In this document: positions 1 through 64,000 of the stretch, piece after piece | Layout: every line of letters starts with the position of its first letter | How positions within the stretch are numbered: the stretch's first letter is position 1 | Assembly: GCA_018806915.1 (NCBI GenBank) | Contig: JAGKQI010000043.1 | Location: 372,001-436,000 of the forward strand | DNA: 64,000 bases | Direction: 5' to 3' | Source of the DNA: Phytophthora colocasiae | Lineage: Eukaryota > Oomycota > Peronosporomycetes > Peronosporales > Peronosporaceae | Program-made: the position numbers and the translations under genes | The notes under the pieces: generated by a model | The model's input: the letters and a program-made list of their open reading frames with translations, nothing else | Told to the model about the DNA's origin: nothing | Database searches by the model: none

Positions 1-959
1 GAGCGAGCGGACATGTGAAGCTGTCAATGACAGCCACTAGTGGTCGAGACGACAGCTACCAGCCTTATCAAGGGGAAGAGCTGGGACGAACCAGTGACCA
101 ACCGTCTACTTCAAAGGATAACTCGGACATGACTATGAAGCTTTTACGTGGAAGCAAAAACCTGCGTGGCAAGCGCATTCCGTATGAAAAGTTGACTTTG
201 GAAGGACCTTCATTATCAGAGGAAGTCTCAGTCTGCGAGTACAATGGACAGAAAGTTGCAGCCAGAAAACTCCCTCAGTCTGAGCAGGACGCAGAGAAAA
301 TTCAAGCTTTTGCAGAGGAAATTGAGCTCAATGCGAGTCTTGTGCACCCAAACATCATACAGTTTATCGGTGTAGCTTGGAGGGATCTGAGTGACTTGAC
401 TTTAGTGCGCGAGTTCTCGCCCAGAGGCAATGTACTAAGGTATATACAAGCGAATATGGAGCTGTCGTGGACGGAGGAGAAGACGCGCATTGCTCTTGGT
501 ATTGCTCAAGCACTGGAGTACTTACACGGATGCCGGCCACCCGTTATCCACGGGGATATCAAGGCAAACAATGTCTTACTGACGGAAGATCTGGAGCCAA
601 AGTTGATCGAAATTGGCAGTCGTGGAACGACAATAGGAGATGCAATGTCGTTCTGGACAGCACCGGAAGTTCTGGAAGGTAAACAACTCACGCACCAAGC
701 AGACATTTATTCATTTGGAGTTCTTCTAACGGAGCTCGACACGGGTAAAGCCCCGTACTCGGACACAATGACGAAGACTGGAATCAAACTCCAGCCGTCT
801 CAAGTCCTACAATTAGTGAAAACGGGTAAATTACGCCCACATTTATCCAAGAACTGTCCACATCGCATCCAGCGACTTGGAGCCGCTTGCTTAGCTCACA
901 ATCCAGCGAATCGACCCAGCGCTCGGCAGTTAGTGCGACAACTTGAGGGAGCCTGGTAA
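1..959 (+). CDS. TKL-family pseudokinase, 5'-truncated by the window edge
   Basis: The frame is open to the left edge, so the amino end lies outside; the visible part is 314 residues or slightly more. A Ser/Gly-rich juxtamembrane stretch is followed by a kinase fold close to those at 29840 and 35376 (LRGKRIPYEKLT, then HPNIIQFIGVAW). Key positions differ from the family. The glycine loop is replaced by a Glu/Ser-rich stretch, HRDLKSKN reads HGDIKANN, DFGVSR reads EIGSRG, and GTPYWTAPE reads DAMSFWTAPE. The VAxK-type lysine region survives as VAARK, and the Asp and Asn of the catalytic loop remain. Loss of the metal-binding Asp of DFG with an otherwise intact frame suggests a non-catalytic scaffold or regulator rather than decay. 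An ectodomain and membrane helix, as in its relatives, are expected upstream but not visible. Confidence 0.85.
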   Translation, partial: ASGHVKLSMTATSGRDDSYQPYQGEELGRTSDQPSTSKDNSDMTMKLLRGSKNLRGKRIPYEKLTLEGPSLSEEVSVCEYNGQKVAARKLPQSEQDAEKIQAFAEEIELNASLVHPNIIQFIGVAWRDLSDLTLVREFSPRGNVLRYIQANMELSWTEEKTRIALGIAQALEYLHGCRPPVIHGDIKANNVLLTEDLEPKLIEIGSRGTTIGDAMSFWTAPEVLEGKQLTHQADIYSFGVLLTELDTGKAPYSDTMTKTGIKLQPSQVLQLVKTGKLRPHLSKNCPHRIQRLGAACLAHNPANRPSARQLVRQLEGAW

Positions 960-1860
960 AGTTTACCGTAAACGATCATCGAGAGAGACTAACCGGTAAG
1001 GTGGATTTCTAGGTGATATATATTTGAAGCGACCAACGATATGCTCGTACGTAGCCATTTGAACCGTTACAGAGATCCTAACAAAAAGCAAGCTCCACGC
1101 CACCTGTGTCGGTGGTCAATTTTAGGAGTTGTGGCCTGCTATTTAGAATCTATTTCAGTGTAAAGCCGAGAGGTTAAATCGGCAACCCAAGACTATACAA
1201 AAATCAAGTATTGCATTACGAAATGATTGTAGCAGTAGTCGGCGCCTACTTTGTAAGATGCAACGCAAGAAAAAGCCCCGCAAGCCCCGCCTAACTGATA
1301 GAGCGGGGAAGGATTTAAGGCCTGCATGAAGTGAGCTTTAGCGCTCGAGACACCGCGCTGCTGACAGTGCGCAGCCGAGACACGGTCGCCCGCACTGTTG
1401 CTCCAGCTTCAACCACGATCCCCAAGCGCCCAGGCAACCTACCTTGACGGACCGTGTGTCGCGACGTCTGGTGAGCCAAGCGTCCAAGGTCAAGCTGGCG
1501 GAGGCTCTGTCATGGTTTAGTCGGCTTTTAGCAAGATTGGGAAGTCTCAGTTGGTTGTAGTGAAGGGGAGGCAAAACTCGGACGACTACATTTAAATCTC
1601 ATGGGGGACCAAATAAATTTATTTTTTTGGTCCCCCATGAGATTTCGACATCCGGAGTGGAGACCGAACTGTCGTTGTTGTTCTCCGTGTCATTATCATC
1701 CTTTGGGTCAGATGAATTTAACGACTGGGCACTGGGTCAGAGTTTCTCATCCCCTTCGCGCCCCCAAATTATGGCACGGACTACATCTACCAGCATGACA
1801 ACGCAAGCATCCATGGAATTAAGGATTCGTTGGAATCTGCCTTAAAACGCCGGGTTGAGA
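960..1860. other. Intergenic stretch with repeat ends and no supported gene
   Basis: I see no convincing coding region. At 1066-1090 the sequence ccgttacagagatcctaac resembles the 3' flank of the Fanzor copy at 1925-1950, as if a stray element end lay here. At 1592-1648 there is a long hairpin (separate entry). About 1800-1860, read on the minus strand, loosely resembles the 5' end of the kinase gene at 28867, so this flank belongs to a duplicated Fanzor-kinase segment. Confidence 0.5.
1592..1644. repeat. Long perfect hairpin, possible abutting transposon ends
   Basis: aaatctcatgggggaccaaa is followed after an AT-rich loop of about 13 bases by its exact reverse complement, a 20-bp stem. No gene spans it. 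It could be two terminal inverted repeats left side by side after internal deletion of a MITE, or a transcription-blocking hairpin. Confidence 0.7.
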
Positions 1861-1929
1861 GACGACTAAGCTCCAAAACAGTGAAAAGATGACCACACGC
1901 CTGCTGCTCCACCACTCAATTGTTCCGTT

Positions 1930-2603
1930 ACAGAAATCCTAACAAAAAGCTAGCTAGCTTCTGTCGCTTCCACGCTGTAACCCGTGGTGTTCAAGATGTA
2001 CCGCTCGTTATTGATCCGTCGATAATGATCCCACGCAGACAAACCTGAGAATATTGAAGGCAGCGTTGATATCTCTCCCCGCAACGTGATCACAATAGGG
2101 GCAATGAAAGACATCTCTGCTTCCGTGTTTGAGGTGAAGCCTGGAGCACCGCCCACATGTCTGACTCGTGTACATCTCCGAGCAGATGACAAGGCTTTTC
2201 CCCATCAACTCGCATTTCGCCTTCAGAATCTGCCGGAATTGGAAATGCTTGAGGCACAGCAGCAACCGGTTGAAGCTGTGGTTCCGAGAAGTACTTCTCT
2301 TGACCATATCCTTTGAACTGAAGACAGGATGATAACGTCGTACGTCTTCGTCGGTAAGCGGCCGTCTGGTAATGCATCTCCTTCACGGCGTTTCTCAGTT
2401 TTGCCGTAGCGCAGTGGAATGCACGCTTGACTCTCGCGAACACTCGCCACTGTCGCCCGGACCGATGTCCCCTGAAGTTTTTAATGAGCGCCATCTCCCA
2501 GTGAACATCGGTTATCCTGGATCGATATCCGTCTAGATGCTCTCTCGTTCCCCGGCCGACGTGAAGGGCATTTCAATTTAGATCCACTCCAGTCATGAAC
2601 GCC
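1930..2603 (-). pseudogene. Fanzor (TnpB-like nuclease), C-terminal half of copy A
   Basis: Read on the minus strand this begins just after the RuvC-I codons and runs to the end of the protein. Segments recognisable from the copy at 27042 include the RNAFRGHRSGRQWRVFAR-type region, the FNRLL..LKHFQFRQILKAKCELM region, and a zinc ribbon plus RuvC-III stretch: SEMYTSQTCGRCSRLH, FHCPYCDHV and GRDINAAFNIL, with all four cysteines. The frame shifts near 2380 (TAAY then out of frame) and the stretch near 2500-2540 is diverged, so it cannot make a full protein. Fanzors are eukaryotic RNA-guided DNA endonucleases related to IS200/IS605 TnpB. This half is cut from its amino half by the 21-kb insertion starting at 2608. 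The 3' flank (1861-1930) matches the flank of the 27-kb copy, including the start of a kinase gene. Confidence 0.9.
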
Positions 2604-2607
2604 TTAA

Positions 2608-2644
2608 CCCACCGGCGACCGTTATCCCAGCAAAGCTGGGATAA
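2608..2644 (+). repeat. Low-coordinate terminal inverted repeat of the giant piggyBac
   Basis: CCCACCGGCGACCG directly abuts TTAA (2604-2607) and is followed by a perfect 10-bp-stem hairpin at 2622-2644 with loop AAA. The same arrangement appears inverted at 23563-23602. Confidence 0.9.
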
Positions 2645-2950
2645 GAAAAACCTCAGAGAAAAACCTTGTTAGAAGCCCTTTCGTCTTTAAAGTGATATTC
2701 ACGTCGTTTTAGCCAATAGGTGTCGTTTGCGGATTTCTCCCCTGGAACGGTGATGAGCATGGCGGGAGGTCTTCCTTGCCGCCATTGGTCGCCAAGCGTT
2801 GATTTACTAGAGCGGAGTGCAACTGGCAGGGCGGCTTGACGACCTTTTATTGCAAGGTAAATTTGTGAAATATGCTTCCGGAAGCGTTTTGCGTGCTGTC
2901 TTAACTAGATAATACAGTTCTCTACTACCAGCTATCAAGGGCAAGAGCAG
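2645..2950. other. Non-coding stretch inside the giant element
   Basis: No reading frame with coding character was seen. It lies between the terminal hairpin and the first cargo gene, and may hold that gene's promoter or 5' exon. Confidence 0.4.
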
Positions 2951-2953
2951 TAA

Positions 2954-3806
2954 GCAGAAGGCATCCGTTGGCTGGCGACTGGCAAGGACACTCCCTCCCT
3001 GGATTTGTATCTGGAAGATGCTGTGATTCCAAGTGATGGAGGCGGGCGAGAAGCTCCGTACACGTTGCTGTGTATGGTTGTAGCGGTGGAGAAGGCTGAC
3101 GAAGTATCAGAGGATGTATGGGAGACATACCAGTACGAACGAGATGTCAGTCCTTTCGAGTGCCTTCTACAAGCGTCAGACGATTTCAGTATGCATACGA
3201 ACTCTACACGGAAGAAGCTCACGCTGAAACGCAGACAGAAAGCGCACGAAGATGGAGAGTTAAAGCTCCAAACGAGTTCAGTTCGTGTCCAGGCAGATCT
3301 ACTGCGGCTTCTATCGTCGACATCAAGCGCTGTCACTAAAAGGAGACTGGAAGACCAGCTTGAAAGCCTCCGAGTCCAGCAAATTATTGAAACTACTGGT
3401 GTTTTCCAGCCTCGACATCTGCAGATCACAGCGCTGGAAGAAGATCCACTGGAATTCCGTCGCGATACTCATGGTATCGCTCAATTATGGGGTACGTCTA
3501 CGTGTGAGTGTACTGTGTGAATTGAATTGATGGTTGATTGTCATGTAGGACGCAACGTACTGGGAGAACACTACGCTCCTAAGAGTGATCTACTGCGCTT
3601 TCTCCATTCCCACTCAGTGCCAGAGATTTTCAAGCGCATGAAGCGGGTAGTGCGTGACGACCTCAGCACTCGTAACAAACGGCGTATTGCAGCACTCAAT
3701 GCCAAGGAGAAGGAACGCAAAAGAGCTTGAGAAGCAGGGTATTCTGTCTCCTGAGCAGCAGCTAGAGGCAAAGTTCGACCGACTCCTCAATCCAAGTGTA
3801 GCGTAG
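2954..3806 (+). pseudogene. Unrecognised two-exon gene, charged coiled-coil-like protein, one frameshift
   Basis: Exon 1 ends at about 3491 (TTATGGG then gtacgt) and exon 2 begins after tcatgtag at about 3549. Splicing keeps the frame (IAQLWG-RNVLGEHY). The protein is rich in Lys, Arg, Glu and Leu, with LTLKRRQKAHEDGELK, LLRLLSSTSSAVTKRRLEDQ and a basic helix near RNKRRIAALNAKEKER. One extra A in an A-run near 3722 shifts the frame. Ignoring it, the reading continues (EKQGILSPEQQLEAKFDRLL) to a stop near 3806. No ATG lies at the 5' edge of the open stretch and a stop precedes it, so an upstream exon is likely. I do not recognise the family; the helical charged content suggests a nuclear or structural protein. 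Confidence 0.5.
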
Positions 3807-3869
3807 AGTGAAGAGCCCCCGGCAAAGGGATCTACAAGCTTTGAAACGACGCAGATACCCAATCTTGCG

Positions 3870-4360
3870 ATGGCATCACGTACAAGACAGCCGTTCTTCG
3901 GCATCTGCAGCCGTCGACGGCAGTTAGACGAACAGAATGACTCGGCTCGTAGTCAATACACTCGGAGGTGGCGTCCAATGGCTCGATATCCCTGGATCTT
4001 TTCGGTTCTGCTGTTTGGAATTATCACTTTCCCGACAATTGCTGTGTCAATTGACTACGGAACGTTTACTTGGAGCTAGTGGAACGAGATGCACACGTCT
4101 ACTTCGGGCTGGACTGCAATCCGAAGGATGTACCGTTCAGGGCCGCGTGTACGAGCCAAGATATTTGTATCGACACCAGTTGCAATGAGCAACCTGCAGA
4201 CAAATGCTGCCTTGTTTTGCCAGCAGATCAAGGATTTTATGGAGGTAGAAACCGTTGATCGAGTACTTCTTGAGTATCTGCAGACGGAAGCCAAATCCGA
4301 GACCCCTGCTGAGCCGCGACACAAAGTCGATAGCTATAAAAGCGGTTTCGTGTAGGAGAA
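3870..4360 (+). pseudogene. Possible relic of a small secreted or Cys-rich protein
   Basis: At 3978 an ATG opens a short frame with a signal-like hydrophobic run (MARYPWIFSVLLFGIITFPT), ending in a stop at 4077. An overlapping frame at 4070-4258 holds a Cys-rich stretch with about seven cysteines in 40 residues, including FGLDCNPKDV and TSCNEQPADKCC. Whether the pieces belong to one gene cannot be told. No family was recognised. Confidence 0.25.
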
Positions 4361-4598
4361 AGTGGGCAACCGGTGGCAGGACTACTGGAGGTCTGGCGTT
4401 AGTCGCCAGCGAGGTTAGTTTCCCTGGCTCAAAGTGACGGATAAACGGCTCAATACATATTGGTTCATCAGTGAGCATACATGTAGAAATGGAATGGGTC
4501 AACTGTGGCGAAACCTTGGCTTAAGTGCCAGTAATGACTACAGATCGTATGGTATACAAATTCTAGTCAAACGGGGCCTTGTGAACTTGTGAAAGAGA

Positions 4599-5384
4599 AT
4601 GGCAGATTTTTCTGATGAAGAAGATCGCCAGCTCGTCCAGCTAGCAGCGACGTACGTGAAATCTGGACGCCGCGTCAAGTGGTCGTTAGTGGCAGAAAAG
4701 ATGAGACCACAGAAATGGAGCCCAGAGAAGCTTCAGCAACGTATCAAGACGCTCAAGCGACGACTAGGAACTGACGTGTTGCAATTTCCGCCGCGATTCT
4801 TTCGGAAGTCACTCCAACAAAATAGCAAGAGCCAACGAGTCCAACAAGCGGATAGTACGCCCGGAATTACAGAGCAATTGATGGTACCGTTGTCTCACGA
4901 AGACACGTACAACGCCACAGAAAGGCTTTTTCGTGTGTTGACTAGGCGCGATGTACGTGCCAATAAGCGTCAGCTAAATGCTGGGGAGATCACGATGGTA
5001 GCAGTATCCAGTTTTATAACTGAAGCAGCCTTTCAAGAGGGCGATGTGTTTCTCGACGCTGGATCTGGTATCGGGAACGTTCTCGTCCAGATTGCGTTAC
5101 AAACTCGGGCGTCTTGCGTGGTGGGCATTGAGATTCAAGACAACTTGGTAGCAAAAGGGATGAAACTAATCGCGTCAGCAGTTGTGGACCTTCCGCATTT
5201 GCAAAAGATCTGTGTTGTCGCCGGAGACATCCGTGGGTTTAAGGAAAGCAACAAAGCTGTTGTGTGCGCTGGAAAAAAATTATCGTCAAGTCGACCTGGC
5301 TCGCTAATCAACTCCGCTACTGTTTTGTACTGTCATGACACCGTGTTTGAAGAAGATGCCGTGTTGGCGGTTATCAACATGTGA
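4599..5384 (+). CDS. DOT1-like histone methyltransferase with N-terminal Myb/SANT-like domain
   Basis: Residues 1-55 (SDEEDRQLVQLAATYVKSGR, then VKWSLVAEKM and a Trp-containing third helix) resemble a Myb/SANT DNA-binding fold. From about residue 110 the protein follows the DOT1 SAM-binding core: a DAGSGIGNVLVQIAL motif I equivalent to DxGxGxG..Q, then CVVGIEIQDN with the acidic residue that binds SAM ribose, then VVAGDIRGF. DOT1 enzymes methylate histone H3 Lys79 without a SET domain. The frame stops at 5384, but similar composition continues in another frame to about 5510 with CPRHRHSCSSPFC, a Cys/His tail that probably belonged to the protein. An intron or frameshift near 5383 (gtgagttg) is likely. 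At 261 aa the catalytic core may be incomplete. It is cargo of the giant element and may be a captured host gene. Confidence 0.65.
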   Translation: MADFSDEEDRQLVQLAATYVKSGRRVKWSLVAEKMRPQKWSPEKLQQRIKTLKRRLGTDVLQFPPRFFRKSLQQNSKSQRVQQADSTPGITEQLMVPLSHEDTYNATERLFRVLTRRDVRANKRQLNAGEITMVAVSSFITEAAFQEGDVFLDAGSGIGNVLVQIALQTRASCVVGIEIQDNLVAKGMKLIASAVVDLPHLQKICVVAGDIRGFKESNKAVVCAGKKLSSSRPGSLINSATVLYCHDTVFEEDAVLAVINM

Positions 5385-5510
5385 GTTGTATTACCTCATC
5401 TTCGCCTGGTGGGATTAACGACGCTGGTATGTCCACGCCATCGACATTCATGCTCTAGCCCTTTTTGTATTCGATGGGAGCTTCTGAAAACACTTCATGT
5501 TCAAATGACA

Positions 5511-5853
5511 TTCGGGAATTCACTCCGAGAGCTACACTTGTACATTAGACGAGCGAGACCAGTCGCAGTCGAAGAAACTTAAAGCCACAAGGACTTCGAG
5601 TGGAATCATGACAAGATGGAGAGGCAACTTCGCGACAATGGCAATGAGGGCTGCATCGTGCTGTCGATAACGGGTCAGTAGGACAAATAGGTGCTGGTGC
5701 AAGAGTGCTTAGAGCGGCTAGCTAGCAAGGACTTAAACTTCCCGAGCTCAATACCAGAACACCCGACACATACCAACATTGCACCACAGTTTACTTCAAC
5801 ACATAATGAAACACGGTTGTTGAAGTCGTTTGACTGTTCGTTATTCTCTTCCT
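5511..5853. other. No supported gene
   Basis: Only short frames without recognisable content are present between the DOT1-like gene and the end of the minus-strand coiled-coil gene. Confidence 0.4.
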
Positions 5854-7340
5854 TTAAATTTCACAAGTTGTTCCCTGCAACTTCTTCGTTCCCCCCTCTT
5901 TAGCATTAATTCTTTTGACTTCACCCATGCTTCCTCTGCCTTTCTTGTCCTTCTTTCTTATCGTACTGCTGACAGATTTCACTTCCTTGCCTTTCGTGTT
6001 GATTTGTTCGTCTTGCTCTTCAATCTTCGCTCTCGCCGCATTCAGTGCTGTCTCCAGATATTTTACTTTCTTCTGGTAGCCGCTTGATATCGCCTTCTCT
6101 CCTGCTAATTCGGCTGTTTTGTTTCTGAGTGCCTCCTCCAATTTTTTCTGCTTACCTTTGTCACCTCGTCGACCAGTGGAAGCCTTGCGCTGAGCCTCTA
6201 GTTCTTCTCGAAGCGTAGTGGAGTTCAACTTCTCCTCATCCAGTTCCCGCACTAGTTCTTGAATTTTTTCCTCAGCTTCCAAGTGTCTCGCCTTGAGATC
6301 CTCCAACTTGGATACGTGGCTTGTCTCCAAGTCCTTCAACTTCCTCTCGGATGCAGCAGACAGCGAGACGGAGATCTTGCGGTAGATCAAATCAAACTCC
6401 GCCCGTAAAGTCTGCTTCTCCTCTTCAGTGTCACACACGAGAGTCGGTAAAGTCGCCGCTACTGCTTGAACTTGGTCTAAACTCGACTCCTTCCCTATCT
6501 TTCCAGTAGCAAGTGGCTTCGCTGCTTGGCTTATCTCTCTTTCCTCCCGAATTGCACGTCTCAGCTCTTTCTTAGTTTCTTCGTGGCCCTCGCTCAAAAG
6601 CTCCTGTATCTTCGTGACAAACGAGGCATTGCTTGACGCCACGAGTTCTCTTAGGCCTGCGCTGGGATCTGCATTAGCCTTGTTTTTCTTATTTTCCAAC
6701 ACCTTGAGATACCCTGCATATACTTCCTTGAGCAGAGACTGGTGGTGCTTCTTGAGCTCTGCTGGTTCGCTCTTGAAGGCCTTGAACTGAATTTTGGTCG
6801 CTAAATCATTGTAATCCACCTTTTCGCATCTATTTCGTGCGGCGAGATACCGTTCTACCCACAAGCGCTTCTGATAGTTTGCCAAAGTGTACGGCTGTGC
6901 TTTCGTGCGCCGCTCGCATTGCCGCTTATCTCCTTGGTACTCCTCGTTGCAAGCTCTCCTCATTTCATCGCAAGCTTCCTTCAGGAATTTGATGGGAACC
7001 TCTTGGCCTTCTGCCTCCTCCGGTTCAGCAGCATCAACATCCTGTACAGAAACTTCAGTATCTTGGCCTGTCGGTTTTGGTCGCTTGCTAGATCCATCCG
7101 AGGACTCAGTAATATTCCCCTTTCGTTTCTTAGATGAAGGCTTGCCCTTGGTTGACGACTTGCTCTGGCCGACTGATTCTCCTGCGTTTTGGCCGGGACG
7201 ACTAACGAATTCGTTTGTGCTGCCACCGACAGTAACTGCCTCGTATGCGCAGTTCTCTCGGTTTGCCCATCCTTCACCCGCGTGTTGCCCTTAAACAGAG
7301 CGACCTTGGTTTTCCTTTTCCCCGCACGCGTCTTCACCAT
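5854..7340 (-). CDS. Coiled-coil protein of unknown function, one probable frame break
   Basis: The main frame (5854 up to about 7289) is open well upstream of the Met at 6963. It contains a Lys/Ser-rich acidic region (SSTKGKPSSKKRKGN, then an acidic Glu/Asp/Val stretch) and then a long helical region rich in Glu, Lys, Leu and Ala (LEDLKARHLEAEEKIQELVR and KYLETALNAARAKIEEQDEQ) typical of a coiled coil. The only good start, MVKTRAGKRKTKVALFKGN, lies in another frame at 7340, so a small intron or indel between about 7190 and 7290 must join them. The C-terminus is very basic (RKKDKKGRGS). The nuclear-localisation-like basic clusters suggest a nuclear or DNA-associated protein. I do not recognise a family. 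Confidence 0.5.
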
Positions 7341-7451
7341 CGTCTTTCAATGGAAATCACACGCAACAAAAAACATACCAAAGAATTTGACATCATTTAC
7401 TCACTAAGTACAAATTATTTATCTCACAACTCAATATTGCGCCACCATTGA

Positions 7452-7829
7452 CTAAACCTCAAGAGCTACGAGACGGGTACGGGCAAAGTCAAGCGGGTAC
7501 ACGAAGAGCGGCGAGCGGGCACCGCCCGAAGCCAGGTTGCCCTTGAAGAAACGCCAGAACTGGTCCTTGGTGACACCGTAATGAAGAGCTTATGAACTTG
7601 TCCTTTAAGGCAAAGTTCAGGGCCTGGGTGCCCTGCTCCTTGGACACACGCACGAAGCAGTCCACGATGCCCTTGTTCGGTTAATCTGCGACGAAGCGCT
7701 GCAGAAGCAGCTTGACACGCTCGATGGAGGCCACGACGGTCTTGGAGATACCGCCGGCAGCCAGGTCCATGAAGAACGAAACGGCGCCGCTCTTCTTCTC
7801 CGAAGTGGCGACTGGTTCAGGGCGCTCAT
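7452..7829 (-). pseudogene. Mitochondrial ADP/ATP translocase pseudogene (SLC25 family), internally deleted
   Basis: After MSALNQSP, a shift of one frame gives a clear adenine-nucleotide-translocator sequence: [65 protein letters not shown] and [13 protein letters not shown]. The second carrier half is missing, and segments between these blocks are deleted: the pyrimidine-transport middle of repeat 1 and the loop after LKDKF. There are frameshifts and a stop after RFVAD. It looks like a broken cargo copy of a normally essential inner-membrane carrier. Whether it came by retrocopy or DNA capture is unclear because the introns of the source gene are unknown. Confidence 0.85.
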
Positions 7830-7926
7830 CTTGAGGAAAGGGGGGAGGCTTTAAGAGTCTTCAGCGAAACGGAGAAAAATCCTAAATGATCGAGGTCGAG
7901 CACGCGGATATTCCATGCAATGGCAA

Positions 7927-10551
7927 CTAGTTGTTTTCACTAGCTAGGTTGTCCATGTTGTCAGCCCCCACGCCTTCTGGAGCTTGCGCCCCATTGTCGT
8001 AAAATTCTTGATCGTAATTGTCAGGACCCCCGTCAGCTCCTTCTGGGGCATCGTGACTCCTACCAACCAGGCCGTCCCTATCGGCTCCGAGCTGATCATC
8101 GTGACTTGATGAAACTTGAATTTGCTGTGCCTCTGTACTTTGAAAATGGGCTGGACTTCCAACAACTGGAGTCTCACCCAAGAGAAGCTCCTGAAAGCTC
8201 AAATTCCTCCGTCGCGAGCTTACCTCGGGTGGCTCAACCGTGGCAGCAATTGAATCGTTTGGTAACTCCTCTGTCGAACGGCGAATTCGAATACTCCCTC
8301 TCTTCTCCAGTTGCGGAATATTCCTTCCATTCTTCCAGTTCGAATGCAAAATATTAAAGCAAGACACCGAATTTCCATCAGTCACATGCCGTGCTTTTGA
8401 ACATAAAAACAGTCTCCCGCGATCGGAGGAACACTACTGACAGTAATGGCGCGTTGTTCCTGCCAATCGACGCCTTCCATCTGAAGTTGTACGGCACATG
8501 ATGGAACAAACTTTGCAGACGCGAAACTTGAATTTCCCACCCGCAGTTTTATCTGTTGACACCAACACTCGATGACTCGAGCTAGCAATAGCGTAGGCAG
8601 TAGCAATCGAAGCCGACCGGTCCCTTGAGTCATCCACTGCAACAACTTCTTCAGTAATGTGTTCAGTTTCCAAGAAATCTTGGTCTTGGAGACCTAGGAG
8701 CTCCTCGTGGAGTTGGATCAGGAAGTTCGAGTGTGAAAGCGGTTTCTCTTCGATGGACTTTGCGTATAGACGGTGTACAATGAATGCGTTGATGATCGCA
8801 ATGTCAAGAAGCCGTAAAAAAGATTCTTGTAGTACTTTTTGGCGCGCATGACCATTTGAACAGAGTAACTAAACCAACCACATACAGTACCTCATGTCAG
8901 TAAAAATGAAATAAGCACTGCTCTACATTAAACTCACCGTTGCAGGCGTAATTGGTCGTGATTATCAACGCCACCCATGTACTTGTTGTAATTCACAACA
9001 AACTCCGGACACGGAATAGTAGCGTACGTACCGTCCCTTTGCTTTCGTTGTACAGACGACCTTTTCGCCGAGACTCCAGTGGCCAGAAAATAACAAATTT
9101 TTGAGTCTACCCACCTTGATGCGTACAATACTCCGTTCGTGGTGTTTCTTGCAAGCTTGTAGGACCCTCGAGGCATATTGCGTGATTGGCTCTTTTTTTT
9201 GTCTTGAAATTCTCCACAAAACCAAGCCGACTCGTGGACACTGTTCCGATATTGTAATACCCCATGTCCATCAGGCGAAAACTAAGCGATACTGATGAGT
9301 ATTCTCGGTCCGTAACAACGATTCTTTTCTTCGAGCGATCTACTCGACGCTGTTCCCACAGGGCCTTCAAGTTACGGACGACAGCCATTGGCCCACTTCT
9401 CGTGTCAACAAATTGACTATCTTGCTTCTTGCCACAATAGACTTCGAATCTGTGATAAAGACGCACAAAAGATCTAAGTAAATGACATCTGCTTGACATA
9501 CACCTAAACAGTATCATTCTGTACCTGGAGCAGTAGTGGGTTTCGCCACACCAAACTGCGAACAGCTTTGTCCCGTACTTGTGCGGCTTATTCTTCAGAA
9601 AAACACGAATTGTATTCCGCGAACTCCTTGACGGGATAACCATTTCATCGAACGCAACCCAACGCCCTAGCTCCATCGCACCCTTAAACGTATCTTGGAG
9701 AGTATCAATTACACTTCTAATTTTCCATGCCCGATCGGATTTTGCTCGTGGGTCCTCGTTGTCTGTGAAGTGGATGAACCTACCAACACGTCTCTATTAG
9801 TACAGTACCAGGTAAAATGTCAACGTTGTCTCATCATTTATACCGGCAATTCATAATCCAGTTCTGAGCGCACGTTCGTACCTGTTAATCTCCTTAAAAC
9901 GCAGTCGAGGCATGAATGGTGACCATGTCCCGGCGGGAATTGCCCCACGCGCCTGGGTTTTCCAATGATCTTCCATACGGGCTTTAATAGGGCAAACAGC
10001 TCTCTAAATGATCAACGCCAAGAAATGCGTTATTTCCGCTGCGGAAATCTCCTTGAACGAATCCAGGGCTCGTTCTTTCTCTCGGTACAACTTGCTTCGC
10101 AAAGCTTGATCATTCGTCTTGGCATTTATGACCAGCGACGCGGCTTGTAACCGTTGAGCGCGTGCTTGGCGCTCGTACAAATTGGTTTCATGTGCGATAT
10201 CTCTCCAGAGGCGTTTCGGCATAAAATAAAAAAATAAATCCGTTGGCTTCATCGTTCGAGCTGCATCAATTGCTGATTGTTGTAAATGGGGAGGATCGTT
10301 CATAACATCACACATGCCATCCGTATTGGTATCGTCCACACCATCGCCGACATTCAGCTCCTCCCAACCGTTTATAGACATAGACCGCAGCATTTCATCT
10401 GTTATATAATCTTGAGGTCCTGCGACAGCACGAATCTCCTCAGCAGTCTCAACAGAAAATTCATCTTCGTCATCTTCCTCGTTGACGATGATATTTTCTG
10501 TGGTTTCTTCGTCAGAACCGTCATCACTCTCACTAGCGCAATAATCAGACG
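7927..10551 (-). pseudogene. PiggyBac-type DDD transposase of the giant element, decayed
   Basis: Minus-strand exons can be followed from an acidic N-terminal region (10551-10400) to the C-terminus. Introns with GT..AG ends are at 9881-9780, 9524-9450 and 8937-8869. The 9524 intron sits at the same codon as the intron in the transposase at 43.7 kb. Catalytic blocks are present: WVAFDEMVIPSRSSRN (first Asp), RIVVTDREYSSVSL (second Asp) and YMGGVDNHDQLRLQ (third Asp). A C-terminal cysteine-rich domain follows (FRVCKVCSIMC, TRHYC, FLCSKARH). Lesions are a frameshift in a T-run near 9188, a one-base loss near 8815, a stop near 10007 and an in-frame TAG near 8432. The protein therefore looks inactive, though most motifs persist. 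It is the best candidate for the enzyme that once moved the 21-kb unit. Confidence 0.85.
8869..8937 (-). other. Spliceosomal intron in the piggyBac transposase gene
   Basis: Exon end CTGCAACG, then gtgagttt, ending ggtttag. Removal joins LRLQR to YSVQMVMRAKKYYK, the usual piggyBac sequence after the third catalytic Asp. Confidence 0.75.
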
Positions 10552-11620
10552 CTAAAACTCATGATCGTCGTCAAGGCCTTCATTTGCTACATCGATACGA
10601 AATGGACGGGTCCGTGGCGCCTTCAACAGCGATTTCGGCCTACTGTGGCTGACCGTTGGTCTTTTCTTCCGAAAAAGGTTGCTCGAATTAGTTTCACTCC
10701 TCGCTTCTTCGTCTACCTTGGTCTCCTCGTCGTTGGTGTTTTCCTCCCGATAATCAGGAAAATCAAATTCATAATTGGGGTTCGAGTTTTCTTGAACTCC
10801 CCGTAATTCGTCTGCATTGCTGACAATCCGTTGAGATCTGTCGATTCTGTTTGGAGAGGGATCTAATGTCCGTGCGTCTTGGTTTATATCAGTTGGGGTG
10901 GCCACCGGGACAGTTGTAGAATTGGTTGTACTGTGGTTTTCTGTGACATTGGCAACAGAAACCTGTATACTTGCCGCTGGATGAGCTTTCTGTTGACGAC
11001 GTCGAAATACCGCCAGGACTTCGGGACAGTTCATGTTTGATCCAGCGATCCAACTGCACTCCGTATACCCTTTCCATTTGACTAGGTAATGAGGTAATCC
11101 AAAACGAAATCTCTCTCGAAGGATTGCTTCCACTTCGTACTCTTTCTCCTGAGAAGTACCTGTACAGTATCACCGGTGACCAACAGTTCAGTCAGAGAAT
11201 AATGCACTCGAAGACAATATCATTAGCTACCTTTTGACGCTTTCCGTTTCACGGAGCTCTCGGAGCTTGCTGTCGCTTTCGGGCTCGCAGCTCTCTTCTT
11301 GGAAGCACGGGCACGTTTTAGCTGCTCTTCGTTAAATTGTTGCAGAAGCCTGGGGCACGTAAGATTGGATTCCGGCTCCAATGTAGTGTCATTGTAACCC
11401 TTCCATTTTACATGATACTTTGGCTTTCCCGACACGATTTTCATATCGATAATACGTTCCACTTCGTACTCTTCATCTACGAACAAGCATTCGATTAGAA
11501 CTGCCAACGACGCAAGAGTTGTGTCTGCGTACCAGATATTTCATCGGGCCGAGTAGCTCTCCGCCGGCTCGTGCGAGACGACTGGGGATCTCTTTCTCTC
11601 TCCTTGCGCTTGCGCGGCAT
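10552..11620 (-). CDS. Tandem-chromodomain protein, three exons, intact frame
   Basis: Exons 11620-11533, 11476-11231 and 11159-10552 join across GT..AG introns of 56 and 71 bp to give 942 bases, exactly 313 codons plus stop. The start [11 protein letters not shown] is basic. The first chromodomain follows ([34 protein letters not shown]), then a Lys/Ser-rich linker, then the second chromodomain ([33 protein letters not shown]). An Asn/Thr/Asp-rich tail with a basic patch ends the protein. Chromodomains bind methylated histone tails; aromatic-cage positions Tyr, Trp and Tyr/Trp are present. The stop at 10552 directly abuts the acidic start of the transposase. One lost T in the GAGTTTTAG run would explain a broken fusion (see findings). 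It could also be a separate gene that targets integration. Confidence 0.85.
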
Positions 11621-11754
11621 GACCACCTTAGAATCCTGAATTGAATGCAAGTGGTATCCGGACAGTTTTTTTGCACTTACACTTACAATCACGTAATGAG
11701 ATCCAAAATATCCGGATACGGCGTAACTATACTGGTATACCAGTAATCGACGTC

Positions 11755-11872
11755 AGCATTAGAGGCAAATATACTAGTTTCACTAAAGAAAACAATCCAA
11801 TAGTGAAACTAGTATATTTACCTCTATCGACGTGGACTCTTTGAGAGAGGTGAATATACTAGTTTCACTATA
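11755..11872. repeat. MITE-like inverted repeat with three copies of one end
   Basis: aaatatactagtttcacta at about 11767 and its reverse complement at about 11799 form a hairpin, and a third copy (gaatatactagtttcact) follows at about 11853. The surrounding gaggcaaat and acctct also pair. This looks like a short miniature element with a neighbouring duplicated end. No coding capacity. Confidence 0.6.
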
Positions 11873-11984
11873 GGTCGTGGCCGTCCATAAATGTAAAAGT
11901 TTATATGTCGGCTACAATCTGCAACAATAAAACTACTACGTAGCTGCAATCCATGTGCGATACGATTCAAGCGACGAGCTGTAA

Positions 11985-12887
11985 CTAGTCATAGCGCCTA
12001 TAGTTCTCCCCGATGCAAATCTCGCCACTGTCCTCGCAATAAAAGGTCTTGGGAGGCAATTCGTGCCACACTGACTCCGTCGGGTAATCTTGCGTTGGGA
12101 AGTTCTTGCACTTTTCGCATTTGCACAGCCCTCGGAACTCGGCTTTTGATAGCTCGTATGCGATGATATCCACAACGTTCATAGCTTCCATCAAGAAACA
12201 AATCAAATTGTGTTCTCTCTTCAGCTGACGTCCCTCCCGGCGATGTTCATCAATCTCTTCTGCATCCACGAAAATGTCTGCCTGCATGCGAATATAATGC
12301 TCGACATGAGCGTCGAGTTCCTGTCTTTCTTGGTCGATATAGTCGTTTAGAAACCTCAACCGAGTTTTAATCTGCTCTCGAGTTATCTATTTTTTTCATT
12401 CAGTAGTTAGTAAACCGTCAAATTGTAGGAACATACAGGGAATACCTTCGACAAACTCATTGATGTGTCCAACCACTGCAGCATCCAAAAGTAATCATGC
12501 TCGTCGAATGCGTACAAGTTCCATACCCCAACATACACATCATACATTTGCTTGACGGGCAATGAAGTAACGAAGTCGTCGATGTCGCTGGAGTTTTGTG
12601 CCTATTTATCAGACAAAGCGTTACCAAAAACAGCGATAACATTAACGTCTCCAATCATGCACGTACACGTCCTTCGGCAGGTTCCTTGAAGTAAACAGGA
12701 TACAACGCGTCGAACTAGATCTCGTCGGTGCTACTAAAGAACGAAAGAGCCTATCGTTTCAAACAAGTTAGATAAATGCTTTAAAAGCTGAATATGTACA
12801 ATTTACCTCGGTTCTAAACTCGTCCTTTTCGCGGAAGTTGTACAGGCGCTTGCCATCAGAAGCAAAGGATCTTGATGGGTCTTCTAT
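11985..12887 (-). CDS. Unrecognised multi-exon gene with C-terminal Cys motif, one in-frame stop
   Basis: Minus-strand exons 12887-12807, 12750-12667, 12601-12446 and 12386-11985 join across GT..AG introns of 56, 65 and 59 bp, the last with a clear ctaac branch site. Recognisable blocks are RSFASDGKRLYNFREKDEFR, FDALYPVYFKEPAEG, QMYDVYVGVWNLYAFDEHDY, FWMLQWLDTSMSLSK and LRFLNDYIDQERQELDAHV. The C-terminus carries CKCEKCKNF and KTFYCEDSGEIC, which could bind a metal. An in-frame TAG precedes FDALYPV (probably from CAG), and a further exon upstream (to about 13035) is likely because no start was found. I do not know this family. Conserved splicing with one stop suggests a recently inactivated gene. 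Confidence 0.55.
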
Positions 12888-13299
12888 CTGTCGACAGCAA
12901 CAAATGATACCAGGGGTTACCCAATTGCAGATTATGCAAATTGAAGTGAGTGCATACTTCAAACTGCTCTGCTTTCGGCCGAAAGTCACGCATGGCTCCT
13001 TAACAGCAAAACGAAGAATGAAAGGCGTCCCATGCTAAAGATTTTGGCAGCTGCTCGAAAGTGCCACTAACTTTTTTTTCGAAAGATACTGACCGTGGGC
13101 TCACCGTCAGGCACAAGTCAGACGCAGCCTGTGTCAGTACTGTCTGTGCTAACGCCTCTACCAACTACAAATGTCAACGATGGTTTAAACTACAAATGTC
13201 AACGATGGTTTACCATTGACCTGGCCAATACTCAGTACTTAAGAAAGTTTATCATTAACCTGTAAAATACTAAACTCAAGGTAAACACAACAGTTACCA

Positions 13300-14767
13300 G
13301 TCGCTGACAAGGAAAAGTTACCACTGCTAACGTCGAGCAGCATAGCAGGTAATATCAGCGTTGTGACCAGTAGGGCTCAAGCGGCGTAACGGGTAGCGTA
13401 GCAGATCGTCGACCAGCGTACCAGGTAGAACATCCTAGTAGGTAGGGCAGCGTAGCAGGTTATAGCAGCATTGCGACCAGGTTCGAGTAGCGTAGCAGGT
13501 TATAGCAGCATTGTGACCAGTAGGGCTCCAGCAAGGGTAGCGTAGCAGATCGTCGCAGCGTACCAGGTAGAACAGCCTAGTAGGTAGGGCAGCGTAGCAG
13601 GTTATAGCAGCATTGTGACCAGTAGGGCTCCAGCAACGTAACGGGTAGCGTAGCAGATCGTCGACCAGCGTACCAGGTAGAACATCCTAGTAGGTAGGGC
13701 AGCGTAGCAGGTTATAGCAGCATTGCGACCAGGTTCGAGTAGCGTAGCAGGTTATAGCAGCATTGTGACCAGTAGGGCTCCAGCAACGTAACGGGTAGCG
13801 TAGCAGATCGTCGACCAGCGTACCAGGTAGAACAGCCTAGTAGGTAGGGCAGCGTAGCAGGTTATAGCAGCATTGCGACCAGGTTCGAGTAGCGTAGCAG
13901 GTTATAGCAGCATTGTGACCAGTAGGGCTCAAGCAGCGTAACGGGTAGCGTAGCAGCCAGTAGAACGTCGAGTAGCGTAGCAGCCAGCAAAGGTCGAGCA
14001 GCGTAGTCAGCAATTTCGTGTAGTGCACGTCGAGCAGGGCGTCAGGACATTGGGTAATGGGGGACTTGAGGGGGGCTTGGTGAAATTGAAAATGAGGCTC
14101 CGCTTTGCGATTCTTACCGCGAGGATCGCGCACATGAGGTTGGCTAGAGCTTCAACTTGCTGGCCAATTAGCACTCGTCATTTTTACGCTAGCGCCTCTT
14201 ATTGGCGGAATCGTCAGAGCGAACCCGCCGGGGAAAAGTTTGGCTTGGAAAAGCGCGCGGAAACACGTATAGTGGGCCTTGCGACCGCGTAGGAATCATG
14301 TTGGCTTCAAGTTTAACCTCAACATATGATTACTATAATACTCACACTATACTATTGATATTACTATACGTGGCGAAGAGTGCGTTTGTACTTGCGATAG
14401 TATGAACTCCTGACAATAAATGTCAACTGCGAAGAAACGTCGACTTGAGATTTCAATTATCAGCGATGGTCTGCATTTCACTCACTTTCTGTAGTCCGCC
14501 ATGGGGACGATGATTAAACGCAGTTGCAGTAGTTAGTGGTAGTTCACGGGTGGCACGACCGTGCAGAAGCCGCCCGGAAAAATTGACCGTTTTGAAGTTG
14601 TTGCTAGAACTTCACAGCCGGCTACGAAAGCGCATTCAGGGACGTGGACACCCACGTTGAAGCTCCCAGTCCGGCTCGGCGTGGCTTTAGTGTCATAGAC
14701 CTCTATCGATGATACCGCAGCCAAGACTGCTGCCTCATGTTGTGAGGATGTTTAACTTTATCGATGT
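13300..14767 (+). repeat. Left arm of the fold-back element
   Basis: Tandem subrepeats to about 14010 (recurring phrases such as gtgaccagtagggctc and accaggtagaacagcctag), then a unique 750-bp inner segment. The inner boundary is at gtttaactttatcgatg near 14767, matched inverted near 16550. Confidence 0.8.
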
Positions 14768-16548
14768 TCATACACAGTCGCCTTGCACCTATGCTACTAC
14801 GTTTGTATCAATTCTAACTTCGCGGAAATCCATATGCGTTGTCTTCGAAGGTTTGCGTTCGGGCTCAAAACCCAAACACGTAAGCACTTGATTAACCGCT
14901 TCGCCGTCAATGTTCCAATCCGATGAGTGTCGAAACAAGACATGATAATGGCTTCAAAAGGAAGCCTGCATATTCGGGATACTTGGCGCCACCGCTTGTT
15001 TCGCCGAAGTAAATGTCGTTGTGCAGCCTCCACGTTGCGTGGTCGCAGTGTGTATTTTTCCAGTGTATCAACAAGATCTCGTGATCTTCTCTCCGGCCTC
15101 TGGCAATATCGCTGTTGCCACAGAGAATACCACAGAGAATAGAGTCGCAATTCAACTACGACATCGACTAAGACAAAGACAATTCGCAATGTGACACAAC
15201 GACAGCGTTATGGCCATGGCAACACCTAGACGTGATGAGGTATATTGAGTTACTTCCAAAGAGTCCTACAGACCTAGACTGGTCTAAGGACCGGTACAAG
15301 TCCAACCTTGGATGGCCGAGCCGTCTAATTTCCGACCGGGGAGATCCAGGACAAACTCTACAACGAAATAGCGACAGCGACTACGACTACGACTACGACT
15401 ACGACGATACGGACCTTCGTGCATTCGCCGAAGGCTTAAGATGGCCGGAGGATCTGCTGCGCTGTTACCAAAGCCTCTCGGACGTCTTAGTGTATCAGAT
15501 GATGACCCGGCGGCCTTCGGCGTCGCTTGCGTACGCTGTCTGTGTTCGCTGACCTTCAGTGTCAGTACTCGCAATTTGAACGTATGCTCTGTGTCATTAT
15601 CGTTCGTTTGGGTATCGAAAGCCCTAGCACTGCGAGAGGTTGGCTCTGGAACCATTTTCGACGTGGTTCCATGAAACCCAACACTGGTATAAATACAGTC
15701 CCGGACCTAGTGGAGCTAGGCGGTTTTTTTTAGGACGTAAGCTCGGAGAGCTAGTACTCGGTGGCTGACGCAGGACTTGCGGGTAACATGCTGCTACCAA
15801 GCCAGCTTCCACTTCCACTGGTAAGGATACGTCTAGTGACAAGATGTCGTCCTCGACTCTTAAGATCAAGAGTAGTTCGGTAACCCCAAATACTCAGTTG
15901 TGACAGTCTAGTCTTATATTTCTCCAAGAACACAAAGCCTTACAAAAACATTTGACGCAACTACAACCTCCAGCAGGCTCGCAATCTGCCGCGCTGAGTG
16001 ACCGGCTTCATTCTACTCATCATATCCCTGAATCTACCACTGGTTCGCGAGCCGTTGCTGAAAAAAATGAAACGACATTTCCAACACTAGCGCGTTAGAT
16101 AGATGAATGCGCATCCAAAGTCATATTGGGACATTGGGCATCGAAAACCCAACGCTGTTAGCCTAAAACTGCATGTACGTGGCGAACCCTCGTTATCATA
16201 GTTGTTTGGGCCAGCGTGCAGTTTAGTCATTGACCCACAGCACAGCATCAAAACCTTTCACCATCTTTAGCATACACATCCACTTACAAATTTTGTATTC
16301 TCGTGAACGTCACGAGAATACACAAACCTTGATTCAACGTGGAGAACGCGACTAAAACGCAAGGATGATTACGTCCCCGCTAAAAGTTAATCAACTTCTC
16401 TCTTCTTCTCTGTGGTAGATTCCGGACTATGATTAATATGGTATAAGCTGGTTTAAAAGCAGAAGATCTTCAGCGGCATGTTGTCTTTCTGTACCAGCAC
16501 TACTAATGAAATTCATACGACGCACTTCTGCAGAATGGACAGGGCGTC
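14768..16548. other. Core of the fold-back element, no supported gene
   Basis: Contains a short gactac microsatellite at about 15380-15408 and an imperfect hairpin near 16300-16322 (attctcgtgaacgtcacgagaat). No reading frame of coding character was recognised, so the element appears non-autonomous. Confidence 0.5.
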
Positions 16549-18440
16549 CATCGATAAAGTTAAACATCCTCACAACATGAGGCAGCAGTCTTGGCTGCGG
16601 TATCATCGATAGAGGTCTATGACACGAAAGCCACGCCGAGCCGGACTGGGAGCTTCAACGTGGGTGTCCACGTCCCTGAATGCGCTTTCGTAGCCGGCTG
16701 TGAAGTTCTAGCAACAACTTCAAAACGGTCAATTTTTCCGGGCGGCTTCTGCACGGTCGTGCCACCCGTGAACTACCACTAACTACTGCAACTGCGTTTA
16801 ATCATCGTCCCCATGGCGGACTACAGAAAGTGAGTGAAATGCAGACCATCGCTGATAATTGAAATCTCAAGTCGACGTTTCTTCGCAGTTGACATTTTAT
16901 TGTCAGGGTTCATACTATCGCAAGTACAAACGCACTCTTCGCCACGTATAGTAATATCAATAGTATAGTGTGAGTATTATAGTAATCATATGTTGAGGTT
17001 GAACTTGAAGCCAACATGATTCCTACGCGGTCGCAAGGCCCACTATACGTGTTTCCGCGCGCTTTTCCAAGCCAAACTTTTCCCCGGCGGGTTCGCTCTG
17101 ACGATTCCGCCAATAAGAGGCGCTAGCGTAAAAATGACGAGTGCTAATTGGCCAGCAAGTTGAAGCTCTAGCCAACCTCATGTGCGCGATCCTCGCGGTA
17201 AGAATCGCAAAGCGGAGCCTCATTTTCAATTTCACCAAGCCCCCCTCAAGTCCCCCATTACCCAATGTCCTGACGCCCTGCTCGACGTGCACTACACGAA
17301 ATTGCTGACTACGCTGCTCGACCTTTGCTGGCTGCTACGCTACTCGACGTTCTACTGGCTGCTACGCTACCCGTTACGCTGCTTGAGCCCTACTGGTCAC
17401 AATGCTGCTATAACCTGCTACGCTACTCGAACCTGGTCGCAATGCTGCTATAACCTGCTACGCTGCCCTACCTACTAGGCTGTTCTACCTGGTACGCTGG
17501 TCGACGATCTGCTACGCTACCCGTTACGTTGCTGGAGCCCTACTGGTCACAATGCTGCTATAACCTGCTACGCTACTCGAACCTGGTCGCAATGCTGCTA
17601 TAACCTGCTACGCTGCCCTACCTACTAGGATGTTCTACCTGGTACGCTGGTCGACGATCTGCTACGCTACCCGTTACGTTGCTGGAGCCCTACTGGTCAC
17701 AATGCTGCTATAACCTGCTACGCTGCCCTACCTACTAGGCTGTTCTACCTGGTACGCTGCGACGATCTGCTACGCTACCCTTGCTGGAGCCCTACTGGTC
17801 ACAATGCTGCTATAACCTGCTACGCTACTCGAACCTGGTCGCAATGCTGCTATAACCTGCTACGCTGCCCTACCTACTAGGCTGTTCTACCTGGTACGCT
17901 GGTCGACGATCTGCTACGCTACCCGTTACGCTGCTTGAGCCCTACTGGTCACAATGCTGCTATAACCTGCTACGCTACTCGAACCTGGTCGCAATGCTGC
18001 TATAACCTGCTACGCTGCCCTACCTACTAGGCTGTTCTACCTGGTACGCTGGTCGACGATCTGCTACGCTACCCGTTACGTTGCTGGAGCCCTACTGGTC
18101 ACAATGCTGCTATAACCTGCTACGCTACTCGAACCTGGTCGCAATGCTGCTATAACCTGCTACGCTGCCCTACCTACTAGGCTGTTCTACCTGGTACGCT
18201 GGTCGACGATCTGCTACGCTACCCGTTACGTTGCTGGAGCCCTACTGGTCACAATGCTGCTATAACCTGCTACGCTGCCCTACCTACTAGGCTGTTCTAC
18301 CTGGTACGCTGCTCGACGTTCTGCTACGCAACCCTTACGCTACACCATCACAATGCTGCTTTAACCTGCTACGCTGCCCGGCGTTCTGCTGTGTAGTTGC
18401 GCTAGGGAAAGTTTTTGTGGCTGCTGACGGCTTCGATTCC
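16549..18440 (-). repeat. Right arm of the fold-back element
   Basis: Inverted copy of 13300-14767 with more tandem subrepeat units (about 17300-18390). Subrepeat phrases such as cacaatgctgctataacctg recur more than ten times. Confidence 0.8.
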
Positions 18441-18522
18441 CTGTCAGCTGATCAGCTCGAGGTGTAGTGCTTACCTTGAGTTTAGTACTACAGTAGTAGT
18501 ATTTGAGAGGTCAATGATAAGT

Positions 18523-19113
18523 TGTTCCCGAGCACAAAGAAGACGAAGCTGCGGCTGAAGATGTCGGAGATCGCGAGAATTCTCGACCAAGCGAGAACAT
18601 TCCCGCCCAGAAGCCTGTTACTCCTCGAAAGAGTGCCAACCACCAGGAGGCTGAAGAAGACAATGAATTGACACCCAGTAAAAAAGAAGGTTGCACGAGA
18701 GGATCCTCACGCTCCTGGAGCGAGCGTCCTTTTCTCGTACCACCCGACGTGATACATCCAAGTCTCTCTATCCTCTACTTCCCAAAACGAGGCAGCACGA
18801 GGCAACATCGAAGGCTCAAGCTCAGTATCTCCGGTATAAACTCACTGAAGAATCACTTACTGAACTACGCCAGCGAGAGACCTCTCAGCGACAGCACTTG
18901 AAACGTGCGTACAAGTCTGGGGAGCATGTGGCAAACGTCGACAAGATTCGGTTTTGTCGGTTCGAGCAAGATGTGCGTTTGCACCGCATTGCTATTGGGC
19001 TGGAGGCCAAGAACGAAGAAGAGAAGCAGCTACGACAAGCCATGAGCCACCTGCTCGATCTGGAGAAGGAGAAGCTCAGGGAAGAACACCGCGTGACGGC
19101 GTCAGTGCTTATC
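18523..19113 (+). pseudogene. Gene fragment framed by two direct copies of a fold-back end
   Basis: Charged helical coding-like sequence reads VVPEHKEDEAAAEDVGDREN and KPVTPRKSANHQEAEEDNEL, then, in a second frame from 18691, LRYKLTEESLTELRQRETSQ, VDKIRFCRFEQDVRLHRIAI and MSHLLDLEKEKLREEHR. It sits precisely between two direct repeats at 18476-18522 and 19118-19165. It looks like a captured exon rather than a complete gene. Function unknown; a coiled coil is likely. Confidence 0.45.
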
Positions 19114-19117
19114 ATAT

Positions 19118-19165
19118 ATCTCGAGTTTAGTACTACTGTAGTATTGGATAGGTCAATGGTAAAAC
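19118..19165 (+). repeat. Second copy of the fold-back end motif
   Basis: tcgagtttagtactactgta then ggataggtcaatggtaaaac, closely matching 18476-18522 in direct orientation and 13180-13285 inverted. Confidence 0.6.
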
Positions 19166-19206
19166 ATCATCGACATGGTGTTGGAAGGTCCAAAGATAAA
19201 TCCTAG

Positions 19207-19857
19207 ATGTACAGGCAAAACATTTAGATCGGGCAGTCATTCAATGGCGAGCGTTGAAAGGATCTACTTTCTTTCGGCACGACAACAAAAATATTTGAAT
19301 CGATGGCGGATCAACATCGTCACTAAACGCGTCCTTTTAAGCAGATTTTATGCTGTGTTTACTTTCGCAAGGTAGGTTTTAGAATTTTATGCTACTTTTT
19401 GTGCTTCAAACTGTCAACAGCAAGACAACGGTGTCATTCGAGATGGCGACGATACCTGCAGGGCCGAAGGCGCATCGTCCAACGGCACAACATAGTGGCG
19501 TCCACGACGGCTGGTCAGACCAAGGTTGAGGCATGCGAAGAAGTCGTCCAAGCACAAGTCGTCATGCACTAAATCTGGCATATAGACGTACCAAGTTGAC
19601 GTGGTGTGCTCACGCCTATATCTCTACGCGTTAGAGGGAGCATGAATATAAAGTCTTGTATGCAAATACGCTATGTGAAGAGTTGACATCGTCATTACTA
19701 AACTCAATATAAATACGTCTTTTAATGTCAATGTTGTTCTGCCATCGATGTAAATTAATGTTGTCAACTGTATTGCTAACAATAAAACGTAAAAAAAACC
19801 TTGATAGCCAGTACATTGCCGTACTTCCGGAGATTGTTGCACTGCGTGTCTCCAACG
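19207..19857. other. No supported gene; weak internal repeats
   Basis: Two loosely similar segments (about 19310-19345 and 19685-19730, sharing acatcgtca, actaaac and cgtcctttta/cgtcttttaa) suggest decayed miniature elements. No coding sequence was recognised. Confidence 0.3.
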
Positions 19858-20493
19858 CTATTGAGGAACAACAGTGTAGAAATGTGCTACTTCAGCCACC
19901 TCAGGTTCCGCCGCTTGAAAATCACGGTAAAGGTTGCACAACAACTCATCTGGTAGCGGGTCATCCGCGCGTTGATTTAATTTTTTCGCGTGCTCGAAAT
20001 CATCGCAAAGAAAACTCACCACGTAAGTCTTCCCTTCAAGTCCACAATCGCTCCAACACGAATTTTCTATTCTCTCCACGAACTCCCATTCCACTTGAGA
20101 AATGTGCGAACTGTCAACGATCACCACTTCGGCGCTTTGAAGCTCAGCTCTAAACACGCCGTGCATGTTCCTATCACACCACCATGCACCCCATTCATCT
20201 TGCTGAGGGGTGAATATACGCACGATCCGTGCATTGCTCACGGTGTCCTCTGCGAATGCATTTACAAACGCACGTCGAAGCATCTCGGCGAACTTTGTCT
20301 TCCCGCTTCCAGGCAACCCATCGTAGCACGACAACACACGACCCATAGGACCATGTTTTGTTGTCAATAAAGTCGTGAACGATGGACAATGCCACGTCCT
20401 CCACGCGCCAGCTCCAATCCATACCTCGGTTGTAGTTGGACCAATGCAGGAAAAAATGAAAGTGGCATCCCCAATTCTTTCAGACGTAGTCAT
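19858..20493 (-). CDS. P-loop kinase-like ATPase (AAA_33 / polynucleotide-kinase type)
   Basis: An intact 211-aa frame. A Walker A motif is clear in CYDGLPGSGKTKFAEML (about residues 56-72). A Walker B-like VVIVDSSHISQVEWEFVERI (about 122-141) resembles the VIVDNTN..W segment of NEDD4-binding-protein-2-like and related small P-loop kinases, which phosphorylate nucleic acids or small molecules. The C-terminal third (KTYVVSFLCDDFEHAKKLNQ and the Arg-containing stretch after it) is compatible with the lid and Arg region. Substrate cannot be told. The frame has no lesions and stands alone on the minus strand, with a short promoter region before the divergent gene at 20663. Its role in the giant element is unknown. 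Confidence 0.6.
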   Translation of the reverse strand: MTTSERIGDATFIFSCIGPTTTEVWIGAGAWRTWHCPSFTTLLTTKHGPMGRVLSCYDGLPGSGKTKFAEMLRRAFVNAFAEDTVSNARIVRIFTPQQDEWGAWWCDRNMHGVFRAELQSAEVVIVDSSHISQVEWEFVERIENSCWSDCGLEGKTYVVSFLCDDFEHAKKLNQRADDPLPDELLCNLYRDFQAAEPEVAEVAHFYTVVPQ

Positions 20494-20662
20494 GTTCTTT
20501 CCTTATAGATAATTCTCGGAGGTCTCTCAAAGTCTCTCAAACGTCTCGGCCAATTCTCAGAAATACCGTTTATCCTTCTGTACTAGTTTTGAAGTCAAGT
20601 TGTCTTTTATCATTTAAAATTATACTTATACAGATTTTTGTCACTAGATCGCAGTGGAGTCC

Positions 20663-21065
20663 AATGGCTTGGATGATTCTACGTCTGTAAGCTCTTCTGT
20701 GGCTTCCAATTCTAGTCTGGAAGACTAAAGATGTGGTGAACAACTTCAACGCTGCTATGAATCGTCATAAGCGCTACGTTGAGCAATTGACGTTGCCTAC
20801 ACTTCACTATTCACTCTGGAATTATAAAGACGGATATTTCTTCGGGCCGATGCAGTTTGTGGCTGGATTATTGGCTGGAGTTGTGGTAGGCGTTGCTGTC
20901 ACTCAGCAAGGGCAATTTCACAAGTGGAGCCTCCATCGCTTTTCGGTAAATTGGCAAACTGGTGCAGTCGACGAGCACCTGCGGCGGGTACGCCTTGGCA
21001 TCCCATTCCGTTGCCGATGGACGAGTACAGCTACCTGATGCACCCTGCGACAGTTGAGGTCATGT
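20663..21065 (+). pseudogene. Small membrane protein with one in-frame stop
   Basis: From the ATG at 20663 the frame reads MAWMILRL, then TAA, then ALLWLPILVWKTKDVV and continues in frame. A soluble helix MNRHKRYVEQLTLPTLHYSL follows, then a glycine-rich hydrophobic segment MQFVAGLLAGVVVGVAVTQQ. The TAA in an otherwise continuous frame indicates a recent nonsense change or a stop-skipping intron. Beyond about 20950 the ending is ambiguous; another frame gives a short tail ending near 21065. Divergent from the P-loop gene. Family not recognised. Confidence 0.45.
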
Positions 21066-21379
21066 GAGATTTAAGACAATAGGTCACGGAAGAATATGTG
21101 GAGGCGTACGATGTACTACGCACGTGTTATGGTTGGCGTTTACCGACTCGAGTATAGTGAACTGATCTCGTGCAATATACTTACCTAGGATAGTAGAAAT
21201 ACATGTAGATTAATGCTCAACGTTCGTGTCATCTCAAAGTTAAAGGATAAATAAGCAGGTCGTTGTGTTTCGCTTTTTTATATGTTTTTCTCTGCTACTC
21301 CGTCGCTATAGGTCTATCTCCGACTGCGCTCTACATTCCTCTACGATCTCCAACTCGAGCAAGTACGACCTCGACTCAA

Positions 21380-21700
21380 AAGCTTAAATTGTGAAGAGAG
21401 ACGCGCTCGCATGCAAGAACCTCGCTGTCAGGTTGCGTTGCTGCTTGAGATCCAGCAACAGAGGTAGCTCTGATGAGCATCTATCTGACTCTTTCCTTGA
21501 GAAACTCCAGCCAGATATCCAACATTAGGGCTTTCAATCGTGCCTTCGATAAAGCCTCCTTATCCGGGTCTTCTCTCAATGAAAGAGCGCTGTGTGCTTT
21601 AAGATAGATCTGCCATATTCTCCACCCCTTGACAGCAAAATTTTCTCGTTACTACTGCACTCCCCACAGGAAACCGGTGCAGCATTAGTTTCTCCACTCC
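21380..21700 (-). pseudogene. Possible coding relic, minus strand
   Basis: A helical stretch SLREDPDKEALSKARLKALM followed by a Leu-rich helix ends in a stop near 21493, and a second in-frame piece follows to about 21380. It may be the tail of a gene whose start is lost. Weak evidence only. Confidence 0.25.
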
Positions 21701-21749
21701 GAGCCAACGTTTCCTTGTCAACGTTGATGTAGTGGCTTTTTTCGCTCGA

Positions 21750-23185
21750 GCAGGACGTAAAAGCGTTCGTCCTCTCTTATATTCTTTGTCTGTTCGCTCT
21801 TGGGCAGAGACTACTGTAGAGATGTTCGCTCCAGCTTGACACGACAAATAGCGTCGAGGATTGTACCCGACGCTCACTTTCTTGCGCAGACTCAAGTGCT
21901 CGTGCACCATCATCTCCAGTAGTGTCACCACTAGGTACCGAAACCCGCACTTTTCCGCCGCCAGCAGAACCTACGAAGACTGTGCTAGAATCCAGGTAAA
22001 GGTCCTGGGAAGAAGACAAACTCGTTGCGTTACCGTCGTTCTTTAGTGTCATTCCATCTCCAATGCTGATAAGTCCGCGCGTGCCGTCAAGCGTAATGCC
22101 GGCCGCTGTAGGATCGTCCGCGATGGTGTTGGCCACTGTCACCGTTCCAGCAGGATCGACGAAAAGCAGGGAGTTTCCACCAGCGCTCGTGATGACAGTT
22201 CCTGCTTTTGATACGAGATTCAGGTCGCCCTGCTCCTTCACACCGCCCGAACTGTTCGCAGCTGTGGTCATCATCGTGCCATCATCGAAAACAACCCCCT
22301 TTCTGGCACTCAAATAATCCGCCTCAATCATGGGAGCTGATGTAACACCAAACTGTTAGCAAAGCAATACGCACACAAGAAAATGTCATGTGCACTTACA
22401 ATCCACCCTGTTTGTGAACGTCACAGTGCCATTGGAGAAGAAAGTCACCCCATAAAATGTCTGCTGGTCTCCGGAATCCAATGCACGTCGTCCGATTTTC
22501 AACTCTCCATCATCAAATGCGATCATTCCCTCCGAGTAGGCGGTATTAGAGTATCCTGGGCGTCACAACACACAACATTAATTGATGCCGCAAAACAACT
22601 CTCCACTACGTCCGTCTTACCACTCTTCAAGAAGATCTGTGCGTCATCCTCCGCCACAACTGTAAATCTATTATCCACCGTCGTTCCAAAGAGATCGTTC
22701 TGATGCGACTCGAAGAAATCCGTCTGCGTCAAGTAGATCGTAATGCTGCTCATGAGTAAGAAGCTCAGCAGCGTCAATACTCCAATCGCCGTCCAGAACA
22801 CATCATGGTCCTCTCTTTTGCGTCTTCTCCAGTGTAATTATCTGCAGAATCCCCCACTAGATCTGTATCGGAAGATGCGAGTATCTGCATCTGAATGGAA
22901 GAAGCCTCTTCTCCCTCTTAAACGTCGCAATCTCTGCACACCAATTCCAGCCATGCGTCTGGCCAAATCTCCGTCCTCCTCCCCGTCCAGCATCAAATGG
23001 TCTCCACGTAGATCATCACCTGGTGAATCCATAGGAATAGCTTGTCGTCAACGTCGGTACGAGTTTTCTTCTAACTCCGTTGACTGCACATCATTTTCCT
23101 CGTCTTCTTCTTCGCTCCGTGACGTCTCAAGTTTCTTCATTGCCGTCGTCATAGCGACCTTAAACGTCTGTTCCATCCAGCGTCA
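21750..23185 (-). CDS. Type II membrane protein with beta-rich extracellular domain, multi-exon
   Basis: An acidic cytoplasmic part (MEQTFKVAMTTAMKKLETSR, then DSPGDDLRGDHLMLDGEEDG in the same frame after one TGA near 23047) leads, after a frame change near 22860-22900, to WRRRKREDHDV. A transmembrane helix VFWTAIGVLTLLSFLLMSSI follows. The exterior reads FFESHQNDLFGTTVDNRFTV, then after an intron (about 22622-22557, gtaagac to gcccag) GYSNTAYSEGMIAFDDGELK, then after a second intron (about 22400-22336, gtaagtgc to acatcag) SPMIEADYLSARKGVVFDDG. It continues as Gly/Thr/Val-rich repeats like those of tail-fibre or beta-helical surface proteins. Coding character fades after about 21900. One stop and a frame change make it a probable pseudogene or an incompletely understood gene. 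Family not identified. Confidence 0.5.
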
Positions 23186-23562
23186 GTGAACGTCGTCCAC
23201 GGCCTTCAAACAGCGCAGGGGCTCAGCCGTATTTTCTTGCGCTTTTCCAGCGAGAAGATGTTCCTCAGCGTGCTCATACTGGGCGCCGCCCAGTGGGCGG
23301 GGATAGATGCCGAGGATAAATTTTTGTAATAGATAGTCTAAAAGTAGAGATTATTTTCGTGATTTTGGGCGGCTACTCCGAATTACGACAAGGTTTTTTC
23401 GCCAAGTCCATTGACAGACCTCACTATTAGAAGCTTATCTCAACTCTGATTGGATACTACTGACCAATAAGCAAAAAGTAAGCGAAAGCAGGTGGTGACA
23501 CTCCAGACCGATGGGAACATTGATTTCCCTACCCCCATAGCATACAAATTTCTATATAAAAC
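23186..23562. other. Non-coding end region of the giant element
   Basis: AT-richer sequence with no recognised gene between the membrane-protein gene and the terminal hairpin. It contains a short GC-rich palindrome near 23280 (gggcgccgcccagtgggcgggg). Confidence 0.4.
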
Positions 23563-23602
23563 TTATCCCAGCAAAGCTGGGATAACAGCGGTCGCCGGTG
23601 GG
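23563..23602 (-). repeat. High-coordinate terminal inverted repeat of the giant piggyBac
   Basis: Read on the minus strand from the TTAA at 23603-23606: CCCACCGGCGACCGCTG, then the hairpin TTATCCCAGC-TTT-GCTGGGATAA. It matches 2608-2644 except for CTG and the loop. Confidence 0.9.
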
Positions 23603-23606
23603 TTAA

Positions 23607-24076
23607 CCCCTGGGTCCAGTGCGATCACTCTAGGAGTACTCATTCGGGTAGTACGCTTGCGGAATCACGGCGTACCAGAAGCCGTTCGTGTTGGTGATCT
23701 GGATCTCGTTGGTGATAACGAGGCCCGGATCGCAGCGGATCGGGATACCCTTCAGTTTCGAGATGGATAGTAAAGCTCGCTGACCCCTCCTGTGCTGAAT
23801 GAATTGTCGCTTGCGACGCATCCTCACAAAATGTAAAGTAACGTCCGTCCGTCTTTCGACTCTTGAATCGAACTTTGAACTTCTTGATGTTCCTAGTAGA
23901 CAGGTTGCTAAACGCGCTCTTCACACCGCTCTCAAACTTGCGTAGCGCATTGAATCGAAAGCTCTTTGGTGTTTCAAAAGCCCATTGAGGTGGCGGCTCC
24001 ATCCCCTCGGGATACACGCGCTGCTTATTGGATGCTTGGGTTACATAGAGGTCCCTCAGAGTGGCTGCTTTGGACA
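23607..24076 (-). pseudogene. Fanzor copy A, middle segment up to RuvC-I
   Basis: Minus-strand reading gives SKAATLRDLYVTQASNKQRV, EGMEPPPQWAFETPKS, RFNALRKFESGVKSAFSNLS and KKFKVRFKSRKTDGRYFTF, as in the copy at 27042. A frameshift follows near 23800. The last bases before TTAA are the ALDPG codons of RuvC-I. It ends at the giant piggyBac on one side and at the hAT element (24077) on the other. Confidence 0.9.
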
Positions 24077-24959
24077 TAGTGTTCGCACTAACGCTAACTG
24101 TAGAGTTGGCGACCCTGTATATAAACAGTTAGTTAGTGTGTAGTAAATTTTACTAACATGTTGGTGGAGTTAGACACTCACCCGTCGCTTCCTGATCCTG
24201 AGCCCACAGTTCTGTTGAATGTTTAATGTTGAAGCTTTCTGTCGCGACTAGATTCGTGCTACCGGTATCAAAGACCGAGCCCTTTCCAGCTGCATCAGAT
24301 ATCGTTGGCGGTCAGATGACAATGATCGGTTGGCTATCGAAGCGCCAACCGCCCTCGTTCGTCTCCCAGTTTACTTTTTTAAACAACGAGGTCACCTTCG
24401 TAAAGACCGCGACCAGGTGATTTGAGATGCTCTCTCCGTCGACACCCTCCAAGAAGGCCGTGACAGTGAAAGCACTGCTTCTCAGTGCAAGATAGAACTT
24501 GCTCAGTTTATCAAAATGTGTTCTACAACCCAAATGGAGCTCTACAAGGATATGGACGCACTGGAATACTGGCTAGATCATGGTGTGACTGAATTCCTGC
24601 TCTTGGCTCCAATTGCAACGAGACTCTTTACGGTTCCTATCTCTTCTGCTGCTGCAGAACGTGTTTGGAGTGCCTTTGCTTTCGTGTGGTCTAAACGCCG
24701 CAATCGTTTGACAGCAGACAAAGTGGAGAAGTTAGTGTTTCTCTATACAAACTTCGCTCTGCTCGATACGTGATTGAAGACTGGAAGACGAAGCTACTGA
24801 AAGCAGCGACGCATCGGCTGCGCAGGACAATACTACTATACATAGTAGCACTGTAGTTATATAGGAAGTCCACAACAAACAGGGTAACACGTTTGCTAAC
24901 AGCACTAACAGTAAGTTAGTGTGTAGTAATTCTAGCAAACATGTTGGCGGAGTACACTA
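24077..24959 (+). mobile_element. hAT-type element, 883 bp, with 8-bp target duplication TTTGGACA
   Basis: TTTGGACA flanks both sides (24069-24076 and 24960-24967). The element starts TAGTGTTCGC and its other end reads inward TAGTGTACTCCGCC. The 3' 50 bp also has a close direct copy at about 24129-24179. hAT elements make 8-bp duplications and often begin CA/TAG. Removing it rejoins the Fanzor frame between GTGTCCAAA on each side. It is internally deleted and keeps only a transposase C-terminus. Confidence 0.85.
24516..24776 (+). pseudogene. hAT transposase C-terminal dimerisation domain fragment
   Basis: ALEYWLDHGVTEFLLLAPIA leads to PISSAAAERVWSAFAFVWSK, RRNRLTADKVEKLVFLYTNF. This is the hATC dimerisation signature (Ser-Ala-Ala-x-Glu-Arg, followed by R/K-rich N-R-L and L-x-x-N). 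The DDE core is absent, so the element cannot move by itself. Confidence 0.85.
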
Positions 24960-24967
24960 TTTGGACA

Positions 24968-25282
24968 CGTTCGTCGCTCGGAAGTGAGCCACCGCTTGAT
25001 TGTAGGTCCAGCGACACGTCCCCATATAGCGTATGAGCTATTGGCGCTGTTTGGTAGTAGGGAAAAGTCTGTATTTGCGCATGCGTGTTACCAGGAGTTT
25101 GTCCTGGGCTTTCAGCTCTCCTCGTATAGCCGAAGCAGCCTCGATGTCATCTGCATGGTTCATTGCGTTGCATTTGAGGACGTTGATACTTGCTCTCATG
25201 CATTTCTCGATCGCACGGCCACTTTGCAGTATTGTCAAAGGTTTCTAAGGCGAACAAGGACTGCGTCTGCTGATCCAATCTT
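24968..25282 (-). pseudogene. Fanzor copy A, N-terminal segment
   Basis: Minus-strand reading gives INVLKCNAMNHADDIEAASA, RGELKAQDKLLVTRMRKYRL and FPTTKQRQ as in the intact copies. A 45-bp deletion relative to the copy at 27 kb removes the region after the EKCM codons. Homology stops near 25282, where unrelated sequence begins. Confidence 0.85.
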
Positions 25283-25574
25283 TTCCCATTGAGCGTGGTC
25301 ATGAGCTAAAAAGGAGAGTGAAGGATTTTTAACGTTAGTGGGTTTTAAAACAGATGAGTGGTGGAGTTTATAATGCGGCGATGGGTTCAGTGGTGCACTG
25401 CCGATATAGCTGACAATCAAGTCCTGGTAGCTGTCGATTCCACAGCGAACGTTATTGTCGTTTTCAGCGAAATTTCCCAAACTGGGCCGATTCGCGACCC
25501 TTAGGGCGAACCGACGGGCAATCGACCAAAGCAAGATCTTCGTTGCTTCACTCTCTCATCTAAGGTAAACAGCG
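25283..25574 (-). other. Unassigned coding-like stretch upstream of Fanzor copy A
   Basis: A minus-strand frame (25534-25235) runs into the Fanzor reading. It includes LWSIARRFALRVANRPSLGN and NDNNVRCGIDSYQDLIVSYI. It is not present in the other Fanzor copies and ends at a possible splice acceptor (ctttttag) near 25306. It may belong to another captured gene or element. Confidence 0.3.
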
Positions 25575-25583
25575 TTGTGTAAG

Positions 25584-25790
25584 ATGGAAGCTGCGGTCGC
25601 GACACAACATGCCCACCCTAACACAGTTTTACACTGTTTGTACGGATACTACAACCTTGGTTACTCAAAAAAGGAGCTCGCTCGCGTTTACAACAAGGAT
25701 TTGAAGACAATAAGCAATTGGATTCGCGTCTATGAATCCACAGGGACATACCAACGAGCAACGCCCTCGACCGACAAGAAATTTACGAAG
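25584..25790 (+). pseudogene. Transposase N-terminal HTH fragment (IS630/mariner-like)
   Basis: The frame reads LHCLYGYYNLGYSKKELARV, YNKDLKTISNWIRVYESTGT, YQRA, a helix-turn-helix typical of the DNA-binding end of Tc1/mariner/IS630 transposases. It breaks soon after; no catalytic domain follows. A minus-strand piece at 25783-26016 (EKIWHKFREYMKGRAV) may be another relic. Confidence 0.45.
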
Positions 25791-26590
25791 TCTCTTGTGA
25801 TTTTACCGCCCTCCCCTTCATGTATTCGCGGAATTTATGCCATATCTTCTCCACAATGCTGCTGAACGACGGGCCCTCAACAGCATACACTTCCAGCGCA
25901 TCACCGGACGTGTCACGTTGGCTGACAGCGGCCTTGACTATCGGCTTCACGACAAGCCTGTATTGGTGTCCATCAGTCGATGGACGCTCAACACCATCGC
26001 GTGTAGCTCGCTGCATAAGACGGGGTGATCGACGAACCTAATGCCACGCTCTCGGTGTTTGCTGCAACCTGCGCCAACGAGTCCGCTTCTGGAGTGCTAA
26101 TGCCAGCTCCAGCTGACTCAATCTGACCCAGCCTTGGTGACCTTCTTATGGGGGAGTTCTCGCTGAACTTGATGGTGAGGATGGACATGTAGCAGGGTGC
26201 TGCGGAGTTAGGGATCCATGAGCATTGCTTTCAGCCGTGCTCGCTGGTGATGAAGTGAAGCGCGGCGAATCTTGTGCCAGTTGGATGCTCTCGAGACTCA
26301 GCTCTTCATGCAGAGACCTCCTCGCATGTGAGCAAGCAGAATAAGGATGGACTCGCTGCGAAACACGTCTGCTACGCGCATCCTCTCGCTGCGGCGAGGG
26401 GTCTGTCGTGTCGCCGCGACCAACCATGTCTTCGCTTGTAGTGCTATCCACGCTCGCCATTGTTGTGAGATGAAACACTGAACAGTCATGAAATCTAGTC
26501 ATTTTGATAGGTCTGGCGATTGGGCGGCGGTTCGCCTCGGGTCGATTCAATGAACCGCCCTTGGGAATTTTGAATGAAATCCACAATACC
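25791..26590. other. No confident gene; short Ser/Thr-rich frame on the minus strand
   Basis: A minus-strand frame at 26146-26586 contains MASVDSTTSEDMVGRGDTTD and a Ser/Pro/Arg-rich sequence. No family was recognised and low complexity makes it doubtful. Confidence 0.25.
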
Positions 26591-26591
26591 C

Positions 26592-28862
26592 AGGTTAGGA
26601 AGATACCACACCGAAGGGTTTCATTGATGGCACGGGTTCAAAAGGTCGCACACTTCGACTCGAAAATATCTCAGTCTTCAATTCTCCTCCATAGGAAAAC
26701 CACCCTCAAGCACCTGCCACCGCCCTCCCGACGAAGCTTGTCCTGACTGCAGTCCTCCCGATAAAGAGAGTCAAGCACTCACCTGCCGACCTCGGCCGAA
26801 GAGTGACACACACGCTAGATGCACTTCCACACAAGCTTCCGCGGCGCAGAGCAGGCTGGTCAGACCCATCCGCGTTATCATGCAATAAGTGCGCGTCGTC
26901 ATCTTTGTTCACGTGAGTGACGCCAAACTGTTTTTGGCTGTGCGGGTGAGAGTCATTCTTCGGTGGGGGACTATCGGGTGGTTGGCGTTACGCTAGTACA
27001 CTACTACTAGCGCTGGCGACCTCGAGAATACGTTAGGCGCATTGAAGGTGTACACCCAAGAGGACAAAAAGGATGAAACAGACCCGGAGGCTCGGGCGCT
27101 GCAGAGACGCGAGATGAACTGTCGCGCTGATGAATTGCTTGGTCGTGTTGCGGCTCACGTGCTTCTCGGTCATGTGCGAGAATTTAGACCGCTCCTTGCC
27201 AAAGTCCCGGCTGACCGTATCGTCCGTCTGGATGACTTCTTTGATTCGCAGAGACTAAACGACTTACTACCTGCAGAGGACATCTTGGAGCCGAAACCGT
27301 GGTTCGCGTTCCTGAAACAACGGAACACCGATCAGCAGCCGCAGTCCTTGTTCACCTTAGAAAACTTTCACAATACCGCAAAGTGGCCGTGCGATCGAGA
27401 AATGCATGAGCGCAAGCGAGTCGCGTTTGCATCCAAGCCTCAAAGAGCAGCTGAAGTTTCGGGATACACAGCAACTATCCACGTCCTGAAATGCAACGCA
27501 ACGGACCATGCAGACGATATTGAAACTGCTTCGGCCATACGACGTGAGCTGAAAGCCCAGGACAAACTCCTGGTAACACGCATGCGCAAATACAGACTTT
27601 TCCCTACTACCAAACAGCGCCAACAGCTCATACGCTATATGGGGACGTGTCGCTGGACCTACAATCAAGCGGTGGCTCACTTCCGAGCGACGAACGTGTC
27701 CAAAGCAGCCACTCTGAGGGACCTCTATGTAACCCAAGCATCCAATAAGCAGCGCGTGTATCCCGAGGGGATGGAGCCGCCACCGCAATGGGCTTTTGAA
27801 ACGCCAAAGAGCTTACGATTCAATGCGCTACGCAAGTTTGAGAGCGGTGTGAAGAGCGCGTTTAGCAACCTGTCTGCTGGGAACATCAAGAAGTTCAAAG
27901 TTCGATTCAAGAGTCGAAAGAGGGACGGACGCTACTTTACATTTTCTGAGGATGCATCACAAGCCACAATTCAACACAGAAAGGGTCAGCGAGATTTACA
28001 ATCCATCTCGAAGATGAAGGGTATCCCGATCCGCTGCGATCCGGGCCTCGTTATCACCAACGAGATCCAGATCACCAACACGAACGGCTTCTGGTACGCC
28101 GTGATTCCGCAAGCGTACTGCCCGAATGAGTACTCCTACCACGACAGACTAATCGCACTGGACCCAGGGGTTAAGGCGTTCATGACTGGAGTGGATCTAA
28201 ACGGAAATGCCCTTCACGTCGGCCGAGGAACGAGAGAACATCTAGATGGGTATCGATCCAGGATCATCGATGCCCAAAGGGAGATGGCGCTCATTAAAAA
28301 CTTCAGGGGACATCGGTCCGGGCGACAGTGGCGAGTGTTCGCGAGAGCCAAACGTGCATTCCACTGCGCTATTGCAAAACTGAAAAACGCCGTGAAGGAG
28401 ATGCATTACCAGACGGCAGCTTACCTGACGAAGACGTACGACGTTATCATCCTCCCTGTCTTCAGTTCAAAGGATATGGTGAAGAGAAGTACTGCACGGA
28501 ACCACACCTTCAACCGGTTGCTGTTGGGCCTCAAACATTTCCAATTCCGGCAAATTCTGAAGGCCAAGTGCGAGTTGATGGAGAAAGCCTTGTCATCTGC
28601 TCGGAGATGTACACGAGTCAGACATGTGGGCGGTGCTCCAGACTCCACCTCAAACTTGGAAGCAGAGATGTCTTTCATTGCCCCTATTGTGATCACGTTG
28701 CGGGGAGAGATGTCAACGCTGCCTTCAACATTCTTCGGTTTGTCTGCGCTGGATCATTATCGACGGATCAATAACGAGCGGAACAACTTGAACACCACGG
28801 GTTACAGCGTGGAAGCGACAGAAGCTAGCTAGCTTTTTGTTAGGATTTCTGTAACGGAACAA
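26592..28862 (+). mobile_element. Fanzor-bearing unit, copy B
   Basis: Similarity to the copy at 32072-34318 begins at acccaggttaggaa (26594 here) and covers a 450-bp 5' region before the gene, so the unit is larger than the frame. The 3' end is the shared phrase ttgttaggatttctgtaacg near 28840-28860, also present at copy A. No clear terminal inverted repeat was seen, in keeping with IS200/IS605-related units, which lack them. Confidence 0.6.
27042..28832 (+). pseudogene. Fanzor RNA-guided nuclease, copy B, nearly intact with one frameshift
   Basis: The frame runs 596 codons. An N-terminal region (FRPLLAKVPADRI, DILEPKPWFAFLKQ) is followed by a TnpB-like start, KYRLFPTTKQRQQLIRYMGT and CRWTYNQAVAHFRA. 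RuvC-I is IALDPGVKAFMTGVDLNG, and a bridge-like basic region is FRGHRSGRQWRVFARAKRAF. Next come YDVIILPVFSSKDMVKR and FNRLLLGLKHFQFRQILKAK. At about 28580 copy C has GGGGAAAAG where this copy has GGAGAAAG. This one-base loss moves the zinc ribbon and RuvC-III (SEMYTSQTCGRCSRLH, CPYCDHVAGRDVNAAFNI) to the next frame at 28328-28774. The Glu of SEMYTS next to the ribbon fits the relocated glutamate described for Fanzors. The true start is unclear: an exon upstream ending at gtgagtgac near 26910 is possible. Confidence 0.9.
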
Positions 28863-28866
28863 TTGA
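28833..28866 (+). other. Conserved 3' flank of Fanzor, candidate guide-RNA end
   Basis: ttttgttaggatttctgtaacggaacaa follows the stop and recurs, inverted, at 1925-1952, with a partial copy at 1066-1090. Ends ttgtt and aacaa can pair. In TnpB and Fanzor systems the guide RNA overlaps the gene's 3' end and stops at the element's right end, so this is the place to look for it. The function is inference. The kinase start codon lies only a few bases downstream. Confidence 0.35.
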
Positions 28867-29843
28867 GTGATGGAACGGAGCATGCGTGCTGTCATCTTTT
28901 CACTATTTTGGAGCTTAGTCGTCTCTCAAACGATCCGAAGTTTAAAGGCAGATTCCTCCTCTACCAACGAATCCTTTGTCTTCAATGGTAGTAATTCCGA
29001 CATTTCGCAGGAACTTTTCATCCGCTATCGAGCGAACGAAACAATGGAGAAAGTGGGGCTCTCGACAGTCCCTGAATCTGTTAATGATCGACTGGATCCA
29101 CTAAAAAAAATATCAACTCCAAGACCTACCAGGTACAGTGCAACGAGCTGTTCTCTGGGACACCGGATTCACTCTCTCTCCAAAGCAGGACCCCATTCAG
29201 ATCTGGACTATTGGCAATTACACTATGACAGACCTCGTTTTCACTCGAAAGGAGACTAAAGACGCAGGTTGCACCTTTGTGGACTGTGAGCAACCACAGC
29301 CTCGTACGTCCAGGGATGTAATGGAGACCAAATGCTCAGTGTGGCACGTTGTGTAGTGGATACGTTCGTGGACTCGGAAGCTGCGGGTTTCCTCGGTTCT
29401 ATGTGGTCGAAAGGTGGAGACTCTACTAAAGCTCCACATATCCGTCTTCGACATCATTTGTGAACGGATCGGGAGTGACGTACAGCGTGTACGCAGTCCA
29501 TACAGTCTCCAGTACAGACGAGGTGACGTGGAACCGTCCTTCGGACGGAGAATACGCGTCCTTGACAGTCCCTTGTTACCGGAGGGATAATGCCGCCGAT
29601 GAAATTGTAGCTACGATGGCTACTGTGACTGGAAGTAACTGGGTGACCCAAGTGGCTGGAGGAAGAGTTTGCTACGGATTCCGACTCGAGTTTCGATCTG
29701 TTGCTGTTGATTCCGATCATCGCAGGATCCGTAGTTCTCATCAGTGCTCTTGGGCTTTTCTGGCTCTATTGGAGGAGGAAAACACAAGAGAAGACACGCA
29801 GTACAGCTCAAACGGAGTGCGTGTTTATATAAATATTGGTTAG
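28867..29843 (+). pseudogene. TKL receptor-kinase ectodomain pseudogene (kinase domain absent)
   Basis: A plausible signal peptide (MRAVIFSLFWSLVVSQTIRS) is followed by the family ectodomain: SFVFNGSNSDISQELFIRYR, then in shifted frames RAVLWDTGFTL, IQIWTIGNYTMTDLVF, the Cys-containing segment, YSVYAVHTVSSTDEVTW and ATVTGSNWVTQ. A membrane segment LLLLIPIIAGSVVLISALGL ends the similarity in yet another frame. Several frameshifts and stops break it. The kinase lobe is missing; the sequence runs straight into the 3' end of the convergent kinase gene at 29840. Confidence 0.8.
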
Positions 29844-31759
29844 TCTTGGAGCATTTTCACTACTTGAGTTGCAGTTGGGCGACTTGCAGCGTCAAACTGA
29901 CAACAAGCTTCACCAATACGCCGGATTTTATCTGGGCAGTTTGCTGAAAAAGTTGGTCTCAAATTCCCAGCGATCACCTCAGCTAAAACCTTGACTGGTT
30001 TTTCATTCTTCCCTTCCAGTGTCAATGCATCGTGATAAGGATTTTTGCCAGTGTCTAATTCAGACAACACCACTCCAAAAGAATAAATATCCGCTTGCTC
30101 CGTGTATCGCTTTCCTTCAAGGATCTCTGGAGCAGACCAATATGGTGTCCCAACTCCTGCCGTCATGGAAATATCTTGCCGTCCTCGACTTACTCCAAAA
30201 TCACTGAGTTTCGGATCTAGGTTTTTCGAGATCAGGATATTTTTCGATTTGAGGTCGCGATGGATAATTGGAGGAGATTTCGCGTGTATATATTCCAGTG
30301 CCAACGCAATCCCGACCGCCATGTGCATTTTGTCCGTCTTCCACATCAACAAGTCGAAGCTTTTGCGCAAATATCCCTGTAAGTCTCCAAGCGGTACAAA
30401 TTCCAGCACCATAGCCAAATTACTGAGACTGTTCCAAGCCACACCGATGAACCCCACGATGTTCGGATGCACTAAAGTCGCACTCAATTGAATCTCCCGC
30501 GCGAATGCCTCCACTTCGTCCACTGAATGACTTTTGTTCTGCAGTAAACGCTTCACAGCTACCGGTTCTCCGAGTAAATCCGCTGCCCAGACCTCTCCAA
30601 AAGCTCCTTTAGATAGCATCCGTTCGAAGACAATGCTGTCATATGGGACTCGCTTTTCGGCCAGTAATTCACCCCCGATCGTCGTTTTTAGCGTCAAGTT
30701 GGACCATTCTTGGTTTGCCAGGTGCGTTCGGTTCAGCGTACCGTTCCCAGAATCACTGCTGTTACGGAAGTGTATCTGGAGAGAAAACTGTGGTTCTTCG
30801 GACAAATTCCTACTCACGAGTTTCTTTCTCCGCTTGAGAACAATCAGGACAGCAACTATCCCGATAACAACGAGAATCCCTCCGATAATTGGTATTAGCA
30901 GGATCATGTTGAATCTGCTACTGCTCTCGCTCTCTGTGGGGTAGTCTTCCTTCAGCCATTGAGAAACCCACGCAGAACCTTTCACTTCCACCATTTTCTC
31001 CTTCGTCGCATTCGAGATATTGGCAGTTGTAAAGCATGGTAAAACCAACGACCCGTAACCCTCGTTCTGTATTGAACGAGGACACTCGTCCCACGCAGGT
31101 TCATCAGCTAGTTGCAGTGTATGAACAGCAAAGACAATGTACGAATTGTTATCGCGTTTGTCCTTCCAATCATGTTTGTGAACGTACGGAGTAGGAATTA
31201 CCTGAGGATTCCCACCAGTTACCCACATCGCAGCGTGAATATTACTGTTATCCTCGAAATCTTCTACTACACAGCGAGCAGCTCGAAGCATTTGCGCACC
31301 TCCGCACCATTTGTTACTGAAACTCACGGTATTATCAGGTTGTGGACAGGAGTTCGCCTCACACCCGACAGATTTGAACGTGTCAAGTGGAACTGCGAGA
31401 TCTGCCATGGAGTAATTACCCAACGTCCAGATCTTCACGGTGCGGTCGTCATTTGTGATACCAAATCCAGAATCCCAGAGAACTGCTCGTTGAGCGATCC
31501 CAGACAATTGTTCCCATTTAACTTTCAGCCTTGTGAGTCGGTCTTTAAGGACGGGAGGGACTTGGACGTTTTCAAATTTTGAGATGGAGTCACCAGCTTT
31601 CGAGCGATTGAACAGTTGACGAGCGAGGTCCGAGTTCGTCCCGTCGAAGGCGAATGAACTATCGGGTGAAGGAAAATCGGCATTGGCAGACGAAATGCGG
31701 CGCAAGATCGACGGCATCTTGACGAATGGAGAGAAAATCCGTGAAGCGACGGGGAACAA
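29840..31759 (-). CDS. Receptor-like TKL protein kinase, 639 aa, intact
   Basis: The N-terminal half is an ectodomain (SFAFDGTNSDLARQLFNRSK, GIAQRAVLWDSGFGI, a set of paired cysteines near CEANSCPQPD and ARCVVEDFED, MWVTGGNPQVIPTPYV). A membrane helix LLIPIIGGILVVIGIVAVLI (about 290-312) precedes a basic KRRKK stop-transfer. The kinase domain fills the rest: SKGAFGEVWAADLL glycine loop, VAVKRLL lysine, IIHRDLKSKNILI catalytic loop, LSDFGVSRGR, GVGTPYWSAPE and DIYSFGVVLSELDTG. All catalytic residues are present, so it should be active. Met at 31717 (MPSILRRISS) is a plausible shorter start because the upstream extension lacks a convincing signal. Its ligand is unknown. Confidence 0.92.
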   Translation of the reverse strand: MFPVASRIFSPFVKMPSILRRISSANADFPSPDSSFAFDGTNSDLARQLFNRSKAGDSISKFENVQVPPVLKDRLTRLKVKWEQLSGIAQRAVLWDSGFGITNDDRTVKIWTLGNYSMADLAVPLDTFKSVGCEANSCPQPDNTVSFSNKWCGGAQMLRAARCVVEDFEDNSNIHAAMWVTGGNPQVIPTPYVHKHDWKDKRDNNSYIVFAVHTLQLADEPAWDECPRSIQNEGYGSLVLPCFTTANISNATKEKMVEVKGSAWVSQWLKEDYPTESESSSRFNMILLIPIIGGILVVIGIVAVLIVLKRRKKLVSRNLSEEPQFSLQIHFRNSSDSGNGTLNRTHLANQEWSNLTLKTTIGGELLAEKRVPYDSIVFERMLSKGAFGEVWAADLLGEPVAVKRLLQNKSHSVDEVEAFAREIQLSATLVHPNIVGFIGVAWNSLSNLAMVLEFVPLGDLQGYLRKSFDLLMWKTDKMHMAVGIALALEYIHAKSPPIIHRDLKSKNILISKNLDPKLSDFGVSRGRQDISMTAGVGTPYWSAPEILEGKRYTEQADIYSFGVVLSELDTGKNPYHDALTLEGKNEKPVKVLAEVIAGNLRPTFSANCPDKIRRIGEACCQFDAASRPTATQVVKMLQD

Positions 31760-31779
31760 AATAAGGTAAGTTACCTCGT

Positions 31780-32071
31780 TAGTTAGATCTTGAGTATAGG
31801 TACATTGATGAAGGTGGCAATCAAACGTTTACTTTGTATGTCGTACAAATGTAACTGAACAATCGAAATTGAATGACGAGAATGAAGTCCGAGCTCTCGT
31901 CTAACATGACATGGTAGGCTTTTAGTCCCCGTTAGTGGCGTAGCCAGTCGACATGGGTTCATCGTTTCTTAGGGACAGTGAAGCTGAGCCTTCTAAAACA
32001 GGATCCGCCACGTTCAAACAAAAAGTGCCAGTAAAACGGATTTGCGGTAACGTAAAGGATAAAATACATCC
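31780..32071. promoter_or_regulatory. Duplicated kinase promoter region
   Basis: This region is an inverted near-copy of 37660-37920, the interval upstream of the kinase at 38027. Shared phrases are ctcgtctaacatgacat, tagccagtcgacatgggttc and ttgcggtaacgtaaaggata. The homology stops at aaaatacat, where Fanzor copy C begins, giving an insertion point. Conserved segments in both suggest shared regulation. Confidence 0.7.
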
Positions 32072-34318
32072 GACCCAGGTTAGGAATATGCCACACTGGA
32101 AGCTTTCATCGATGGCATGGGTTCAAATAAGTCGCACGCTTCTACTCGAAGATCTCTCCTCCATAGGATCACCACCCTAGCAACTGCCTCCGCCCACCCG
32201 ACGAAGCTTGCCCTGAGTACGGTCCTCCGATAGAGAGAGTCAGGCACTCACCCGCCGACCTCGACCGAAGGGTGACACGCTAGATGCTTTTCCACGCAAG
32301 CTTCCGAGACGCAGAGCAGGCTGGTCAGACCTGCGCAGACACATCCGCGATATCATGCAACAAGTGCGCGTCCTCATCTTTGTTCACGTGAGTGACGCCA
32401 AGCTGTGTTTGGCTGTCCGGATGAGAGCCATCCTTCGGTGGCGGACTATCGGGTGGTTGGCGTTACGGCTGTGCGCTACCACTAGCCTCGAGTATACGTT
32501 AGACGAATTGAAGGTGTACACCCAAGAGGACAAAAATGATGAAACAGACCCGGAGGCGCGGGCGCTGCAGATACGCGAGATGAACGGTCGCGTAGATAAA
32601 CTGCTTGGTCGTGTTGCGGCTCACGTGCTTCTCGGTCATGTGCGAGAATTCAGACCGCTCCTTGCCAAAGTCCCGGCCGACCGTATCGACCGTCTGGATA
32701 GCTTCTTTGATTCGCAGAGACTAAACGACTTACTACCTGCAGAGGACATCTTGGAGCCGAAACCGTGGTTCGCGTTCCTGAAACAACGGAACACCGATCA
32801 GCAGACGCAGTCCTTGTTCACCTTAGAAAACTTTCACAATACCGCAAAGTGGCCGTGCGATCGAGAAATGCATGAGCGCAAGCGAGTCGCGTTTGCATCC
32901 AAGCCTCAAAGAGCAGCTGAGGTTTCGGGATACACAGCAACTATCAACGTCCTCAAATGCAACGCAACGGAGCATGCAGACGACATCGAGGCTGCTTCGG
33001 CCATTCGACGTGAGTTGAAAGCCCAGGACAAACTCCTGGTGACACGCATGCGCAAATACAGACTTTTCCCTACTACCAAACAGCGCCAACAGCTCATACG
33101 TTATATGGGGACGTGTCGCTGGACCTACAATCAAGCGGTGGCTCACTTCCGAGCGACGAACGTGTCCAAAGCAGCCAATCTGAGGGACCTCTATGTAACT
33201 CAAGTTTCGAACAAACAGCGTATGTATCCCGAGGGGATGGAGCCGCCACCGCAATGGGCTTTTGAAACGCCAAAGAGCTTACGATTCAATGCGCTACGCA
33301 AGTTTGAGAGCGGTGTGAAGAGCGCGTTTAGCAACCTGTCTGCTGGGAACATCAAGAAGTTCAAAGTTCGATTCAAGAGTCGAAAGAGGGACGGACGCTA
33401 CTTTACATTTTCTGAGGATGCATCACAAGCCACAATTCAACACAGAAAGGGTCAGCGAGATTTACAATCCATCTCGAAGATGAAGGGTATCCCGATCCGC
33501 TGCAATCCGGGCCTCGTTATCACCAACGAAATCCAGATCACCAACACGAACGGCTTCTGGTACGCCGTGATTCCGCAAGCGTACTGTTCGAATGAGTACT
33601 CCTACCACGACAGAGTGATCGCACTGGATTCAGGGTTAAGGCGTTCATGACTGGGGTGGATCTAAACGGAAATGCCCTTCACGTCGGCCGAGGAACGAGA
33701 GAACATCTAGATGGGTATCGATCCAGGATCATCGATGCCCAAAGGGAGATGGCGCTCATTAAAAACTTCAGGGGACATCGGTCCGGGCGACAGTGGCGAG
33801 TGTTCGCGTGAGCCAAGCGTGCATTCCACTGCGCTATTGCAAAACTGAAAAACGCCGTGAAGGAGATGCATTACCAGACGGCAGCTTACCTGACGAAGAC
33901 GTACGACGTTATCATCCTCCCTGTCTTCAGTTCAAAGGATATGGTTAAGAGAAGTACTGCACGGAACCACACCTTCAACCGGTTGCTGCTGGGCCTCAAA
34001 CATTTCCAATTCCGGCAAATTCTGAAGGCCAAGTGCGAGTTGATGGGGAAAAGCCTTGTCATCTGCTCGGAGATGTACACGAGTCAGACATGTGGGCGGT
34101 GCTCCAGACTCCACCTCAAACTTGGAAGCAGAGATGTCTTTCATTCCCCCTATTGTGATCACGTTGCGGGGAGAGATATCAACGCTGCTTCAACATTCTC
34201 CGGTTTGTCTGTGCTGGATCATTATCGACTGATCAATAACGAGCAGAACAGCTTGAACACCACAGGTTACGGCGTGGAAGCGACAGAAGCTAGCTATGGA
34301 TTTCTGTAAGAATCAATG
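32072..34318 (+). mobile_element. Fanzor-bearing unit, copy C
   Basis: It begins at acccaggttaggaat directly after the duplicated promoter segment and ends near agctatggatttctgtaa. The 3' conserved phrase is truncated relative to copies A and B (missing gctagctttttgtta). Confidence 0.6.
32355..34309 (+). pseudogene. Fanzor copy C, several lesions
   Basis: The 5' part, 32355-33650, is a 431-codon frame close to copy B up to RuvC-I, where a lost G (CAGGGTTAAG versus CAGGGGTTAAG) produces IALDSGLRRS and a stop; the RuvC-I Pro is also changed. A TGA follows at about 33809 where copy B reads CGA, and then 33857-34309 continues with the C-terminal half in frame, including an intact junction at MGKSLVICSEMYTSQTC. 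One ribbon cysteine is lost (FHSPYC) and a base is missing in the RuvC-III codons (GRDINAAS). The damage is greater than in copy B. An in-frame extension upstream of the common start (MQQVRVLIFVHV) is interrupted in copy B and is probably not coding. Confidence 0.9.
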
Positions 34319-34529
34319 TACAACTCCTGTCAGGAAACTATGTTTTGCTACTAAAATTAGTCAAACTGGTTGCAACAGCAAATTGGTAGAAATTGAAAAT
34401 GGTGAGCAACACGAATCGAATGATGTGCGCGTTGTCAGTGACGAATGATGGGCAGTTGATCGAGGGCTTGCCAGATCACTCTCAGCAATGACTCACTAAA
34501 GATTTCGCCTCTCCCCTTCAAACCTTGCT

Positions 34530-34817
34530 GTTGTGTCCAATCCTACCATGCCCCCCGCTCCACATATTCAGCAGGAAAAGGCAACTAGAACTCTGGAAGA
34601 CATTGTTATAGCCGTCACAGATTCGTTTTGGGAGCTTCCTAGTCGACAATTGACCGTTCGTTTCTTTCAATGCAAACAACAATGGTGGCCTGCATGAAGG
34701 ACAAGGGCGGCAACAACTTTCGCTCGACACACATGTCAAAAAGTAAGCTAGAGCGGGAGGGAAGACTTCCCGTCAGTGTTGAATCCGCTGCAATTGCAGC
34801 CGGCTTGACTTTGTAAC
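34530..34817 (+). pseudogene. Transposase C-terminal relic (mariner/IS630-like)
   Basis: Two frames read ATRTLEDIVIAVTDSFWELP, SRQL and then MQTTMVACMKDKGGNNFRST, HMSKSKLEREGRLPVSVESA. This resembles the closing segment of oomycete mariner-like transposases. The rest of the gene is absent. Confidence 0.4.
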
Positions 34818-35375
34818 AGTATAATAGAGTCAAGTCATTTTACTTGACAACAGTTTTGGTTTAGCAATAAGAGTGGTACTTGTGGGGCGGATAGCCACTT
34901 CGTAGTTCCAACTTGGACTTGGAACTTCCAAGTTGAAGTGGAGGAAATACAGAGCTGTGATTGGTCCATCTGTGGCTGAAGATGCTTTTAGTGTAGGTCT
35001 CCTATCTGCGAGTCTTCAGTTAAGATTTCCGAAGCGGAATGTATTGACATGGCAGTTGTTGCTAGTACAAAGTTGTAAAGGTTGGAGTCGTCATAACTCG
35101 TGTTGAGACTGACCGGAGAAAAACGTTCCTGTTAGTTCGACACCTTCACCATCGACACCATCGCCATGTTCCAGTTGGCTTTGTCGTTCAGTCAGAGGCT
35201 CCGCGGACGGAAATGGATCGGGGCATTCAGCTCGGGAAGTTGAAGCGAAGCAGAAATAATGCTCATCGTTATTCGCGTTGGCAAAGCAATTCGACACACT
35301 AACGATCAATGGTACATATGCTTCTAAACGACACAGTACATGCATTCAACTCAACAAAGACGAAGGTGACCTCGT
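34818..35375. other. Mostly non-coding, small minus-strand frame of unknown value
   Basis: An 84-codon minus-strand frame at 35091-35345 starts MHVLCRLEAYVPLIVSVSNC. It lies just downstream of the kinase at 35376 and has no recognised content. Nothing else was seen. Confidence 0.25.
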
Positions 35376-37583
35376 TCACAGCACATAGTCATCCGATGAC
35401 TCATCGCCGTTCAGAATCCTTACCACTTGGGCTGCTGTCGGACGCCTAGCCGGGTCGTGCTGGCAGCATGCCGTGCTGATACGACTGATGCGAGGCGGAC
35501 AATCCTCCGACAAACTCGGACGCAGTTTTCCAGCTATGACGTCTTCCATGATCTGGAATGGCCTCGGCTTCTTGCCATCGGGACGAAGCACGTCATGATA
35601 CGGGAATTTGCCCGTATCGAGTTCCGACAAGATGACACCGAACGAGTAGATATCTGCCTGCTCGGTGTACCGTCCACCTTGCAAAATCTCAGGGGCAGTC
35701 CAGTACGGCGTACCAACACCCGCAGTCATCGTGTTCTCGGCCAAACCCCGACTGACGCCGAAGTCAATGAGTTTCGCCTCCAAATTGGTCGTAAGAAGAA
35801 CGTTCTTGGACTTCAGATCTCGGTGGATGAGTGGAGGCATGCGAGTGTGGAGATATTCTACTGCACGTCCGATTCCAGCAGCAATGTGGATTTTATCCTT
35901 GGCCCAAGACATGGTTTCTGCGTTCTTCTTCAGATAGGACTGCAGATCTCCAGTGGGGAAGAAGTCCAACACCATCACCAAATTATCGAGTGTACTCCAA
36001 GCCACTCCGATAAAGGAGATGATGTTGGGATGGCTGAGACTGGCACTGAGTTCGATCTCTCGTACGAATTCCTCTAGTTCATCTGCATGGTGCTTGTTCG
36101 TCTGGAGAAGTCTTTTGATGGCTACAGCATGACCCTGATGTCTTCCGAGCCAGACTTCCCCGTTCACTCCCTTGGACAACGCTCGCTTGAACGTGAGACT
36201 GTCGAAAGGAATGCGTTTGCCTTGCAAATGTCTGCTACTCGTGAGGATCCGCATCGACTGGTTCGAATCGGAGCTGAATTCTCCCTCGTAACTTGATCGA
36301 AACCGGATTGTACTGTCGATACTTCTGCGCGAACCAGTCCCCGCGTCTTCACTCGTTGCGACTGTAGGTCGTCCTAGGGAACTGCTGTCGTGGGATGGAG
36401 TGTGGTCCTTTACAGCGCGATACTGGTTCAATGGAGCATGGGGCTGGAACTGAACAGGAGGCGTAACAGGATCGCGATGATACGCGGCATTGGGGCTTGC
36501 TGCGTGGTTCTCAAACGACTGATTGTCTGCGTTTCGGCTGCGTCTTCGTGTGAGAAATAGCACAAGGATGATCAGAGCGACGATAAGAAGGACTCCACCT
36601 ATGATCGGTACGAGGTAGATCATTTTAAAGCCACCGTCGGTCGTTGAATTTGGAGCCGCCTTACCACCTGACCCGATACCGTCACCTCCGTTCCCGTAGT
36701 CTTCCGCAAGCCATCGAGAGACCCACGGACTCCCTTCTACCTCTTCCAAAGCACCTCGAATACCATCGGTAATGTTCGCTTTCGTGTGACAGGCCAGCAC
36801 GAGTGAACCATACCCATCGTTTTGAGTATTGGTAGCACATTCTCCATACGCAGGTTCATCCGCAATATCGACCGTGTGAACAGCCAGGACGACGTACGAC
36901 ATGTTGGTTGACGCATCTTTCCACGCGTGTTTCCTCACTGTTGGAGTTGGGATGACCTCAGGGTTTCCACCAGTGATCCACATCGCTAGGTGGATCTCTT
37001 TGGGGTCCTGGAAGTCCTCCATGACGCACCTGGCAGCGGTTAGCATCTGCTCGCCATTGCAATAGAGGTTGCTCAGACTCCAAGTGCCGTCCGGTTGCGA
37101 ACAGTTCCTCTCTTCGCACCCTACTGCGTTGAATTGCACCAACGGAACGGCCAAGTCCATCATCGAGTGACCGGCGAGTGTCCATATCTGGATGGGCTTG
37201 TGATCCAGCGTGACGCCGAACCCAGTGTCCCAGAGGACTGCACGTTGAGCGATTCCGGATAGATCATCCCATGACACTCCCAGGTCTTCTAGCCGAGCTT
37301 GCACCTTGTCTGGTACTGCGAAATCTATGAATTTATCAGCCTTGCCGTCTGCTTTGCCTCGGAGATAGAGTTGTCTTGCCAAATCGGAGTTGGTACCGTC
37401 GAAGGCGAAGTAGGGGCCAATGGACGGTAGAACAGCATCCGCGTACGATGGTGAAGACTCAAGTCGACGTCTGGTAACAACCTTCATTTCGGGAATGAGG
37501 TACTTTGAGCAGGAGAAAGCAAAAAGTGGAATGGGAGCTGTATAACGGATCGATTCCGTTCGGCTCAGAATGTCCTCAGACAC
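35376..37583 (-). CDS. Receptor-like TKL protein kinase, 735 aa, intact
   Basis: Same architecture as the 639-aa kinase. The ectodomain reads YFAFDGTNSDLARQLYLRGK, SGIAQRAVLWDTGFGV, CEERNCSQPDGTWS, ARCVMEDFQD, MWITGGNPEVIPTPTVRK. The membrane helix MIYLVPIIGGVLLIVALIIL continues to VLFLTRRR. A longer Ser/Pro/His-rich juxtamembrane region follows (SSLGRPTVATSEDAGTGSRR). The kinase carries SKGVNGEVWLGRHQG, VAIKRLL, LIHRDLKSKNVLL, LIDFGVSRGL, GVGTPYWTAPEILQG and DIYSFGVILSELDTG. The second glycine of the loop is Asn but the catalytic residues are complete. The N-terminus before the ectodomain is not a clean signal peptide; the Met at 37487 (MKVVTRRRLE) is an alternative start. It is head to head with the gene at 38027. 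Confidence 0.92.
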   Translation of the reverse strand: MSEDILSRTESIRYTAPIPLFAFSCSKYLIPEMKVVTRRRLESSPSYADAVLPSIGPYFAFDGTNSDLARQLYLRGKADGKADKFIDFAVPDKVQARLEDLGVSWDDLSGIAQRAVLWDTGFGVTLDHKPIQIWTLAGHSMMDLAVPLVQFNAVGCEERNCSQPDGTWSLSNLYCNGEQMLTAARCVMEDFQDPKEIHLAMWITGGNPEVIPTPTVRKHAWKDASTNMSYVVLAVHTVDIADEPAYGECATNTQNDGYGSLVLACHTKANITDGIRGALEEVEGSPWVSRWLAEDYGNGGDGIGSGGKAAPNSTTDGGFKMIYLVPIIGGVLLIVALIILVLFLTRRRSRNADNQSFENHAASPNAAYHRDPVTPPVQFQPHAPLNQYRAVKDHTPSHDSSSLGRPTVATSEDAGTGSRRSIDSTIRFRSSYEGEFSSDSNQSMRILTSSRHLQGKRIPFDSLTFKRALSKGVNGEVWLGRHQGHAVAIKRLLQTNKHHADELEEFVREIELSASLSHPNIISFIGVAWSTLDNLVMVLDFFPTGDLQSYLKKNAETMSWAKDKIHIAAGIGRAVEYLHTRMPPLIHRDLKSKNVLLTTNLEAKLIDFGVSRGLAENTMTAGVGTPYWTAPEILQGGRYTEQADIYSFGVILSELDTGKFPYHDVLRPDGKKPRPFQIMEDVIAGKLRPSLSEDCPPRISRISTACCQHDPARRPTAAQVVRILNGDESSDDYVL

Positions 37584-38026
37584 GCGCCGCGGGTTAACGG
37601 CATCTGTACTGAGGACGAATAGTATTCTCTACCGAATGTAGTTTACCATGTATTTTCTCCTTTACGTTACCGCAAATCCGTTTTACTACTGGCACTTTTT
37701 GTTTGAACGTGGCGGATACCTGTTTTAAAAGGCTCAGCTTCACTGTCCCTAAGAAACGATGAACCCATGTCGACTGGCTACGCCACTAAAGGGGGACTAA
37801 AAACCTACCGTGTCATGTTAGACGAGAGCTCGGACTTCATTCTCGTCGTTCAATTTCGATTGTTATGTTACATTTGTACGACATACAAAGTAAACTTTTG
37901 TTCATCAATGTAGGGGCCCACCCTATGGTCAAGAATCTAACCAACTAACTAACGAGGTGACTTTGCTGCACAACAGTTACTGATGTTCAGAACTTGCCAA
38001 CCTATTCTCAATAGGGTATTTCGATC
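37584..38026. promoter_or_regulatory. Bidirectional intergenic region between two kinases
   Basis: 443 bp separate the divergent start codons. Its central 260 bp is duplicated, inverted, at 31780-32071. This is the likely promoter of both kinases. Confidence 0.65.
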
Positions 38027-40667
38027 TTGCGATCATGCGGTATTGATCTCGTACCGGACTGCTTTACCTCATCTTATCCACCTCGCTCATTCGGTTTCTT
38101 ACCACCTTCCAAGCACTACACCACCCGCTCCATCATGGAGGTAGTAGGCTACGACCCCCACGACCGCATTTTACAAGACAAACCCTCACTCCCGTCGAGC
38201 GAAACGTATTTCTCATTTGACGGGACTCACTCGGATTTATCTCGGCAGCTCTACTTCCGCGCTAAAGCTGGCGATGACGCTCCCCAATTCGAGAACTTGG
38301 AGATTCCGTCCGTTCTCCAGAATCGATTGGATGGGTTACAACTGGAGTGGAACGATCTACCGAGAATCGCCCAGCGTGCCTTGTTATGGGACTCTGGTTT
38401 TGCTGTGTCACGGGTGAATACTTTGATTCAGATTTGGCCACTCGGTAGCTGGTCAATGGTCGATCTGGCGGTTCCTTTGTCCGAGTTCAACGCTGTCGGG
38501 TGTGTTGAAAGGAACTGTACCCAACCTGATAACTCCACGAGTCTGAGTAATTTGTTCTGCAATGGCGAGCAGATGCTCAGTGCTTCTCGTTGTGTGGTAG
38601 ATGACTTTGAAGATCCCAGCAATACACACACAGCTATGTGGGTCACTGGAGGAAACCCGGAGATGATCCCTATTCCGTTGATTATGAGGCACATTTGGGA
38701 AGATAGTGGTGACAACAAGTCGTACGACGTGGCTGCCATTCACACGGTGACGGAAGACGACGAACCTGCTTACGACTCCTGTCCGGAGGATCACCAGAAT
38801 GGTGGTTTTGGCGCCCCAGTCTTTACCTGTTTATCGCTGGGGAAAGTATCCGAGGAGGTTCAGAACCAGAGGCAGGAGGTGAAAGGCAGTGATTGGGTCT
38901 CTCGCTGGCTGGCGGAAGACTACGGAGGCTCCTACGGCTCCTCCAGTAAGTTTAACCTGGTGCTTTTGGCTCCAATCATCGGAGGAGCTCTCGTCGTAAT
39001 TGCACTCGTAGTGCTCTTCATTGTCATAAAACGCCGACGTAGTAAACATGCGGATCACCACAATCCAATTGAGGAGAACCCAGGCACCCCCAATACAGAC
39101 TACCAGGGCTGTAAAGACTCCGAGGAGAATCGATACAACTCCTCCCAAGGTCGACGTACAATGGGCACAGACACAGCATCAACTATGCGGACCAACAGGT
39201 TGGACAGGAGAATGTCTGCGTACGAGTCGGATCTGAGCTCCGAGTCCAACGTGACTCTGAAGATTCTACTCGACAGTCCGTTCATCACTGGGAAACACAT
39301 TCCTTACGAGAATATCACTTTCCAACGAGCACTTTCAAAGGGGGCACATGGAGAGGTGTGGCTGGGAGAGTATGGAGGCCAACAGGTTGCTGTCAAGAGA
39401 CTTTTCAGTGACAAACAGCACAAAGCGGAGGATGTGGAGCTGTTCGCTAAGGAGATCGAACTTAGTGCCAGCTTGGAACACCCCAACATCGTCTCGTTCG
39501 TTGGTGTAGCTTGGAATACACTCAATAACCTGGTTATGCTACTTGAATTCTTCCCGACTGGAGATTTACAGGAATATTTGGCCAAGAATTCGGATTTATT
39601 ATCCTGGAAGCAGGGTTTGGTAATTTTCCGTAACTATTGCCGATATTGGCAATATCATATTGCCATAATTTATTGCTCCTCAACCCCAATAACATGCAAT
39701 TTTTTACACAGGTCAATCTTGGCTATAGCCAAATGTCGTTGACATGTGTGGTTGCTTTGCCAATGGATGGTAGCGAGAACTATCGCCAAACGGGTGGTGT
39801 GGCCACGTTTGCACACAGGGCACACGGGTTATTACAGTTGCTTGTCATTTCCTAACTGAATTATATTATATCAGTTGATTTGTGTGTTGTATGTATGATG
39901 TCGAGGAATTCGGACTATGACTTGTGTGTGTTGGTCGGAGAGGTTGGACGCGGTGGGAGGGTTCTCGAGGTAACCCCTCCTGAATCCAGGCGCATCGACA
40001 GCAACCAACTCGTTCAAAAACTCATGAGAAAAGACGACATAGTGTCACCATTCATGTGACCTACTGACTTGGTTGACATTGTCGAAAAATGTGGCAATAA
40101 CTCAATTATTTATTGGCTTGGATGAAGGCCTCCAATCCGTATGATATTGTATTTTTCCTATCCCTGCCTGGAAGAAAGACAAGATCGACATCGCAGTAGG
40201 GACAGCGCGTGCTCTTGAGTACTTGCATTCCCGCTCCCCACCGCTTATCCACCGAGACCTCAAGTCGAAGAATATTTTACTGACAAAGCAGTTGGAACCA
40301 AAATTGATCGACTTTGGAGTGAGTCGAGGGCGAGAGGAATATTCGATGACTGCGGGCGTTGGCACACCATACTGGACGGCTCCTGAGATTATGGAGGGCA
40401 AGAGATACACAGAGCAAGCGGATATCTTCTCGTTCGGAGTGGTGTTATCGGAATTGGACACTGGTAAACTACCGTATCATGACGCGCTGTCGTCCGACGG
40501 GAAGAAGTTAAAGCCGTTCCGATGTAATGGCAGGAAGACTTCGCCCAAGCTTCTGTGAGAACTGCCCTCAACGCATTCGGCGCCTCTCTGTGGCCTGCTG
40601 TCAACAAGACCCTGCTCGACGACCTACTGCCGCTCAAGCTATTATGATGCTGTTCGAGGAAGATTAG
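38027..40667 (+). pseudogene. Receptor-like TKL kinase split by a hAT element
   Basis: 38027-39610 codes the ectodomain (FDGTHSDLSRQLYFRAKAGD, RIAQRALLWDSGFAV, CVERNCTQPDNSTS, SRCVVDDFED, MWVTGGNPEMIPIPL), a membrane helix (LVLLAPIIGGALVVIALVVL) and the kinase N-lobe (SKGAHGEVWLGEYGG, VAVKRLF), up to LLSWK. After the insertion it resumes at 40167 with KDKIDIAVGTARALEYLHSR, LIHRDLKSKNILL, LIDFGVSRGR and GVGTPYWTAPEIMEG. A small deletion and frameshift near 40522 precede the final segment, which in the next frame reads MAGRLRPSFCENCPQRIRRL and ends MMLFEED near 40667. Apart from these two lesions the gene is well preserved, so inactivation looks recent. Met at 38134 is an alternative start. Confidence 0.88.
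39611..40166 (+). mobile_element. Non-autonomous hAT element, 556 bp, 8-bp duplication CCTGGAAG
   Basis: CCTGGAAG occurs at 39603-39610 and 40167-40174. The element's ends read inward CAGGGTTTGGTAATTTT and CAGGGATAGGAAAAATAC. No coding content. Removing the element plus one duplication joins LLSWK to KDKIDIAVG with no change of frame. Confidence 0.88.
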
Positions 40668-40729
40668 TTGGTTGCAGTAAATAATACTACTCGTAACGTT
40701 TCTAACCTTTCTTTCAGTTTATGGTGGTT

Positions 40730-40846
40730 GCTGCTCATTTTACTGCTCATTATACTATTGATCATCGCAGCAATTGTTGCCTGCAAGCGCTGCCAACGAC
40801 TGAGCCGCTTCCGTACAACACGACGTAGGTGCCTCTACTACTACTA
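40730..40846 (+). pseudogene. Isolated transmembrane exon
   Basis: After a typical acceptor (ctttctttcag at 40709-40719 or so) the frame reads LWWLLLILLLIILLIIAAIV then ACKRCQRLSRFRTTRRR and a stop. A strongly hydrophobic helix with basic, Cys-containing tail looks like the last exon of a membrane protein whose other exons are missing. Confidence 0.35.
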
Positions 40847-40988
40847 AGTGGGAAAGCAACACTGCTTGGCTTCGATTCGCCAATTGGTGTAGGAAAACCT
40901 ATAACTTCTTTGAGTAATTCAACTCGGTCCGATTGGCTGTTTGTCTTTTGATCCGATGGATCGACCGACAGCCAAGGAATTGGTGGTA

Positions 40989-42024
40989 TGACGAATCCAA
41001 TACGCCTGTTCGCTATCGGATCGAATGGCTGACAATGCTTATCTGCGTTTGTCTCGCCGGGTTCTTGCTTTGGGCTATCTTTGCTCAGTCACCTGCGCCG
41101 GAACTTCGTTCCTATTTGTATTCAAATGTAATAGAGCTTTCACCCTTTACGTTCGTCCGTCCGTCCGTCCGTCCGTTCGTTCGTTCGTTCGTTCGTCCGT
41201 CCGTCCGTCCGTCAGTCAATCGTTCGTCCGTCAATCGTTCACTTCAGACATTCTTCAGACGTATCTTCAGCACTAATGATCTTCATTGGAGCTCCTCGCT
41301 GGTGTCGCTACGAGTACCAACTTCGGGTTCCCGTCCAAGTCTCGATCTTACCAGCCTCCACTCGGTTGTCGTCCGAAGCTATCAGTCAATTCGTTCGTTC
41401 CACTCTCTTTCTCTCTTCTACTTACCTTCATCCTTACTCGTTCGTTCGTCCGTCAGGCAGTCAGTTGTCACCGACAACACTCGACGTCCGTTCTTGTTGC
41501 TTGTCAACCAACCGTTAGGGTACTTCGCAGTCGCCACTAGTTCGGTCGTGTTTCGTTCGTTCAGTTACTCGTCGTCGTCGGGGCGGATTCAACACACTTG
41601 TCTCCGTCGTCGCTTCTTCCAGAGTGCCACCTTTGTTGAGACAGCAGTAGTGTAGCTTCACTTGTCGCCGTCGTCGCTTCTTTGATAGCTTATCACCTTC
41701 GTCGCTTCTTTCAGAGAGAGAGAACTCCACCGTTCCCTCCCGTTCATCGTTTCATCCATGTGCGAAGAGGTTGGCTGAATCCCGCATCGAAACACCGAGA
41801 TCTTCGTCGGTTCCAGTAATTGCCATCGTTTTATACGTCGTCCGCCAATCACCGTCATCGGAGTGAGTTGAAGTCGTTATTTCTCCTTCGTTCCGACCGT
41901 CTAGCGTTCGCCTATCGCTGCCAAATTCAACACCTGGAGTTCGTCGAACACGCCCATCAGCTACATTCACCCGCACGCCACCATTGTCCGTTGTCTCTTC
42001 AAGATACGTCCCAATCCTGTTACA
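40989..42024. repeat. LTR (1,036 bp) with tetranucleotide microsatellite
   Basis: It begins TGACGAATCCAATACGCCTG and ends CCTGTTACA. The same family occurs at 50296-50913. A tract of cgtc/cgtt tetranucleotides lies at about 41150-41220. No internal region adjoins it, so it appears to be a solo LTR. Long apparent frames across it are low-complexity artefacts. Confidence 0.65.
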
Positions 42025-42147
42025 GTGGCAAGGGTAAGAATCAATAGATCGAAGGAAAATAAGCCTTAATATGAAGCTGCTTAGGTCATTTGGTGACCTC
42101 CATCTGCAGACGCTCTCTCCTTGACGTCGAAGGTTTTTGATCTGGCA
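42025..42147. other. Short spacer, no gene
   Basis: Sequence between the solo LTR and the copia LTR start; nothing recognised. Confidence 0.4.
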
Positions 42148-42149
42148 TG

Positions 42150-45100
42150 TTAACACCTTCCTTCCGAACAGTACTCGCCTCAGACGGCTAAGCTGATGTC
42201 GTAAGATACGCCATAACAAGTCACTAGATGTTTGTATGAGCCATCTGTTTGGCTTGCGGGAAGATGTATAAATTGTCAACAGGGTTTTCAGGCAATGTCG
42301 TAACTCATACCGCATTGTGATAGAGTTATGATGGCTCAATGTCGTATCTAACTCCTATTGTAGTCAGTAGATGCTCAGGGACATGCACTTCTACGCAACT
42401 CATTCCAGAAAACACACAATAGAAGGTACGTTGGCTCAACAATTTTGTATTCAATTGCACGAAACTTACCACTCATCAACTGATACGCAGCCTACCAGAC
42501 GATGCCTCGCCACCACTCCCTTCATTGTCGCCATCGCCGCCGTCCACATCTTCCTCACGGCGAAGCTGCAGTTCTCGCTTTGTCTTTTTGCGCTTTCCTG
42601 CGCTCTGCCCAGGCCGACGCAGCACGACACGCTTCCCCAAGCTGGCTGGAATGTCCTGACCTGCCCGAAGTCCTCGTGCCAAATCTCGAAACAGGTCTTA
42701 GGGACGCCCTTGAAGTCGCGGCGGATAATGTTGCAGAGCCAGCACTTGGCATTGTCAATGGAGCACCTCTCGCAGAAGTATGTCGTGGCAAAAGACTTCT
42801 TTTTCTCCGTCCGTAAAAGCGCACAAACCTTACACGACCGTTGGCGGCGTTTCTGGACCCTGCTAACGGTGACCCAGTCGTCTACCTGCTGGAGAGTATG
42901 TGTCAGTCGCACAGGTGTTCGTCTGCGTTTCTGGCTGGAAGCAGGTGGAGTAGCTTGAACCCCAGCGAAGTCCTCGGCCTTGGGCTGTAAGAGCTGGTTC
43001 TGAAGAACCGCAATCCACTCCGACCTTTGCATCGCGACCGTGCCTTTGATCTTCGCCGCCTCTTTATGGCTGAGGAACGCGTTCACGAGCGCGAGGTCCA
43101 AGAACCCCAAGAACAACCCCTTGTAGTACTTAGTAAAGCGCGTGGACATTTGCAACGAATAACTCTGGAGGCGGAGTTGATCATGGCGATCTACTCCGAT
43201 CTACTCTGCCCATCCAGTTCTAGTAGTCGTTGACAGACCGAGGGCACCCCACTTCCAATGCGCCCACACGCTTGATCTTCCGCTGAATAGTCGACGCTGT
43301 CATGGCGGATCCTGTGCACAAGTAGTACAGAGGCTTCCGGTCCCACCAAAGACATGAGATGAGCGAGGGAACAGCGACTGAGCGCGAGAAGAGGAACGAG
43401 CCACGGGGAACGCTGGCTGGACGCGTTTTGCGCTTGGACTGGAGTGCCTTGTTTAAACCCAAACGATTCGTCTGAACAGTCCCCACCACGTACACGTTCT
43501 TCTTTAGAAGCTCCACAGCGAGGAGAACGGAGGAATAAAACCTGTCTACCACGACCGCATGCCAGTTATGGCGTGATTCAGGAGTGAAGACAGCCGTCAG
43601 GTTCCGAAGTACGGCAGCTGCGCCAGTCTTGAAGTCAATTGCGTTGTCTACTCCTTCACGCTTTCCCACATAAACTTCGAATCTAGTACAGTTACGACAT
43701 CGAGAGCTGTTAGTATGTGCTGCACCGCGTAAGTTACGACATAGAAAAAAGGCAAAAAAAATACCTGTGGCAGTACGCAGTCTTTGCGTCACACAGCATA
43801 AACCGTTTGAAGCCGTATCGATGAGGCTTGTCCGACATGAACATTCGCGTGGGGTTGCGCCTAGATGTTGCAGGTTGGACGCCTTCATCGAAAGAAAAGA
43901 TGGCTGGAAGGGACCAACCTGACAAGAATCGTTCTTGTATCTTGTCCACTACAGGACGAAGCTTCCATATCTTATCGCGGCCGCGGTCTACGGAATTGTC
44001 AACAAAGTGAAGATCACGTAGGATATTGTTGCAGCGGTCACGGCTCATGTACCGTCCAAAGATTCCAGCAGGTATGGCCCCGTCCTCGACCATTGACCAA
44101 TGAGCAGCGAAGCGCCGTTTTTGGGGGCACAGCATACGTGCCACCAGTAGTCCAACCACATGAAGAATCTCGTGTGCACCATAGGCTTGCGTTGCCCTCA
44201 AGCGGCGGGCAATTTGTACGACGGTCTCACGCTGGCGTCCGGACTGCCGCGCAGCCATTTTTTCTGCTCGTTTATCCAGTTGCTGCAAGTAGTAGCGGTT
44301 AGTCTCGGTGGTGATTGTTACCCAGAGGGATTTCGGCACGAAGTAGAACAGTGTTAGAAGTGGTGACCGCCATGCATCAAGTAGTTCGCCCACAGGTCTC
44401 GCCTCTTCATCGCCCAATACAGGGTACGAAGGAGTGTCCGTCTCGAACTCCGCCGATGGTTCACTCCACTCCATCGCCCGCAAAGTGTTCTCGCGCTCCT
44501 GAAGAGCCGCTTTGTTCAAAGTAGTATCATCAACATGCAGCGACGTAAGGAAAGCTTGATCCATTTCCTCAGCGTCACTGTCAGAGAGGTCGTCACCCTC
44601 CTCATCAATTTCACCAACACGAGAATCCCAGTCGTCGTCAACGATTCCAGCACCATCGCTCTCGTCGCCGGAGCTGAACTCTTCGAACTCACTACTGCTC
44701 TCCCCGTCCTGCAAAACGTTTACGTCAGCGTTCGGTCTCGCCGGGATCCTAATTCGCCGAGTAGGAGCAGCGAGCAGAGTGACAGTATGTTCGTCCTCCT
44801 CCTCGCTCTCCAACCCTGATGCCTCAGACAGTAAATGCAAACTGGCTGCCGCATCTCGTTGCTCCTCGTCCGGGTGGAGATCTCTTTGCGAGAGATCAAA
44901 CGCTCTAGCTACTGCATCCTGGGAGAGATCAGGCTGTGATGCATCAGATTCTGGACCAAACAACTCGTTGACGGTGTTTTGCGACAGCTGAACACTAGTG
45001 TCGATCTGCGACGGCCGAATGGTGACGTCGTCAGTGCCACCACCTTCTACTTCCTCCCCTACGTTCTCATCACCAACTACATCCTCTAATCCGTCCTCGG

Positions 45101-45586
45101 ACGAACACTCCTCGTCCTCCACGAGCAAGCCGGACCGGAATGCGAACTCAACTACAGCATGCTCACCAACCAGTACATTCCCATCCTTTGGACTGGTATA
45201 TGTCCACTCAGTCTGGATCCCGGACGGCCGTTTCGACGTCCACCCAGCAGCTCTGAGCTGTCGCCATAGGTGCCCGAAGTCGACGTCGTGCCTGGGGGCG
45301 GTGGGGGTGGGTGGTTTCTCTCGGCGACTGGACCTCATGTGCGTTGGGCTGCAAAATCAGGAATGACTGGTCTGGACCACAATCTGAATCCACCACCCAT
45401 CCTCTGACCTGGTTATGTGAACTTGTCGCAGAGACCTCTAGCAACTTATGCGTTGCAGTACACTTGATTAAAGTATTGGAATTTCGTTTCTGAGCCATTT
45501 TCTAATATAAATCGGGATATGTCATATAATACGACATACGAAAATAGCTACGTCGTATCATACGACGTCCGGAAGGAAGGTGTTAA
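42150..45586 (-). mobile_element. Complete piggyBac-type element, 3,429 bp, TTAA duplications
   Basis: TTAA at 42150-42153 and 45583-45586. Both ends read inward CACCTTCCTTCCG, a perfect 13-bp inverted repeat. One transposase gene fills the inside on the minus strand. It sits two bases inside a copia LTR: the left flank ends TG and the right flank resumes AGTTGCCTCTAAACAG, matching the LTR at 52446. Confidence 0.9.
42466..45498 (-). pseudogene. PiggyBac transposase, near-complete, with a stop and small duplication
   Basis: The main exon 45338-43765 codes an acidic N-terminal half (SSEFEEFSSGDESDGAGIVD, DLSDSDAEEMDQAFLTS), then the transposase body (WRSPLLTLFYFVPKSLWVTI) and AIFSFDEGVQPATSRRNPTR with the first catalytic Asp. 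An intron (gtattttt to gtactag, about 43764-43684) interrupts YCHR-FEVYVGKREG. The second Asp is in VVVDRFYSSVLLAVELL. After VNDY a TAG (probably CAG) and a 10-bp tandem duplication (gagtagatcg twice, near 43190-43210) break the third-Asp block. HDQLRLQSYSLQMSTRF then resumes in frame, and the Cys-rich end follows (SCKVCALLR, YFCERC, CWLC, TCFEIWHED). Dead but recently so; the ends are intact and could be moved in trans. Confidence 0.88.
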
Positions 45587-45807
45587 AGTTGCCTCTAAAC
45601 AGTATGATTACCCAGAAGACCTCCTTAAACAGTTATGACTTGTTTTCTCTAAACTTATAGTGGAATGCACTCTCCTATTCATCGGTGTGAACTGCACACT
45701 GTGCAGCTCCTATAAATCTAATGAACATCACTTCACCTTTTAACGGCTACCAACAACTCCTCCCCTTCCACCCTCTTCTTCACTACAAGTTAACCTCGCC
45801 ATAGGTT

Positions 45808-46680
45808 ATGAGCCCAAACCAAGACTCCAGCGACGACTTCCCACGACTCATCGGCGCCGATAACTTCGACGTGTGGAAGACTGGCGTGTGCGCAGCACTC
45901 GATGGCAAGCACCTACTCGGCTAAGTGAAGCAGCTTGACTACGATGGTGTGTCCGAAGATGAGAGTGAAGAGAGCGCTAGTGACATGTCTGACGACGATG
46001 ACCCTCCCAAGGTTACCAAGGATGCTAAAGTCGACTCTAACGCTGTGGACTACGAGGAGAGCGATGACGAGCTTAAGCCCCCCTCGGACCCTGATGATGA
46101 CTTCGGAGCCAGCTCTGATGGGTCGATCAAGCGCTAGGACCTTCCAGCCGTTCGACCGGTCAACTCACGTGAAGCTCGCCGAGCACACAAACGCACCAAG
46201 AAAGAGAAGCCTCAACCTCTTAGCCAGCGTGAACGTCGTCGCCAAAAAGCCACGAGCAAGGCTTTCTTGATGAAAACGATGGTCAACATGCACGTGCGTC
46301 TGGTCAAGAATCTCACGACTTCCTACGAGATATTCAACTACTTCGAGGCTCATCCGACATTACCTCAGAGAATCTAGCCGATCAGCTACTTGCCTACAGT
46401 GACTCTGACTATGCTAATTGTCCTGACGAGACGTTCTGTCGGTGGATATGTGACTATGCTCGGAAGCAGTCCCGATCCCATGGCTCTCCCGTAAGCGCCA
46501 CACAGTGTTTCTCTCTACAACAAAGGCAGAATATATCGCCCTGTGTCACTGCATGCAAAAGATGATATTCCTCAAACTTCTCCTCAAAGAAATTGGCTTT
46601 GCTACAACACAGGCTAACCCTTAGATATGAGGACAATCAAAGCTGCATCAAAATCTGCACAAGCAACGATGAGATTTTCC
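45808..46680 (+). pseudogene. Copia polyprotein remnant (gag start plus RNase H end)
   Basis: The gag start MSPNQDSSDDFPRLIGADNF, then DVWKTGVCAALDGKHLLG, is followed by a stop and a Glu/Asp-rich stretch. After a large deletion the sequence resumes in the RNase H region (AYSDSDYANCPDET, LSTTKAEYIALCHCMQKMIF, LKLLLKEIGF, YEDNQSCIKI) in changing frames. Reverse transcriptase and integrase are missing. Confidence 0.75.
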
Positions 46681-46689
46681 ACGATCGGA

Positions 46690-47164
46690 ACCGGCCAACA
46701 TACCAGTTTGTAGAAGGTGACCAGGTTCTTCTCGACACTTCCAACCTGGACCTTCACCACATTTTCGCTTGGCACTACGGGCAAGCGGAAACTTGCTCCA
46801 CGATTTATTGCACCGTATCCGATCCTCGCGGCGACAACACCGGACACATACAAGCTCAGCATGCCTCCCGGACTTCGTCTTCACGACGAATTTCACGTCT
46901 CCTGCCTGAGGCCTTACGTGCTCGACCCAAATCCTCGGCGGCTCAATGACGTTCCAGGCCTTACCACACGCGACGGCTACGACGGTCTCAAAGTTCAGAG
47001 TATCATCGGCCGCCGAGTGCGACGGCGCAAGGTTCAATTCAAAGTTCGCTGGTATGGGCCGACGAAGGATTCATGGAGCCAGAAGAGAACCTCGAACAAG
47101 CTCGCGAACCCATCGATCGCTTCTCCACGGCAACCCTGTTCGCTCGGGGTAAGCGCTTTTTAAC
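46690..47164 (+). pseudogene. Gypsy (chromovirus) integrase tail with chromodomain
   Basis: FVEGDQVLLDTSNLDL and, one frame over, KLAPRFIAPYPILAATTPDT, YKLSMPPGLRLHDEFHVSCL, RPYVLDPNPRR mark the integrase C-terminal core. VQSIIGRRVRRRKVQFKVRW, YGPTKDSW is a chromodomain. Only this 3' end remains, joined abruptly to copia sequence at about 46685. Confidence 0.8.
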
Positions 47165-47172
47165 GGGTGGAG

Positions 47173-47400
47173 TGTCATGGGAACCACAGTCACGTTGAAG
47201 GGCTGTGGTTGAATCATAACCTCAGCACGACTGCGAGCGGCGCACATGCGTGGAGCACGAGTTGTGGGCCTGCGTCGGCATCGCCACAATGGTGGCTGCA
47301 CACGAACATCCTAGCTGCATCGTGCCCAAGGGCTGTAGTGCGCTATCGTAGTTCTAAGGTTCACTTTCAATTCATTCTCAATTTTACCAACAACAACTCA
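47173..47400 (+). repeat. Probable 3' LTR start of the gypsy fragment
   Basis: TGTCATGGGAACCACAG follows a purine-rich aacgggtggag directly after the pol end, as expected for a polypurine tract and LTR start. The far end is not defined. Confidence 0.5.
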
Positions 47401-47405
47401 AGTTG

Positions 47406-48345
47406 AGTCTCAACCGCGTATAACGTGACAATGTCTCTATTTGGTGAGCGACACGATCAATAAGTTTCTCTTTAATACGAACACGCCTTATAACAGTGGT
47501 TTTGGAACAGCTCCAATCACATTGAATGCAGAAGGTAAGGGCCTCCTGGTGGTCCACTGGTCAACGCACCCCAAAGCTACGCACTTGGTAGACGTTCGAG
47601 TCCCTCCGGGGACTTACTTTCCAGATGATAAGAAATGATTAGCATTCAAAATCCCATTCAAATCATTCAGAATCACAATCAAACCTTCAGAATTCAATAG
47701 CCAAGCCAAGTAGTAGCAACCAGGAATAACCAGTTAATCAACTTCAAGTTCCTTTCCTTGAATGCAGGGAATATGTATATCAAATGCAGCAATGCATTAA
47801 ACGACGGAACATCGAGCTATGACATGCCGTTGTTTGTTGTATCAAGCAATGCTAGTCCAGTATCTTTCGCGTTTCAGCTCCATAACGAGGGTAGTTCAAC
47901 TTCGACCAATAGCGCATTCCTAGGTACTGTATTATCCAATGATCTTGCTTTCATGACTTCAAATTCACGAAAAATGACGATCACTGCTGGTGGAAGAGTT
48001 GGAATCGGAGTATCGGCTCCAAGTACAGTTATCCATGTTTCAGGCACTCATTCAAACACATTTAATTCTGGCGGACAGTTATATTTTCAAACAACATCAA
48101 CTGCTTTGACCTTTTCGCAACTTGGTCCAGTAACTGTGTCAGTAAGCGCGATGTTTCCTGGTCCAATTCAGTGTTCAAGCATTTACTGCACTTCAGATAG
48201 ACGAACCAAGGAAAATATTAAGCTTCTCGATGAAGCATGTACACCTATAATTAATTACAAAGGATCTGAAGAAACCATCCCGAAGATTGGATTTATTGCT
48301 CAAGGTTTGTTGGAATTGAGCTGGTGTTGTTGTTGGTAAATGCTG
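47406..48345 (+). pseudogene. Polinton-like tail-fibre protein with S74-type chaperone domain, split by a SINE
   Basis: A start at 47431 region (frame entered after one break) gives PITLNAEGK-type sequence before the SINE at 47532. The frame resumes after it in NMYIKCSNALNDGTSSYDM and a Ser/Thr/Gly-rich fibre region with GRVGIGVSAPSTVIHVSGTH. The C-terminal CTSDRRTKENIKLLDE and IGFIAQGL are the signature of the peptidase S74 intramolecular chaperone found in phage tail fibres and some Polinton and giant-virus surface proteins. The sequence is cut at about 48330. A membrane-anchored beta-rich cargo protein at 22 kb has a loosely similar exterior. Not a restored gene; function inferred only from the domain. 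Confidence 0.75.
47532..47757 (+). mobile_element. tRNA-derived SINE, 226 bp, with 10-bp target duplication
   Basis: TTGAATGCAG flanks both sides (47522-47531 and 47758-47767). The first 70 bases carry a box A-like tggtggtccactgg and box B-like acgttcgagtccc, the internal promoter of polymerase III. The tail is rich in short aatcattcag-type repeats. Removal restores the S74-protein frame. Confidence 0.8.
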
Positions 48346-49656
48346 AAGTGAGTAGATTAAAGTTAACAACTACTCGTCCTGTCCTCCTAGTAGCTTCACC
48401 CTCGTTGTCGCTCGAACTTAGCCGAGTGTCCTCACACGTCGACCACCCAAGTAAGCGTTCCTCTTCTTTAGCCAATAGGAGAACGGTTCCGTTGAACCGT
48501 TCCAGTGAAGTGTGCATGAGACGGCACACCGGTCCAACACTCCCACTCACCGCTAATGCACGGCAGCCTTGTCCTTGATACCGCTTGCCCCACGTACGTC
48601 TTCGTTCCAAGTGCTTTCGTCAGCAAGTCAGCCAGCTGCTCTTTCGTGTCAATGTAGTCGACCTGAACAGTTCCGTTTTCTACGTTCTCCCTCGTGAAGT
48701 GATGCTTGATCACATGCTTCGTCCTTGAGTTGTATCCAGCGTTCTTAGCTAGTGCAATTGCTCTTCGGTTGTCTTCACAAATCTGCATAGCGTTCTCCTG
48801 CTCGTGACCCATGTCTTTTAGCATGGCACGCATCCAAAGCACCCCCTGCACACACAAACTCAGCGCCATGTATTCCGTTTCCGCCGAGCTAAGTGCAACC
48901 GTTCGCTGAAACTTGGGCTTAAATACTACCGGAGCGTTCCCCAGCAGCACCATGACCCCGGACACGGAACGCCTATCGTCAATGTTCGTGCGTTGGAGAA
49001 CGCTTCAACCGTTACAGCACCTGGCCCACCTTGGTACACGATTCCGTATTCACGAGTCGTCTTCAGGTACCGCAGCACACGAATAGCTGCTTTCAAATGA
49101 TGCTGCCCCGGTTTTCCAGAAAACGAGACAGCTGTGTTACCACGTAGGCGACATCCGGGCGTGTACATGTCGTGATGTAAAGTAGACACCCGATGGGAGA
49201 ACGGTACGGTCTCGACCGCATCTCAGCACGCTCCCCATCCGTTCCAGATGACTGTTCCTTGGACACTTTCAGTCCTGATGCGCACATATTATCCACCGGT
49301 TTAGCGTTCTGCTGGCCGAACCGTTCCGTGACATCATCAATGTACCGGTTCTGCTTGATCATGAGCGTTCTGACCTTCAGGTTGTGAACAATCTCCACGC
49401 CCAAGATGAACTTGGCTGCTCTAAGCTCCTTCATCTTATATTCCGCTTTGAGAGAGTTCATAATCTCCTGAGTTTCACCGGCAGTCTTGGCAGCAATGAT
49501 CATATCGTCGACGTACAGGCACACGTACACATAACCGTTCCTGGAACGCTTCACGTAGACACACTGGTCAGCTCCACAGCTTTTAAAACCATTCCTCAGA
49601 AACTCCATGCCATTGCAGCTTGCTTCAAACCGTAGATGGCCTTCCCCATCAAACAC
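48346..49656 (-). pseudogene. Copia polyprotein remnant (RT and RNase H)
   Basis: Minus strand, in several frames: YVCLYVDDMIIAAKTAGET (reverse transcriptase YVDD), FILGVEIVHNLKV, RSPIGCLLYITTCTRPDVAY, AAIRVLRYLKTTREYGIVYQ, VALSSAETEYMALSLCVQGV, CEDNRRAIALAKNAGYNSRT and KEQLADLLTKALGTK. It has frameshifts, a rearranged AFSNA stretch and no gag or integrase. A short upstream piece (AIYGLKQAAM near 49640) belongs to the same RT. The right side of this fragment (about 48300-48470) has no recognised content. Confidence 0.85.
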
Positions 49657-50205
49657 ACTAGGTCGTCATAACCCGCAGTACCGTCCGGCATCTCCATGTT
49701 CATTGAAGTAATCTTGAGCTCTTTGATCAGTTTCTCATTGTTAATCATCAGAGTTGTAATCGTATCTTTGATGTCTCTATCGCTACCCGCAGGAGTATCT
49801 GTGTAGCTAACTTTGATAGGAGTGTCTTTGTCTCAAAGACATACGCCCGCTGTCCATTTCAGATCCATTCATGTCTTTAATCGACGGACCTACTATTTGT
49901 TCTCATCGATATCACTAATTGAATCAGCCTCTGTAGCTATGTCATCTGGCTCATCTGTGTTTGTTTAGAAGGCACTTCAGCATCAGTCTGTGTGGACGAT
50001 TCAGTGATAGCTCTGAGAAGGCGGATTTTGCTCTTCTGAACATCACCAGCCCATATTGATCCTTTTATGCGTGTTGTTTTGCGTTTTCAACAGCTAAATC
50101 GTGTTGGATGTGGTCCAGCAAAGCTTTTCGCTTGCCTTCACGGCCTGCGAGGTTCTTGAAACTTGGGTACATCTCATATATTCATAACATGATAGTGCGT
50201 AAGCG
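49657..50205 (-). pseudogene. Unassigned coding relics, possibly Polinton-like
   Basis: Minus-strand stretches read TDTPAGSDRDIKDTITTLMI, NNEKLIKELKIT, then MYPSFKNLAGREGKRKALLD and KGSIWAGDVQKSKIRLLRAI. They are AT-richer than neighbours and were not recognised. They abut the copia fragment. Confidence 0.3.
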
Positions 50206-50281
50206 AATATTAATTAATTAGCAAAGCTAAGAGAGCTCGCTCTCGAGGCTTTGCGCCTCTTGAGATTCGCTCTAATTAATT
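50206..50281. repeat. Imperfect palindrome, probable element terminus or miniature element
   Basis: aattaattagc at the left and its inverted match ctaattaatt at the right enclose further pairing (caaagctaagagagctc with gaggctttgcgcc). It ends one short spacer before the LTR at 50296. Confidence 0.5.
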
Positions 50282-50295
50282 CCCATCTACTAGTG

Positions 50296-50913
50296 TGACG
50301 AACCCACAATACGCCTGTTCGCTAGCGGGACGTACAGCTGACAATGCTTCGCTGCGCTGTCTCGCCGGGTTCTTCTTTATCTAAGGATTCTTCACTTAAA
50401 CTCAAACACTCCAACACCGTACGGGATCCGTTCACCTGTGTCGTAACTTCGTTCCTATTTATATTCAATACACTAGAGCTCTCATCCTTACGTTCAACTT
50501 CGTCCGTTCGTTCGTTCGACTCGTTCACGTTCGTCGTTCTGCAGGTTTCGTGTCGCTTGTCACCGTCGTCGCAAGCTTACAAACTCCCTCGTCACCATCG
50601 TTGCAATTTGCAGAGTGAGCTGCTTCACAGCGCTTGCCTTCATCGTCCCTCCGTCCAGTCGTTCCCTGGCTTCACTCCGGTGAATGCGATCCACTTCACC
50701 GTAGCCGTCGCCACCCAAGATCTTCGTCGCCTTCCAGCGTTTTAACTAGCGTTTACCAATCACGTTCCTCGCTGATACACCACGCTTCATCACAGTTCCA
50801 GCCGTCAGTCTTCGTCCAGCGTTCAACGTGAGGCGTCCTTCGATCAATCTTGGCATCGGCGTTCAGCAATACGCCGCCGTTGCTTCTTCAACATGTAGCG
50901 TCATCCTGTTACA
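50296..50913 (-). repeat. LTR (618 bp) of the family seen at 40989
   Basis: Begins TGACGAACCCACAATACGCC and ends CCTGTTACA on the + strand. A purine-rich ggggatggagaagg lies just outside its right end on the minus strand, so it is the 3' LTR of a minus-oriented element. It is shorter than the other copy, with internal deletion. Confidence 0.6.
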
Positions 50914-52239
50914 CGCCTTCTCCATCCCCAGAGTCTTCCACGCCTCTGGCGGCCTGAAAGAACTGTTCGTTGTCTCGCATCGACACCCAGAACGTTCCCT
51001 CATTCCGTCCTGATCGCCGCGTACTCTGCTGTTCGTCATTCGTCTGCAAAGGCCGCAATTCCACTTCGAGGGCGTATTGTCCGGCAGCATTCCTTCTTCG
51101 TCTTCTTCGTAGCTCCACCAGCATTCCACGTTGTTCGGACTCCTCGTTCGTACTTCGAGCTGCTTCTCCCGTTCGCTTCAGTGCTCGCCCAGCCGTGATT
51201 GTATTGACTTCAGCCGTCGTTGCACTCGCTTTGGACTCCCGCGTTCCTTCATTCGTCAATTCTTCAATAATGTGGTGCAACAATTGTCCAGGATAATGAT
51301 ATTTCACCAAAATGACACGTGCTATCAACAGCTCTTTCTTTGATGGTAGCTTCGTTCGTCCGGGGGCCGAATTAATCAATGGTAATATCACTTTACCGTT
51401 CTGTGCTCTAGTCACTGTAGACGCCAACAAGTCGTACCGTCGCTTTTTGACGGAGGGGTTAACCCGCAGCACTTGATACTGATATGTTATCAGGGAGTCC
51501 ACTGCGGTCGTTAATGCGTGCAACGTTCCATCTCTGCTTTGTTGCGAGTAACGGTAAGCTCGGATCGCTCGTAATTTTTGCCATAAATTCTCCAGTACAT
51601 TTCACCTTCACTTCACTGTCGGAATTTTTATCACTAGAGTTGGTGTCAGAGTTTGTCGGATTTGTATGATCAATTGTCAAGTCATCAGATTCCCTCGCCT
51701 CAATGGCAGCGGTCATTGCACTGACCACGAATAGACGACAGGCTTCTTCTTCTTCTTCTGTGGTACATGCAAAGTTGCTGCAACCCCGGGTAAAGTTGCT
51801 GTAACCGAGAGTAATGTTGCTATAAACTTCGGTAATATTGCTGTAACCTAGGATACAGTTGCTGGAACAACGGATGCATGTGCTGCTGCCTTCGCAGCCT
51901 CTGCAGGCACTTCTAATTCCGCTTTACCGTCTTCTATAGCCGAAAATTACGCTACTGCATGCTTGACTGGCTTGTTAGGGAGTCCCTAACTTGGAACAGG
52001 CTCAGTAGCCTCTACAGCGTCCGGGGCCGCCTCTGTGGCGTCCGTTCCAGCCTCTTTAGAGAGGTCCTTCACTTATCATTTCGGTCACTAAGTCGAGCAG
52101 GTTCTGCTGGATGAAAGCGTGCTGCACGCGCAGCCGCTCTCGCCTTCTTCCTGGCGCGTAACTGCTTCGCACTCGCGTTTTTCTTCTTTCGTTTGGCTGG
52201 CAGCCGCTGGGTCGGACGCGGTGCTGATGATACTACCAT
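50909..52239 (-). pseudogene. Gag-like gene of an LTR element, pol absent
   Basis: Start MVVSSAPRPTQRLPAKRKKK with a very basic run (QLRARKKARAAARAAR) at 52239. After a stretch of breaks come SDLTIDHTNP-type acidic Ser/Asn sequence near 51700 and, at 51523-50909, LTTAVDSLITYQYQVLRVNP, LPLINSAPGRTKLPSKKELL and YHYPGQLLHHIIEELTNEG. The gene ends at the 3' LTR, with no protease or RT between, so the element was gag-only or is deleted. Assignment as gag rests on position and composition. Confidence 0.4.
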
Positions 52240-52445
52240 GGTTTAGTCTCTAAGTTCCTGCCCGTAGCGAGACTCCCGTGTCCTCCTTCCCTTACAGCTA
52301 GCTGCAGGGCAAAGTCGGATCAGCTAACGCAGGAGGCTTCCTGGGCGTGGTGTTTTAAAGACCGACCAGTCGTCCTTTAGAGAGTATTACCTCTTATATC
52401 TAATCTATCACGCATCCGGAACATAATGGGAAGAGGCATGGAGGC

Positions 52446-52658
52446 TGTTAAAGTTGCCTCTAAACAGTATGATTACCCAGAGGACCTCCTTAAACTGTTA
52501 TGACTTGTTTTCTCTGGAATGCAATCTCCTATTCATTGGTGTGCACTGCACACTGTGCAGCTCCTATAAATCTAATGAACATCACTTAGCCTTTGAACGG
52601 CTGCCAGCAACTTCTCCCCTTCCACCTCTCTTCTTCACTACATGTTATCCTCGCCATA
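52446..52658 (+). repeat. Copia LTR, 213 bp
   Basis: TGTTAAAGTTGCCTCTAAAC to TCGCCATA, nearly the same as the LTR at 45587-45803. No copia gag follows, so it is a solo or truncated LTR, now joined to gypsy sequence. Confidence 0.75.
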
Positions 52659-52799
52659 TGACAAACATGACTTCCTGGAGCCATGTGGGACATCGTCATA
52701 GATTATATCTAGGCGATAGTGCACATTCCTCGTTGAAGAGTTCAACTGTATCAGATTATTTAGCGAATAGGGATAAGAATCAGGTAGTACCTTTAATTA

Positions 52800-55700
52800 G
52801 TATGAGTGCAGACGTAGGAGAGGCTGTGGAGCCCAGCGGCTCCATCCTTTCCGACCTGCAGGGAGGGCAGCGCTTCAATTTCCGCGCCTGACCCCAAACA
52901 AACTCTTAAGTTTGAATCACTTGTAGCACCTGTTGGTCCCAGCCCCTTTGAAGCCCATGCCTCAGACGAACGCCCAACTTCGTGCGGAGAGCGATCGACT
53001 TACCCAGGCGATGGCGGACCGCTCGAAGGTCCCCAGCCATCTGCCCAAGTTCACTGGGAAGCGAGGGGAAGACGTGAGAGAGTGACCCTTCCAAGTGAAG
53101 AACGCGTGACGAATCAACGGCATCGCAATCGAAGCGCAAGTACTCGCCTTCCAGGCATCGCAAAATGCCTTATGGGATCGGCGATGGAGAAGCCAGCATC
53201 CGGTTAGCTTCTTCACGGGTCATCGAAAACTCGAAGAGAGGAGCACACGTGGGGGATTCCCGTGAGCATGTGGTTTCGAAGCATCGAACTACCAGTCGGT
53301 GCTCCGCTAGAGACTTCAACGCCTCAAGCAAACGGCGATTACTCAGCACTTATCTTTCGGGTGGAAGGTATGAGCGTTCTCGTCCAGGTCTGGAACTACG
53401 CGAACGGTCTCGAGCCCTGGACACGCAGCTACGTCAAGCTTGAGAACCCTGAGACGCTGAGCGATGCCATGGACCTAACTATCACGAACGAGTTAACCCA
53501 CTGCGTGAACGACGGGCGCGATCGTCAAGTTCGTTCCGACAAGAAGAAAACCGTTGGCGACGACAACGAACAGCAACCACGATGCTTCAAGGGGAAACCG
53601 TTTCGTGGGAAAGGTAGCTTGAAACCAAGAGCTAAGTCGGAAAACAAGGAGACTCGTACGTGCCACTACTGCAAGAAGCCAGGCCACTAAACGGCTAACT
53701 GCTACGGTTGGAAGAACGAACAAGCCAAGCAGAGAAACGACAAACCGCATCAGTGAATGAGTGTCCTGGCGTGGTCGAGAGCGAAACCAGAGCATTAACG
53801 TGGGAAAATATCAGCTTCAATACTCTGTGCGAAAACCCGCTTGTGTATATGCCGCGACCACTGTTTTCAGTCGATGAAAGTATTGCTGTAAAGGGTCAGA
53901 CTATCACAAATTCAAAGCTCCTTCTCGACAGTGGAGCAACAACCATTTACGCTTCAAAACGATGAGTTGGCGAAAACAAGCTTAGCACGACCAAGTTCAG
54001 CGGGAGGAACACTCATGTGAAGCTTGGAGATGATCAAATCATGGAAACAGAGCTTGAGCTACTAGCTTTATCGATCCATATATCGGGACTTGACAAAGCA
54101 TACGAGTGTATTGCTGTAGTCTATACTATCCCTGACGAGTACGAATGTATCTTCGGGATACCATTTTTCGAGGACGTGCAGCCGAAAGTCAACTGGAGTG
54201 ATCGAAGAATCGACGGAACAACGAGGTAACCCCTACCAGTGGAGCATGCAGCGGACCAATCGAGGAAGACGCACCGGTGAATGCCTCCGGGCTTCGGAGA
54301 TCTGTCGAGGCGAAAGGCCTGTCGGCGAAAAGACCTGATCCCCGCGGTGGATCCGCGCTGGAAACGGATGTGAGGCCCGTGGTTGAACTTGCACGCGAGA
54401 AGGAACCCTAAGAGCTGCCTGCGAGCAACACGACCGCAAACCAGTTCGCAAGGGCTTGGTGGAGCGAAGCGACACGAGGTCGATTTCATATAGACGTGCG
54501 TCCGTGGATACGGAGAGAAATAGCACAGGTGGTAAAGACACCGTCGTCTAGAAGATGTTCACGATTGGTGTGGCGGATACTGCGGGTGTGACAACAAAGT
54601 ACATCACGCGGAAGAAGCTGAGAAAGCCAAGACTAAGACTCCAGACGAACCTGATTTCTTGCAGTTTCTGTCGAATCAGACAATCAAGAATGTCGCCAAG
54701 TCTCTGCAACGTTGCGATGAACCTGATAACGTTGGCAGTGCCAAGGCACATCGTTATTTGGAGACAGACTAGGTCAGTTTTCGAAACAACCCAGCAGCCT
54801 ATGACCTCCTGAAGGAATACTATTCCGGCGGGAGCTACCCGAAGGTTTACCAGAAAAGAGAGAGATCGAGTATCGGATAGATGTGAAAATCCCAATCTCG
54901 CCATGTACCGTCAGCAGTGGCGACAGTCGCCGGAGCAGCAACGAGAAATCGTGAAATAGGTCGAAGAGATGGTTTCGAAGAAACCCATTCGTCCCAGTAT
55001 AAGTCCACATGCCGCTCCAACATTTTGTGTCCGAAAACCTGTTGGATGGCATATCGTTTGATTACCGATACTTGAACTCCAACACTATTCGTCAAAGTAT
55101 TCCCATGGCCCGAAAAGAAGATATCCTCGATGTCATGCTACTTCTCCGCTATGGACTTTATGTCTGCGTATTATCAAGTTCGTCTACGGGAAGATGATAT
55201 CTAGTACACAGCTTTTCAAGCTCCGAATAGACTCTGGGAATATCTCGTTTTGCCGAGGGGTGTTTAAAATGCTCCTGCGACGATGCATCGCTTGACATCC
55301 AAACTGTTTTGAGGCTTGGAGCAGACGAGATCCTTTTACGACGACATTTACATCTTCACCAAGTCTCGTGACATCCAAGAACACCTGCGAGCTCTACGGA
55401 AAACGCTGGATATCTTGAGGGACAATAAATTGTACGTGAAACCGGCCATGTCTAGGTGAGTTTGTGGGTCGCATTGGAGTTCGCATGGATCCCGACAAGG
55501 TCAAACCATCAAGAATTGGCCGGTTCCTCGGACACAAGAAGAGCTTCACAGCTTTCTGGGTCTAACCGGCTACGTACAACGTTTCTGTCCGGAATATGCT
55601 TCGTCGACAGCAACAATGGTCGCTTTGCTGAAGAAGAAGAACAATTGTAACTCCAAGATCTATTTCAGCGACGAGCAGCTGAAGAATTTCAAGGAGCTGA

Positions 55701-57372
55701 AGCGACGTATGCGTAATCCTCCAGTACTGCACTTGCCAGACTTCAGCAAGCCAATGCATCTGCGTATTGATTAAAGTAAGTTCGCTGTTGGTGCTGTGCT
55801 ATTCCAAGTAATCGATGGTGTTGAGCAACCCATTGCCTACACCGGTCGAAAGATAAAACCAGCTGAGTTAAACTATCCAACGCAGCAGCAAGAACTTCTA
55901 GCTATTGTGCACGCGCTGGCAGCTTTCAGGATATACTGCTTGGATACACACTCCCATCATCGAAACGGACAACAAGAGGCTGGAAGGTATCTTCACGCAA
56001 AATGGCTATTCGTCTGCTTCCACGGTGGTATGACATCCTCGCGAAATACGAGCCGCCGTTTTCATATCTACCAGGAGCGGAAAATGGAATAGCTGACGCT
56101 TTAAGTCGATGACCGGATTTGCAACCGGAAACGAAGTACTTTCATGACTTGAATGTGACCAGCTGCGATGATAATTCATTCCGACTTGAGATAAGTGCGA
56201 TCACAACGGACAGCGAGCTGATCGATTCGATTGAAACCGCGTACACCAAAGATCGAGAAGCTCAAGCCATATTCCCTGCTATCGCAAGGAGAAGTGAACG
56301 TACGAGCAAGCGTGTCGAGAGATATCGGTGTTATCATGAAGATCGCGGACTGCTGTGGTATCAGACAACGAGCGATGATACACCTCGTGTAGTCGTACCA
56401 AACTTAGTGAACGTTCGTCAACAGACTCCAATCATGGAGGACACCCAGGTGCTGAGCGAACATATCTCACACTGTTACGTCAGTGGTATTGTACCAAGAT
56501 GATCAAGTCCATCCAGAAGTATATCGCTGACTGTGAACCGTGTCGAAGAAATAAATCTCGGTTGTCCAAGCCACCAGGACTGCTGGAACCGCTTAGTATT
56601 CCTGAGGAGAGATGGAGATCAATCTCTATGGATTTCATAACAGACCTTCCTCGTACAGCACAGAAAGTGGATTCAATTTGGGTTGTCGTGGATCGCTTGA
56701 CAAAGTGATGTCATTTCGTGCCGACAACCAAAACGGTAACCACTGAAGGTGTTGCTCGTTTGTTCATTGAGAACATTTGGAAGCTTCACGGAATGCCTGC
56801 AAGCATTATCTCAGATCGTGATCGGAAGTTTGTGTCCTCTTTCTGGCAAAACGTATTCAAGTCGATTGGAACGAGCCTAAAAATGACAGTTGCTCACCAA
56901 GCAAAGGGTGATGGCCAAAGCGAAAGGATGAACCGGACCTTGGAAGAGTATCTGCATTGCTTCGTGGGACCACTACAAGATGATTGGGACGTGCATCTCG
57001 CAAATGCCGAGTTTGCGGTAAACTCGACCGTGACCTCCAGCACAAAGATGGCACCTTTTGAAGCAGACCTCGGTTATTTCCCGCTCAATCCATTGCAGCT
57101 AGCCGTGGACCAACTCAGAATACTACAGAAAGCCGACGTGGTGTCAACTTTCATGAACGCCAAGCAACAATCATGCAGCACTACCGAGAAACACTAGCTC
57201 AAGCACAAGAGCGAATATGTGACGTGTACGATTACAACCGAGTGGAACAAGTCTTCAAAGTAGGTGATCTGGTTTATCTCAGCACGCAGCATCTTGACCC
57301 GAAGCATACTGGTTTGCCAAACTCATCCAAGTTAGGACCAACGTGGATGGGACCCTACGGGGCGAGTAGTAG
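52800..57372 (+). pseudogene. Degenerate gypsy (Ty3-type) retrotransposon
   Basis: Order of pieces: gag start near 52801 (MSADVGEAVEPSGSILSDLQ), gag body (WFRSIELPVGAPLE, WNYANGLEPWTRSYVKLENP), zinc knuckle CHYCKKPGH near 53670, protease LLLDSGATTIYASKR near 53915, then YECIFGIPFFEDVQPKVNW. Reverse transcriptase is broken (FDYRYLNSNTIRQSIPMARK, EDILDVM near 55040-55130). RNase H is PIAYTGRKIKPAELNYPTQQ (55820-55900), and integrase is CEPCRRNKSRLSKPPG, SISMDFITDLPRTAQ, HGMPASIISDRDRKFVSSFW and AKGDGQSERMNRTLEEYL (56500-57000). Dozens of stops and frameshifts. It ends abruptly near GPTWMGPYG at 57355 with no chromodomain or LTR. Confidence 0.88.
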
Positions 57373-57638
57373 TACCAGCACATTACGGCGCCCAATTTTA
57401 TCTCACCCTTTCCACAACCTCCGTCTCTACTCTTATTCCGTTCCAAAAATCTCAACCCTAGTGTGTGAAACGGGTCAAACACCTAAAATCGCCTAATCCA
57501 CATCAAGACTCTAAAACCCTGATCAGCTATCTCTCAGTCATTAAAAATAAAATATCACCAGAGACTCAATCATTAGCCTCTCATACCGAGGGTAATAATT
57601 ATTTTCTAATTGAACTATACCCAACCTAATATAAATCT
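57373..57638. other. AT-rich non-coding junction
   Basis: From the gypsy break to the minus-strand gene; no gene recognised. It may hold an end of the Polinton-like fragment. Confidence 0.35.
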
Positions 57639-58304
57639 CTAAATCCATCTCGAAGACATCGATATTGAGATTGAAGCACTTGTCAAGCTCGTTATGTCGA
57701 TTGGCTTGAAGTTCCGATATTTTCCAAGTGAATAGTCAATTCCTTTGAATTTGCAATATTGCTTGAATGCACGTGGGTCTTTCTTTCTTATCCAAGTGAT
57801 AAGCAATGCAGTAGAGCATAAATTTATTATTAGTTTAGGGTTAATTACTTCGGGAATGATAGCATCGCTATCACCAAGAGCGTAATTGAGGTGGTAGACA
57901 AATACTTTGAAACCATTAATTTCCTTTAGCTTCACTGAGGATGATTGAAACTTTACAGCATCCATCTTCTCCTTGCCTCTGATTGCATTAAAGACAGTTG
58001 GAATATCCGACTTCGAATTGATAGTAAAGGGTTTATCAAACACGTTAGTGTTTGCGATATTGGGATAAAAATATGACTCAATACCATTCACATCATCATA
58101 CAGTCTGTAGCCAAGAGCTATGTTGATATTGTATGCACTCTTCTGCGTATTCATGATGTGTTCGAGCTTCGGGTAGAAGTCTGCTTCACTGATGTAGTCA
58201 TATATATGAGAATCAATCGTTCGTCCTTGGGTAAATTTATAGTTCGAGTTCGAGTTATAGTTCGAGGGCTTGTTGAAGTTTGGTGATAGATTAATACTTC
58301 GCAA
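57639..58304 (-). CDS. Unknown protein of the AT-rich Polinton-like segment, 221 aa
   Basis: An open minus-strand frame, Asn/Ile/Ser/Tyr-rich (TIDSHIYDYISEADFYPKLE, FVYHLNYALGDSDAII, RKKDPRAFKQYCKFKGIDYS). Composition differs sharply from neighbouring retroelements and matches the adjoining polymerase relic. I do not recognise the family; it may be a structural or replication protein of the same element. Divergently arranged with the polymerase remnant. Confidence 0.45.
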   Translation of the reverse strand: MRSINLSPNFNKPSNYNSNSNYKFTQGRTIDSHIYDYISEADFYPKLEHIMNTQKSAYNINIALGYRLYDDVNGIESYFYPNIANTNVFDKPFTINSKSDIPTVFNAIRGKEKMDAVKFQSSSVKLKEINGFKVFVYHLNYALGDSDAIIPEVINPKLIINLCSTALLITWIRKKDPRAFKQYCKFKGIDYSLGKYRNFKPIDITSLTSASISISMSSRWI

Positions 58305-58562
58305 CCTTTGCGCGATTGCTTGGTCTATTAAAGTTGGTGACGGCCGGTTCGATCTGGAACTTTAACACGATAACTGACCCCATTTCTTTACAGGGATATT
58401 CAAGCGCTTTAATCCTTCTAGTTGATGGTTAAACATTGTTATTATATAAAGATAGATAATGCTCACGTTTGAAAGATTTTGGACTGTATAATTTTGTTTT
58501 TGTATTCGCAAGTCAAGCAAGACATTCGACAACACTCTTAGTATCCTCATGACAGTCATGCA

Positions 58563-59210
58563 ATGTATATCACTAAGGTTGAAAACTTTCTTGGAAAGTA
58601 TCAGTGTCCAAAATGTGATACCGTATTCACTGAAGCTGACAAATTACGAAAATCACAAAAAGAACTGATGCAAAGAAACAGAAATTTTAAGCTTCGTTAA
58701 GAAGCCCACAATTTACCAACCGAGTGAAAATGTCATCAAGTCGATGCTTCAAAAGTATGGTATCAGGGATATTGACCATTATACTGACCATTTCATCGTG
58801 TACAACTACGAGAAGTTTGCGAAGCTAATTCAAAAGATTGAATCAAAAATCGATGAAAGTGAAGATGAATTGAAGAAACGTTTTCAAATAGATCTTGATA
58901 GTTTGAGAAAATATTTGGATAGAACTCCACTGCTTGGATTTAATTCAGCTCGATACGACATCAACCGATTTTCTCGAATGTGAAAACATCAGAATATGCA
59001 TAAAAAATCCAGGATGCAAGTTATGAAAAGTGGCTAGAGGCGTGCTGTAAATGTGATGACAAGATTCGGTGCACATGCGGACTTGGAAAAGGTCTATTCC
59101 CATATGAATACATTACCAGTTTCGAGATTCTTAATGAAACATCGATTCCACCAAAGAGTGCCTTTGATAGCAAGCTCCGTGAAACGAGCGATAATGACTA
59201 TGAATGAGTA
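58563..59210 (+). pseudogene. Protein-primed family-B DNA polymerase remnant (Polinton-like)
   Basis: A short N-terminal zinc-finger-like frame (KYQCPKCDTVF) is followed by an interrupted region, then an exonuclease-type block TPLLGFNSARYDINRF near 58925. A further block in another frame has GLFPYEYITSFEI and IPPKSAF near 59080-59150, typical spacing for polymerases of Polintons and relatives. Multiple stops and frameshifts; the palm and catalytic Asp motifs are absent. An old, inactive fragment. Confidence 0.65.
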
Positions 59211-59310
59211 AAGTTTGTGTGGGAGCACTAACAACAATCTCAACGTAGTTCCATTCATTCACGCTATTAATGCTCAGCGAGAATTGTTCAAACGTTTCAA
59301 CCTTGATATG

Positions 59311-59500
59311 AATAACGATTGCGCGTATTCTTGACGATGCAAAATGAAAAGTGATCATATTAGTAAAAACTTCCTCCTACTCGCTAGCTATTGATCCATT
59401 CTAGAACACTCGAAGCCTCACCAAACGAATCCTCTGCTGTGCGAGTTGCTGCTGTCCTGTCCGTGCAGATTGGAGCAAATCTTCTTCTAGAACTCCGACA
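59311..59500 (-). repeat. 3' LTR of the right-edge copia element, 190 bp
   Basis: On the minus strand it begins TGTCGGAGTTCTAG right after a polypurine tract (GAGGGGGAG, 59501-59509) and ends at CAATCGTTATT (59311). The first 112 bp of + sequence are identical to 63889-64000. Confidence 0.9.
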
Positions 59501-59507
59501 CTCCCCC

Positions 59508-62500
59508 TCAACTCGCACTCTGAGTTGTAGAGTTCGTGACGCCACTTGCCTCACGAAGCTTCACTAATTGCGGTGTTGGAATCGCCTTGGTAAGATAGTC
59601 AGCTAGCTGCTCATTCGACGGTACGTGCTGCAACTGAATGTTACCCGCTTCAACGTGATCTCTGACGAAGTGTGCACGAAGGTCAATGTGTTTCGCTCGC
59701 GGCGTGTATCCTTGGTTTGTCGCGATACTGATGGCCGACTGGTTATCCAAGTAGATTGTTGATGCACTGCGAAGTTTGAATCCCATTTCGGTAAGCAAAT
59801 ACCGAAGCCAAATCACTTCTTGAGCCGCAAGAGCTAATGCAATGTACTCTGCCTCAGCAGATGACAGAGCAACTGTAGGTTGTCGTTTACTCTTGTACAC
59901 GACTGGTCCTCCTCCAAGCAGCAGTAGTACTCCAGATGTAGATCGACGACTGCCTTTGTCACCACCCCAATTTGCGTCAGCAAAGGTCTGTAGTGTGAAA
60001 CGTGCCGAACGCTGGAACAAGATCCCATGTGTGATTGTACCTTTCAGGTACTTGAGAACTCGGACTGCAGCGCGCCAGTGCATTTCACGAGGCTGTTCGA
60101 GAAACTGGGACAAAGTAGATAGAGATGCACTAATGTCCGGTCGTGTAGCATTAGCGACGTAGAGAAGAGATCCAATCAGCTCGCGATACTCGGTGCGGTT
60201 GCGGTGGTCATCGTGAGAATCGTCAGGAGTTAAATCTTGACCAAGAACCATGGGGTTTCGAACAGGATTGCATCCATGTAGGCTAAATTTCTCTAGCATC
60301 CTTGAAATGAACTGCGTCTGTCTGAGCAAAAGCTCCCCCTTCTCCACTGCGTACTGAATCTCCATACCCAGCACGTATCGAGCTTCTCCAAGTGACTTCA
60401 GTGTGAAATGTTCAGCAAGTTCGTCATAAATTTTGTCAGCCATCTCGTCACTCTTGCACCCAATTAGAAGATCATCCACGTACAAGATAATGAAGACCGG
60501 CGAGCTGGTTTTCCCACTCTGGTGCCTGACGAACAAGCATGGATCAGCACGACACTGCTCAAATCCCATCGAAATGAACACAGATCGAATTTTCTTGTAC
60601 CAAACCGCTGCAGCCTGTTTCAGGCCATACAAACTTCGTCTCAACTTGCACACCATGCCTTCAGGAATATTCACACCCAGCGGTGGAGCCATGTACACAT
60701 CTTCTTCTAGGTCTCCATTGAGAAATGCGGTCTCGACGTCAAACTGGCGGATGATCAATCCTAGCTTGCAACACACCGCAAGGAACACCCGAATAGTGTT
60801 TGTACTAGCAACGGGAGAGTAGGTACTGAAGTAGTCGATTCCACGCGTCTGCAAGTACCCAAGCGCGACTAAGCGTGCCTTGTAGCGTACGATTTCGCCT
60901 TTCTCGTCAAACTTGTGCGCAAATACCCACTTGAACCCGATGACTTTTACTCCTGGTGGTCGGCGAACCACATCCCACGTGTGATTTCTAATGTGAGCTC
61001 GGATTTCTCGCCTGATTGCTTCTTTCCACTGCTGCGATTCTGGTGACGACATCGCTTCGGCATAACTTTGCGGTACATCTGTCGACGAGAGCGCGATTTC
61101 ATACTCGTCAAGGCGCTGCCGCTTAGGTTCGGGTTCATCAATGTCACTTCCACTCCGAGTTGTAATTGCAGGCGCGTCTGACAGCAATGGTACGCCACAT
61201 TCAATGTCAGAATCATCACCATTAGTGAGTAGTCGTGGAGCGGTATACGAAAGTGACTGAGGCTTCGTAGATCCACCACTAAAGACCAGTTGATCACCAC
61301 TTGAGTCAGTGAAGTAGCGAGCGTTTTGAGGGACCAAAGCTGATTCCTCGCGGGTAGCTTGTTGAATTTGAGGAACACTAGAAGTTGCCGTGATACGGGG
61401 AACGCGTGGAGCTGAACTCGCAGTTATTTGACGAGTCGTCTCACTTGGTAACAGGGTAGCAGTACTTGTGCGTTCATCGGCGCGATGCGTCAGGTGTTGT
61501 GGCATGACAGCAGGAGTTTCGATGCCTTGAATCTCTCGTCTCTCCCCCTCAATCGGAATGACTGCCGATACTTGCTGCTCACGGGATTGAACTGGGTCTA
61601 TTTCCATGTCCACAGCGCCATCATCCGCTGTCTCGTCAATCTCCATGGCTTCAGCACTTGGGGTTAGTGGATTGTCATCATTAGTGCGCTTCGTGCCCAC
61701 ATCATTATCATCATCATAGGTACTAACCAACTTAACGTTTTCACGGCTTTCAACACGAATTACGTCGCGATATCCAGAAGCAGCACGCTCGTCCAATATA
61801 ACCGATCGCGATGTCACCAATCGATCATCATCTAGATCCCACACACGATATGCCTTTGAAGTTTCAGCATAACCAAGAAACAAACAGCGGTGTGCCTTTG
61901 CATCCAGTTTTGTCCGCTTTACCTTGTCGATGTGGATGAAGCCTTTCGCACCAAACACTCGCACATAGTCCAGCACTGGTTTGGATCCAGTAAGAACCTC
62001 AAACGGACTCATACCAGGTCGAGCCGTATTCGTGATCCTGTTGACTATGTGCACCGCGGTCATAATCGCTTCTCCCCACCACTTGCGCTCAACTTGCATG
62101 CCGTGCAGCATCGATCGCGCCATCTCCGTGACGGTCCTGTTCATACGTTCTGCAAGACCATTTTGCTGTGGTGAGTACGGTGCCGTCGTCTGATGAACGA
62201 TCCCGTGCTTCACGCAGAACGAATTCAATCGCTTGTTCACGTACTCACCACCGTTATCACTCCTTAAACACTTCACTCGTCGTCCATATTGGGTTGCCAC
62301 TAACGCGAAATACTCCTCGAACTTGTCAAATACCACAGACTTGTTGGGAATCAAGTACACGTGAACAAATCTCGTGAAGTCATCGATAAAAGTGAGCATG
62401 TAGCGAGCGCCACCTTTTGACACAGGCTTAATGGGGCCCATTACGTCGGAATGCACGATCTCGAACGGCTGAGATGTCTTCACTTCACTTCCAGACCGGT

Positions 62501-63884
62501 GTACAAATGGACTTGTCGACATCTTCCCGCAGGCACAACCCTCACAAATGCCGTTATTTTGTCGGGGAAGTTCCGGCACACCATCACATGCAGCGCTAAT
62601 CAATTTCATCTTGGTGTCGGACACGTGACCAAATCGTGCGTGCCACAACGCACTATCATCTTCACTCTTTCGCTTCACAACCGCCTCGAGCGCTTCTTCT
62701 GGTCTTTCTTGCTGTACATTCCACGCAAACAACTTGCCTTCTTTCCGGATCACAGCCACCACGTTATCATTCACCACTAGTTTGGCCTTGCCGTGTTCAA
62801 ACTGCACCAGAACGCCATGAGCAGTCAATGCAGGCACCGATACGAGTCTTCTATCCAGCATGGGGACATACAACACGTCCGTCAAACTCACTTTTGACCC
62901 ATTCTGAAGCGCAAATCGCACCGTTCCGCTTCCCCTCGCAGCTAGACGCTCTCCACTCGCCACTGTAATTGTAATCGGCGACGCCAACTCCCGAAATTCA
63001 TCAAAATCGCCACGTTCACCAGTCATGTGGCAACTAGCGCCACTATCCAGCAACCACGTTTTGTACGTTGTATATGTATCACACGTCGCGGAAAACACAA
63101 ACTCATCTCCATCATCTCGCGTCTTCTTCATAGGGCAGTCTACTTGTTTGTGGCCATTCTGGCCGCACTCAAAACATTTTCCTGGGAAGGTACTGTGGTT
63201 CCTCCCGCCATTCCAGCGATTGCTGCCTCTGCCTCGTCCACGGCCGCGTCCACGTCCACGGTATCCTCCACGACCACCTCCACGTTGTGCAGTTGCCTTG
63301 AATGCTGTCTCCTTCTGATCTCGCTTCTGCAGCGTCTCAAACTCGCGACGGAGCATCTCCTTGGCATCCAGTAGTGTCGTCTCGCTCTGGGTCTCAATGA
63401 TGCGTACCATAGCATCGTATTCAGAAGGGAGGCTGCCGAGTAGAATAGCCATCTTCTCGTCCTCGTTCACGTTGTCGCCGGCAGCACTAAGTTTCAGGCA
63501 AAGTTCATCAAAGTTTAACATGTGCTCCATCAGGTTTGCTCCGCTCTCCATCGAAAACTCATGTAACTGCTTTCGGAGTTGCACTCGGTTGTGCAGACTT
63601 TTCTTAGAGAAGAAGTTCTTCAGCGTCTCCCACGCGTCGTTCGCCGTCTTGCACTCTCTAACCATGGACTGGTACGTAGGTGAGAGCATTTTCACGAGCA
63701 CAGCCAGAGCCTTCATATCCTCGGCTTTCCACCTGGGATCATCCCGTTGCACCGCCGACTCTGACTTCACCTCAATGTGCTCCAATAGGTCCTTGCGCGC
63801 AAGCGCCATACGGGCGCAGAATTCCCACATGAAGTAGTTCTCGTCCGTAAGAACGTCGTTCGGACCTGACGTTGTTGGGCTCAT
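59508..63884 (-). CDS. Copia (Ty1-type) gag-pol polyprotein, apparently intact
   Basis: One uninterrupted frame. The frame opens at 63920 inside the LTR, but the likely start is MSPTTSGPNDVLTDENYFMW at about 63884, just after the primer-binding-like GGTTATGAGCCC. Order: gag helices (FFSKKSLHNRVQLRKQLHEF), Gly/Arg-rich RNA-binding stretch, zinc knuckle CFECGQNGHKQVDC, protease WLLDSGASCHM, integrase zinc finger (HARFGH, CEGCACGK) and core (DVMGPIKPVSKGGARYMLTF, DDFTRFVHVYLI, DNGGEYVNK, PQQNGLAERMNRT). Reverse transcriptase follows (WVFAHKFDEKGEIVRYKARL, FLNGDLEEDVYMAPP, ILYVDDLLIG), then RNase H (VALSSAEAEYIALALAAQEV and LADYLTKAIP). All signature residues are present and no stop is seen, so it may be competent for movement. 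Confidence 0.95.
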   Translation of the reverse strand: MSPTTSGPNDVLTDENYFMWEFCARMALARKDLLEHIEVKSESAVQRDDPRWKAEDMKALAVLVKMLSPTYQSMVRECKTANDAWETLKNFFSKKSLHNRVQLRKQLHEFSMESGANLMEHMLNFDELCLKLSAAGDNVNEDEKMAILLGSLPSEYDAMVRIIETQSETTLLDAKEMLRREFETLQKRDQKETAFKATAQRGGGRGGYRGRGRGRGRGRGSNRWNGGRNHSTFPGKCFECGQNGHKQVDCPMKKTRDDGDEFVFSATCDTYTTYKTWLLDSGASCHMTGERGDFDEFRELASPITITVASGERLAARGSGTVRFALQNGSKVSLTDVLYVPMLDRRLVSVPALTAHGVLVQFEHGKAKLVVNDNVVAVIRKEGKLFAWNVQQERPEEALEAVVKRKSEDDSALWHARFGHVSDTKMKLISAACDGVPELPRQNNGICEGCACGKMSTSPFVHRSGSEVKTSQPFEIVHSDVMGPIKPVSKGGARYMLTFIDDFTRFVHVYLIPNKSVVFDKFEEYFALVATQYGRRVKCLRSDNGGEYVNKRLNSFCVKHGIVHQTTAPYSPQQNGLAERMNRTVTEMARSMLHGMQVERKWWGEAIMTAVHIVNRITNTARPGMSPFEVLTGSKPVLDYVRVFGAKGFIHIDKVKRTKLDAKAHRCLFLGYAETSKAYRVWDLDDDRLVTSRSVILDERAASGYRDVIRVESRENVKLVSTYDDDNDVGTKRTNDDNPLTPSAEAMEIDETADDGAVDMEIDPVQSREQQVSAVIPIEGERREIQGIETPAVMPQHLTHRADERTSTATLLPSETTRQITASSAPRVPRITATSSVPQIQQATREESALVPQNARYFTDSSGDQLVFSGGSTKPQSLSYTAPRLLTNGDDSDIECGVPLLSDAPAITTRSGSDIDEPEPKRQRLDEYEIALSSTDVPQSYAEAMSSPESQQWKEAIRREIRAHIRNHTWDVVRRPPGVKVIGFKWVFAHKFDEKGEIVRYKARLVALGYLQTRGIDYFSTYSPVASTNTIRVFLAVCCKLGLIIRQFDVETAFLNGDLEEDVYMAPPLGVNIPEGMVCKLRRSLYGLKQAAAVWYKKIRSVFISMGFEQCRADPCLFVRHQSGKTSSPVFIILYVDDLLIGCKSDEMADKIYDELAEHFTLKSLGEARYVLGMEIQYAVEKGELLLRQTQFISRMLEKFSLHGCNPVRNPMVLGQDLTPDDSHDDHRNRTEYRELIGSLLYVANATRPDISASLSTLSQFLEQPREMHWRAAVRVLKYLKGTITHGILFQRSARFTLQTFADANWGGDKGSRRSTSGVLLLLGGGPVVYKSKRQPTVALSSAEAEYIALALAAQEVIWLRYLLTEMGFKLRSASTIYLDNQSAISIATNQGYTPRAKHIDLRAHFVRDHVEAGNIQLQHVPSNEQLADYLTKAIPTPQLVKLREASGVTNSTTQSAS

Positions 63885-63888
63885 AACC

Positions 63889-64000
63889 AATAACGATTGC
63901 GCGTATTCTTGACGATGCAAAATGAAAAGTGATCATATTAGTAAAAACTTCCTCCTACTCGCTAGCTATTGATCCATTCTAGAACACTCGAAGCCTCACC
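63889..64000 (-). repeat. 5' LTR of the copia element, cut by the window edge
   Basis: 112 of about 190 bp visible, all identical to the 3' LTR, implying a recent insertion. The rest and the target duplication lie outside. Confidence 0.9.

What the first reader, a model, noticed from the sequence alone, without database searches (positions are those of the whole stretch)
2604..23606. A 21-kb piggyBac-type transposon carrying many genes, inserted inside a Fanzor gene
Both ends have the same inverted sequence (14 bp plus a hairpin) and flanking TTAA, and the outer flanks are two halves of one gene. Joining the halves at one TTAA gives exactly the uninterrupted sequence of the related copy near 28170, an internal empty-site control. 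A piggyBac transposase lies inside. Usual piggyBacs are a few kb; a unit seven times larger with histone-modifying, kinase-like and membrane-protein genes would be a cargo-carrying giant DNA transposon, comparable in logic (not in enzyme) to fungal Starships.
Basis: partly seen in the sequence, partly recalled or inferred. Interest (0 to 1): 0.96.

Follow-up and report, generated by a model that had tools for sequence, protein, structure and literature searches.

The report
Giant piggyBac transposon carrying DOT1 methyltransferase
A 21-kb jumping element of the piggyBac kind, with 23 end-paired copies in this (likely Phytophthora) genome, carries near its transposase gene a DOT1-type histone-methyltransferase-like gene that is predicted to shape the chromatin around the element, and 17 of the 23 copies also carry a copied piece of a likely host gene.

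Summary
Window 2604-23606 is one piggyBac-superfamily element: 20,995 bp between TTAA sites, 14-bp terminal repeats, an inner palindrome at each end, and two Fanzor-like paralogues as empty-site controls. It is not a one-off: the genome holds 55 exact ends; 22 convergent pairs (23 allowing one mismatch) are always one left plus one right end, 18 of 23 are 19-21 kb, and the ten copies read in full are collinear. The whole unit moves.

The interpretation changes. The histone-modifying gene is not casual cargo: it matches in 23 of 23 copies; a compact 5.5-kb family (Myb-DOT1 plus transposase) is bounded by TTAA; and 83 of 105 DOT1 loci outside the 20-kb family lie within 6 kb of a piggyBac locus (2.4 expected). 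DOT1 looks like a core partner of these piggyBacs. The transposase has an HP1-like chromodomain front end. True cargo is shown once: 17 of 23 copies carry a 1.35-kb genomic fragment of a likely host membrane-protein gene. The 'kinase-like' gene is a weak P-loop match. No purifying selection is detectable among copies. Methyltransferase activity, chromatin effect and present mobility are untested; every transposase frame read is interrupted at an A run.

The parts
2604..2607 (.). left TTAA target site
2608..2621 (+). left 14-bp terminal inverted repeat
   Evidence: 55 exact genome copies with TTAA
2622..2644 (.). left inner palindrome, loop AAA in this copy
2954..3520 (+). ORF of 188 codons, no Pfam match above cut-off, coding not shown
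4599..5384 (+). Myb-DOT1 methyltransferase-like gene (first Met to the stop in this copy; longer open in other copies)
5854..7346 (-). coiled-coil-like gene of unknown function, matches in 23 of 23 copies
7927..11620 (-). piggyBac transposase gene with predicted introns and HP1-like front end; frame interrupted at an A run
13333..14766 (+). internal inverted repeat, arm 1, with tandem arrays
16549..17982 (-). internal inverted repeat, arm 2, 99.2% identical to arm 1
18682..19206 (+). ORF of 174 codons, no Pfam match, coding not shown
19858..20502 (-). P-loop protein gene (weak AAA_33/KTI12-like match below cut-off), function unknown
21870..23220 (-). captured fragment of a likely host membrane-protein gene (contig C95)
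23563..23585 (.). right inner palindrome
23589..23602 (-). right 14-bp terminal inverted repeat
23603..23606 (.). right TTAA target site
2090..2572 (-). one half of the interrupted Fanzor-like gene
23640..24128 (-). other half of the interrupted Fanzor-like gene
27697..28874 (+). uninterrupted paralogue used as empty-site control

Best explanation
The stretch is a 21-kb piggyBac-superfamily DNA transposon with 23 end-paired copies at TTAA sites of this genome, and its core is a transposase gene together with a DOT1-type methyltransferase gene that likely conditions the chromatin of the element for it. Shown here: ends, TTAA target sites, whole-unit copies in both orientations (ten read in full), empty-site paralogues, DOT1 matches in 23 of 23 copies, the same gene pair in a compact 5.5-kb TTAA-bounded family and beside 83 of 105 DOT1 loci outside the 20-kb family, and a captured host-like fragment in 17 of 23 copies. 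Inferred: the transposase cuts and pastes the unit through the 14-bp repeats, with the inner palindromes as likely binding sites of its cysteine-rich tail; its HP1-like front end reads methylated histone H3 and steers it to such chromatin; the Myb-DOT1 protein binds element DNA and methylates H3K79 there, most likely as a counter-silencing device that keeps the element expressed and accessible (the opposite, self-restraint, is not excluded). The other genes are likely passengers gained by an enlarging two-gene core.
Against: No expression, excision or transposition data. In all 10 copies read, the transposase frame is interrupted at an A run of 7, 8 or 10 bases: assembly homopolymer error, slippage or real decay cannot be told apart, so none of these copies is shown to be autonomous. 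The ratio of nonsynonymous to synonymous variation among seven copies is near or above 1 for DOT1 (1.38), coiled-coil (0.95) and most transposase pieces (0.61-1.61), each on few sites: no selection seen after insertion; the two compact copies give 0.74 and 0.57, not significant. The element's DOT1 has CHD where the compact relative has WNN (alignment), so activity of this version is doubtful. The direction of the chromatin effect is unknown; in the brown alga Ectocarpus H3K79me2 goes with intact, weakly expressed transposons (PMC12477816, passages). 18 of 105 DOT1 loci have no listed piggyBac within 12 kb; one right/right pair of the compact end type (C93, 5.8 kb) has a piggyBac but no listed DOT1; one fetched DOT1-piggyBac relative (L039) shows no terminal repeats at TTAA.
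Confidence: 0.82

Rival explanations
1. DOT1 and the other genes are casual cargo: host genes picked up once by this family and spread with it, with no part in its movement.
For: One extra segment is clearly captured host-like sequence; no selection on any gene among copies; the extra coiled-coil and P-loop genes have few relatives outside the family.
Against: DOT1 is the neighbour of piggyBac loci of many diverged families, in two main arrangements, and a compact TTAA-bounded family consists of the pair. The reading stays good for the membrane-protein fragment and possible for the coiled-coil and P-loop genes.
Confidence: 0.1
2. DOT1 loci and piggyBac loci are close only because both lie in the same repeat-rich regions, or because piggyBac elements insert near DOT1 genes.
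For: Both are high-copy; haplotype and segmental duplicates were not removed from the counts; L039 has a pair without detectable ends.
Against: Fixed gaps within families (about 0.82, 0.86, 1.1, 2.4, 3.1 and 3.9 kb), preferred tail-to-tail order (50 of 83), DOT1 inside the ends in 23 of 23 large and 8 of 8 tested compact left/right pairs.
Confidence: 0.04
3. The unit began as a composite: two short piggyBac elements whose outer ends moved the DNA between them.
For: Two palindromic ends, a long internal inverted repeat, and a terminal stretch of C36b that is more diverged (92.6%) than the adjoining part (98.4%), as if ends had been exchanged.
Against: Left and right ends differ and never pair with themselves in 22 of 22 pairs; the transposase lies at the same inner place in the collinear copies; no short element with these ends was found. 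This concerns origin only, not present behaviour.
Confidence: 0.1
4. A virus-derived element like Teratorn, in which piggyBac moves a viral genome.
For: Size, inverted repeats and copy number are alike (PMC5601938 and PMC6431247, passages).
Against: No viral family among the Pfam matches of the 19 element ORF pieces scanned, none of 8 pieces in PHROGs, which covers viruses of bacteria and archaea only, and no DOT1 relative confirmed in viral contigs. Not every ORF was scanned.
Confidence: 0.02
5. Assembly artefact or segmental duplication.
For: A draft assembly with frame-breaking homopolymers; C105 shows a local duplication.
Against: Ten copies read have different flanks, both orientations and TTAA on both sides; junctions match an empty paralogue.
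Confidence: 0.02

Closest known systems
piggyBac superfamily DNA transposons
   Same: TTAA target, terminal inverted repeats beginning CCC, DDE_Tnp_1_7 transposase, inner repeat next to each end (last two features of the type recalled)
   Different: about 20 kb instead of a few kb, extra genes in every copy, Myb-DOT1 partner, HP1-like chromodomain front end on the transposase, palindromic inner repeat whose loop is AAA in some copies and TTT in others
Teratorn (medaka piggyBac-herpesvirus, about 180 kb; PMC5601938 and PMC6431247, passages)
   Same: giant piggyBac that moves as a unit, long inverted repeats inside, tens of copies
   Different: no herpesvirus gene among the ORF pieces scanned; the extra genes are chromatin-type and captured cellular sequence
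Duplicated inverted gene blocks with PiggyBac-like elements in Phytophthora megakarya (PMC7341134, section 28 read)
   Same: expanded families of mostly hypothetical proteins in blocks with inverted repeats at the block ends and repeats in between, linked to PiggyBac
   Different: that section gives no element boundaries, target sites of the blocks or DOT1, and reads them as a gene duplication pattern; possibly the same kind of element, not tested
Phytophthora Helentrons with a SET domain (PMC4067079, passages)
   Same: a Phytophthora transposon carrying a histone-methyltransferase-type gene
   Different: rolling-circle element and SET enzyme instead of cut-and-paste element and DOT1
Fungal Starships (recalled; named in the listing)
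   Same: large, gene-carrying DNA element
   Different: no tyrosine-recombinase captain seen; DDE transposase, TTAA target; horizontal transfer not tested
Chromodomain Gypsy retrotransposons (chromoviruses, oomycete Chronos; PMC12477816, passages)
   Same: chromodomain joined to the integrating enzyme
   Different: here the enzyme is a piggyBac transposase and the domain is at its front

Membership tests
piggyBac superfamily | TTAA target-site copies on both sides | tested here: met
   10 of 10 copies read in full; empty-site paralogue with one TTAA
piggyBac superfamily | terminal inverted repeats | tested here: met
   14 of 14 bases identical; 55 exact ends in the genome, control 0
piggyBac superfamily | DDE_Tnp_1_7 (PF13843) transposase | tested here: met
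   116.7 bits against cut-off 22.4 for the predicted spliced front 705 residues; match to solved piggyBat, E 4.5e-13
piggyBac superfamily | three catalytic aspartates and C-terminal cysteine-rich domain | tested here: inconclusive
   FDEM, TDRE, GGVDNHDQ and a Cys cluster are visible in the translations; roles recalled, not aligned for this copy; frame interrupted by an A run
piggyBac superfamily | precise excision and transposition | not testable with these tools
   needs bench or population data
DOT1 methyltransferase family | PF08123 above cut-off and DOT1 fold | tested here: met
DOT1 methyltransferase family | H3K79 methylation activity | not testable with these tools
   needs an enzyme assay
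HP1-like protein (front end of the transposase) | chromodomain | tested here: met
   PF00385 in two stretches, 81.9 bits, cut-off 25.1
HP1-like protein (front end of the transposase) | chromoshadow domain | tested here: inconclusive
   Pfam gives none, yet CBX5 aligns over residues 11-166
Teratorn-like element | herpesvirus genes | tested here: not met
   none among Pfam matches of the 19 element ORF pieces scanned, E up to 0.1; not every ORF was scanned
Starship | tyrosine-recombinase captain | tested here: not met
   no such match among the same 19 pieces; the only integrase-type match is the DDE transposase
Fanzor/TnpB (the interrupted gene) | TnpB-type core and zinc-binding end | tested here: met
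   in the uninterrupted paralogue, in two frames: HTH_OrfB 39.8 bits, cut-off 21; TNB domain 48 bits, cut-off 26.3; guided_TnpB E 7.2e-25 but 88.1 bits, under its cut-off of 100

The most novel reading that the evidence does not exclude
Phytophthora piggyBacs are a distinct class of chromatin-programming transposons: a transposase and its own DOT1 histone methyltransferase travel as an obligate pair, most DOT1 genes of the genome are transposon genes rather than host genes, and some lineages have fused an HP1-like histone reader to the transposase and grown into 20-27 kb carriers that copy host genes.
Probability: 0.6. Interest if true: 0.9.

Novelty: new variant of a known kind. Interest (0 to 1): 0.8.

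Why it matters
Selfish DNA and chromatin silencing are usually described as opponents in which the host owns the histone enzymes. Here a widespread class of DNA transposons appears to bring its own DOT1-type enzyme, and in one lineage a histone reader too. If confirmed, it makes directly testable whether a transposon can write the chromatin state that it needs, would explain why Phytophthora protein sets hold many 'histone-lysine N-methyltransferase' entries of DOT1 type (they would be transposon genes in host annotation), offers a reading of the PiggyBac-linked gene blocks of P. megakarya, and shows a natural piggyBac unit of 20 kb spreading, host-like sequence included.

Tried and rejected
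Casual-cargo reading of DOT1: given up after the genome-wide neighbour count and the compact family. Virus origin: no support. Composite of two short elements: no short pair for this end type; kept as a rival for the origin. Purifying selection on the extra genes: not found among seven copies; the lowest ratios (ORF of 178 codons 0.23, p 0.057; captured fragment 0.46 and 0.47, p 0.06 and 0.16) are not significant, and shifted-frame controls span 0.46-2.14. One DOT1-piggyBac relative (L039) gave no terminal repeat next to TTAA within 7.5 kb, so it is not evidence for a bounded element. The P-loop model from one sequence was useless (mean pLDDT 36) and was not searched. Rfam at gathering scores: no match in the window. 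The longer copies C92, C48 and C22b contain nested retrotransposons (reverse-transcriptase matches), which accounts for extra length rather than more cargo. C22b differs by about 5% in the left-half comparison, probably because of such an insert in the part cut out; it is not used for identity statements.

Counting choices: the 29 merged DOT1 loci of the 20-kb family were removed before the count of 105. The piggyBac list joins (5 rows only); and 32 listings were cut by the tool, and one search used a transposase of a DOT1-bearing family as query, so the share of piggyBacs with a DOT1 (83 of 163) is biased and not used as evidence. With alone the count was 51 of 105 (1.8 expected). Copies of one family are counted singly, so the 83 are not 83 independent events; duplicates were not removed. 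For the compact ends, one search tested eight left/right pairs and eight right/right pairs; a ninth left/right pair (C9:1187524-1219523, 32 kb) was left out of that script and compared by hand afterwards; its DOT1 counts among the 18 without a near piggyBac. Thirteen further ends... eleven after that pair, are unpaired.

Prior-art searches: (listings seen); none listed a paper whose title or abstract start describes piggyBac elements that carry DOT1. Most subscription papers are outside that library.


Full report
OBSERVATION. The stretch 2604-23606 begins and ends with TTAA. Inside each TTAA lies the same 14-bp sequence in inverted orientation, followed directly (left) or after CTG (right) by a 23-bp palindrome with a 3-base loop. 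Between the TTAA sites lie 20,995 bp. The flanks, joined at one TTAA, align through the junction with two related sequences elsewhere in the window, at 93.2% and 91.1%; the junction in the copy near 28170 has one TTAA and is identical for the bases next to it. The wording 'exactly' is too strong further out (an 8-bp gap and scattered differences). The interrupted sequence is a Fanzor/TnpB-like gene copy: the uninterrupted paralogue matches the TnpB core (E 7.2e-25, under that model's cut-off), HTH_OrfB and the TNB zinc domain.

A FAMILY OF WHOLE UNITS. The genome that holds the window (92.5 Mb, 105 contigs) has 55 exact copies of TTAA plus the 14-bp repeat; the reversed control pattern has none. 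Reading on into the palindrome separates left-type from right-type ends (54 ends). All 22 convergent pairs closer than 40 kb consist of one left and one right end, 10 in one orientation and 12 in the other; 17 of 22 are 19.2-21.0 kb apart, the others 23.3, 25.0, 28.5, 32.0 and 36.7 kb. With up to 2 mismatches six more ends appear, and one completes a 23rd pair of 20.3 kb. Ten of the 55 exact ends stay unpaired. No convergent pair shorter than 19 kb was found for this end type. Ten of the 23 were read in full (window copy plus nine): 10 of 10 have TTAA on both sides, sit in different flanking DNA and are collinear with the window copy, the long blocks being 95-99% identical. Seven compact ones are 98.7-99.65% alike in a multiple alignment, gaps ignored, the window copy being the most different. 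Three longer ones contain nested retrotransposons. The 20-kb unit has therefore multiplied as a unit.

GENES. DOT1-like, piggyBac, coiled-coil and P-loop matches fall inside 23 of 23 pairs; several are pieces broken by stops or frame shifts. The transposase gene reads right to left with short predicted introns. Its front matches HP1-type proteins (CBX5, E 1.8e-17, residues 11-166) and its middle the solved piggyBat transposase; Pfam gives PF00385 in two stretches and PF13843. The same pair of Pfam domains occurs in 3 of the 120 relatives listed for the front end (P0063, P0070, P0088), so the fusion is not unique to this genome. In the ten copies read, the frame is interrupted at an A run of 7, 8 or 10 bases; I cannot say whether this is an assembly error.

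CAPTURED HOST SEQUENCE. The 'membrane-protein gene' at the right end matches, at 95.7-96.1% in the three copies compared, 1,354 bp including an intron-like gap of a locus on contig C95 that lies in no element pair and has long open frames. The copied piece starts behind the predicted start codon and ends inside the gene. Matches of 100 residues or more at 90% or more are present in 17 of 23 elements and absent in 6; in one of the six (C36b) the same place holds about 576 bp of other DNA. This reads as gene-fragment capture followed by spread; loss in the six is less likely but not excluded.

SELECTION. Among seven copies nonsynonymous and synonymous variants occur at similar rates per site in most genes, with stops and frame shifts, and shifted frames look much the same; the two compact copies give 0.74 and 0.57, not significant. 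After insertion, copies appear to drift. The extra genes are not shown to benefit host or element.

MECHANISM. Shown: whole-unit copies, ends, targets, gene content. From knowledge of piggyBac (recalled): cut-and-paste at TTAA by a DDE enzyme with precise repair. Inferred: binding of the palindromes by the cysteine-rich tail, histone reading by the front end, H3K79 methylation by Myb-DOT1 near the element, counter-silencing as its purpose. In yeast and animals DOT1 is the H3K79 enzyme (PMC13076208, passages). In Ectocarpus, a brown alga and so a distant relative (recalled), H3K79me2 goes with intact transposons and with lower expression of transposon genes (PMC12477816, passages), so the sign of the effect is open. 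The element's own DOT1 has CHD where the compact relative has WNN (alignment; a role of the Asn pair in DOT1 enzymes is recalled), so the large family's enzyme may be altered or inactive.

WHAT IS KNOWN. Giant piggyBacs exist as Teratorn (PMC5601938, PMC6431247, passages). A Phytophthora transposon with a histone-methyltransferase domain exists as a SET-bearing Helentron (PMC4067079, passages). PiggyBac-linked inverted gene blocks were noted in P. megakarya (PMC7341134, section 28 read), without element anatomy in that section. Brown algae have an expanded DOT1 set described as an adaptation of that group (PMC13076208, passages). None of ten literature searches (listed under Tried and rejected) listed a description of DOT1-carrying piggyBacs. 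I therefore call it a new variant of a known kind.

Noticed in passing
54 ends listed; window 2622-2644 and 23563-23585: The 3-base loop of the inner palindrome is AAA in some copies and TTT in others, with otherwise identical ends (left ends 15 TTT: 12 AAA, right ends 24: 3). This looks like repeated inversion of the palindrome, as by hairpin or cruciform processing.
   Followed up: partly
window 13333-14766 and 16549-17982: A 1.43-kb inverted repeat, 99.2% identical between arms, with 110-150 bp tandem arrays of varying copy number, sits in the middle of the element; inverted matches to it occur in the nine other copies read. Role unknown.
   Followed up: partly
G000:C82:231927-250931 and C11:356035-383009: Two further large stretches (19.0 and 27.0 kb) bounded by TTAACCCTTTCGCGAACA ends with DOT1 and piggyBac matches inside: perhaps a second giant lineage.
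   Followed up: partly
G000: C36:993045, C50:846455, C58:1448628, C82:82469, C94:525457: Five stretches of 349-352 bp between right-type ends of the compact family, probably short non-autonomous elements.
   Followed up: no
window 26588-28846 and 32073-34313: Two Fanzor-like gene copies, 93% alike over 2.27 kb, lie a few kb apart beside the interrupted one.
   Followed up: partly
window 29840-31828: Protein kinase gene with a likely membrane-spanning stretch (PF00069 168 bits); diverged similar DNA lies at about 35-41 kb.
   Followed up: no
L039:713-1583 (-), G000:C57: A second, diverged Myb-type and DOT1-type stretch lies next to another DOT1-piggyBac pair, suggesting nested or tandem elements.
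   Followed up: no
L043:right end, G000:C36b: The terminal 0.4 kb of C36b is only 92.6% like the other copies while the part before the captured fragment is 98.4% alike: the right ends may have been exchanged between subfamilies.
   Followed up: no
G000:C105:1053176 and 1108388: Two left-type ends 55 kb apart on one strand with matching DOT1, coiled-coil and P-loop hits point to a local duplication of an element with its surroundings.
   Followed up: no
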